33,256 nt of DNA from the IMG/VR virus record IMGVR_UViG_3300031759_000947, positions 1-33,256 of that record; one strand, 5' to 3'. Below the pieces are notes generated by a model, which saw only the letters and a program-made list of their open reading frames with translations, was not told the origin of the DNA and did no database searches. Below, in pieces: positions 1 to 33,256 of the stretch. The translations under genes were made by a program, and so were the position numbers. The first letter of the stretch is position 1; each line of letters starts with the position of its first letter. The stretch comes from a virus.

Positions 1-392
1 TTCTTCTGTTCTTCGCTGTTCCACATTACATAATGCCACGCTTGTTCGATTTCAACAAAGTCCACAAGTTCGTTAAACAAACATGGAAGAAAACGATTAC
101 CAACGTCACTCCAACGGCCAGGGCGGATATCACGAGGGTGGGCAGTAAGAGCATGACTCTTACTAACCCAACGATTGTTGATGTAGTAACGGATGTCATT
201 TAGTCTCTCCGGTATGTAAAGGAAGAATCCTTGAATATTGTCAAGCAATTCTTCTGCGACCCAGTAGCGAAAGTTATGTCGCATTTTAGCAGTGGTACGC
301 CATTCGTCCCAGTCTTCACTAGTAGCGGCACTTAGTTTTTTAGTGCCACGAACCCAATCTGCAAATTTTGTACATGACCAATAATTACGCAT
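1..392 (-). CDS. Conserved phage protein, 3' end outside window
   Basis: An open frame of 130 codons begins MRNYWSCTKFADWVRG and runs off the left edge without a stop, so the C-terminus is missing. It is rich in Trp and Arg, with no signal peptide or membrane segment. It includes the phrase YYINNRWVSKSHALT, which I recall from hypothetical proteins of T4-like and other large phages; I know no function for that family. The ATG lies 8 bases inside the end of the upstream oxygenase gene, as in most junctions of this strand, so it is probably translationally coupled. Confidence 0.75.
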   Translation of the reverse strand, partial: MRNYWSCTKFADWVRGTKKLSAATSEDWDEWRTTAKMRHNFRYWVAEELLDNIQGFFLYIPERLNDIRYYINNRWVSKSHALTAHPRDIRPGRWSDVGNRFLPCLFNELVDFVEIEQAWHYVMWNSEEQK

Positions 393-984
393 TTCTATTC
401 CTTTCTAAAGGATAAGTTTTCATGTTAAACCATCCAGTTATAATATATTTTTCTTGTGTAGGACTAGTTTCACCTCTGTGAGTAAAAGTCCAATCAGGTG
501 GCCAAATAAGTGTTAATCCTTTTTCAGCCTTAATTTTCATTCCTTGATACAAAAATTCTGTACCGCCTCCATCATCTACTGTATTCAAATAAGTCATAAA
601 GACTAAATGTCTTGTTACAATAGGCCAATCTAATCCTTCTCGTTCTAAATGCCATGCTTTAAAACCGCCGCCTGGAGCATAATATTGTACTTGTGTTGAC
701 TCTATCATGTCAACCGCATCGATTTTAGAATGAGGATATTTTTGATAGTATGCGTTCAAACATTTGAATAAATGCTTCAAATAATAATACGGAACTTGCC
801 CCGGCGGTAACATTAAATCGATTGAATCTTTTTTAGACTTGTCAACTTCTTTGTTTGCACCGTACAATCCTGGACTTAAATTTGAACTTGTTTTATGCAA
901 CTCTATAAGACGATCGCATACTGTTGGGTCAATATACCACCCCATGATAAAATTGTTTTGGGAATTTAAATAGTGCTCTTCCAT
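385..984 (-). CDS. 2OG-Fe(II) oxygenase, prolyl 4-hydroxylase-like
   Basis: A 199-aa protein of the size typical for phage P4H-like dioxygenases. The double-stranded beta-helix ligand set is visible: H112-x-E114 (in KAWHLERE), distal H169 (in FTHRGE), and K179 in EKYIITGW as the probable 2-oxoglutarate carboxylate binder. The iron triad therefore appears complete, with Glu in place of the commoner Asp. Such enzymes hydroxylate protein, peptide or nucleobase substrates using O2 and 2-oxoglutarate; the substrate here is unknown. The start overlaps the preceding small gene by 19 bases. An internal Met14 is an alternative start, but it would remove residues leading into the first strand. It is the only oxygenase of the left half. 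Confidence 0.82.
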   Translation of the reverse strand: MEEHYLNSQNNFIMGWYIDPTVCDRLIELHKTSSNLSPGLYGANKEVDKSKKDSIDLMLPPGQVPYYYLKHLFKCLNAYYQKYPHSKIDAVDMIESTQVQYYAPGGGFKAWHLEREGLDWPIVTRHLVFMTYLNTVDDGGGTEFLYQGMKIKAEKGLTLIWPPDWTFTHRGETSPTQEKYIITGWFNMKTYPLERNRNA

Positions 985-1211
985 GAATTTACTGGTTCCG
1001 CCTTAATTTCATCTTCTGTACAACTAAGAGGTTTACCATTTTCATTTAAAAATGTAGTACCCCAAATTTTACCGCCGTGTTCAAATTCAACATAAGTTTC
1101 GCCGTACGCACAGAATTTTCGAGTAATGACATCCTCACCTGGTTCAGGCCAACATATAATTGCCACTACTACGGCTAATAGAGCACACGAAATTTTTGTA
1201 AAACGATTCAT
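966..1211 (-). CDS. Small exported or membrane-anchored protein
   Basis: An 81-aa product starting MNRFTKISCALLAVVVAIICW. It has a short basic N-terminus, then about 15 hydrophobic residues, then a soluble domain of some 55 residues with two cysteines (in RKFCAYGE and PLSCTEDE) that could form a disulfide in the periplasm. I prefer this ATG, which lies 1 base after the ligase stop, over a GTG five codons upstream that would fall inside the ligase gene. The family is not recognised. Its position in the ligase operon says little about function. Confidence 0.6.
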   Translation of the reverse strand: MNRFTKISCALLAVVVAIICWPEPGEDVITRKFCAYGETYVEFEHGGKIWGTTFLNENGKPLSCTEDEIKAEPVNSWKSTI

Positions 1212-1212
1212 G

Positions 1213-2532
1213 TTAAATTTTTTCACCAGCTGTAAATCCTCTAAATCCTTTAAAACGTGGAAATCTTAGACTGTATGATCCGTCTTGATTTTGAGTAACC
1301 GCATCAGCACGAACTTCAACAATATTACCAAGCAGGCTACCACGATCGGACCAAAAAGAATCGCGGTCATTATCAGTGAATCCTGAGCCAACGTTGACTT
1401 TAATAAGTTTACCATCATCCTCACCTTCGCATACAAATGCACCTAATTTACCTACATTTTTACCTGTACCTTCTTCTACTGCGGTTACTGCCAGGCTGAC
1501 TTCAATGAATGGTTTCATTTTTAACCAACTAACTGTTCGCTTGCATTCGTAAGGTGCATGCGGATCCTTAATCATAATACCTTCATATCCACCTGCAATA
1601 GCCTGTGCATTAATTTCTTTAAATCGTTTTTGTCCATCATCCGTGTCCAAATTGACTTCTTCGAATGTTACATATTTCACATTGGGCAATTCTTCTTCAT
1701 GTTCGTCTACCCATGTAGATACCATTTTACTACGAACATACTGCGGATAATCACTACTACCTGCTTCAAAGTGTGCCAGTTGACAAAAATCAAACAAATA
1801 TAATATGGCGTCATTTGCCTGTACATCACTCTTGCGATGTACTTGTTTCATTAAGTCTTGGAAACTGCTAGACATGATTTCACCATCTAAAATCAAATCA
1901 AATGGTGGAGGATTCTTTTTAACTACAGCACTAATCTGTTCTGCAATATGTGGAAAATTTACAAGTTCTTTACCATTGCGACTAAACATATCTACCCGAC
2001 CATCTACCCGCACAACTGTAATAACTCGAACACCGTCTAATTTAACTTCAACCATTTTGAGACCAGCAACTTTGGTTTCATGATTGGCACTGTCATGAGC
2101 AAGTTGACAAGCAAATACAGGAATGGCGTAGTTAGGATAATTCTTTTCCACTACTTTGTTGATAGTCTTTTCGCTTACGCCACAGCGTAAGTCTTTAATA
2201 AGGATACGACGATACCAGCCATTCCATTCTTTCTTGGTGGCTGATTTCATCATAGTTTCGATCATAGTCCTTGCTGTATTACCGGTGACATTGCGAGTAG
2301 TGAAACCAGTAAGAGCGAGAGTAAAACTATCCCAAGGTAACCCAGGCCCATCTTCATCTTGTTTCTCCGGTATTTGTTTAAGTCCAAAAGTAATCATTGG
2401 ATCTAGTGCAAGCCTGCAACCTTCAAAAAATTCATTATTGCCTTCTAGGGCAATAGCTTCAATGATGGCTTCTTTGTTTAGACGACTAGGATGACTTTCC
2501 AAATCCCAAATATGACTAGCACAACGACTCAT
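1213..2532 (-). CDS. ATP-dependent DNA ligase, T4 gp30-like
   Basis: A 439-aa ligase, slightly shorter than T4 gp30 (487 aa). The nucleotidyltransferase motifs are in order: motif I EVKLDGVR with the adenylated lysine at K164, motif Ia around RNGKELVNFPH, motif III LILDGEIMS, motif IV GYEGIMIK and motif V WLKMKPF. An OB-fold region follows (GSGFTDNDRD, VEVRADAVT). It seals nicks in phage DNA during replication and recombination. It is the first gene after a sigma70-type promoter (TTGACT-17-TATAAT) and has a good ribosome binding site (TTGGAG, 6 bases before ATG). The motif I lysine and motif IV glutamate are intact. Confidence 0.95.
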   Translation of the reverse strand: MSRCASHIWDLESHPSRLNKEAIIEAIALEGNNEFFEGCRLALDPMITFGLKQIPEKQDEDGPGLPWDSFTLALTGFTTRNVTGNTARTMIETMMKSATKKEWNGWYRRILIKDLRCGVSEKTINKVVEKNYPNYAIPVFACQLAHDSANHETKVAGLKMVEVKLDGVRVITVVRVDGRVDMFSRNGKELVNFPHIAEQISAVVKKNPPPFDLILDGEIMSSSFQDLMKQVHRKSDVQANDAILYLFDFCQLAHFEAGSSDYPQYVRSKMVSTWVDEHEEELPNVKYVTFEEVNLDTDDGQKRFKEINAQAIAGGYEGIMIKDPHAPYECKRTVSWLKMKPFIEVSLAVTAVEEGTGKNVGKLGAFVCEGEDDGKLIKVNVGSGFTDNDRDSFWSDRGSLLGNIVEVRADAVTQNQDGSYSLRFPRFKGFRGFTAGEKI

Positions 2533-2564
2533 AAAGACTCCAATAATTATTTGTATAAGTTTGT

Positions 2565-2593
2565 ATTATACAGAGTAATTATCAATAAGTCAA
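2565..2593 (-). promoter_or_regulatory. Sigma70-type promoter for DNA ligase
   Basis: On the minus strand TTGACT (2588-2593) and TATAAT (2565-2570) are separated by exactly 17 bp, 33 bp before the ligase ATG. The -35 overlaps the end of the upstream metallopeptidase gene. It matches the host housekeeping consensus in 11 of 12 positions. Confidence 0.8.
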
Positions 2594-3307
2594 CCAGAGG
2601 TTAGTTCTAAATGGTTTGCCTTCGTAGGCATTTTCTAAATTACGTAGAATTAAGTTTTTCATTCTGCGTATAATTGGATGATTGTGGTTGTAGTTAAATG
2701 CTTTTAAATAACTATTCCAAGTTGAGTTTTTATGTCTACGGCAAATATCGGAATCTAAATATTTGCCAATATTGTTAGGATCGTATCCAAAACGATCAAT
2801 TAGTTCACAGGCAGTATTGAACGCATGAGCTCCCATTTCATCTGTATCACCATAGTATTCCTGTTCTTTACGAGTTTTGTTTAATTCTGCTGTACTTTGG
2901 TATCCAGGAATAGTTTTAAAATTTCTAGCACGAAACTGTCGCATGTGTACAACTTCGTGTAGAACAACATCGGCAAAACGAAAAGCCATACGTTTGAAAC
3001 GATATTGGGTAAGTTTTATTTTGGTCTGGTCTGGATTAAAATTGAAATTAACTTCTATTGCAGGTTTACCCTTTTTATCCAGTCCACTATAGTAGACTCC
3101 GCCCAAAAAAATACAACCCATTGTGGTCGGAGCATGTATGCACTTTTTAAGTTTTATCGGTAAGTAATGCTTAACATGCCTATTAATACGCTTTTGAATT
3201 TGGCTGGGAGATAAATCTTTGCCTACTATTTCACTGTTAAGTGAGTAGAACATAGAGTATAAAGAACTTCTATCAAGTTTAGACCAATCAAACGGTAGTT
3301 GGGCCAT
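2582..3307 (-). CDS. SprT-like HExxH zinc metallopeptidase-like protein
   Basis: A 241-aa protein with the zinc-binding signature in VVLHEVVHMRQF, about residues 116-127. A helix around GDTDEMGAHAFNTA could supply the third ligand. This layout resembles SprT/zincin-like proteins found in many phages. No signal peptide or membrane segment is seen, so it should act in the cytoplasm. The substrate is unknown. It is a one-gene unit with its own TATAAATA octamer and an AGGAG ribosome binding site. The start ATG (MAQLPFDW) is fixed by that site. It could equally be an inactive structural zincin, but both histidines and the glutamate are present. Confidence 0.7.
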   Translation of the reverse strand: MAQLPFDWSKLDRSSLYSMFYSLNSEIVGKDLSPSQIQKRINRHVKHYLPIKLKKCIHAPTTMGCIFLGGVYYSGLDKKGKPAIEVNFNFNPDQTKIKLTQYRFKRMAFRFADVVLHEVVHMRQFRARNFKTIPGYQSTAELNKTRKEQEYYGDTDEMGAHAFNTACELIDRFGYDPNNIGKYLDSDICRRHKNSTWNSYLKAFNYNHNHPIIRRMKNLILRNLENAYEGKPFRTNLWLTY

Positions 3308-3327
3308 AGCACACTCCTAGACATAGC

Positions 3328-3335
3328 TATTTATA
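3328..3335 (-). promoter_or_regulatory. T4-type late promoter octamer TATAAATA
   Basis: A perfect TATAAATA on the minus strand, 20 bases before the ATG of the HExxH gene, followed by TAGGAG as ribosome binding site. T4 late promoters consist of this octamer at about -13 to -6. It is the only perfect copy I saw on the left side. Confidence 0.6.
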
Positions 3336-3366
3336 CTATACTATGAAACCCAATTATATACACACT

Positions 3367-3957
3367 TTATGGGCGTTTTGTCACGATTTCGTCAATCAAT
3401 CCAAAATCTAGTGCTTCTTGGGCACTCATAAAGTTATCCCGTTCCATAGCTGTATAAAACTCATCAAACGTCCTGCCCTTACTATTATGGTTAACATATA
3501 GTTGGGTAAGATTTTGCTTCATTTTTAGGATTTCTTTTACTTGGATTTCCATGTCTGTAGCCTGTCCGCCAGCACCACCCGAAGGTTGGTGAATCATGTG
3601 ACGAGCGTTTGGGAGCATTTTTCTTTTACCTGGTGCGCCAGCAGTGGCGAGTAAACTACCCATTGAGCAAGCCTGACCCATGACTACTGTTGCAACATCA
3701 GGTTTGATAAATTGCATAGTGTCATAGATAGCCATGCCAGCTGTAACCACTCCGCCCGGACTGTTAATAAAGAAAGTAATATCTTCATTACCCTGACTTT
3801 CTAAAAACAATAGTTGGGCAACTAGCAAACTAGCTGAATGCTCGTTTACATCTGTGTCCAACATGACGATACGGTCCTTGAGTAAGCGACTGTAAATATC
3901 ATAACTGCGTTCACCTCGAGCTTCTTGCTCGATTACCATCGGTACTAAATTAGGCAT
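3367..3957 (-). CDS. clpP: ATP-dependent Clp protease proteolytic subunit
   Basis: A full-length 196-aa ClpP (bacterial ClpP is about 195-207 aa). The catalytic triad is intact: S98 in GQACSMGS, H123 in MIHQPSGG and D174 in MERDNFMS. The N-terminal segment [19 protein letters not shown] and the oxyanion-loop glycines NSPGG are typical. It forms the barrel peptidase that works with a host ClpX or ClpA unfoldase; no partner ATPase is in this window, so it may redirect host Clp machinery. Phage ClpPs often sit near virion maturation functions. A GAGGA ribosome binding site lies just before the ATG, inside the end of the upstream 48-aa gene. Confidence 0.97.
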
Positions 3958-4096
3958 TGTTTTCCTCTATTTTATCAATTCCATAAAAACTTTGAAACGG
4001 TATACTATATACCGAATAATGCAATGCTTCGTTAATTGTTGCAAAATATTTAACGAGCATATCGCCTGTTGTTGAATAATATCTTAACTTATACAT
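3950..4096 (-). CDS. 48-aa conserved phage peptide upstream of clpP
   Basis: A short gene encoding [20 protein letters not shown]... and ending IDKIEENNA. It starts inside the end of the MazG-like gene (8-base overlap) and stops 8 bases inside clpP. That double overlap, the in-frame ATG and the protein-like composition support it as real. Small basic/aromatic peptides of this look (KLRYY..., SFYGID) recur in large marine phages as I recall; no function is known to me. It has no signal or membrane segment. Confidence 0.65.
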
Positions 4097-4460
4097 TTTT
4101 CTTTGTAAATGGTTCTAAATTTGGTGGAACCCACCCGACTGGCTTTAATACCTTACCGTCTTCACGCTTACGCACAAGTCCAGTTTCTTTATCAATTTTA
4201 GCAAAGTTGGTACCCATAACTTCTCGCCAACCACCTTCGCCATCAAAGCCAGCACTATGGATAGCACCGATAGTAACAACTAAAATGTCTTCTAATGCAT
4301 CAAGAGTCTCTACCATATCATTATTATTGATAGCTTCTTTGAGCTCTTTGAATTCTTCTTCAATTAAATTGACGTAAAGGCCAAACTGCTCTTTATTAAA
4401 GGAGTCAACTGTTTGCCCGCAGGCCTTCATAAATTTTTCTTGATCTCTAAATAGGTTCAT
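4089..4460 (-). CDS. MazG-like nucleotide pyrophosphohydrolase
   Basis: A 123-aa all-alpha NTP pyrophosphohydrolase-like protein. It has the acidic metal-binding helices expected of the MazG/HisE superfamily: LIEEEFKEL (E34-E36, E39) and ETLDALEDIL (E51, D54, E57, D58), followed by the TNFAKID segment often seen in phage members. It would hydrolyse NTPs or dNTPs to the monophosphate and PPi, to adjust the nucleotide pool or alarmone levels. It starts by ATGA overlap with the preceding gene, so it is translationally coupled. Confidence 0.85.
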   Translation of the reverse strand: MNLFRDQEKFMKACGQTVDSFNKEQFGLYVNLIEEEFKELKEAINNNDMVETLDALEDILVVTIGAIHSAGFDGEGGWREVMGTNFAKIDKETGLVRKREDGKVLKPVGWVPPNLEPFTKKNV

Positions 4461-4744
4461 TCTGCTACCTCGTATGTTGCTTCAAATATATCTGGCTTAC
4501 AGGCATAAAACTCACCTTGTACACCTTTAATTATCCAGTCACCTTCTGTGGCAATATGTTTCACGGTTAAATGAACACCATCCTCTAGTGTGCCAATTTC
4601 TGCTTCACCTTTGGCAGTAGGGTGTCGTTCTTTACTAAACTTGCCTAAGGAATTGCCGCAAAATTGTTGAAGCTCATGGATGCCACGTTCACTATATTCA
4701 AATTGAATTGCTTCAATTACTACTGGTTTCTTTTTAAATTTCAT
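4457..4744 (-). CDS. Conserved phage protein
   Basis: A 95-aa protein starting MKFKKKPVVIEAIQF. Its C-terminal pattern EGDWIIKGVQGEFYACKPD is one I recognise from many phage hypothetical proteins, where a gatekeeper-like beta domain is followed by KPDIFExTYE. No catalytic residues can be assigned. It overlaps both neighbours by 4 bases (ATGA), placing it firmly in the MazG-like/clpP operon. The start is fixed by the overlap and by the conserved KKPVVIEA opening. Confidence 0.75.
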   Translation of the reverse strand: MKFKKKPVVIEAIQFEYSERGIHELQQFCGNSLGKFSKERHPTAKGEAEIGTLEDGVHLTVKHIATEGDWIIKGVQGEFYACKPDIFEATYEVAE

Positions 4745-4896
4745 GTTGATAACTTTATGTTTAAATAAACTAAGACAGCATTAACCAATGCCCACAAATC
4801 GTCTCCCTTTGAAAAACAATCGATAGCCGCTAGACAACACCAGCCGGCAACGAACATGGCAATCTTAGGTTGGTTGCGGATAAACCATTCATGCAT
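4741..4896 (-). CDS. 51-aa small membrane protein
   Basis: It encodes MHEWFIRNQPKIAMFVAGWC and ends VYLNIKLST. One hydrophobic stretch (IAMFVAGWCCLAAI) and a second, weaker one (LWALVNAVLVYL) suggest one or two membrane passes. It overlaps the upstream gene by 8 bases and the downstream gene by ATGA, which supports reality. The family is not recognised. It follows another membrane protein and may sit with it in the inner membrane. Confidence 0.65.
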   Translation of the reverse strand: MHEWFIRNQPKIAMFVAGWCCLAAIDCFSKGDDLWALVNAVLVYLNIKLST

Positions 4897-5368
4897 TTTC
4901 TTCTTCCTCTATGCCTTCATATTCAGCAAGTTGTTTTTGGAAAGTCTTTAACTGCTCAATCAAATTAGTAATACCGCCATGATTCATAGTAATAGCACTA
5001 TAGCCCATTTTGAACTCTAGCCTGTTATCACTGTTCATTCCTAGACTATAATAAGTTACGGCAGGTTTCTTTGGTTCGGGAGTATAACCGCCACCATCTC
5101 CGCCACCGTGTTCAGGCTCTTTAGGAAATGGAACTACGTTACTAGGTTTCTTAAAAAATAATTTATCTAACATATGATTCTCTCTCATGTTAAGCCAGCG
5201 AGCCAGCGGATTACATACTAACGGTAAAGCTACCATAACAAGCCATACCAACTCTACAAGCATAGTATAGTCTCTGTAAGGACTAAGAGCAACCAATACG
5301 GTTACACTAAGATAAAGAAGACCGCTCCAGAAGAGCCAATGTCCTCCGGTGCGGTCAAACAATTTCAT
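4889..5368 (-). CDS. Two-helix membrane protein with cytoplasmic tail
   Basis: A 159-aa protein with two predicted transmembrane helices in the first 55 residues (HWLFWSGLLYLSVTVLVAL and a second around LVELVWLVMVALPLV). A Pro/Gly-rich linker (EPEHGGGDGGGYTPEPKKP) follows, then a C-terminal domain YYSLGMNSDNRLEFKMGYSA ending in an acidic helix. That C-terminal pattern is familiar from hypothetical proteins of large phages, but I know no function. It is adjacent (1 base) to the SPFH gene, and SPFH proteins usually organise membrane partners, so this may be its partner; that is inference. Confidence 0.7.
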   Translation of the reverse strand: MKLFDRTGGHWLFWSGLLYLSVTVLVALSPYRDYTMLVELVWLVMVALPLVCNPLARWLNMRENHMLDKLFFKKPSNVVPFPKEPEHGGGDGGGYTPEPKKPAVTYYSLGMNSDNRLEFKMGYSAITMNHGGITNLIEQLKTFQKQLAEYEGIEEEENA

Positions 5369-5369
5369 A

Positions 5370-6302
5370 TTACTTGCCCAAGTTCAAGAATGGAACTGCG
5401 CCACTTGCCATTGTACTAGGCAACTTGCCGTCCCACTTTTCAATTGCCTGCAACTGAACATATTGTACGCCACCGTTAGATTGGATAGCCTGTGCTTGGA
5501 TAGCAATAGCCTTAGCTTCACCATCCGCTTGTGCAATACGTTGTTCAGCTTCTACTTTGATACGAGCCAAGTCTTGTTCAGCCTTTTGCTTGTTCTGTGT
5601 AGCAATAACTTTCTGTTCAACAGCCGCTTGATATTCTTGACTGAATCCAAAGTTAACCAAACTGATTTCACTGATATCCAAACCGTACTTGCCTACTTTA
5701 TTCTGTAGTTCAGTATGGATAGCCGCACTTACCTCATCACGCTTGGTTACCAATTCTTCACTGTTATAGTGGGCAGTGGTAGCTTTGAATGATTCGTTAA
5801 TAGCTGGCAACAGGATCTTGTTTTCTAAATCCAAACCAAACTCTTTGTACATAGTAGCGGCCTTGGCACCATCAATACGATAGTTAACTACGATGTCTGT
5901 ATGCACAACCTGCAAGTCTTTAGTACCTGCTTGAGCACCTTTCAAGTCCGCTTTTACAACACGAACTTCAACTTCCTTAACCTGACTGATTGGGTTTACA
6001 AAATGCAAACCTTCACTCAGTGTTTCTGGATTAACAGTTCCTAGCGTAACCTGTACACCAATGTAACCTGCTGGTACGATTGTAAATGACTCAAATGCTG
6101 TAAACAAGATTACAGGTAACAAAGACAACACCCAAAGACGTTTGAGCATACTTGGATGTGCTTTGATACTGTCTGTATCTTCCTTGATACGCTTGGCATA
6201 AGCAACTGCGTTTTCATAATTGGTTTTGTTGTTATAATCAACTAGGCCAAGGCCCACTAAGACTACAATACCAAATAATACCCCAACAACGATTGTGAAC
6301 AT
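5370..6302 (-). CDS. SPFH/Band 7 (prohibitin/stomatin-like) membrane protein
   Basis: A 310-aa protein. An N-terminal membrane helix (MFTIVVGVLFGIVVLVGLGL) and a second hydrophobic segment near residues 56-75 come first. Then comes the SPFH domain starting TIVPAGYIGVQVTLGTV, with the typical LHFVNP and IVVNYRID strands, and a heptad-rich region NKQKAEQDLARIKVEAEQRI. The prohibitin-like C-terminus reads LQAIEKWDGKLPSTM. Prohibitin-like proteins oligomerise into membrane rings that regulate FtsH proteolysis in bacteria; phage copies may protect phage proteins or reshape host membranes (inference). The length matches stomatin/prohibitin. Confidence 0.93.
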   Translation of the reverse strand: MFTIVVGVLFGIVVLVGLGLVDYNNKTNYENAVAYAKRIKEDTDSIKAHPSMLKRLWVLSLLPVILFTAFESFTIVPAGYIGVQVTLGTVNPETLSEGLHFVNPISQVKEVEVRVVKADLKGAQAGTKDLQVVHTDIVVNYRIDGAKAATMYKEFGLDLENKILLPAINESFKATTAHYNSEELVTKRDEVSAAIHTELQNKVGKYGLDISEISLVNFGFSQEYQAAVEQKVIATQNKQKAEQDLARIKVEAEQRIAQADGEAKAIAIQAQAIQSNGGVQYVQLQAIEKWDGKLPSTMASGAVPFLNLGK

Positions 6303-6310
6303 ATTTTTCC

Positions 6311-6862
6311 TTAATTCATTTCTTTAAATGCTTGTTCTTGGCGACTTGCCGCGAACTCGCGTTGTTTTGCGGCTTCTTTAGCCTTACGCAAAATATTAGC
6401 ATCACCTGTTGGCAAGGCCACTAATACATAAGTACGGAACCGTGTACCTTCTGCTACACGCTTGACTTCACGAACTTCTACACCAGTTAAGTCTACATCC
6501 TTACAACTCATGCGAATAGCTGATTCACTAAGCTCTGTACTAGTCACTTCGCTGTCTGTACGATAAATCTTAGTACGCTGGTTAGCAGTACCACCAGCGG
6601 TCATACAAATCTTTGCAAATGCATCTGCTTTGGCTTTGATATCACTCATACTGAAGTCTGAGCTTACAGCGGTACCAGATTCAAATACTGCACTATTACT
6701 GAGAGGTAGTTTAGTCATCCAGTCTGGTGCTTTACTCAAAGCTCGTTCGACATAACGTTCTTGACGTTCACGTTCATTGTCAGCTCGCTTTTGATAAGGA
6801 TCAGTTGTACCACAAGCCGCCAGCATAGCAACAATTGGTACTAGTAGTAAAGATTTTTTCAT
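6311..6862 (-). CDS. LPP20-like lipoprotein
   Basis: A 183-aa product from the ATG that gives a clean lipoprotein signal MKKSLLLVPIVAMLAAC, with the lipidated Cys17 in an LAAC lipobox. A GGAAAG ribosome binding site lies 7 bases upstream. Longer reading to an upstream start would spoil the signal. The mature part has a charged helix (NERERQERYVERAL), then a compact domain where FESGTAVSSDFSMSDIKAKADAFAKICM resembles the helix of LPP20-type outer-envelope lipoproteins. The function is unknown. It lies at the end of a cluster of small envelope genes. Confidence 0.75.
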   Translation of the reverse strand: MKKSLLLVPIVAMLAACGTTDPYQKRADNERERQERYVERALSKAPDWMTKLPLSNSAVFESGTAVSSDFSMSDIKAKADAFAKICMTAGGTANQRTKIYRTDSEVTSTELSESAIRMSCKDVDLTGVEVREVKRVAEGTRFRTYVLVALPTGDANILRKAKEAAKQREFAASRQEQAFKEMN

Positions 6863-6863
6863 A

Positions 6864-6998
6864 TTAATTCTTTCCGCGGAGTCCGCCAATAAAGCCTTTA
6901 ATAAATCCGTAGACTGCATATAAGATACCACCTAGCACAAATAATACAGACACGTCAGTCCAAAAATACATCATTCCGTGATTAAAAAATGAATTCAT
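6864..6998 (-). CDS. 44-aa single-helix membrane peptide
   Basis: It encodes MNSFFNHGMMYFWTDVSVLF and then a glycine-spaced hydrophobic helix ending GFIGGLRGKN. It starts by TAATG overlap with the entericidin-like gene and ends 1 base before the next ATG, a spacing that supports a real gene. One membrane helix with a basic C-terminus could be holin- or spanin-related or an accessory membrane peptide; nothing decides. Confidence 0.55.
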   Translation of the reverse strand: MNSFFNHGMMYFWTDVSVLFVLGGILYAVYGFIKGFIGGLRGKN

Positions 6999-7120
6999 TA
7001 TTTTCCACCCATTTGTTCTTTTGTCCATTCTGCGGACGATTGAATATCCTTACCAATGCCTGCTACAGTCGAGCAAGCGGCAAGGGCCGAAACTAAAATC
7101 AATGCAAACAATGTTTTCAT
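6998..7120 (-). CDS. Entericidin A/B-like small lipoprotein
   Basis: A 40-aa lipoprotein. The signal MKTLFALILVSALAAC has a lipidation Cys16, followed by STVAGIGKDIQSSAEWTKEQ. The CxTxxGxGxDIQ pattern right after the lipidated cysteine is characteristic of the entericidin family, a tiny toxin/antidote lipoprotein pair of Gram-negative bacteria. Only one such peptide is present here. It overlaps both neighbours (ATGA upstream, TAATG downstream). It could perturb the outer membrane at lysis or block superinfection (inference). It strongly implies a Gram-negative host. Confidence 0.75.
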   Translation of the reverse strand: MKTLFALILVSALAACSTVAGIGKDIQSSAEWTKEQMGGK

Positions 7121-7248
7121 TTTGTTTTCTCCAATGTAGTTGTAACAATAGCATTAGTAGTATCTACAGCAGTACCAAACAAATTCTTAGTAACCGCAGG
7201 ATACAAAACTGCCAAAGTTAAAACAATGCCTAAAATAACGCCTTTCAT
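7117..7248 (-). CDS. 43-aa membrane-anchored peptide
   Basis: It encodes MKGVILGIVLTLAVLYPAVT followed by a polar tail with Thr-rich TAVDTTNAIVTTTLEK. One N-terminal hydrophobic helix with no lipobox suggests an uncleaved anchor. It is the first gene after a perfect sigma70-type promoter and overlaps the entericidin-like gene by ATGA. The paired arrangement of an anchored peptide and a short lipoprotein is reminiscent of spanin pairs, but the proline-rich o-spanin feature is absent. Confidence 0.6.
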   Translation of the reverse strand: MKGVILGIVLTLAVLYPAVTKNLFGTAVDTTNAIVTTTLEKTK

Positions 7249-7283
7249 ACTATTGCCTTTCTATGTTTGTTGAACATGTCTAT

Positions 7284-7312
7284 ATTATACTATAACAATT
7301 ACCACTTGTCAA
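7284..7312 (-). promoter_or_regulatory. Perfect sigma70 consensus promoter
   Basis: Minus-strand TTGACA (7307-7312), a 17-bp spacer and TATAAT (7284-7289), 35 bp before the ATG of the 43-aa gene. The -35 lies within the end of the upstream gene. It reads toward the lipoprotein/SPFH/clpP unit. Confidence 0.85.
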
Positions 7313-7646
7313 CTACGATCCAGTTGTTTTCATCTTTTGGATCTACCTGACAAATAACACCAAAATAGTCTTTAATTTTTTTATCAACTACTCCAGATTC
7401 TTCAAACAATCGACATTTATGTCCGTTGTACTTAAAATACTTTTTGACAGCAGATTCGTTGACTTCGCTTTCCAAAATGGTATCACCGATTTTAACTCGT
7501 AGGTCGACTCCTCCAGTTTCTTTACAAATAGTAGCAGTTTCGTTACTGACTTTGCCGTCTTTCTCAATAGTAACTGTGGTAGTTTTACATTCGTTGGCAA
7601 CTGCCAGCTGACTCACCAAAAGCATTAAGAATAGTATTTTTTTCAT
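7299..7646 (-). CDS. Small secreted protein with disulfide-type cysteines
   Basis: A 115-aa product starting MKKILFLMLLVSQLAVANEC. This is a standard cleavable signal peptide with a likely AVA-N cleavage site. The mature part carries four cysteines (NECKT, TICKE, HKCRL, VICQV) suited to two disulfides in the periplasm. The start is set by ATGA overlap with the upstream lipoprotein gene and the clean signal sequence; a longer N-terminal reading would bury the signal. The family is not recognised. Confidence 0.65.
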   Translation of the reverse strand: MKKILFLMLLVSQLAVANECKTTTVTIEKDGKVSNETATICKETGGVDLRVKIGDTILESEVNESAVKKYFKYNGHKCRLFEESGVVDKKIKDYFGVICQVDPKDENNWIVVDKW

Positions 7647-7900
7647 GATTGCTCGCAACTGTAAGCATACCACCAAATTGTGGCTTTTAAGCGACTATTA
7701 TAGACACGATCGGGTTCGCTGAGTTTGTCAGGATCTTGATCAAAGTTTAATTTTGTTTGGATAGTTTTAAGTTGTTGCAACTGTTGATCTTTCAAACTGC
7801 AATCAACAGGATAGTCCCGCAACTGTTGGTAAGTTAGGGACTTATCTTCGTCTACACAAGCCGTAAGCAATAACGCTGACAGCAATAATGCATACTTCAT
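7643..7900 (-). CDS. Short lipoprotein
   Basis: An 85-aa lipoprotein with signal MKYALLLSALLLTAC (lipobox LTAC, Cys15), followed by VDEDKSLTYQQL. The mature region has two cysteines (VDCSL, YSCEQ) and conserved-looking aromatic residues (IWWYAYSC). It resembles the small lipoproteins seen near lysis or exclusion genes of large phages, but no family can be named. It is first in a two-gene unit driven by the promoter at 7931-7959 and coupled by ATGA to the secreted protein. Confidence 0.65.
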   Translation of the reverse strand: MKYALLLSALLLTACVDEDKSLTYQQLRDYPVDCSLKDQQLQQLKTIQTKLNFDQDPDKLSEPDRVYNSRLKATIWWYAYSCEQS

Positions 7901-7930
7901 TTTGAACTTTCGTTTAGTTACTATATGAGT

Positions 7931-7959
7931 ATTATAAACGAGTTAGCGGTATTTGTCAT
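7931..7959 (-). promoter_or_regulatory. Sigma70-type promoter
   Basis: Minus-strand ATGACA (7954-7959), a 17-bp spacer and TATAAT (7931-7936), 30 bp before the lipoprotein ATG. It matches the consensus at 11 of 12 positions and lies largely within the 3' end of the preceding gene. Confidence 0.75.
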
Positions 7960-8362
7960 CTAATTCGACGCTCGAAAGTCCAGCTATAGTTTTGAACTTT
8001 TCAAAAGCCTTTTTGGCTGTAGGATTCTTTTCCAATTCACTATTGGGTAATACAGCTTCTAGCCAAATTTCTGGACGGCGACTAGGGTGTGCTCCAAATT
8101 GACGTGGCTGGTGTAGCTTACCAGTTTCTAGTAATTCGATGCTAACACTTCGAAATCGGTCTTCGTCCTCAGCTTGATAAGCTACCCATTCAGGATTACT
8201 CAAACCATAGGGCTCGTGATATCCTTGCCAAATACTCTCCCATTGTACATCATTTCTAGGATCAAAATCTGTACGGCTAATAATGATGAGAACATCGTCA
8301 ATGTCTACTACTCCATCGACAATGTCTCTAACGCATCGACTATAACTAAGTCCAATTTTCAT
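7943..8362 (-). CDS. Conserved phage protein of unknown function
   Basis: A 139-aa soluble protein opening MKIGLSYSRCVRDIVDGVVD, with ISRTDFDPRND and a Trp-rich centre (WESIWQGYHEPYGL). The KIGLSYSRCVRDI...D..D..III.RTDFDP pattern is familiar to me from hypothetical proteins of phages and prophages, without assigned function. No metal or nucleotide motif stands out. It is coupled by ATGA to the SGNH hydrolase gene and ends the unit read from 12319. Confidence 0.7.
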   Translation of the reverse strand: MKIGLSYSRCVRDIVDGVVDIDDVLIIISRTDFDPRNDVQWESIWQGYHEPYGLSNPEWVAYQAEDEDRFRSVSIELLETGKLHQPRQFGAHPSRRPEIWLEAVLPNSELEKNPTAKKAFEKFKTIAGLSSVELDDKYR

Positions 8363-8781
8363 TTTGTTTGCTCTGCAATTCTTTTATAACCAAGTGCATT
8401 AGGGTGGATATGGTCTGGCTGTAATTGATTATTGGTAATTACAGTATCTCCAAACTCCTTGGCAACAATACTAACAGTCTGCATAATTGCTTGGATACTT
8501 ACTTCACTTTTAGGATTATTACCAGCAGGCATGATCCAAAACACTCTATCAGCTTTAGTCAGTCTACGAATAGTACGTAGTTCCTCTTCAGTCTTAATAT
8601 ATTTGTGATCATTTGATCCAAGACTAATAATTACAGTTTTGGCTTCAAACGGACTCTTGCCAACATTCTTATTAAGCCATTGATAACTATTAAGTCCACC
8701 TGTAGCATATGATACACACTCGGGGCGTACCTGGGCAGTACCTACAGCAATACTATCGCCCATTATTAGACAATCAATCAT
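8359..8781 (-). CDS. SGNH/GDSL-type hydrolase
   Basis: A 140-aa minimal SGNH hydrolase. Block I is MGDSIAVG with the nucleophile S10, block III is GSND (N57), and block V is DHIH with D123 and H126 forming the catalytic dyad. These act as esterases or acyl hydrolases on lipids, glycans or thioesters. At 140 aa it is shorter than most (about 180-250) but all blocks are present. No signal peptide, so it acts in the cytoplasm unless released by lysis. It overlaps neighbours by ATGA on both sides. Confidence 0.85.
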   Translation of the reverse strand: MIDCLIMGDSIAVGTAQVRPECVSYATGGLNSYQWLNKNVGKSPFEAKTVIISLGSNDHKYIKTEEELRTIRRLTKADRVFWIMPAGNNPKSEVSIQAIMQTVSIVAKEFGDTVITNNQLQPDHIHPNALGYKRIAEQTK

Positions 8782-8942
8782 TTAACACCTTCCTCTAGCT
8801 CTTGCACACGAGCCTGTAATTGTTTTACTGCATCTTCTAATTTTTCAATATGCTCTGCAACTTGTTGCATAAAGTCGTTGGTATTATTACCAGTTACTCG
8901 TAGCATTTCAGCTACGGTAGTTGTTACAATTTCTTCTGCCAT
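8778..8942 (-). CDS. 54-aa coiled-coil peptide
   Basis: The product MAEEIVTTTVAEMLRVTGNN continues into NDFMQQVAEHIEKLEDAVKQ and LQARVQELEEGVK. This is a helix with hydrophobic residues in heptad register, so a short oligomerising coiled coil. The start ATG has a GGAG ribosome binding site inside the end of the phosphoesterase gene. A longer in-frame reading further upstream would run antisense-like through the phosphoesterase and is not believed. Confidence 0.65.
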   Translation of the reverse strand: MAEEIVTTTVAEMLRVTGNNTNDFMQQVAEHIEKLEDAVKQLQARVQELEEGVK

Positions 8943-8943
8943 A

Positions 8944-9804
8944 TTAAATCTCCAATAAAATATTAGGGTTCCAACCTGTGTCTTCGCTGTAACCATCGTT
9001 TTCGTAACCACGTGGATTACAAACAATTCTAGTCTCTCCAATCTTATAATCGAAAGGATAATGTGTATGTCCATGTGTCCACAACACGACCTGTGGGTGA
9101 TCCAAAATGAACTCACTTAGATCACTATGATAGCCACCGTTCATGAGTGTCTCATGAGCATACTGTTCGTGTACACTTTGGAAACTTGGACTATGATGCC
9201 CGACCACAACACACTTTTTGTCCTTATGTTCTTCGACAATCAGCTTGATGTAGGCAAGAGTCTTATCGTGTCTGTGAGCGACATCCAACGCACTCATAGG
9301 AGCATAGCTTCTGTAGTCGTTACGAATGATACGAAAATCGTTCATCATACCTTCAATAGCATGCATGGTCAGCGGATCACGCCGGTTCATATCAGTCCAA
9401 AGTGTACCACCTACAAACACGACATCATCGATGATTTTAGTGTCCTGTTCTAACATATAGATGTTGGGAAACTTGGCAACTTCGTCACGCATATAATCGA
9501 TACCAGCATAGAACTTACCATTGTAGAATTCGTGATTACCCATGATGTAGATCACATGCGGAAACTGAAAACTACAACGCTTCAAAAAGTCACGGAATCT
9601 TTGAGCACGTTCTTGTCTACGACCCAAGCCGGTACCATTGGCAATAGCCCGTTGATCACTAGTATTAACGAGCTCAGGATGGTCGTGGAGATCCTGGGCG
9701 ATCATAATATCACCACCAAGGATCAGTACGTCATAGTCGTTGTCGTTCTGAATATTAATATCACTGAACTCCAAATGGAGATCACTGACTAGTTTGATTC
9801 TCAT
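8944..9804 (-). CDS. Calcineurin-like metallophosphoesterase
   Basis: A 286-aa protein with all metal-binding motifs: DLH at the N-terminus (D8, H10 in MRIKLVSDLHLEF), GGDI, GNHEF, GHHSPS and GHTHYP. This is the complete di-metal centre of calcineurin-like phosphoesterases such as nucleases and cyclic-nucleotide or Ap4A hydrolases. Its size and the GHHSP spacing resemble small bacterial phosphoesterases. The specific substrate cannot be told. It begins directly after the stop of the preceding gene. Confidence 0.9.
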   Translation of the reverse strand: MRIKLVSDLHLEFSDINIQNDNDYDVLILGGDIMIAQDLHDHPELVNTSDQRAIANGTGLGRRQERAQRFRDFLKRCSFQFPHVIYIMGNHEFYNGKFYAGIDYMRDEVAKFPNIYMLEQDTKIIDDVVFVGGTLWTDMNRRDPLTMHAIEGMMNDFRIIRNDYRSYAPMSALDVAHRHDKTLAYIKLIVEEHKDKKCVVVGHHSPSFQSVHEQYAHETLMNGGYHSDLSEFILDHPQVVLWTHGHTHYPFDYKIGETRIVCNPRGYENDGYSEDTGWNPNILLEI

Positions 9805-10389
9805 TTAATCCTCTATAGGAAATTTTGGTAAAGTTTCATCTTTCCATTTCTGGACGTCTTCTTTATTATACTCGCCTTTTTCAACTTTGTCAATAAATGA
9901 TTTGAGCATTTTGTTCATCCAGTCGTTGAACGTCATGTTTTCAGCATGTGCAGATTTGAATGCAAACATTAAAAGATCGTCTGGTAAATTTAAAGGAACA
10001 CTTACATCAGTGCTGTAGTCCTCCCCTGCTTTGATAGCTAGGCATTTTTGGATAAAGTCGTCGTCGACTTCCAAGTCTACATACTCAACGTCATCCCATG
10101 CTTCATTTAGGTTAACCAAATGACGGGTGGATTCTTTACGATGCTTTTCAACAAACTTGGGATTGATCATACGATAAGCACGATCATTTGTATAGTCGCA
10201 TACACTTACTTCGTATACCTTTTGGCTTTTAGTACTAAACACAATGCTAAAACTATATCCACCTTTGCCGTGAACACCGTTCCAACTGTCTAGTTGATGA
10301 CTATAAGGACCGTAACAATTCCAACCATAATCACTACCTTCGGTAATTTTATAGTCAGTAAGTTCCATCCATTCTTTTAAAGTAATCAT
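9805..10389 (-). CDS. Conserved phage protein
   Basis: A 194-aa protein with an N-terminal domain MITLKEWMELTDYKITEGSD that contains many aromatic residues (YGWNCYGPYSHQLDSW). A C-terminal helical part reads LNLPDDLLMFAFKSAHAENM and then FNDWMNKMLKSFIDK. The DDLLMFAFKSAHAENMTFNDWMN stretch resembles the short C-terminal domain found in several unrelated phage hypotheticals, possibly a protein-protein contact module. The function is unknown. Its start overlaps the previous gene by ATG-TGA coupling. Confidence 0.68.
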   Translation of the reverse strand: MITLKEWMELTDYKITEGSDYGWNCYGPYSHQLDSWNGVHGKGGYSFSIVFSTKSQKVYEVSVCDYTNDRAYRMINPKFVEKHRKESTRHLVNLNEAWDDVEYVDLEVDDDFIQKCLAIKAGEDYSTDVSVPLNLPDDLLMFAFKSAHAENMTFNDWMNKMLKSFIDKVEKGEYNKEDVQKWKDETLPKFPIED

Positions 10390-10991
10390 TGCTCGAATCC
10401 TTCCTTGAGTAATTTAGTTTCTTCCAATTCATCTTTCGGTGTATCATAATCTACACCACCATGTTCTACACACACTGTCTTGATCCAACCACCTGGGGTC
10501 TGTGTTCCGGGCTTGCCACATTCTTCGCAAGTTACGCCTGACATTGATTCTGCCATGTCAACAAGTCCGCGAATGTATTCATCACCGCCTGTGTAGTAGA
10601 AGCGTAGGGTGCCAAACTTTTCTTTAACTTGATCCAGAGTTACTTGCGGAACTTCTGCGGGAATTTCACGCAGGGGATCTTTGATAAGTTCTTGCTTACG
10701 TTTTTCTACGTAATCTCGATTTAGCATGTCTTTCATATCCTCGTCGAATAATGTAGAGTCACCGGCTTTGAGTTGTTCAGCCATCTTATTAAATTTGATA
10801 GCGACTTCACGTTGTCTAATCTTCCAATCAATGTGATGCTGAATATTACCCATAAGCTGATTGAGAATCTGGAACCAACCATCTCCACATTCAAAGCCCC
10901 AGCACATACAAGTCTCCTGCATTGACTTGTCACGATTAACCATCATCTTTGGATATACCTTACATAGGTATTCGTCTAGTTCTCGTTTCAT
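10386..10991 (-). CDS. Conserved phage protein with zinc-binding motif
   Basis: A 201-aa soluble protein. The N-terminus has CMCWGFECGDGWFQIL. The middle has VTLDQVKEKFGTLRFYYTGG, and the C-terminal part has TCEECGKPG followed by VCVEH about 17 residues later, a likely CxxC...CxxH zinc site. The KEKFGTLRFYY...GD...D..E..S...C..CG pattern is familiar from many phage and prophage hypotheticals, with no known role. It could bind nucleic acid. It is coupled by 4-base overlaps to both neighbours. Confidence 0.75.
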   Translation of the reverse strand: MKRELDEYLCKVYPKMMVNRDKSMQETCMCWGFECGDGWFQILNQLMGNIQHHIDWKIRQREVAIKFNKMAEQLKAGDSTLFDEDMKDMLNRDYVEKRKQELIKDPLREIPAEVPQVTLDQVKEKFGTLRFYYTGGDEYIRGLVDMAESMSGVTCEECGKPGTQTPGGWIKTVCVEHGGVDYDTPKDELEETKLLKEGFEQ

Positions 10992-11215
10992 ATAATTTTC
11001 CCCAATCCGTTGTAAATTAGTTGATCCAACTCTGTTTGGTAGTCTTGTCCTTGTCTACGTTTGAGCCAAATGGCAGTGAGCAGTTCGCGACCATCGCCAC
11101 TGGCTCCGACTGCAAGTCCACGTTTTTCCATTTCTTCTAAAATATCCTCATCATCGAAATCGTCTAAGTCAACATCAATCTCGACTTCTTTATAAACTGT
11201 AGTGTATCTGCTCAT
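10988..11215 (-). CDS. Small acidic phage protein
   Basis: A 75-aa protein. The first half is strikingly acidic (EVEIDVDLDDFDDEDILEEM) and the second half basic (AIWLKRRQGQDY). It resembles the small VDVDLDDFDDEDLIEELE proteins found in phage and prophage genomes, where the function is unknown. DNA mimicry is conceivable for the acidic half but is only inference. It overlaps both neighbours by ATGA. Confidence 0.68.
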   Translation of the reverse strand: MSRYTTVYKEVEIDVDLDDFDDEDILEEMEKRGLAVGASGDGRELLTAIWLKRRQGQDYQTELDQLIYNGLGKII

Positions 11216-11466
11216 TTTATTTCATCCGATGTTTCTGGAAAGTGACTGATAATTAAATCTAATGCTTCAATGGTACGCATATTAGTTACTATGTCATCTG
11301 GATGCAACCAATAGCCATCTGGGTTAGATTCTGTTTTAGGATTCTTCTTCCACTGTTTTAGTTCTTTTTTAAGATAAGCACGATAGTCCTTTAAGTTAAG
11401 ACTAGTAATGCGATCAGCAGTTTCACCATCAATCCATTGATAGGGTTTATGTTTTGCCTTACCCAT
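11212..11466 (-). CDS. 84-aa hypothetical protein
   Basis: Begins MGKAKHKPYQWIDGETADRI. A basic helical stretch (AYLKKELKQWKKNPKTES) precedes a hydrophobic-acidic C-terminus (TIEALDLIISHFPETSDEIK). There is no signal peptide and no recognised family. The TAATG overlap with the upstream gene and ATGA overlap with the downstream gene indicate translational coupling in the operon. Confidence 0.65.
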   Translation of the reverse strand: MGKAKHKPYQWIDGETADRITSLNLKDYRAYLKKELKQWKKNPKTESNPDGYWLHPDDIVTNMRTIEALDLIISHFPETSDEIK

Positions 11467-11639
11467 TAGTATACCTCTTTGGTAATAGTAAACTCTTCTT
11501 TAGGCCATTTGGCTTTGAACTCATCTGTCTTTACATATTCATTGTATGCTTTAGCATCAAAGAATACTTTGGTAAATTCTGTCTTATAACTACTTTTTTT
11601 GGTAATTGTTAAGTAAACCGATTTCGCTGTACCCGCCAT
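11466..11639 (-). CDS. 57-aa hypothetical protein
   Basis: It encodes MAGTAKSVYLTITKKSSYKT and ends FTITKEVY, with Lys, Thr and aromatic residues alternating as in a small beta-rich domain. The start and stop each share one base with the neighbouring genes (TAATG at both ends), which is strong support for a real coding region despite its size. No homologue is recalled. Confidence 0.6.
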   Translation of the reverse strand: MAGTAKSVYLTITKKSSYKTEFTKVFFDAKAYNEYVKTDEFKAKWPKEEFTITKEVY

Positions 11640-12319
11640 TATTGTGCCGCCTTTACATAGTTAAGTCTGGTCTCATCGTTTCCATGTTTCCAGTGTTTGC
11701 TGTTATCTTTTACTTTTGCTTTGACAATGACGCATGGTCCACGTTTCAGTTCTGTTTGACTCATCCAACTTGCCATTTTATTGTTTATTATAGCACAGAT
11801 GTTCCATCCGTCAAAGTTCTTTGATTTAATTACCTCAAGAATTTCACAATCTAAATCTGCCAAACGATCTCCAGGACTTCCTAAAAATCCTTCGTCAACT
11901 TGACGTGAAATCTTTTTAACTTCATTGTGCATCTTATCTTTGGCCTGTACACTAGGCAGACAAGCAATCCAACCAAATTCATTTTCTTTAACTGTATCAC
12001 CGCTCAGTAAGGAATTAATTTTTGTAAGGAATTCGTTCTCGCCGTCGATTGCGGCAAACATTAATCTTTTGTAGTAACTACGAATTTCTTCTGCTCGAGT
12101 AATATCTTCAGATTCAATTTTGAGCACTTTAGTATCAGGGATAACCATTCTGGTATCCAGTGTATAAAGCATTAGAGTTTTGTTAGCCTGTTTGGTGTAC
12201 ATATAAACTCCATCATTGGCATAAACAGCCTCAGGTACTTTAAGGTACTCACCGTTAATTCTTTGTGCGGCACAGGCCAATTCTAATACTTGCTGTGTAG
12301 GAAAAGTTTTATGTTCCAT
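11639..12319 (-). CDS. Hypothetical phage protein
   Basis: A 226-aa soluble protein from ATG (MEHKTFPTQQVLELACAAQR). A GTG three codons upstream is an alternative start. Segments such as VYMYTKQANKTLMLYTLD, PGDRLADLDCEILEVI and the C-terminal NICAIINNKMASWMS suggest an alpha/beta protein. I do not recognise the family and see no catalytic signature. It is the first gene after a perfect sigma70 consensus promoter, so it is the lead gene of the long unit running down to 7943. Confidence 0.65.
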   Translation of the reverse strand: MEHKTFPTQQVLELACAAQRINGEYLKVPEAVYANDGVYMYTKQANKTLMLYTLDTRMVIPDTKVLKIESEDITRAEEIRSYYKRLMFAAIDGENEFLTKINSLLSGDTVKENEFGWIACLPSVQAKDKMHNEVKKISRQVDEGFLGSPGDRLADLDCEILEVIKSKNFDGWNICAIINNKMASWMSQTELKRGPCVIVKAKVKDNSKHWKHGNDETRLNYVKAAQ

Positions 12320-12349
12320 GTCGCTCACTGTACGAGTTAATATGTGAAT

Positions 12350-12378
12350 ATTATAGCATACAATAAAGCACGTGTCAA
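12350..12378 (-). promoter_or_regulatory. Perfect sigma70 promoter with extended -10
   Basis: Minus-strand TTGACA (12373-12378), a 17-bp spacer and TATAAT (12350-12355). The spacer ends in TGC, giving an extended -10 as well. The start codon of the next gene is 31 bp downstream. The -35 box covers the stop codon of the IF-1 gene. Confidence 0.88.
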
Positions 12379-12596
12379 AGTCGGTAAGTTACACGACCTT
12401 TGGTTAAATCATATGGGCTAACTTCCAATTTAACATTGTCGCCTTCTATGATTCTAATTTTATGTTGTTTGAGTTTGCCGCCCATATAGCAAAGTAATAA
12501 TTCGGGCATATTGTTTACTTCTACTCTGAACATGTTACCAGGCAACACTTCCTTGACTAGTCCAGTTAATTCAATTACATCTTCTTTTTTACTCAT
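12375..12596 (-). CDS. infA: Translation initiation factor IF-1
   Basis: A 73-aa single S1/OB-fold protein that matches bacterial IF-1 (72 aa in E. coli) along its length. It has an opening of the form MSKKEDVIELTGLVKEVLPG, then MFRVEVNNM, a GGKLKQHKIRIIEGDNV block and the signature C-terminus SPYDLTKGRVTYRL. Host IF-1 binds the 30S A site and stimulates initiation with IF-2 and IF-3. A phage copy could bias initiation toward phage messages or resist host control. It overlaps the AbrB-like gene by 8 bases. Confidence 0.93.
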   Translation of the reverse strand: MSKKEDVIELTGLVKEVLPGNMFRVEVNNMPELLLCYMGGKLKQHKIRIIEGDNVKLEVSPYDLTKGRVTYRL

Positions 12597-12759
12597 CTTT
12601 TACTTTTTCAAGGATCCAGGATCCGTCTCCATTATCTTTCCACTCAAGTGTATCTCCTTCTTGCCATCCAACGGCCTTTAAAAAATCTTCAGGAAATGGC
12701 AAAATTAAATCCCCACTTCCATCATCTGTTTCTTCTAAAGTTACAGTCCAATGTGTCAT
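12589..12759 (-). CDS. AbrB/MazE-like small DNA-binding protein
   Basis: A 56-aa protein, MTHWTVTLEETDDGSGDLIL, followed by PFPEDFLKAVGWQEGDTLEW. The LPFPEDFLKAVGWQEGDTLEW arrangement is that of the swapped-hairpin AbrB/SpoVT/MazE fold, usually a transcriptional regulator or antitoxin. No toxin gene is adjacent. The ATG start is chosen over a TTG six codons upstream that overlaps the previous gene. An AGTAAATA octamer lies 5 bases before this ATG and may be a weak late promoter. Confidence 0.75.
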   Translation of the reverse strand: MTHWTVTLEETDDGSGDLILPFPEDFLKAVGWQEGDTLEWKDNGDGSWILEKVKDE

Positions 12760-12764
12760 AGTAT

Positions 12765-12772
12765 TATTTACT
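12765..12772 (-). promoter_or_regulatory. Possible late-promoter octamer AGTAAATA
   Basis: A one-mismatch version of NATAAATA sits 5 bases before the ATG of the AbrB-like gene, the same close spacing as the octamers in the right half. Chance occurrence in AT-rich DNA cannot be excluded. Confidence 0.3.
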
Positions 12773-12773
12773 C

Positions 12774-13175
12774 TCAATCTTCGTCATCGTCCCAAGGAAC
12801 CGGAAACCAGCCCAAACGGTTAAAGTCTTTTTCAACTTCTTCAGTGATAACACCTTCGGACACATACTTAGTACGTTCAAAATACTCGGCATCTTCTTTA
12901 CCGTCGATACTCAAACCGCCTCTAATACCGGAACAGTACCAGTCCATATAGTCTCCGCCCTTACCTTGCCAATCTGCAACTAAGCCGCCAGCACTTCTCC
13001 AACTACAATGCCACAAGTCTTTTTTGTCATCTTGTCTTAATGCTGGAACTAGTTCTCTAGGGCACCAACGCATATTACAAAATGCCGCATAGACATTTTG
13101 AGCATAGTCGTCGCGAGTACGGATCTTGTTTAGGATCTCATCATCGCGCCAAATTTCTTCTTCTAAATTTCTCAC
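12774..13175 (-). CDS. Conserved hypothetical protein (MRNLEEEIWRD family)
   Basis: A 133-aa protein read from a GTG codon that overlaps the upstream stop (GTGA). It opens RNLEEEIWRDDEILNKIRTR and has VYAAFCNMRW, LWHCSWRSAGGLVADW and GGDYMDWYCSGIRGG. I recognise this pattern from many bacterial and phage hypothetical proteins; the function is unknown. Its C-terminus is EKDFNRLGWFPVPWDDDED. Starting further upstream would need a TTG inside the previous gene, so the GTG is preferred. Confidence 0.8.
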   Translation of the reverse strand: MRNLEEEIWRDDEILNKIRTRDDYAQNVYAAFCNMRWCPRELVPALRQDDKKDLWHCSWRSAGGLVADWQGKGGDYMDWYCSGIRGGLSIDGKEDAEYFERTKYVSEGVITEEVEKDFNRLGWFPVPWDDDED

Positions 13176-13495
13176 TGATGCCAATCGCCTTGAAAACAAT
13201 GACGCATTTCATGTCCAATGGTATGCATGTTAACATTTTTACCTGTAATGATAGTACAGGATGTGTGATTGTCGTCCCAAAAACTACAGGCTTTTAATTT
13301 AGCATTGAATCCTGCTTGTCCTTTGGCACTACGTTCTCTATTGCATTGAGCCGTAACATCATTTACCGATACCCATTTGATTTTGGATTCAGTGGTGACA
13401 TTGGAAGCTGTAGAAAACAATTCTGCAGGATCATCGTTGTACGCAAATACACTAGTGCTAATAAACATCAATGTTGCAATTACAATCTTTTTCAT
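13172..13495 (-). CDS. Secreted small HExxH protein
   Basis: A 107-aa product with signal peptide MKKIVIATLMFISTSVFAYN (cleavage after FA). The mature part has three cysteines (AQCNRE, KACSFW, TSCTII) and ends with IGHEMRHCFQGDWHQ, containing HEMRH, the zincin metal-binding signature, and a further cysteine. It looks like a tiny periplasmic metallopeptidase or an immunity/entry factor; the C-terminal position of HExxH is unusual and the third ligand could be His106 (GDWHQ). The ATG is chosen for the clean signal sequence. Confidence 0.68.
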   Translation of the reverse strand: MKKIVIATLMFISTSVFAYNDDPAELFSTASNVTTESKIKWVSVNDVTAQCNRERSAKGQAGFNAKLKACSFWDDNHTSCTIITGKNVNMHTIGHEMRHCFQGDWHQ

Positions 13496-13522
13496 TTTAA
13501 ACTTCTTTCTATTAGTTAACAA

Positions 13523-13639
13523 TGGTACAGACGGGAAGATTCGAACTTCCAAAGTCGCTCTAAGAGCTAGACCCTTGCCCTCCGTTCAGCTGGGGGTCAG
13601 CTTACTAGGAGGAGGTTTACCAGTTACACTCACGTCTGC
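13523..13639 (-). tRNA. Aberrant tRNA-like gene, encoded CCA, expanded anticodon region
   Basis: On the minus strand GCAGACG at the 5' end pairs with CGTCTGT (7 bp, first pair G-U), followed by A and an encoded CCA. The T arm is perfect (GGAAG / CTTCC around TTCGAAT) and a D-loop AACTGGTAA is present. Total length is 117 nt, far over the usual 75-95. The anticodon stem CCTCC / GGAGG encloses a 24-nt loop containing its own hairpin AGCTG / CAGCT. A further hairpin (GTC-GCTC-TTA-GAGC-GAC) sits where a long variable arm would be. The D stem pairs poorly. No anticodon can be assigned safely. It may be intron-containing, degenerate, or a tRNA-like RNA. Confidence 0.6.
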
Positions 13640-13645
13640 CTATTA

Positions 13646-13674
13646 ATTATAGCACCATGTGTAAATAATGTCAA
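13646..13674 (-). promoter_or_regulatory. Perfect sigma70 promoter for the tRNA-like gene
   Basis: Minus-strand TTGACA (13669-13674), a 17-bp spacer ending TGC and TATAAT (13646-13651). The -10 begins 6 bp before the mature 5' end of the tRNA-like gene. The -35 overlaps the start of the divergent radical SAM gene. Confidence 0.85.
13660..13667 (+). promoter_or_regulatory. Late-promoter-like octamer TGTAAATA
   Basis: A one-mismatch NATAAATA directly before the first ATG of the divergent radical SAM gene and 6 bases before its second ATG (13674). It lies in the spacer of the divergent sigma70 promoter. Confidence 0.45.
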
Positions 13675-14633
13675 TGCAATTCTCAACTATACCTTTCGCA
13701 AAAATACAACGTTTTGGACAGCAATCTATGTTGGATCGTCCATTATTTAACATTAGTTGGATCCTGGGTAGATTTTGTAACTACAAATGTTCCTACTGTT
13801 GGCCTTATGCTAGAAGCGATCAACCGGATCACCAAACCTTAGAAGTGTATAAATCCGTTATAGATGAAATCAAACGCCAGGCTAGGATAAATGGATTTGA
13901 AGAATTCCACTGGAGCTTCAGCGGAGGTGAGCCGACTGCTTATCGAGATTTGCTCAATTTGATCAAACATTTGGACGAAACCGAAAGCCCGTACCAAAGT
14001 ATCCATATGACAACTAATTTAAGTCCAGGATCAAAATGGTGGAAGCATTGGAGCGATGTTACAGACTGCCTACAGCGAAGAAGTATCACTGCCAGTTTTC
14101 ACGCAGAACATGCTAGAGAGCAAGAGTTTGGAGACAAATGTTTACAGTTAATGTATGAACAGGTACATGTAACAGTTAATCAAGTAATGGTTCCCAGTGT
14201 GTTTTATGAAACATTGGCTCGCTGTGAACGCCTTCGTGCTCGTGGAATCAACGTAACTCTCAAACCACAAAGCAATGATACTGCTACTGCTATTGTAGAA
14301 GGCTATACTCCTGATATGCTTACTATAATGCAAAATGACTTTGAACAGCAGGAAGGATATCAAATCAGGTTAACCGATGGTAATCAGAATTATTTTATAG
14401 ATCAAGCAGAACGATTCAACGCATTAGGGTTCAATAGTTTTACCAATTGGACTTGCAATGCAGGCTATCAAAGTGTTATAATAAAAGGTACTGAAGTTAA
14501 AAGAGCTTATAGTTGTCGGGATGAGCCATTAGGTACGATAGAAAAATTTACTTTGTTTTCCGCACCTCGTATATGTTCAACGCCTCGTTGCGTAAGTAGT
14601 GCAGACAGCAAAATACCAAAATGTATAAACTAA
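13668..14633 (+). CDS. Radical SAM enzyme, group A (C-terminal auxiliary cysteines)
   Basis: A 321-aa protein. The canonical C37-x3-C41-x2-C44 [4Fe-4S]/SAM site (CNYKCSYCWP) is followed by FSGGEPTAY. At the C-terminus four cysteines (C263 in WTCNAGY, C283, C303, C308) are spaced for an auxiliary cluster of twitch type. It shares WxCNAGxxS and the C-x4-C ending with the genes at 31380 and 32184, so they form one family. It would generate a 5'-deoxyadenosyl radical to modify an unknown substrate. A second ATG two codons in (13674) is a good alternative start because the promoter octamer abuts the first. The next gene overlaps by 13 bases. Confidence 0.88.
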   Translation: MSMQFSTIPFAKIQRFGQQSMLDRPLFNISWILGRFCNYKCSYCWPYARSDQPDHQTLEVYKSVIDEIKRQARINGFEEFHWSFSGGEPTAYRDLLNLIKHLDETESPYQSIHMTTNLSPGSKWWKHWSDVTDCLQRRSITASFHAEHAREQEFGDKCLQLMYEQVHVTVNQVMVPSVFYETLARCERLRARGINVTLKPQSNDTATAIVEGYTPDMLTIMQNDFEQQEGYQIRLTDGNQNYFIDQAERFNALGFNSFTNWTCNAGYQSVIIKGTEVKRAYSCRDEPLGTIEKFTLFSAPRICSTPRCVSSADSKIPKCIN

Positions 14634-15637
14634 CAGACATACGAGATATACACTTAGAAGTAACTACTAAATGTCAAGCACGTTGCCCTATGTGCCCAAG
14701 GCGTATCAACGGCGGCACATTGAATCCGCTCATGACATTAGTGGAAATAGATTTAGATACATTTAAAAAATGGTTCAGTAAAGATTTTATCTGTCAACTA
14801 GATAGTTTATTCATGTGCGGCAACTTGGGTGATCCTATCATTGCAGAAGATTGTTTGGCAATCTTTCAGTACCTCAGAACAACTAATCCTAATATACGTT
14901 TGAGTATGCATACAAACGGCAGTGCTAGAAGTACTCAATGGTGGGCAGAGTTAGCTAAATTAGATATTAGAGTAGTATTTGGTATTGACGGATTAGAAGA
15001 CACTCATTCTCTTTATAGAATAGACACAGATTGGAACAGAATTATAAAAAATGCAACTGCATTCATACAAGCAGGTGGCCATGCAGATTGGCACATGCTG
15101 GTGTTCAAACACAATGAGCATCAAGTAGAAGCATGTCGCCGTCTGTCTGCCCAGTTAGGATTTAATTTATTCCAAGTAAAACACACAACTCGATTTACTG
15201 ATATTAAATTTCCAGTATTAGATGATTCAGGCAAGACATTGTATCATTTATTGCCAAGTACCAAAACTGAAGAAATACTTCCAGAAGTTTTAAAGTATGC
15301 AAGAGATATGCCTATGGATCAAGTGGTAGACAAAAGTTCTTGTGTTATTACTTGCAAGGCAGTCAAATACAAACAAATTTATGTTGCGGCGTCTGGTAAT
15401 GTCGGTCCGTGTTGCTGGATGGACTTTAAAGAAAAATTACATAAACAATATACTCGTATCGATTATATGGACAAGATTGGAGAGTTTCCTAATCTACATG
15501 AACAATCTTTAGAGGACATTTTCAATTCGGGTTATTTTAATCGTATTGAAAACACCTGGGCTAACGACCCAGTTTATGAATGTGCCAAACAATGCGGCAA
15601 GTTCGACAAGTTAGGAACACAGTTTAATGCTAATTGA
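14621..15637 (+). CDS. Radical SAM enzyme, group B (SPASM-like)
   Basis: A 338-aa protein with C18-x3-C22-x2-C25 (CQARCPMC) at the N-terminus. The usual GGEP is replaced by CGNLGDP. The strand FGIDGLEDTHSLYRI and MHTNGSA agree with the radical SAM barrel. The C-terminal part has CKAVKYKQIYVAASGNVGPCC and ends YECAKQCGKF, a SPASM-like cysteine set for one or two auxiliary clusters. SPASM proteins mostly modify peptides. It is clearly paralogous to the gene at 26150 (same opening, GNxGDP, HTTRF). It is translationally coupled to the methyltransferase-like gene (11-base overlap). Confidence 0.88.
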   Translation: MYKLTDIRDIHLEVTTKCQARCPMCPRRINGGTLNPLMTLVEIDLDTFKKWFSKDFICQLDSLFMCGNLGDPIIAEDCLAIFQYLRTTNPNIRLSMHTNGSARSTQWWAELAKLDIRVVFGIDGLEDTHSLYRIDTDWNRIIKNATAFIQAGGHADWHMLVFKHNEHQVEACRRLSAQLGFNLFQVKHTTRFTDIKFPVLDDSGKTLYHLLPSTKTEEILPEVLKYARDMPMDQVVDKSSCVITCKAVKYKQIYVAASGNVGPCCWMDFKEKLHKQYTRIDYMDKIGEFPNLHEQSLEDIFNSGYFNRIENTWANDPVYECAKQCGKFDKLGTQFNAN

Positions 15638-16223
15638 TACAGAACATTTACATTATTGGATGTGTGCTATAAGAGATAGCGACAATCCAAGTCAAACTTT
15701 AGAAGCGTTTTGGCGCGGACAAATTAAAAGTAAAGAATGGCTGATAGAACATTTGAAATTAGAAATTGATCAGCCTGTTAATATTGACATATACGCAGGG
15801 TGGGTAGGTACTCTAGCCAGTATGATATTTCAAAGTGGAATGACTGTTGAAAAAATTAACAATATAGATTTAGATATAAACTGTAAATCTATATCCGAGA
15901 TGATGAACAAGATTGAACATATACAGGGCAGGTTTGAATTCATCCATGCTAATATGATAAACGTGCCTAGCGAGGCTGATGTTGTTATTAATACTAGCTG
16001 TGAACATATCACTCAAGAAGATTACGAGCTATGGTTGTCGGGTCTTAGAAAAGATAGTTTGATTGTGTTGCAAGGCAACAATTATGAGTTACCAGAACAC
16101 ATTAGAACTTCTACTAGTTTACAACATTTTGAAGAACAAAGTAAACTTGATGTCATATGGTCCGGTGAGTTAGAAACACAGATGTATACCCGCTATATGA
16201 TTATAGGCGAATTGCCTCTATAA
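15627..16223 (+). CDS. Class I SAM-dependent methyltransferase-like protein
   Basis: A 198-aa Rossmann-type protein. The first strand and SAM loop are NIDIYAGWVGTLASM, the second acidic strand is INNIDLD, and the fourth-strand motif VINTSCEHI is followed by LIVLQGNNYE. The classical GxGxG is reduced to AGWVGT, as in a phage methyltransferase family I recall with GWxGxLA and NTSCEH. The substrate is unknown. It shares an operon with two radical SAM enzymes and its 3' end overlaps the convergent desaturase gene by 23 bp. Confidence 0.68.
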   Translation: MLIDTEHLHYWMCAIRDSDNPSQTLEAFWRGQIKSKEWLIEHLKLEIDQPVNIDIYAGWVGTLASMIFQSGMTVEKINNIDLDINCKSISEMMNKIEHIQGRFEFIHANMINVPSEADVVINTSCEHITQEDYELWLSGLRKDSLIVLQGNNYELPEHIRTSTSLQHFEEQSKLDVIWSGELETQMYTRYMIIGELPL

Positions 16224-16935
16224 ACTCGCCAATTAAATCCCATTCCCACCAACGTTCTGTTAAACTAAAATTGCTGGGATAATGATGATGGTTATTATGC
16301 CATCCTTCTCCTAAACTAAGAATGTTAGCAATCCAACTATTGCTACTGCAATCGTCAGTATTGTAACTGCGATATCCTTGTGTGTGTCCTAGTACATTAA
16401 CTATGCTAGTTGTTTGTAGCGCCAAAGTTGCAGGTATAGCATATAAAAAAACTCCGAGCATTGGACTATACAGAAATAATGCAATTACTGGAATCAATAA
16501 AATTTTAAAATAATTATCGTGTATAAATCTATGTAACGGATCTCTTAATAGATCTTTTACAAAACTAACTGGGATCTTAGTTTCAGTATGCCCTATACCA
16601 GTCCATGCTTTGAATACTCCATCAGCTGGACTATGCGGGTCGTAGGGTTTGTCGGTAAATGTATGATGTGCTCTGTGAACACCGACCCAAGCTATACTGC
16701 TACCTACAGTAGCATATACACTTAACAGCAACATAGTTCTTTCCCAGAACTTAGATGTTTTATAAGACTTGTGTGTAAAGTATCTATGTAACCCTGCACT
16801 AATTCCAATAGGGCATAACAAAACAAAAACTAGATAACTCAACAACAAGTAATCAAACCCGTAATAACACAATCCTACGATAGATAAGAAAAGATTTAAA
16901 AATTGTAAGGTTCGTAACTTTTTGTTTAATGTCAT
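16201..16935 (-). CDS. Membrane fatty-acid desaturase (delta-9 type)
   Basis: A 244-aa membrane protein with all three histidine boxes in order: HRYFTH (H50, H55), HRAHH (H87, H90, H91) and HNNHH (H213, H216, H217), plus a further His in NVLGHTQG. Four hydrophobic segments (near residues 14-45, 65-85, 144-165, 170-190) match the acyl-CoA/acyl-lipid desaturase layout of roughly 240-320 aa. It inserts a double bond in a fatty acyl chain using a di-iron centre and needs an electron donor. It starts 4 bases inside the GNAT-like gene. A desaturase is rare in phages; a change in host membrane fluidity or an acyl decoration are possible roles. Confidence 0.92.
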   Translation of the reverse strand: MTLNKKLRTLQFLNLFLSIVGLCYYGFDYLLLSYLVFVLLCPIGISAGLHRYFTHKSYKTSKFWERTMLLLSVYATVGSSIAWVGVHRAHHTFTDKPYDPHSPADGVFKAWTGIGHTETKIPVSFVKDLLRDPLHRFIHDNYFKILLIPVIALFLYSPMLGVFLYAIPATLALQTTSIVNVLGHTQGYRSYNTDDCSSNSWIANILSLGEGWHNNHHHYPSNFSLTERWWEWDLIGEFIEAIRL

Positions 16936-17543
16936 GTACCTTCAGGCAATACTTGCCATTCCGCCTCGGTTATAATTTTTGGGTTCCATTCTTTAAATGT
17001 ACCTTTTTTTAATTCTGTATAAACAAAATTTTGACAACACTTTTGAACAAGCCATGGACATGTTTGCAAATAGCCATCTGCTTCAGTCCACATATTATTG
17101 CTGGATTCTTGCATCATTTTTTTCCAACGACTCCACCACCCCTTGTTTCCACGAGTACGATTTTGCATAGTGATAACATACAGATTGTAATCGTTAATAG
17201 CCATTAAAGGCTTAACTATACGTTCATGATGAAGTTTGTAAGATTCTATCATGTTGTGTCTACCGCAACGAAATTCTGGAAACAAATATAATCTGTTGGC
17301 TAATCGAGCTACGTTAGAAGGAAACATGCCATTATATGCACCTGCCATGATAATAGGTTTGTTAGTTTCTTTCTGATATACTACAACATAACCACTATGA
17401 TCTTCTATAACTAATTTTTCTTGAGTATAATTTTTCTGTAACCAATTATTCTCTTCTAAACAGATACTGCGTACACGTTCGAACTCATCACATGTTTCGT
17501 GATAAATTACGTGGTATGTATTTTCAACGGCATACGGATTCAA
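16932..17543 (-). CDS. Possible GNAT-type acyltransferase
   Basis: A 203-aa soluble protein. The central part has a strand pair GYVVVYQKETNKPIIMAGAY, then RLANRLYLFPEFR, a His/Arg-rich helix (ESYKLHHERIVKPL) and a strand YNLYVITMQNRTRGN. This order resembles the beta-strands and acceptor helix of GNAT N-acetyltransferases, but no clear Q/RxxGxG/A acetyl-CoA loop is visible, so the assignment is weak. It is coupled by ATGA overlaps to the TauD-like oxygenase upstream and the desaturase downstream, forming a three-gene unit. Confidence 0.5.
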   Translation of the reverse strand: MNPYAVENTYHVIYHETCDEFERVRSICLEENNWLQKNYTQEKLVIEDHSGYVVVYQKETNKPIIMAGAYNGMFPSNVARLANRLYLFPEFRCGRHNMIESYKLHHERIVKPLMAINDYNLYVITMQNRTRGNKGWWSRWKKMMQESSNNMWTEADGYLQTCPWLVQKCCQNFVYTELKKGTFKEWNPKIITEAEWQVLPEGT

Positions 17544-18616
17544 GACAAACTTCCGTCAGGCATTCTGTATCCTCTAACCTTGCATAAATCAACATAGTAA
17601 AGAATTTCTTTTTCGAATTGATCAGCAACATCTGGTTGGCTATAAGGCTGCCAAAAGTTGCTATGTAATTTAGTGTAGTCATGTGGGACACGATGGCACA
17701 CACGTTCTTTGATATCGCCTAATCTTCTGTGTAATGTAATACTGTTGTCAAACAAACACAAGTCGTGATCACTTTGATACCAGTGATCATAGATGTATTT
17801 GTCTACAAATAATTCTTTGTTAATCATAGCAAATATTTCATCGCTGGATTCTTTGCTCATGCCCTTAATACTATAAGCAGTATTAATACTATAATGCAGT
17901 CCTTTGATACCACCTGGACTTAAAATGGTCATTGGTATTTCGGTATCGTCTTCTGGACACATATTGGCATGCATGATTTCATCTTGATCTGCACGTAGAC
18001 CTGGATTAATAGCACCCGGGATAAATCTATGTAACAGTATCATTTCATCTAATTCGCTACGAAATGCATTGCTTACATTTTCATAATAATCAGTAGTTGT
18101 GATAAATCCTGTAGCAGATCCTATCATGTTCTGCACACCCAACAATGCAACGCCCGGAGTAAATGTCAGCGTACCCGATTCGTTACTATGCCATAGTAAT
18201 TCGCCTTCTGCAAACATCCCAAGTGCATTACCGTGTTCATCCTTGGCTCCACTCACTTTCATGAAACTTTTTCCGCCTGGAGTTTGATACTGTACTTTGG
18301 CAATAGCTTGTATACGTTCTCGATCCAATTCACTAATAATAGGATTATTTGCTTGTGCTTCTTTGAATAACCAATTCCATTGTTGACCATACTTCTTTTC
18401 CATATGGTAGCGTACTCCACTGCGTCTGGGACCAAACTTTTCACACCAGTCTGGTTGAGTTTCCCAAGGCATGTTACAGTCTCGTATGATTGTAACTAAG
18501 TTTTGTAAATGCAGTTGTCCGATTTCTAACCACTGGTCATCTGACATTGTAGTAAAGTCTACATCATCGATAAAGATTCCGAATCTTCCTAAGCCGGGTA
18601 TTTTTGTAATTTTCAT
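17540..18616 (-). CDS. TauD/TfdA-like oxygenase with an HxN in place of HxD
   Basis: A 358-aa TauD/TfdA-fold protein. The region LLWHSNESGTLTFTPGVALL aligns with the TauD segment holding the HxD iron ligands, but reads H143-S-N145: the carboxylate ligand is Asn. E146 is next and could shift. The distal H296 (NSITLHRRLGD) and R309 (VCHRV) that bind iron and 2-oxoglutarate are present. So it may be a normal hydroxylase using another ligand, a halogenase-like enzyme or an inactive relative. First gene of a unit with GNAT-like and desaturase genes. A CATAAATA octamer sits 7 bases before the ATG and no Shine-Dalgarno is seen. Confidence 0.82.
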   Translation of the reverse strand: MKITKIPGLGRFGIFIDDVDFTTMSDDQWLEIGQLHLQNLVTIIRDCNMPWETQPDWCEKFGPRRSGVRYHMEKKYGQQWNWLFKEAQANNPIISELDRERIQAIAKVQYQTPGGKSFMKVSGAKDEHGNALGMFAEGELLWHSNESGTLTFTPGVALLGVQNMIGSATGFITTTDYYENVSNAFRSELDEMILLHRFIPGAINPGLRADQDEIMHANMCPEDDTEIPMTILSPGGIKGLHYSINTAYSIKGMSKESSDEIFAMINKELFVDKYIYDHWYQSDHDLCLFDNSITLHRRLGDIKERVCHRVPHDYTKLHSNFWQPYSQPDVADQFEKEILYYVDLCKVRGYRMPDGSLS

Positions 18617-18623
18617 AGTACAA

Positions 18624-18631
18624 TATTTATG
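18624..18631 (-). promoter_or_regulatory. T4-type late promoter octamer CATAAATA
   Basis: Minus strand, 7 bases before the ATG of the TauD-like gene. If transcription starts about 6 bases downstream, as in T4, the message is essentially leaderless. Confidence 0.6.
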
Positions 18632-18651
18632 TTGTAGAGTTAAGGGCAGAA

Positions 18652-18659
18652 AATAAATA
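18652..18659 (+). promoter_or_regulatory. T4-type late promoter octamer AATAAATA with ribosome binding site
   Basis: Plus strand, 18 bases before ATG 18678. An AGGGAG ribosome binding site (18667-18672) lies between. It is the only right-half octamer with an evident Shine-Dalgarno, and it is back to back with the minus-strand octamer at 18624. Confidence 0.6.
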
Positions 18660-18677
18660 GAGCTATAGGGAGATTTT

Positions 18678-19373
18678 ATGCAGTTTGAATACTATTACAA
18701 TCGCGTACCAGGTGAAGAACCTTGTAGAAATAACTTAATCTATACTAGTTTAATTAGTAGTGATAGTAAAACATTTTGTATGTGGTATCATAATGATTCC
18801 GAATATCACCAGGGTAAGAATCAAGTAGTTGACCAAGAACTAATGGATGAAAAATGGAATCGAGAATTGCACTTCATTAGCAACATGGCTTGGCATAATC
18901 CAGACATGGTTCCAGCAATTAAAGAAGTAAATGTTCCAGAACGTAAAATTTATTTAGAAATTGGTGGTGTTGATTTTTGGCAACAAAGTTTAGACCGTAA
19001 TTGTTCGTTTAATGAAATACTACCAGACTGGCAGGATCAAATGCTAGCCATTATCCAAGCACACAAAGACAGAGGCTGGTACAAGTACAGTATGCACCCA
19101 AGCAGTTATTTTATTGTAGATGGCAAACTAAAAAGCATCAACTATTTTTTTACTTACAGTAGCAATGAACCCGATTTATCCATTGCAAGTGTACAAAGTC
19201 ACATTAGTTTACAAAGACAAGAACAGTTAAAAAAATATACAGATTCTATTAATTTAGATTGGAATACAAAATATCCGTTAAACGTAATACAACAACTTAC
19301 ATTTGATTGTTTTAGTAATATGTATCCAGAAGATTTTATTAAAAAGGCAAAACAAATATATGCGAGGGATTAA
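18678..19373 (+). CDS. Degenerate kinase-like protein, copy 1
   Basis: A 231-aa soluble protein paralogous to the gene at 22311. They share an opening with YYYN and an early Cys, KTFCMWYHNDSEYHQ, an acidic helix with NRELHFI, the strand RKIYLEIGG, LPDWQDQM, and MHPSSYFIVDGKLKSINYFF. This order resembles a small aminoglycoside/RIO-type kinase: N-lobe, helix-C glutamate (NRE), hinge, then a catalytic loop HPxxxxVDGKLxxIN. The catalytic Asp and the DFG-like Asp are not evident, so it would be an inactive or divergent kinase fold. That is inference. It leads an operon of oxygenases. Confidence 0.55.
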   Translation: MQFEYYYNRVPGEEPCRNNLIYTSLISSDSKTFCMWYHNDSEYHQGKNQVVDQELMDEKWNRELHFISNMAWHNPDMVPAIKEVNVPERKIYLEIGGVDFWQQSLDRNCSFNEILPDWQDQMLAIIQAHKDRGWYKYSMHPSSYFIVDGKLKSINYFFTYSSNEPDLSIASVQSHISLQRQEQLKKYTDSINLDWNTKYPLNVIQQLTFDCFSNMYPEDFIKKAKQIYARD

Positions 19374-20157
19374 CGGTCAGCCAATAGTAGACATGAGTCG
19401 TTTCTTAGATAGAGAAGCGTTTCAAAAACTTGAACCTGAAATTATAGCTGGGCTTGCAGAAACCAAGTTAGATGCATTTGAAGGTATATGGATTGATATT
19501 GAAAATCATCCTAACTCAACTAATCCGCAAGACTGGAAAACTATTCCGGACGGATTAAAGGATTTCTTGAAAGATCCAGATATTACAGATGACTCTAAAG
19601 CAAAGCAGTGGCACAATAATCTAGATAACGTAACTTCTAGAAATAAACTAATTAGATTTTTTAAATCAAAATACGGAGTGTATGATCCACTTCGTGTTTT
19701 TTACTTAACTACAAATGAAAACTTTGGCGGCACAACTATGCCCGATGCTAAACTACCCGAGCTTGCAGAAAAGTTTCCTTCAGTGATGGCATGGGCAAAT
19801 TCTTTAATTGGAACAATGTTTGATAGTATATTCCAGGTATGTATATTTTACGTTGAGCATGATGGAAGAACTGTAGAACATTATGACCTAGCACCAGACA
19901 GTGACTTGCGGTTGCCGTTAGATAAGGTGCATGATGATATTGATCAATTACCTCATTTTATACATTTACGTTCTGACACTAGTAGACCTTTCTATGTATT
20001 CGATGCTGATAACAAAGACAAGTATTTTGCTAATTCATGGGCATGCTGGTTTAATGCAAAAGAATGGCATTCGGCAGTTAGACATATTGCACCCGCTTGG
20101 TCACTACGTGTTGACGGATATTTTACAGATGCTATGAAAAAGGAATTAAATTTATGA
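19360..20157 (+). CDS. 2OG-Fe(II) oxygenase-like protein, tandem copy 1
   Basis: A 265-aa product from the ATG giving MRGINGQPIVDMSRFLDREA, which matches its downstream paralogue (MIKGINNIPYFDMSSHLDMQ). It overlaps the upstream gene by 14 bases. Iron ligands: H174-Y-D176 (VEHYDL) and distal H237 (KEWHSAV), with R250 in WSLRVDG as 2-oxoglutarate anchor. The strand FIHLRSDTSRPFYVF before the distal His is typical of Asp/Asn beta-hydroxylase-like enzymes. An N-terminal helical region of about 140 residues is shared only with the tandem copy. The substrate is unknown. Confidence 0.75.
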   Translation: MRGINGQPIVDMSRFLDREAFQKLEPEIIAGLAETKLDAFEGIWIDIENHPNSTNPQDWKTIPDGLKDFLKDPDITDDSKAKQWHNNLDNVTSRNKLIRFFKSKYGVYDPLRVFYLTTNENFGGTTMPDAKLPELAEKFPSVMAWANSLIGTMFDSIFQVCIFYVEHDGRTVEHYDLAPDSDLRLPLDKVHDDIDQLPHFIHLRSDTSRPFYVFDADNKDKYFANSWACWFNAKEWHSAVRHIAPAWSLRVDGYFTDAMKKELNL

Positions 20158-20957
20158 TTAAAGGCATTAATAATATTCCTTATTTTGATATGTCGTCACA
20201 TTTAGACATGCAAGGGTTTGACGCACTACAACAAGAAATACACGAAGGCTTTGCCGACGCAATGGAGTTTGCTAAAGAAGGCACTTGGATGAAACCAGGC
20301 TTTGATATTGCAGACATGAGTTATATCATGCATTGGAAACCAATTTACAAAGCTATGGAAGAATTTTTATCGTTACCAGATGATAATCCTATCAAACTAA
20401 AAGGAATGGAATATTATAAAGACTTTAAGAAATACAAGCAAAGAAACATCTTTACTCGTTATCTTAAAATTGCCATGGGTGCATACGATCCTTACACTTA
20501 CTATTTTTTGTGGGAAGAAGGTTCCTGGGATGACAGGACTGCACCGCGTAAACTAACAGAAGAAGCAAAGTATTTCCCTAATGTAGTTAAATGGGTAGAG
20601 CAAACTATTACCAACGGTATCTTTGAACATATCGGCCGTGTAATATTTTTTGTATGCGATGCCGACGGTATCAGTTGGGAACATAGAGATTTGAGCGGAG
20701 AACAAGGACCAAAAGGTTATAGTCCACATCGCAACGAGTTTATTCATATTCGTCCTAATTTAGAAAGACCTTTTTATCTATGGGATCCAGAAACTAAAAA
20801 CAAACATTATATCAATTGTCGTGCCGCATGGTGGAATGATCAAGATTGGCACGGCGGTGATCGTATTATGCGACAAAGCTATGGTTTACGAATTGACGGT
20901 AAGTTTACGGAAGAGTTTCGTAAAAAGTTAGGCATTGACAACTTGGAAAATTATTAA
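20154..20957 (+). CDS. 2OG-Fe(II) oxygenase-like protein, tandem copy 2
   Basis: A 267-aa paralogue of the preceding gene with complete ligands: H167-R-D169 (WEHRDL), distal H223 (QDWHGGD) and R236 in YGLRIDG. The block FIHIRPNLERPFYLW parallels FIHLRSDTSRPFYVF of copy 1. Similar length, opening and end show gene duplication, with divergence elsewhere (for example GAYDPYTYYFLW against GVYDPLRVFYLT). It is coupled by ATGA overlap with copy 1, and its stop overlaps the next ATG by one base. Confidence 0.78.
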   Translation: MIKGINNIPYFDMSSHLDMQGFDALQQEIHEGFADAMEFAKEGTWMKPGFDIADMSYIMHWKPIYKAMEEFLSLPDDNPIKLKGMEYYKDFKKYKQRNIFTRYLKIAMGAYDPYTYYFLWEEGSWDDRTAPRKLTEEAKYFPNVVKWVEQTITNGIFEHIGRVIFFVCDADGISWEHRDLSGEQGPKGYSPHRNEFIHIRPNLERPFYLWDPETKNKHYINCRAAWWNDQDWHGGDRIMRQSYGLRIDGKFTEEFRKKLGIDNLENY

Positions 20958-21820
20958 TGAAATATCATATACACGAAAATGGGTGGACTGTAATAGTTGA
21001 CGAAATTGATCTTATAAATCCAACTCAAGAAGATGCAAATGAAATTTGTCGACTACTTGATTCTAACACCCTGGTAGTGATCCCTAGAACTAACATTACA
21101 ATGAAAGATGAACTAAAGTTTATTAACTTGTTTCACGAAGTGGAAACATACGATAAACCACCCGAATCAGAAACCATTGGTAAGTGTGTGATTCCTGATA
21201 GTGAATGCAAATTAATTCCTGTGACCGGACGTATAGTTAAAGATGGCAAGACTGGAATCTTTGGGCACCCGGCGGAATTAAAATGGCATTGTAATGGCCC
21301 GGCAAGTCCTGCAAGTAAGTTAATTGTGTACTTGAGAGGGATAGAAGGTACTACGGGTTCTATAACACAATGGACAAATAACTTCCTAGCATACGATGAT
21401 TTGACTCCAGAATTATTTGATGAAATTAAAGATTTACAAGGAGTGTTTGGTCACGACGCTGAAAGATTATCTCCTGCGTTAGAACACATGCCTGGTAAGT
21501 TTATAAACGAAGAATACACTCCTAGTATTATAAGAGAAAACCGTCAAGGTAGGAAAGGAATATTCTTTCCGTATTTGCAAATGTTTTATTTTAAAGGCAT
21601 GACTGAAGAACAAAGCCAACCTATCATTGACAAACTTGCAAAACATATTACACAAGACAAATATATTTACTCGCATGATTGGCAAGATGGCGATATTGTT
21701 CTTGCAGATATGGTGTTTGGAATTCACAGACGTTTAGAATTTCAAAGTATAGACAAACGTCTGTTACATAGATCTTCTTTTAACTATATACCACAGGATT
21801 ATTTAAATCCTAAAAAATGA
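20957..21820 (+). CDS. TauD/TfdA-like oxygenase, second HxN member
   Basis: A 287-aa TauD-fold protein. LKWHCNGPASPASKLIVYLR holds H111-C-N113 where TauD has HxD, so the acidic iron ligand is again Asn. Distal H257 (FGIHRRLEF) and R272 (LLHRSSF) are present. The loop GSITQWTNNFLAYDDLTPEL is typical of the family. It shares the HRRL distal block and the HxN with the gene at 17540, so the substitution is inherited or selected, not a sequencing accident. It overlaps the convergent small oxygenase gene by 22 bp. Confidence 0.82.
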   Translation: MKYHIHENGWTVIVDEIDLINPTQEDANEICRLLDSNTLVVIPRTNITMKDELKFINLFHEVETYDKPPESETIGKCVIPDSECKLIPVTGRIVKDGKTGIFGHPAELKWHCNGPASPASKLIVYLRGIEGTTGSITQWTNNFLAYDDLTPELFDEIKDLQGVFGHDAERLSPALEHMPGKFINEEYTPSIIRENRQGRKGIFFPYLQMFYFKGMTEEQSQPIIDKLAKHITQDKYIYSHDWQDGDIVLADMVFGIHRRLEFQSIDKRLLHRSSFNYIPQDYLNPKK

Positions 21821-22314
21821 AATAAGAATTGTGGCTCCATACCACAGTTAGCGGCACAATGCCATTCTCTGTAATTAGGCCATTCATATATAGTGCCAGC
21901 AGGTTCATTGTAAAATCCTTTATTGCCAATAATTAAACTATGCCCAACTTTGGGTTCAGTTATAAAACAAGTCCATCTCTTTAACTTACCTAATTTTAAA
22001 AACTCTGTTTCTCGGTCGTCTACATCCCAATGCCAAGGTGCATTTTTTCCTGGGTCGACACGACTAATCCAAGCTCTACATATTTCATGGTCTACTAATT
22101 TACTAAATTCATCGACACAGGTGTTATCGAAATGTACACTAGGATAATAATCGATCCAATCTACAGAACTAAAATCATATTTGGCAGATTCTAATTGTTT
22201 CATAATTTCAACAAAATGCGGATTGCCAATAGGTATGTTGTTGGTATGTTTTAAGGATACATGCTCACCGTCAAGCAGTAATAGCATATCGACGATTGGT
22301 TTCCATTTAATCAT
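21799..22314 (-). CDS. Small 2OG-Fe(II) oxygenase-like protein
   Basis: A 171-aa protein with H95-W-D97 (APWHWDVDD), the strand KRWTCFITEPKVGHSLIIGN, and distal H152 (YREWHCAAN), giving the iron triad of an Asp/Asn hydroxylase-like enzyme. The usual distal Arg/Lys for 2-oxoglutarate is not obvious in FLFHFLGFK, so cosubstrate binding is uncertain. It is coupled by ATGA to the kinase-like gene upstream. The N-terminal phrase MIKWKPIVDM echoes the tandem oxygenases. Confidence 0.7.
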   Translation of the reverse strand: MIKWKPIVDMLLLLDGEHVSLKHTNNIPIGNPHFVEIMKQLESAKYDFSSVDWIDYYPSVHFDNTCVDEFSKLVDHEICRAWISRVDPGKNAPWHWDVDDRETEFLKLGKLKRWTCFITEPKVGHSLIIGNKGFYNEPAGTIYEWPNYREWHCAANCGMEPQFLFHFLGFK

Positions 22315-22955
22315 AATAATCTATAAATTTCATTTAGGTAATTATCAGGCCACTTGATATGTGTACGTAAACTATTTAAAAACATATCTTGCATATTAAC
22401 CATATCCGCAGACTGTACTTCTGCAATTCTTCCTTCGCTACTTCCGTGTATTATGCCTTTAAGTTTGCTCCAGGGCATCATATAGTCGTCAAAATCAAAA
22501 CAGGCATGCAAATCAAATGTGTGTAATGTGCTGGTGTTGTCTACATAAAAGCAATGTGGGTATTGTGTTATTTTATAAACATGTTCATCTAACTGATCAT
22601 GTATGATATGTGTTAGCTGATCTTTCCAATTAGGCGGTAATGTATTACCAGTATTAATTATATCATTACATGTGTTGTCATACCAGCGAATGTATATTTT
22701 GTTACCTTCTATATCTAATACTTCAGGAGCCCATTTGTATTTTTGAAACTTGGTAAGATACTTAACTTCACGATCAAATAGCTCATGAACTATTTCTGGA
22801 ATAAACCCGACTTTGTTTATGTAATCTTGATAAGAATTATTAGGATCAAAATTCATGCAGAATACGTTACGTTCTTTATTAATCAAAGGTTCGTAACTCA
22901 TTTGAGCATGGCAGGGTTTTCCAAATTCGTCTAGTTTATAGTAATGTGTCCACAT
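22311..22955 (-). CDS. Degenerate kinase-like protein, copy 2
   Basis: A 214-aa product from ATG (MWTHYYKLDEFGKPCHAQMS). A TTG two codons earlier is possible but less likely. It is paralogous to the gene at 18678: NVFCMNFDPNNSYQDY, the helix ELFDREVKYLTKF, the strand NKIYIRWYDN, LPPNWKDQLTHII and YPHCFYVDNTSTLHTFDLH. The last block resembles a kinase catalytic loop and the following metal-binding strand: here a DLH Asp could play the DFG role, while the HxD Asp is missing. It is the first gene of a two-gene unit with a GATAAATA octamer. Confidence 0.55.
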   Translation of the reverse strand: MWTHYYKLDEFGKPCHAQMSYEPLINKERNVFCMNFDPNNSYQDYINKVGFIPEIVHELFDREVKYLTKFQKYKWAPEVLDIEGNKIYIRWYDNTCNDIINTGNTLPPNWKDQLTHIIHDQLDEHVYKITQYPHCFYVDNTSTLHTFDLHACFDFDDYMMPWSKLKGIIHGSSEGRIAEVQSADMVNMQDMFLNSLRTHIKWPDNYLNEIYRLL

Positions 22956-22961
22956 AGGCAA

Positions 22962-22969
22962 TATTTATC
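22962..22969 (-). promoter_or_regulatory. T4-type late promoter octamer GATAAATA
   Basis: Minus strand, 6 bases before the ATG of the kinase-like gene. No Shine-Dalgarno fits in the gap. Confidence 0.6.
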
Positions 22970-22986
22970 GGGCAGTTAACACCCAC

Positions 22987-22994
22987 TATAAATA
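22987..22994 (+). promoter_or_regulatory. T4-type late promoter octamer TATAAATA
   Basis: Plus strand, a perfect octamer only 4 bases before ATG 22999, and divergent from the octamer at 22962 within a 43-bp gap. The predicted transcript begins at or within the start codon region. Confidence 0.65.
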
Positions 22995-22998
22995 GTTG

Positions 22999-24231
22999 AT
23001 GATATATTCTAAAGATACAATTTGTGTACTGCCGTTTACTATGATGAGCAATACAAACAGTGGAGATTACCGAGTGTGCTGTGATAGTTTTGGGTTTGGC
23101 CCAAATATTCAAACAGACTCGGCAGATGTTGTTTGGAATAGCGACTACTATAAACAATTAAGATTAGACTTAGTCAACGGCGTTAAAAATCCTAATTGCG
23201 ATTCTTGTTGGCGCATGGAAAAAGACAATGGATATTCGATGCGTAAGAATGAAAATAGGAATGTAAACATAGACAGCATGGTTGCTCATATGTCAGATGA
23301 TGGAAGCTATTCATTGCCTCCCAAGTTATTTGATTTTAAGTTAGGTAATCTGTGTAATTTAAAATGTATCATGTGTTGTCAGCTATCTAGTTCAATGCAC
23401 GAAACAGAAATAAAACTATGGCAGGCCAACGATATACAACTACCCAGTATGCTAGAATGGATTGAAGTAGAATTTAAAAACGAAAAACAACAGTACAGAT
23501 TTGATAAAAATAATTGCGATATAATCTTTAAAAATTTAGAACCTATTCTCAAAAACTTAAATAAAATTAGATTAGTGGGCGGAGAGCCTTTGATTAATCC
23601 TGTTACATTTGAGATTATAGATAAGCTAGTCGAACGAGGATATTCTAAATCAGTTGAACTTGAAATCATTACAAACTTATCTAGCGTAGAGCAAGGACTC
23701 ATAGATAGATTAGAACAATTTAAATCAGTATATCTTACTTGCAGTTTTGATCACGTGGACTCGGATAAATTTCACTATATCAGATTCCCTGCAAAGTTCT
23801 ACGAGTTTAAACACAACTTTGAAACTTTATTAAAGAACGATATTATTAAAACTGAAATTTCAGTAACATTTAGTATTTTTAATATTTTTGATATAGAAAC
23901 AATTATGGCAGAATTTGAACGCTATGCTCATTTGAAAGATAAATTGCCTATCAGTTTTAATTTTGTTGCAGACCCAGTTTATTTTTCTATAGCATACTTG
24001 CCAGTAGAGTTAAAAGAACAAATTGTCAGCCGTGTAAAAACAATGTTACAACTTGATTACAAAATATTTAAAGAAAATAGTAATGTAGTCAACTACTTGC
24101 AAAATATAGATAAGTTTTTATTTGCCCAAGCAGAAGATTTCGATGCGGTGGTTGCTGAACGTACACGAGTGTTAGAGCTATATGATACTACTAGAAAAAC
24201 AGAATATAAAAAACTGTTTGATTTCCTATGA
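22999..24231 (+). CDS. Radical SAM enzyme, group C (N-terminal auxiliary cysteines)
   Basis: A 410-aa protein. A cysteine set precedes the SAM domain: C9 (TICVLPF), C27-C28 (RVCCDS), and C67-x2-C70 (NCDSCWRMEKDNG). Then comes the canonical C119-x3-C123-x2-C126 (CNLKCIMC) with RLVGGEPLINP and a normal barrel. This is the architecture labelled twitch domain-containing radical SAM in phage annotations as I recall. It is paralogous to the genes at 27829 and 30116. The ATG start is chosen over a TTG one codon upstream. It leads a four-gene operon. Confidence 0.9.
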   Translation: MIYSKDTICVLPFTMMSNTNSGDYRVCCDSFGFGPNIQTDSADVVWNSDYYKQLRLDLVNGVKNPNCDSCWRMEKDNGYSMRKNENRNVNIDSMVAHMSDDGSYSLPPKLFDFKLGNLCNLKCIMCCQLSSSMHETEIKLWQANDIQLPSMLEWIEVEFKNEKQQYRFDKNNCDIIFKNLEPILKNLNKIRLVGGEPLINPVTFEIIDKLVERGYSKSVELEIITNLSSVEQGLIDRLEQFKSVYLTCSFDHVDSDKFHYIRFPAKFYEFKHNFETLLKNDIIKTEISVTFSIFNIFDIETIMAEFERYAHLKDKLPISFNFVADPVYFSIAYLPVELKEQIVSRVKTMLQLDYKIFKENSNVVNYLQNIDKFLFAQAEDFDAVVAERTRVLELYDTTRKTEYKKLFDFL

Positions 24232-24938
24232 ACGCACAAAATTTTTACAAATATAATAAAGATGCAACTTGGATCAAACAACCTATTCCTAATGGTTTGA
24301 CTATTGATCAACAAGCACAATGGATCTTATTAAATTCTGCATGGATAGAATTAGATTTAACATTTGATATTACCGAGTGGCAAAAAGAAGCACAGTCTTG
24401 TTCTCAGTACCTAGTTCCGCACAGAGACACAGATTTAGAATCACATAATGGATGGCGTAGTTGTTGTATACATGGAATAGATGTTGATAAAACAAAAACA
24501 TGGGATCACTATGTTGATAAGGAAGAATACCAGTGGACTAGTATTAGTCCGTTAACTCCTAGTATAAAAGAGTTTTGTGAAAAATTTCCTTTTGAAAAAT
24601 TAGCTCGTGTACGCTTCATGGAAGTTAGTGCAGGAGGGAATATTGCTCCGCATTGTGATTTTGATTTGACCAGTATGCCTTCTTCATTTGATCCGTTGGA
24701 AATATTGTTACCTATAAACATTGCTATTATACATCCAGCAGAATGTTATATGACGTTAAAAGATAAAGGCACAGTCCCTTGGAAAGAAGGGAAAGTTATT
24801 TTAGTTAATATTAGCAACTATCATTCTGTTATCAACAATAGTTCTACTCCAAGAACACATTTAATTATACATGGAATTACAGGAAGTCGTAGACAGGAGT
24901 TTTGCGAATTACTAGTAAGAAGTTATGAGCGTAACTAA
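24228..24938 (+). CDS. Aspartyl/asparaginyl beta-hydroxylase-like oxygenase
   Basis: A 236-aa protein with LARVRFMEVSAGGNIAPHCD: H142-C-D144 iron ligands. The distal H199 (SNYHSVINN) and R209 (STPRTHLII) are also present, so the site is complete. The segment ILLPINIAIIHPAECYMTLK before the distal His is the signature strand order of the Asp/Asn beta-hydroxylase family, which hydroxylates protein side chains with 2-oxoglutarate and O2. The N-terminal 110 residues are unassigned, with a cysteine pair SCCIHG. It is coupled by ATGA overlap to the radical SAM gene upstream and overlaps the next gene by 14 bases. Confidence 0.82.
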   Translation: MNAQNFYKYNKDATWIKQPIPNGLTIDQQAQWILLNSAWIELDLTFDITEWQKEAQSCSQYLVPHRDTDLESHNGWRSCCIHGIDVDKTKTWDHYVDKEEYQWTSISPLTPSIKEFCEKFPFEKLARVRFMEVSAGGNIAPHCDFDLTSMPSSFDPLEILLPINIAIIHPAECYMTLKDKGTVPWKEGKVILVNISNYHSVINNSSTPRTHLIIHGITGSRRQEFCELLVRSYERN

Positions 24939-26157
24939 ATTTAAATCTAAACATAATAATGAAATAGTGTTTTGTTGTGTAGATAACATCCACACCTATC
25001 ATCCATTATCAATTAGAGAAGTTATTAAAAATATTGCAGATTACACTATAAGTAATATAACAACTAAAGGGTTCGATGTACTAGTATCCCATTATGAAGA
25101 TAAAATAATAAATTATGCTGTACAATCTAGATACAAATATGCCGTTGTGTATTCACCAGGTACAGAGTTTATTAACGGCGAAAGTTTTTTTGATAATGTT
25201 AAGGAACTAGTTAAAACAGAATTTATAGTTGCCGGGCATGTATTGGACAGAGGAGATGCATATTATGAACTGCATCATCAATGCTACATTATTAATTTAG
25301 ATGTCTACAAAAGATTAGGATGTCCAGCTGTTGGACAACAAGAACTTGGTAGTAAACATATACAAGTGGAACCTGTACGTAGTCTTCAAAACATACACGA
25401 TGATTACACACCAACTTGGATAAACACAGGAAATACCGAATCGCAATATAATCATAAAACACATGGATGGCATATAATTTCAGTTGCACTTGAAAACAAC
25501 ATTCCTATCCTTGTGTTTAATAATGAAATTCGAAAAAATAAAAAACATTATTATCCAGAAAGCTACAAAGATTTTTTAAAAGAATCTGAATGGTTATACT
25601 ATAGACAACACTATTGTTCTAGTACCTTTGTGCATACCAGTAGCAATGAATTTATTCCAGAAGAATCTCTGGAATTAAAAGGAACAATAACTCAGTTGGT
25701 TACACCCGCTAGCGGTACATGGTGGATTGATCATTTACATATGACAGATCCTGTTAAAGTATTTTTGTACGATTATAATCAACGTGCATTAGACTATTGG
25801 AAAGAACATTCAATACAACGTCCTAATATTACATACGAATTTATATTACTAGATTTACTTGGACAAACTGTTGATATAAGTTTTTTAGATCCTAATCAAA
25901 CTACAATGATAAATTTATCAAATATATTTTGCTATGAAGGCACTATGGCGTTTGCTCCTCTTACGTATAGACTATACAAAGAAAATCAAATCCTTGAAAA
26001 GATTAATAACCATATACCAAACGCATACGTTTGCTTTTGTGATAGAGCCGCAACCGGATTTGCGTTTGCTCCTAATTTTAAACAAAATATGCAACCAATT
26101 CCTTTATTGGAGTTGACTGTACCAAGCTGGCATCAAGCAGGAGACTGGATTGTATAA
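24925..26157 (+). CDS. Two-domain protein: glycosyltransferase-like plus Rossmann methyltransferase-like
   Basis: A 410-aa protein of uncertain family. The N-terminal part (about 1-220) has VFCCVDNIHTY, YKYAVVYSPGTEF, then FIVAGHVLDRGDAYYELH and CYIINLDVYKRLGCP, which suggests a GT-A-like fold with a possible metal site. The C-terminal part (about 250-400) has ITQLVTPASGTWWIDHLH, VKVFLYDYNQRALDYW, FILLDLLGQTVD and MINLSNIFCYEGT, resembling a SAM-binding Rossmann domain with an acidic second strand. Neither activity is certain. Context (radical SAM and hydroxylases) fits attachment and methylation of a sugar on a modified residue. Confidence 0.5.
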   Translation: MSVTKFKSKHNNEIVFCCVDNIHTYHPLSIREVIKNIADYTISNITTKGFDVLVSHYEDKIINYAVQSRYKYAVVYSPGTEFINGESFFDNVKELVKTEFIVAGHVLDRGDAYYELHHQCYIINLDVYKRLGCPAVGQQELGSKHIQVEPVRSLQNIHDDYTPTWINTGNTESQYNHKTHGWHIISVALENNIPILVFNNEIRKNKKHYYPESYKDFLKESEWLYYRQHYCSSTFVHTSSNEFIPEESLELKGTITQLVTPASGTWWIDHLHMTDPVKVFLYDYNQRALDYWKEHSIQRPNITYEFILLDLLGQTVDISFLDPNQTTMINLSNIFCYEGTMAFAPLTYRLYKENQILEKINNHIPNAYVCFCDRAATGFAFAPNFKQNMQPIPLLELTVPSWHQAGDWIV

Positions 26158-27163
26158 AGTTAAAAGACTACATATAGAACTAACAGACAAGTGCCAGGCC
26201 GCTTGTCCTATGTGTGCCCGCAATCATAACGGGTACTCTACTCGTCCATTTATTAAAAATACTGAAATTAGTATTGAAGATTTTAAGCAATGGTTCCCAC
26301 CAGAGTTTTTACAAACACTTACTAACTTTTATAGTTCAGGTAATTACGGTGATCCGGCATTTGCTACAGATTGCCTTGAGATTTACAAATATATCAAAGA
26401 GTCAAACCCTGATATGTATTCGGCTATGCATACCAACGGTAGTTTACGTAAACCTGAATGGTGGGCAGAGTTAGCACAATATATAAACGAAGTTACTTTT
26501 GCAGTAGACGGATTTAAAGGCAAACACGAGCTATATAGACGTAATACAGATTTTGATAAAGTTATAGAAAATATCAAAGCGTTTGTTGCGGCTGGCGGTA
26601 AAGCAAATGTAAACAGTCTTGTGTTTGCACACAACGAGGATGATGTAGAAGAACTTGAAAAGTTTTTATTAGGAATAGGAGTATCGCAAGTACAGTTTAG
26701 ACACACAACTAGGTTTTATAGTGTTGTTAATTTTCCAGTCTTTGATAGTCATAACAAGTTTGTCTATAACTTACAACCTTCTAAAAATACAAAAGTAACA
26801 GAACCTTTAGAAAAATTATTAGATAGTGCAGTACGAGATGATGTAGTAGCTAAATCTGTTATTGATCCTAAATGTGTTAACTTAAATGAAGTATTTGTAG
26901 ACTGTAGAGGTAACTTGTTTCCATGCAGTTATTTAGGATCTGATTATGTAGAAGAACCTTTAACTGAAATCACAGTCATCAATGCTCTTAGAAATATATC
27001 TATATACACAACTAAACAACATCTTAACAAACTGACAGTTCCAAATTTATACGATGCTCCTATTACAGAAGTCTTAACAGATAATTTATGGAACAACTTA
27101 CCAGACCTGTGGTCTGATAAAAAGTGTCTTACTTGTGTTAATACTTGTTCAAAGAATAGTTAA
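26150..27163 (+). CDS. Radical SAM enzyme, group B (SPASM-like), TTG start
   Basis: A 337-aa paralogue of the gene at 14621. It opens with TTG (MYKVKRLHIELTDKCQAACP), 8 bases inside the preceding gene; the matching MYK opening of the paralogue supports this start. C15-x3-C19-x2-C22 binds the cluster. The GGEP is again replaced by SGNYGDP. The C-terminus has KCVNLNEVFVDCRGNLFPCSY and ends KKCLTCVNTCSKNS, a SPASM-like auxiliary set. HTTRF and MHTNGS are shared with the paralogue. The 3' end overlaps the convergent hydroxylase gene by 15 bp. Confidence 0.87.
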   Translation: MYKVKRLHIELTDKCQAACPMCARNHNGYSTRPFIKNTEISIEDFKQWFPPEFLQTLTNFYSSGNYGDPAFATDCLEIYKYIKESNPDMYSAMHTNGSLRKPEWWAELAQYINEVTFAVDGFKGKHELYRRNTDFDKVIENIKAFVAAGGKANVNSLVFAHNEDDVEELEKFLLGIGVSQVQFRHTTRFYSVVNFPVFDSHNKFVYNLQPSKNTKVTEPLEKLLDSAVRDDVVAKSVIDPKCVNLNEVFVDCRGNLFPCSYLGSDYVEEPLTEITVINALRNISIYTTKQHLNKLTVPNLYDAPITEVLTDNLWNNLPDLWSDKKCLTCVNTCSKNS

Positions 27164-27832
27164 TTTGTAATCTGCGGTAAGAAGCTGTTTAAGTTCATCA
27201 AGCAGTTCTCTTTCTAATTTAAACGTCAAACTAAATGTAGTATGAGCAAAGTCTGCTAATTTATAATTTTTATCAGCATGATTTAAGAAAGGACTGACCA
27301 AGTTATCAAATTTATACCTAAACTGATGTTGTTCATAAGCTGGTCCAATCATTATAGAAACTAAATCTACAGGTTGGATATTACGACGTAATGGTTCTCT
27401 TACTACAAGTTGTAAACGAGATCTAGCTCCAAAATTAGAAGCAACGTGTCGACAACTTGCATCCATATAAGCCCAACAGTTATCTCTAACACATTCGTGC
27501 ATAACTTTCTTATCTAAATCAATAAGGTATGACTGTTCGCCGGTTAAATTCAAATGCCAACGATTATCTATGTCGGCGTGTGATTGATAACTCTCCCCAG
27601 GCTTTAATGTAATAATACGTGCTTCTCCTATAGGAGCAGGCAAAGTCATTAAGATTCGTTCCCATGCTGTATCTTTATACTCGTCCTTAATAGTCCAAGC
27701 ATCATAAAAGAAATTGCCATTATGTTTATTCAATACAACAACCTCATCTGTTATAGGGTATTCAGCAAGAGCTTGCTCGATTAGTCCAGCAGGACATCTC
27801 CAGCGTTGTTTGGTAACCATATCGTATTTCAT
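27149..27832 (-). CDS. Aspartyl/asparaginyl hydroxylase-like oxygenase
   Basis: A 227-aa protein with ARIITLKPGESYQSHADIDN: H85-A-D87. The distal H129 is in ASCRHVASNFG, and R137 or R139 (GARSRLQLVV) anchors 2-oxoglutarate. The strand order LNLTGEQSYLIDL and the position of the ligands match the Asp/Asn hydroxylase family. The first 70 and last 80 residues are not assigned. It is coupled by ATGA to the radical SAM gene upstream, so the pair probably acts on the same substrate. Confidence 0.8.
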   Translation of the reverse strand: MKYDMVTKQRWRCPAGLIEQALAEYPITDEVVVLNKHNGNFFYDAWTIKDEYKDTAWERILMTLPAPIGEARIITLKPGESYQSHADIDNRWHLNLTGEQSYLIDLDKKVMHECVRDNCWAYMDASCRHVASNFGARSRLQLVVREPLRRNIQPVDLVSIMIGPAYEQHQFRYKFDNLVSPFLNHADKNYKLADFAHTTFSLTFKLERELLDELKQLLTADYKLTIL

Positions 27833-29244
27833 ATTAAATGTCCTAGCTCTGGAAACGTGGCTTTAAAGTCTGTACCACGTTGAGCATCTAATGTCATTAT
27901 ATATTCTTTAAAGTCAGGAAGCAAGTTAGTATGATCCTCTGCGTCCATCCAATCTAATATACCTTCCCAACGTTTCCATCCGTAAGGATTAGTTTCCCAA
28001 AATTCTTTGTCCTGTGTATAGTTCTTCCATAACCATTCTTGTAAATCCGCAAATAGTTGACGCACTTCTGCTTTGTCTTCTTTAGGAAGTACACGCAGAC
28101 TTAACCATGTAGGAATCCATAACAAGTGTACACCTACTAGTCCGCCTCCCATAACTTGTCCGGCCGCATTAGTATCCATGTTAATCTTTTTGAAGTTACT
28201 CTTAACTTTCCATTTAATAAAATCAGGAACGTGTTTGATGTTTAGTATCTGTACTGCAAGTGCAATGTTAGTTTGTATGTTATCAGGAGCATTATCTAAC
28301 GTGTGCAAATTTTGCACAATGGTATCCCAGTCTAAGGGATAGCGAATATAATGCCCACGAGTTTCCATACCATCCAAACTAAATCCAACTTTAACTTTAA
28401 GGAACTTACTCCACAGGTTGATAATATCTTGATTAATGAGTGTGCCGTTTGTGTTGTATCGTAAGATAATTTTATTGGCATATCCCCTAGCAACAATCTC
28501 TTCTAAGAATCTGCGATGCTCTTTAATCAGTAAAGGTTCGCCTCCAGCAAAGTACAGTTGTTTGATGTTAGGAATTTGATCGTAGACTTCTTCCCAGAAC
28601 TTGGGATTTTCATGCCATGTGTTGTTAAACTCTGTTTGCTCCCAACTCATTTGTTTTTTAATTAAGGAGCTGGCAAAAATTGGAAATACTTTTTTATGTT
28701 CGGGTACCCACATACTACTATCGTGTGGACTACACATGACACACTTTAAGTTACAAGTATGTCCCAATCTTAAATCTAAGTATTGTAATTTATAAGGAAC
28801 TGATCCATCCTCTTTAGTTTGAGCAATAAGTTCTGGGATATCTATACCTTCTTTAAACCATGTACCTGTTTCCCAAATACGTTTACTGGCAATACCTTGT
28901 TGTTCTTCTTTAAAACATTTGGTACAACTTGCGGGAATTTTTCCTTCCAACATAGTCTTACGCACTGATTTCATATAGTCGTTATTGAACGCTTCAGTTG
29001 GCAAATTGTGTGCAAAGTTAGCAGGCTTGCCATCTTCCATCTTAACTAAGCCAACAGTATAGTCGCCTGTATCCGCACCCGATGCGTTTGCAACACAGCA
29101 TATACGCATATCGCCATTCGGACGAGTTGCCAAATGTATCCAGGGCAGTACACAAAAACTATGACTTTTTGAAACGTCTTCCAATTGACGTTGCCACTTG
29201 CCTAACTGAGAATCCTCCGGCTGTAACCAAAATATTTTATCCAT
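27829..29244 (-). CDS. Radical SAM enzyme, group C (N-terminal auxiliary cysteines)
   Basis: A 471-aa protein, longest of its group. Pre-barrel cysteines: C31 (FCVLPWIHLAT), C49-C50 (RICCVANASG), C107-x2-C110 (SCTKCFKEEQQG). Canonical site C164-x3-C168-x2-C171 (CNLKCVMCSP) follows, with YFAGGEPLLI, NTNGT and VGFSLDGM, all normal. An extended C-terminal region (LPKEDKAEVRQLFADLQEWL) has no further cluster. I chose ATG 29244 (MDKIFWLQPE) over an ATG ten codons upstream because it lies at the end of an inverted repeat symmetrical with the divergent gene's start. It is paired with the hydroxylase at 27149. Confidence 0.9.
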   Translation of the reverse strand: MDKIFWLQPEDSQLGKWQRQLEDVSKSHSFCVLPWIHLATRPNGDMRICCVANASGADTGDYTVGLVKMEDGKPANFAHNLPTEAFNNDYMKSVRKTMLEGKIPASCTKCFKEEQQGIASKRIWETGTWFKEGIDIPELIAQTKEDGSVPYKLQYLDLRLGHTCNLKCVMCSPHDSSMWVPEHKKVFPIFASSLIKKQMSWEQTEFNNTWHENPKFWEEVYDQIPNIKQLYFAGGEPLLIKEHRRFLEEIVARGYANKIILRYNTNGTLINQDIINLWSKFLKVKVGFSLDGMETRGHYIRYPLDWDTIVQNLHTLDNAPDNIQTNIALAVQILNIKHVPDFIKWKVKSNFKKINMDTNAAGQVMGGGLVGVHLLWIPTWLSLRVLPKEDKAEVRQLFADLQEWLWKNYTQDKEFWETNPYGWKRWEGILDWMDAEDHTNLLPDFKEYIMTLDAQRGTDFKATFPELGHLI

Positions 29245-29286
29245 GAAATATTTAACCTTATTAAGTGCATACATAAATATTTCATG
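29242..29286. repeat. Perfect 13-bp inverted repeat around divergent starts
   Basis: CATGAAATATTTA (29242-29254) and TAAATATTTCATG (29274-29286) are exact reverse complements separated by 19 bp. The outer ends of the arms are the ATG codons of the two divergent genes (minus at 29244, plus at 29284). Each arm carries a TAAATA late-promoter core (GTTAAATA minus, CATAAATA plus) 4 bases before its ATG. This is either a shared bidirectional promoter or an operator. Confidence 0.75.
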
Positions 29287-30132
29287 AATCGTTTTAAAAT
29301 TGCTCCGGCATACTCAGAAGAATATTTGGAAATTGAAAGACCGCAGCCATTATCTGATAAGCATATTGAAACCCTAATAGAGGAGCTGTTACCTCACAGA
29401 TGGGGATACGAAGTAAGCGATTTATTATATACACAATTTAAAAAAGAAATGACTGATTGGGTATTAAGATCCAAACTTAATAATATAACAGGTTTAGATA
29501 ATTTTAATCGAGTAGATATTATTAATGGGTGTACACAATTTATTGATTCGATATACATGCAATGCCAGCCTCAAATACTGCAAGGTGATTACAGATACCA
29601 TCACAGGTTAGGCAATTGGGATACACAAGTAGGATTGTTAAAAGAAGGTATTCCTCTTATTATAGCCATGCCATTTCCTAGTACAGGAGATGTACACGCA
29701 AACATGAAGGAGATATTAGATGAAGCGGGAGACAAAGGTATTAGTGTACATGTGGACGGCGCTTGGTATACTTGCTGTCGCGGAATTGACTTTGATGTAT
29801 CTCATCCAGCAATTAAGTCGGTCGCTATAAGTTTAAGTAAAGGACTAGGACTAGGTTGGAATAGAATTGGATTACGTTGGACTAAAGAAACAACCCCAGA
29901 CGCTATTACCATAATGAACGACTTTAGTATGAACCTTCGTGCCCCTGCCATGATTGGTTTACATTTCATTAAACAGCTAGAGCCAGATTACTTATGGAAA
30001 AAGTACGGAGATGTGTATAATAAAATTTGTAAAGATTTTAATTTAACACCAACCAAAAGCATTTATCTAGCATTGAAAGATAATCAACCTGTGGGCGTAA
30101 GCCCTTTAATAAGATATGTCGCAGAGCATTAA
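29284..30132 (+). CDS. PLP-dependent aminotransferase-like protein (fold type I)
   Basis: A 282-aa protein, short for a fold type I enzyme (commonly 350-450). The PLP residues are visible: D158 in VHVDGAWY (pyridine-nitrogen aspartate) and K186 in SLSKGLGLGWNRIG (Schiff-base lysine), with an arginine-containing loop after it. NGCTQFIDSIYMQ and DYRYHHRLGNWD fit the substrate and phosphate region. It would transaminate, decarboxylate or otherwise process an amino-acid-like substrate. The small domain seems reduced. It overlaps the radical SAM gene by 17 bases, so the two may act in sequence. Confidence 0.8.
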   Translation: MNRFKIAPAYSEEYLEIERPQPLSDKHIETLIEELLPHRWGYEVSDLLYTQFKKEMTDWVLRSKLNNITGLDNFNRVDIINGCTQFIDSIYMQCQPQILQGDYRYHHRLGNWDTQVGLLKEGIPLIIAMPFPSTGDVHANMKEILDEAGDKGISVHVDGAWYTCCRGIDFDVSHPAIKSVAISLSKGLGLGWNRIGLRWTKETTPDAITIMNDFSMNLRAPAMIGLHFIKQLEPDYLWKKYGDVYNKICKDFNLTPTKSIYLALKDNQPVGVSPLIRYVAEH

Positions 30133-31387
30133 TCCTCCAACATTTTGTATGCATCCATTTACAGGATTAGCCACCAGAGAGGATGGAGCTATCTGTGCCT
30201 GCTGTCGTAGTCACCCTGTTGGATTTATACAAGAACAATCACTTGAAGAAATTTGGAATAACGATACTATGAAACGTATTCGTAAACAAGTACTTACGGG
30301 CTATCGTCCTCCTGAATGCGAACCTTGTTTTAGTCTAGAAGATCAAGGAGTAGAAAGTCTGCGGTTACGTCATGTGAGAGGAAAAATTCCAGAAGCACGT
30401 ATTAAACTGTATCCTGATGCTGTTGGAAAAATGCGTAGTGATTATTCTATGCCTTTTGAGATTCCTACAATGGAACTTAAACTAAACAATCTTTGTAATC
30501 TTAAATGCCGTATGTGTCATCCTATGGACAGTACTGCTTGGAACGATTGGGCAGAAATTAAAGAATTTTATAAAAAAGAAAACAATATCATGTATGCTAT
30601 TGTAGAGCAACATGATTTAGAACGCAAACCCTATTTAGATAAATTTCAAGATAATCCTGAATGGTGGAATAATTTAGAAAAATTATTACCTTATTTTAGA
30701 AGAGTAGAGTTTGCAGGCGGGGAACCGTTAATGGATCCACAGCACTATAGAATTTTAGATATGTTGAAACCCTACGGGCATCAAATAGAACTAAAGTATG
30801 CTACTAATGGCACAACATTAGGAATTAATAAAGGAAGAACAATTCATGACTATTGGCCTTATTTTAGATCAGTTGCCGTTAACGTCTCTCTTGACGGCAT
30901 TGGCAACGTTTACAATTACATTCGTGGTAACAGCGATTGGCAAGAAGTTATATCTAACGTCAAAGAAATAAAGAAAATTTCAAATATTACAAGAGTAGTG
31001 GGTGCATGTACTGTACAAGTTAGCAATGTACTTGTGCTAGATAAAATAATAGAATACTTTTTAGATGACTTAGGTATCATATTTCATACTCATAGGGTTA
31101 CACACCCCAATGTATTATCTGCACAAGTATTGCCAAGAGAATTGCAAGTACTGGCTATTACAAAACTACAGGCAATTAAAGAACATGTAGCAGACTTTAA
31201 GCTAATAAAAGAAACACCCGGACTGTTGGAATATACGCTAGGGCAAATACAGGACAACATTAATTTTTTAATGGCAAAGGATGAAAGTCACTTGTGGAAA
31301 GATTGTATAGATTTTAATCAAAGACTTGATGTAACACGCAATCAAAGTTTTATAGACATAACTCCGGAATTTAAGAATTATGTTTAA
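30116..31387 (+). CDS. Radical SAM enzyme, group C (N-terminal auxiliary cysteines)
   Basis: A 423-aa protein. Pre-barrel cysteines are C11 (FCMHPFTGLAT), C27/C29/C30 (AICACCRSH), C68-x2-C71 (ECEPCFSLEDQG). The canonical site is C127-x3-C131-x2-C134 (CNLKCRMC), with EFAGGEPLMDP, ATNGT and VNVSLDG. The FCxxPF...CC...CxxC...E..G series is shared with the genes at 22999 and 27829, marking one paralogous set with a permuted auxiliary-cluster position. The start overlaps the aminotransferase-like gene by 17 bases, and its 3' end overlaps the next gene by 8. Confidence 0.9.
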   Translation: MSQSINPPTFCMHPFTGLATREDGAICACCRSHPVGFIQEQSLEEIWNNDTMKRIRKQVLTGYRPPECEPCFSLEDQGVESLRLRHVRGKIPEARIKLYPDAVGKMRSDYSMPFEIPTMELKLNNLCNLKCRMCHPMDSTAWNDWAEIKEFYKKENNIMYAIVEQHDLERKPYLDKFQDNPEWWNNLEKLLPYFRRVEFAGGEPLMDPQHYRILDMLKPYGHQIELKYATNGTTLGINKGRTIHDYWPYFRSVAVNVSLDGIGNVYNYIRGNSDWQEVISNVKEIKKISNITRVVGACTVQVSNVLVLDKIIEYFLDDLGIIFHTHRVTHPNVLSAQVLPRELQVLAITKLQAIKEHVADFKLIKETPGLLEYTLGQIQDNINFLMAKDESHLWKDCIDFNQRLDVTRNQSFIDITPEFKNYV

Positions 31388-32270
31388 GGTTACCAGTTTA
31401 TACGAGCACCATCCAAACACTATTAAAATAGAATGGAATTTGGGCAAACGTTGTAATTTCGATTGTAGCTATTGCCCTAGTAGTATTCATGATAACTCAA
31501 GTCCGCATACTGATATTGAAATTCTTAAAACAACTGTAGATAAACTTGTTGCATTAAACAAACCCGTACGTTTAAGTTTTACAGGTGGCGAGCCTACTGT
31601 ACATCCTAAATTTGAAGAGCTAATAAATTATTGTAAGAATCAAGGAGTCAGTTGGATAAGTGTAACAACTAACGGCACGCTACCCTTTGAATTTTATAGT
31701 AAACAACGTGTTGACCAATATGTGTTTAGTGTACACATGGAATATGACGTTAGACGTGTATTAGATACAATAGTCAACACCAAAGAACTATTCCCAGGAA
31801 AGATATTAGTGCATGTCATGGCACATCAAGACCATATGAAACGTACTAGATACATTGCAGGTGCGTTGTCCGCAAGTAATATCCCTCATGCTGTTCGTAG
31901 AGTTCGTTGGACGCAAGGTGATCACGATTTGTTCGATGACATGCGATACAATGCAGAAGACTTAGAATGGGTTAAAGAATATGAAGCTACAGTAGAAGCA
32001 AACTGTGTTATAGATGATGATAAGAAAATGCATGCCAATGATATTATCAAACTGCATTTTAACAAATACAAAGACTGGTCATGTAACGCAGGTATAGAAA
32101 GCCTAATGATAAATTGGGATGGAGAAGTACATCGTGCTACGTGCCGAGTAGGCGGTAGTTTGGGTAACATTTATCAAGGAACTCTAGTGGTGCCTGATAA
32201 CCCTGTCATCTGTGATCGAAACTTCTGTACCTGTGCCGCTGATATCCCGCTTACTAAGATCAAACTTTGA
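31380..32270 (+). CDS. Radical SAM enzyme, group A (C-terminal auxiliary cysteines)
   Basis: A 296-aa protein with C25-x3-C29-x2-C32 (CNFDCSYCPSS), FTGGEPTVHP and TTNGT. The C-terminal auxiliary cysteines are C235 (WSCNAGIES), C255, C278, C283 and C285 (CDRNFCTC). It matches the partial gene at 32184 in WSCNxGxES, xWDGEV, and the CxxxxCxC ending. Both genes converge, and their homologous 3' ends overlap by 87 bp. It is coupled by 8-base overlap to the preceding radical SAM gene. Confidence 0.88.
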   Translation: MFKVTSLYEHHPNTIKIEWNLGKRCNFDCSYCPSSIHDNSSPHTDIEILKTTVDKLVALNKPVRLSFTGGEPTVHPKFEELINYCKNQGVSWISVTTNGTLPFEFYSKQRVDQYVFSVHMEYDVRRVLDTIVNTKELFPGKILVHVMAHQDHMKRTRYIAGALSASNIPHAVRRVRWTQGDHDLFDDMRYNAEDLEWVKEYEATVEANCVIDDDKKMHANDIIKLHFNKYKDWSCNAGIESLMINWDGEVHRATCRVGGSLGNIYQGTLVVPDNPVICDRNFCTCAADIPLTKIKL

Positions 32271-33256
32271 TATATGTGTTTCTGTTCCGCAGAAACAATT
32301 ATTTTGATTACACACAATAGATTTTAAATCTGGGTGAAAATTTTGTACAAAATTGCTGTCTAAGATGTTATAACGATAATCCAACCCATATAATGTTTCC
32401 TGGCATGATCCTACTACTTCGCCGTCCCAATGTATGTAGACACTTTCCAATCCAATATTACAACTCCATCCTTTAAAATTATTCCATCCGTTCAAAATAT
32501 AAGTTTCTGGCCTAGCTTTAATAGTAGTGCCGTTGTCTAAATAAGCGGTACTTTCAAACAATTTTATTTCACCACCTATCAATAATTTAATATTTTTGAA
32601 TATCCATGTCCAACCAGGCATACGTTTTAAAGCATTTTTAAAATAACTACGTTGTTCTGGTGTGTAACGTTTTTTATTTTCGTCCACAATTTCAATCACA
32701 TTTGATGCAACATGCTCGGGTTCAATAACTTCAGTCGCAGTTAAAAACCAACTGTGTTTGCTGGTCTTCATATACTCTAACACACGAACACTTTCATCCC
32801 ACAGGTTAGGATCCATTAATACTTTGACGCTGGTCTTCTTACCTAATTCATAAAGCGTATCTGCTACAGCTATCATGTGATCTGGATTTGCTTCTGCTAC
32901 GTGATAACTTAGTGTAGCATTGTCTATTAAATGTCCGTATTCTTTCCACCAACGTAGTGTACGTGACCCATTTGAAATTACTGTAAAATATATGTTGTGT
33001 CTTTTTTTAAGTTGTTCGATAAAGTATCCTAAGTCTTTCCAAAGTGTAGGTTCGCCTCCCCCGACTTTTAAATGGAAACGTGTCTTATTTAAGTGTGTTT
33101 TATAATATGTAAACATGTGATCAAAATTATCAATAATTTGATCAATGTTTCCAGGACTTTTAAAACTGCCATCGTGGCTACCCGGCCAACAGTACCTGCA
33201 ATTATAGTTGCAAACATTATTGACCATCCAACGAACTTCTAATATATTGTCTTTTT
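32184..33256 (-). CDS. Radical SAM enzyme, group A, 5' end outside window
   Basis: At least 357 codons. The frame is open to the right edge and upstream residues (ILEVRWMV) belong to the first strand of the barrel, so the real start lies beyond the window and the internal ATG at 33227 is not the start. The site is VCNYNCRYCWP, with GGGEPTLW. The C-terminus has WSCNIGLESVYIHWDGEV, a Cys about 20 residues on, and CNQNNCFC, as in the group A relatives. About 25 residues after the point where its paralogues end are encoded antisense to the neighbour's auxiliary-cluster codons. Confidence 0.85.
   Translation of the reverse strand, partial: KDNILEVRWMVNNVCNYNCRYCWPGSHDGSFKSPGNIDQIIDNFDHMFTYYKTHLNKTRFHLKVGGGEPTLWKDLGYFIEQLKKRHNIYFTVISNGSRTLRWWKEYGHLIDNATLSYHVAEANPDHMIAVADTLYELGKKTSVKVLMDPNLWDESVRVLEYMKTSKHSWFLTATEVIEPEHVASNVIEIVDENKKRYTPEQRSYFKNALKRMPGWTWIFKNIKLLIGGEIKLFESTAYLDNGTTIKARPETYILNGWNNFKGWSCNIGLESVYIHWDGEVVGSCQETLYGLDYRYNILDSNFVQNFHPDLKSIVCNQNNCFCGTETHISKFDLSKRDISGTGTEVSITDDRVIRHH

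Follow-up and report, generated by a model that had tools for sequence, protein, structure and literature searches.

The right-hand part of the window, that is, of the whole 33,256-nt stretch of DNA analysed here, carries an island of 22 genes, eight of them encoding radical SAM (rSAM) proteins and seven encoding oxygenases or oxygenase-like proteins. Most likely, the island is a set of virus-owned tailoring enzymes, which T4-like phages maintain next to their virion genes as an array of reshuffling cassettes.

The window derives from a phage. G003, a phage record of 120 kb, was collinear with nearly the whole window, in three blocks of 98.0–98.8% identity, and the gene for translation factor IF-1 was located at most 3 kb from an island gene in 27 of the 30 loci holding IF-1. 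These two observations together ruled out a host contig or a misassembly. The pN/pS ratio, calculated for 20 of the 22 genes from a single genome pair, was 0.14 and indicated purifying selection. T4-like membership was detected in relatives only: gp23 was present in 3 of 12 records (mostly fragments) and absent from the window and from G003, and a terminase and a sheath gene were found in G001, another record of the window's lineage.

Table of island genes and of the left neighbour, with the evidence for each assignment.
Gene	Assignment	Position	Strand	Evidence
IF-1	phage-encoded translation factor IF-1, left neighbour (context, outside pathway)	12375..12596	-	PF01176 66.9 bits
g01	radical SAM protein	13668..14633	+	Pfam Radical_SAM 44.7 bits; family in 64/80 related loci
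g02	radical SAM + SPASM	14621..15637	+	both Pfam domains above cut-off
g03	methyltransferase-like (by eye)	15627..16223	+	no Pfam match; family in 76/80 loci
g04	fatty acid desaturase family	16201..16935	-	PF00487 57.1 bits
g05	GNAT-like (by eye)	16932..17543	-	no Pfam match
g06	TauD-family 2OG oxygenase	17540..18616	-	PF02668 54.2 bits; phrog_24590 6.8e-102
g07	kinase-fold protein, catalytic Asp replaced	18678..19373	+	family profile vs PDB TTK 8e-6; alignment
g08	2OG oxygenase-like, g09 paralogue	19360..20157	+	32% to g09, 1e-41
g09	2OG oxygenase (fold-level)	20154..20957	+	invariant HRD..H..R; Foldseek
g10	TauD-family 2OG oxygenase	20957..21820	+	PF02668 83.7 bits
g11	2OG oxygenase-like	21799..22314	-	HxD..H invariant, 14 aligned sequences
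g12	kinase-fold protein, g07 family	22311..22961	-	family profile vs PDB TTK
g13	radical SAM, N-terminal SPASM/twitch	22999..24231	+	NF033640 285 bits (cut-off 170); Pfam
g14	oxygenase, Asp/Asn-hydroxylase family	24228..24938	+	PF05118 (Asp_Arg_Hydrox) 49.7 bits
g15	unassigned protein, g14 neighbour	24925..26157	+	PDB tail-protein match only, 0.0065
g16	radical SAM, g02 paralogue (37%)	26150..27163	+	Pfam 53.7 bits
g17	oxygenase, Asp/Asn-hydroxylase family	27149..27832	-	PF05118 23.1 bits, barely above cut-off 22.6
g18	radical SAM, N-terminal twitch	27829..29274	-	NF033640 402 bits
g19	short PLP-dependent-enzyme-like protein	29284..30132	+	invariant SLSKG; family in 67/80 loci
g20	radical SAM, N-terminal twitch; core gene	30116..31387	+	NF033640 330 bits
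g21	radical SAM, C-terminal Cys cluster	31380..32270	+	Pfam; 79/80 loci; alignment
g22	radical SAM, truncated by window edge	32184..33254	-	Pfam 50.4 bits

An earlier note on this DNA had named eight CxxxCxxC rSAM genes, and all eight encoded proteins scored above the curated Radical_SAM cut-off (Pfam PF04055, 34.6–55.7 bits). Pfam-A was searched with 20 of the 22 island genes, g21 and g22 being compared with PF04055 only, PHROGs with all 22 and NCBIfam with 16. Among distinct full-length relatives the CxxxCxxC motif was retained in 94/94 (g20), 90/90 (g18), 89/89 (g21), 63/63 (g22), 126/126 (g02/g16), 19/19 (g13) and 59/60 (g01) sequences. Three of the proteins (g13, g18 and g20) were members of NF033640, the twitch domain-containing rSAM family; g01, g02, g16, g21 and g22 remained below its cut-off at 29–57 bits. 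For the structure model of g20 (pLDDT 83), Foldseek found one match at E≤1e-3, a weak one (5e-4, TM 0.31), to SuiB, a peptide maturase, together with its peptide. In a second look the nucleoside enzyme BlsE came out on top (Z 10.6), with the peptide enzymes anSME (10.1) and SkfB (10.0) less than one Z unit behind.

The seven oxygenases named earlier were likewise upheld, though unequally: four had a Pfam match, and for the other three the support came from homology, fold or the conservation of metal ligands. For g09, whose relatives occurred in 413 viral stretches, the HRD...H...R set was invariant across 14 aligned sequences; neither a Pfam nor a PDB sequence match was found. All 18 Foldseek matches of its model (pLDDT 66.5, moderate) at E≤1e-3 were non-haem Fe oxygenases, although TM-scores were low, at roughly 0.3–0.4. 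Profiles of g11 and g14 gave no sequence match in the PDB. A loose regular expression for HxD..H matched 99/100 relatives of g09, 101/101 of g11, 34/34 of g14 and 81/81 of g17, and fewer of g10 (12/14) and g06 (6/12). The g08 gene probably starts at the ATG at 19360 rather than at the TTG at 19303 of the ORF list, and g17 was apparently exchanged after the split between the window and G003.

Among the remaining genes, Pfam bore out the desaturase label of g04, whereas the methyltransferase-like label of g03 and the GNAT-like label of g05 were left without a Pfam match. The g04 and g05 genes were neighbours in all nine loci holding both. The glycosyltransferase-like label of g15 was not borne out either, as no Pfam match exceeded the cut-off and the weak PDB match was to a phage tail protein; g14 and g15 lay side by side in 18 of 18 loci containing both. 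The kinase-like label of g07 and g12 held as far as the fold, through the remote match to TTK, but the catalytic Asp of the HRD motif was substituted in this family (alignment judged by eye), and the two proteins are therefore perhaps pseudokinases. The g12 family adjoined the g11 family in 49 of the 70 loci with both. For g19 the PLP-like label was backed by the SLSKG and HxDxAW motifs, invariant over 15 aligned sequences, and by the lysine motif, which 64 of the 69 distinct full-length relatives retained, but Pfam gave no match above cut-off; a PDB profile search gave nothing credible. The c16 profile gave no sequence match in the PDB. In 61 representatives of other island genes (25 of 54 families listed) methyltransferases, oxygenases and rSAM proteins were foremost, and sugar-nucleotide families were single occurrences.

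The island is tightly packed. The biggest gap within it was 61 nt, and 18 of its 21 junctions overlapped. When rSAM genes were placed uniformly at random, equally tight clustering was obtained in none of 200,000 trials for a 191-kb record, and with probabilities of 0.0006 and 1e-5 for the 120-kb record and a 270-kb record. In 109 related loci, 155 of 1,574 successive pairs were separated by at least 60 nt, mostly by other genes, and at 27 of the 1,574 junctions such a gap was free of any gene of at least 130 aa. The 1,437 directly adjacent pairs in the relatives had a median gap of −8 nt, with 85% overlapping, a figure exaggerated by the greedy longest-ORF rule with which these genes were called. 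The earlier statement that the island has no space for a RiPP precursor gene thus agreed with the window gaps, and among the relatives any family of 60–129 aa ORFs lying between island genes was seen in at most 5 of the 109 loci (ORFs below 60 aa were left uncalled). No PqqD/RRE, peptidase or exporter domain was found by Pfam in 20 of the 22 island genes; RRE domains frequently escape Pfam detection.

At the right edge, the earlier note had the island continuing beyond the window. In the nearest relative, G003, g22 was the final island gene and was followed after 55 nt by a gene for a 659-aa protein with an Mtd_N domain, and the island therefore probably ends at g22. The G003 contig itself stops about 0.2 kb past this fibre-like gene, which leaves room for more beyond it. 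The reading of the island as a tailoring system stood as regards a phage-borne, tightly packed and co-occurring set of genes, and was not supported in the nearest relative as regards continuation past the right edge.

Similar islands recurred widely. With g20 as query 194 related IMG/VR stretches were found, and the best 80 shared the same core in varying order, with island genes gained and lost one at a time. The 80 loci of each scan were the best-scoring of 194 (g20) and of 413 (g09) rather than a random sample. Some of the 80 best were nearly identical to one another, and the g02/g16 family (76/80 loci) and the g07/g12 family were each counted jointly. Among 58 contigs found independently via an oxygenase, 57 carried rSAM genes and 52 at least three, so that the families co-occur strongly and the homologues are not singly scattered, as the check proposed earlier had asked. 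One of the 80 g09 loci (L165) was without an rSAM gene in its 12 kb. Scans of genome contigs, pre-filtered by short peptides in a way that distant cellular relatives could escape, gave 43 pattern matches and no confirmed cellular relative for the g20 profile, and one confirmed match of 33 for the g19 profile. The latter lay on a 'Chloroflexi' contig, which carried gp23 and other T4-like genes and is therefore a misbinned phage. When cultured phages were searched by tblastn, g20 was without a match at 1e-5, and a divergent g20 matched 15 records at E≤10, the best being Vibrio phages K566/K567 (6e-11, 22%). Among cultured phages g21 matched 17 records at 1e-3, including 11 from Campylobacter phages, and g10 matched five from Prochlorococcus and Pelagibacter phages. 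An Fe-S carrier was encoded in 6 of 11 records; such carriers are common in phages, and this count therefore lends weak support.

Several rSAM modules of T4-like phages are already in print, since 2010, among them those of Campylobacter phages CP220/CPt10 and of pelagimyophages. New here are the conserved core, its pairing with 2OG oxygenases and the homology tying the islands to a cluster in the cultured Pelagibacter phage Mosig EXVC030M. The open-access literature, as far as its accessible parts go, describes rSAM genes in phages and gave no description of the conserved core. The Mosig cluster, at 54.7–67.6 kb of MT647606, contains three rSAM-type genes annotated as MoaA-like, together with Asp_Arg_Hydrox, fatty acid desaturase, short aminotransferase, TauD, methylase and acetyltransferase genes, and is separated from the tail-fibre gene by one small gene. 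Its desaturase, PLP, hydroxylase and acetyltransferase proteins are 42–49% identical to those of a second group of uncultured islands, and island-family HMMs matched seven ORFs in the 20.7 kb examined. It differs from the window's island in its smaller number of rSAM genes and in its genes for a carbamoyltransferase, a nitroreductase and a peroxiredoxin, and nothing in the entire Mosig record matched NF033640.

The virulent phages CP220/CPt10 carry an exchangeable module of 10–12 genes, five of them rSAM genes, which the authors, in the accessible part of the paper, suggest to be metabolically beneficial, though not essential, when oxygen is low (Timms 2010, PMC2853527). The window's island, too, is an exchangeable T4-like phage block with several rSAM genes. 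The CP220 module begins about 2 kb after a PAAR gene and includes an amidinotransferase-like protein 30% identical to one in a related island (L200); no amidinotransferase was found among the annotations of the window's island. It differs in that island HMMs matched no oxygenase in the 20 kb examined and the NF033640 cut-off was not reached. In Vibrio phage K566 (OZ196521) the HMMs matched five rSAM ORFs, two above the NF033640 cut-off, but no oxygenase in 31 kb. The available portions of a study of pelagimyophages (PMC7029224) describe a hypervariable host recognition cluster among structural genes, in which two related phages differ by rSAM cassettes; it is presented there as tail fibres and LPS-type genes, with no conserved rSAM-oxygenase core. 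According to the same portions, rSAM genes are missing from freshwater pelagimyophages, and the core gene set of all members includes an Asp/Asn hydroxylase, which argues against a simple parallel with the island. The RiPP SPASM maturases SuiB and SkfB, and anSME, were among the folds nearest to g20 but differ from the island, where SPASM/twitch is N-terminal and no precursor gene is present.

Genes for virion proteins frequently bordered the islands, namely tropism-determinant-like fibre genes in the window's lineage and the tail sheath gene in another. All 13 Mtd_N-like fibre ORFs found lay within 1.3 kb of an island gene (a regex-based count, in which L168/L172/L173 agree in place and L151/L155 in distance), and all 11 sheath ORFs found lay within 0.4 kb. 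Because the related loci extend no more than about 10 kb to each side of an island gene, this closeness is partly built in and virion genes farther away are out of view. Within the window's lineage, G001 and G002 have their sheath gene more than 130 kb from the island. The fibre-like protein beside the G003 island is nearly devoid of Cys and Lys. Collagen-like fibres were rejected as a general substrate because GXY runs occurred in two of five records only (G009 and a MAG contig) and were absent from G001, G002 and G003.

As to what the enzymes act on, we favour, with somewhat less than even confidence, the phage's own pre-existing proteins, fibre or tail above all. Twitch/SPASM rSAM enzymes would make carbon radicals that lead to crosslinks, epimers or added groups, 2OG oxygenases would hydroxylate side chains, PLP-, methyl-, acyl- and other enzymes would act next, and an altered particle surface would be the outcome. 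The fibre or sheath adjacency in several lineages is consistent with late expression and a virion-protein substrate, and the benefit may lie in adsorption range or stability. Adjacency is no proof that virion proteins are the substrate, since genes of many kinds gather in hypervariable regions. Protein tailoring is also pointed to by the lack of a chain-building enzyme or recurrent precursor-like gene, by the peptide-type relatives of the rSAM proteins, three of them in the twitch family, by the Asp/Asn-hydroxylase families and by purifying selection. Should virion proteins prove to be the substrate, radical enzymes that modify proteins would be unusually concentrated in these phages, which would help both the search for new enzymes and the understanding of host range. 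The problem is open to experiment thanks to the conserved core, the oxygenases, the virion-gene adjacency and the homologues found in a SAR11 phage in culture.

Remodelling of the infected-cell envelope (lipid A, O-antigen or membrane lipids), against superinfection or against progeny sticking to debris, is possible but on the improbable side. LpxO is a member of the Asp/Asn-hydroxylase family, the desaturase gene adjoined an acyltransferase-like gene (by eye) in 9/9 loci with both, and relatives carried GDSL-like genes (Pfam below cut-off) and, in 25 of 80, a tetraether-synthase-like rSAM gene. Such lipid-type families count against the virion-protein reading, as do the top rank of BlsE among the structural neighbours of g20 and the scarcity of Cys and Lys in the fibre-like protein of G003. 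In addition PagP is encoded close to the rSAM genes of Vibrio phage K566, and the accessible part of the pelagimyophage study places LPS-related genes in the variable host-recognition clusters (PMC7029224). However, no confirmed glycosyltransferase, sugar-nucleotide or lipid A enzyme was among the families found in at least 64 of 80 loci, and the desaturase was present in just 7 of 80. That the enzymes make a small molecule or peptide that diffuses from infected cells, using a precursor encoded elsewhere or derived from the host, appears unlikely. It would suit the SPASM rSAM, TauD and PLP-like proteins, an rSAM protein carrying a B12-binding-like domain (whose B12 score did not reach the cut-off), the Trp halogenase, carbamoyltransferase and class III aminotransferase of G001, and the structural neighbours of g20. 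Against it, the precursor has neither a gap in the window nor a recurrent counterpart in relatives, Pfam detected no exporter, peptidase, NRPS, PKS or ATP-grasp in 20 of the 22 genes, and single-gene gain and loss is unlike an ordered pathway.

That the rSAM proteins aid host PQQ, haem or other cofactor synthesis is very improbable, as the PqqE and haem b synthase (AhbD) models scored below 40 bits among the matches listed, against NCBIfam equivalog cut-offs of 381 and 500, SAM synthetase was found in 0 of 11 records and the oxygenase partners would be left unexplained. A PQQ reading has been published for T4-like viruses of Lake Baikal methylotrophs (PMC7678222), and ahbD has been annotated in Baltic viruses, an inference that its authors call speculative (PMC9301287), both as given in the accessible text. 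Some published PQQ or haem readings of viral rSAM genes may need revision. Hypermodification of DNA or RNA bases could be suspected because G003 has genes that look like QueD and QueE by eye and 37 of 80 islands encode a PP-loop-like protein (Pfam score slightly under the cut-off), and we give it scarcely any credence; the Que-like genes sit outside the G003 island. Twitch/SPASM rSAM proteins, Asp/Asn hydroxylases and TauD are, to our knowledge, not usual base-modification families. Returning to protein tailoring, it is conceivable, though quite doubtful, that the island is the chemical counterpart of a diversity-generating retroelement, in which recombining radical and oxygen-dependent enzymes would diversify receptor-binding proteins post-translationally. 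Phages would then vary side-chain chemistry, and not sequence, to track host receptors, and a frequent Mtd_N fibre-like border in the window's lineage is what such a counterpart would predict.

The window is phage DNA and the whole of a virus record of 33,256 bases, which is probably a fragment. The nearest relative (G003, 120 kb) matched nearly the whole window in three blocks with 98.0–98.8% identity; two segments between these blocks did not align. Phage-encoded IF-1, ClpP, a Band-7 protein and a phage DNA ligase were found in the left flank. Among larger relatives, G001 contained a T4-type terminase and a tail sheath, and others had gp23, which was present in 3 of 12 records.

Features with coordinates in the window and in related records
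Feature	Record	Position	Remark
Unaligned segment	Window	4302–4740	Between blocks 98% identical to G003
Unaligned segment	Window	9805–9859	Between blocks 98% identical to G003
Translation initiation factor IF-1, phage-encoded	Window	12375–12596	Near left border of island; present in 30 related loci
Asp/Asn-hydroxylase family gene g17	Window	27149–27832	
115–116 aa protein	L129	7339–7689	Between island genes; also in L130, L160 and L176
Three consecutive halogenase-like genes and a DnaK-like gene	G002	185–190 kb	By eye
Two fibre-like proteins	G011:C1 (L211)	89.4–98.9 kb	58 and 57 Gly-X-Y triplets in runs

From 13.7 kb to the right edge of the window, 22 genes (g01–g22) on both strands form a single dense block. 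The earlier note had claimed eight radical SAM (rSAM) genes, all of which scored above the Pfam cut-off, and seven oxygenases, of which four did so and three were backed by conserved ligands, homology or fold. For the genes called kinase-like, a remote profile match supported the kinase fold, but in the alignment, inspected by eye, the catalytic aspartate was absent. The label GT-like could not be confirmed in the window island. Judged by their sequences, the twitch rSAM paralogues g13, g18 and g20 are old and distinct, because their mutual identity is 23–27% whereas g20 is at least 70% identical across the 80 phages examined.

The island genes look functional from their sequences. The CxxxCxxC motif was kept in distinct full-length members of g20 (94/94), g18 (90/90), g21 (89/89) and g01 (59/60), and in every examined member of the remaining rSAM families. 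Between the window and G003 pN/pS was 0.14 (77 synonymous and 43 non-synonymous differences) for 20 of the 22 genes, g17 being omitted as too divergent and g22 as unmatched. The identity of g17 to G003 was 83–85%, compared with at least 98% for the neighbouring genes, which suggests a recent exchange of this single gene.

Within the window 18 of 21 island junctions overlap and the widest gap is 61 nt; as previously proposed, none fits a precursor gene. We extended the analysis, counting ORFs from 60 aa up, to 109 related loci, in which recognised island genes following one another form 1,574 junctions. Gaps of at least 60 nt occurred at 155 junctions, and at 27 of these the gap held no gene of 130 aa or longer. 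Only 25 short ORFs (60–129 aa) lay between island genes, the commonest family in 5 loci. A 115–116 aa protein between island genes of four loci looks by eye like AdoMet decarboxylase, a family matched by 1 of 61 representatives of other island genes.

The island is a recurrent system. A search of IMG/VR with g20 gave 194 related stretches, and the best 80 (70–100% identity) were examined. Among these 80 of 194 loci the rSAM families were g20 (80), g21 (79), g02/16 (76), g18 (75), g01 (64) and g22 (60), accompanied by g03 (76), g17 (69), PLP-like g19 (67), the kinase-like family (62), g09 (51) and g11 (51). Gene order and strand differed from contig to contig. Extra families in the same 80 relatives were another oxygenase-like family (45), a PP-loop-like protein (37) and further rSAM proteins, one containing a B12-binding-like domain (36) and one resembling tetraether synthase (25; PDB 7tol at 2.8e-31). 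When the oxygenase g09 was used as an independent query, 413 stretches were obtained; 22 of the best 80 loci overlapped the first set in DNA and the other 58 were counted separately. The kinase-like family was present in 58/58, at least one rSAM in 57, at least three in 52 and g20 in 36. Kinase-fold proteins without the catalytic Asp accompanied g09 in all of the best 80 of 413 loci (L126–L205), often adjoining oxygenases, and the two could form an oxygenase–adaptor pair.

The rSAM genes clustered within genomes, with 10/10 inside 18 kb in a 191-kb record, 8/10 inside 20 kb in G003 and 10/14 inside 27 kb in a 270-kb record. Arrays were larger in a second virus group, reached via g19; a 71.7-kb record held 11 members of the twitch rSAM family NF033640 above cut-off (control genomes 0/14). 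Genes for a tryptophan halogenase, a carbamoyltransferase and a class III aminotransferase were seen in G001 (L089, L099).

Position, like gene identity, conservation and packing, was shown. In the window lineage the island lies between the IF-1 neighbourhood and, where seen, an Mtd_N fibre-like protein, whose domain gave a Pfam match in G003. Loci extended only about 10 kb each way and distances are thus partly built in: IF-1 lay within 3 kb of the island in 27 of the 30 loci holding it, Mtd_N-like fibre ORFs within 1.3 kb of an island gene in 13/13 regex matches, and second-group sheath genes within 0.4 kb in 11/11 found. The sheath was distant from the island in G001 and G002. In the cultured Pelagibacter phage Mosig one small gene separates the related cluster from a tail-fibre gene, and the cluster of the Campylobacter phage CP220 begins about 2 kb past genes encoding a PAAR protein and what may be a baseplate lysozyme.

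The block consists of tailoring enzymes only, with no builder and no precursor, and therefore the island must act on a substrate made elsewhere. Our tentative preference is that the enzymes modify fibre or tail proteins of the phage itself, probably at a late stage; substrate, timing and any benefit of the modification are what we infer. The sole Foldseek match of g20 at E ≤ 1e-3 was a peptide-modifying SPASM enzyme (weak, TM 0.31), and a second structural comparison gave nearly equal Z scores for BlsE, which is a nucleoside enzyme (10.6), for anSME (10.1) and for SkfB, which is a peptide maturase (10.0). Modification of the envelope, which we consider less likely, is the chief competing explanation, given the presence of desaturase, GDSL-like and tetraether-synthase-like families and the location of PagP close to the rSAM genes of the Vibrio phage K566.

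Compared with the Campylobacter, pelagimyophage and Lake Baikal reports, the window island is a new, richer variant. In passages of Timms et al. (PMC2853527), two Campylobacter phages have 11 and 12 rSAM proteins, five of them in an exchangeable module for which a metabolic benefit was guessed. Passages on pelagimyophages (PMC7029224) describe rSAM cassettes varying within the host recognition cluster, and freshwater members without rSAM genes. The Lake Baikal viral rSAM genes were interpreted as PQQ genes in a passage of PMC7678222; in profile scoring the window rSAM proteins did not reach the PqqE cut-off. The Mosig genes are linked to the window island type at 42–49% identity via intermediate second-group islands.

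A 161-kb contig filed as a Chloroflexi MAG (G011:C1, L206, PAAV01000055.1) is a misbinned phage; its genes include gp23, replication and tail genes of the T4 type, and a large array of rSAM genes. Its two fibre-like proteins with Gly-X-Y runs are followed by one Asp/Asn-hydroxylase-like gene and by rSAM-like genes.
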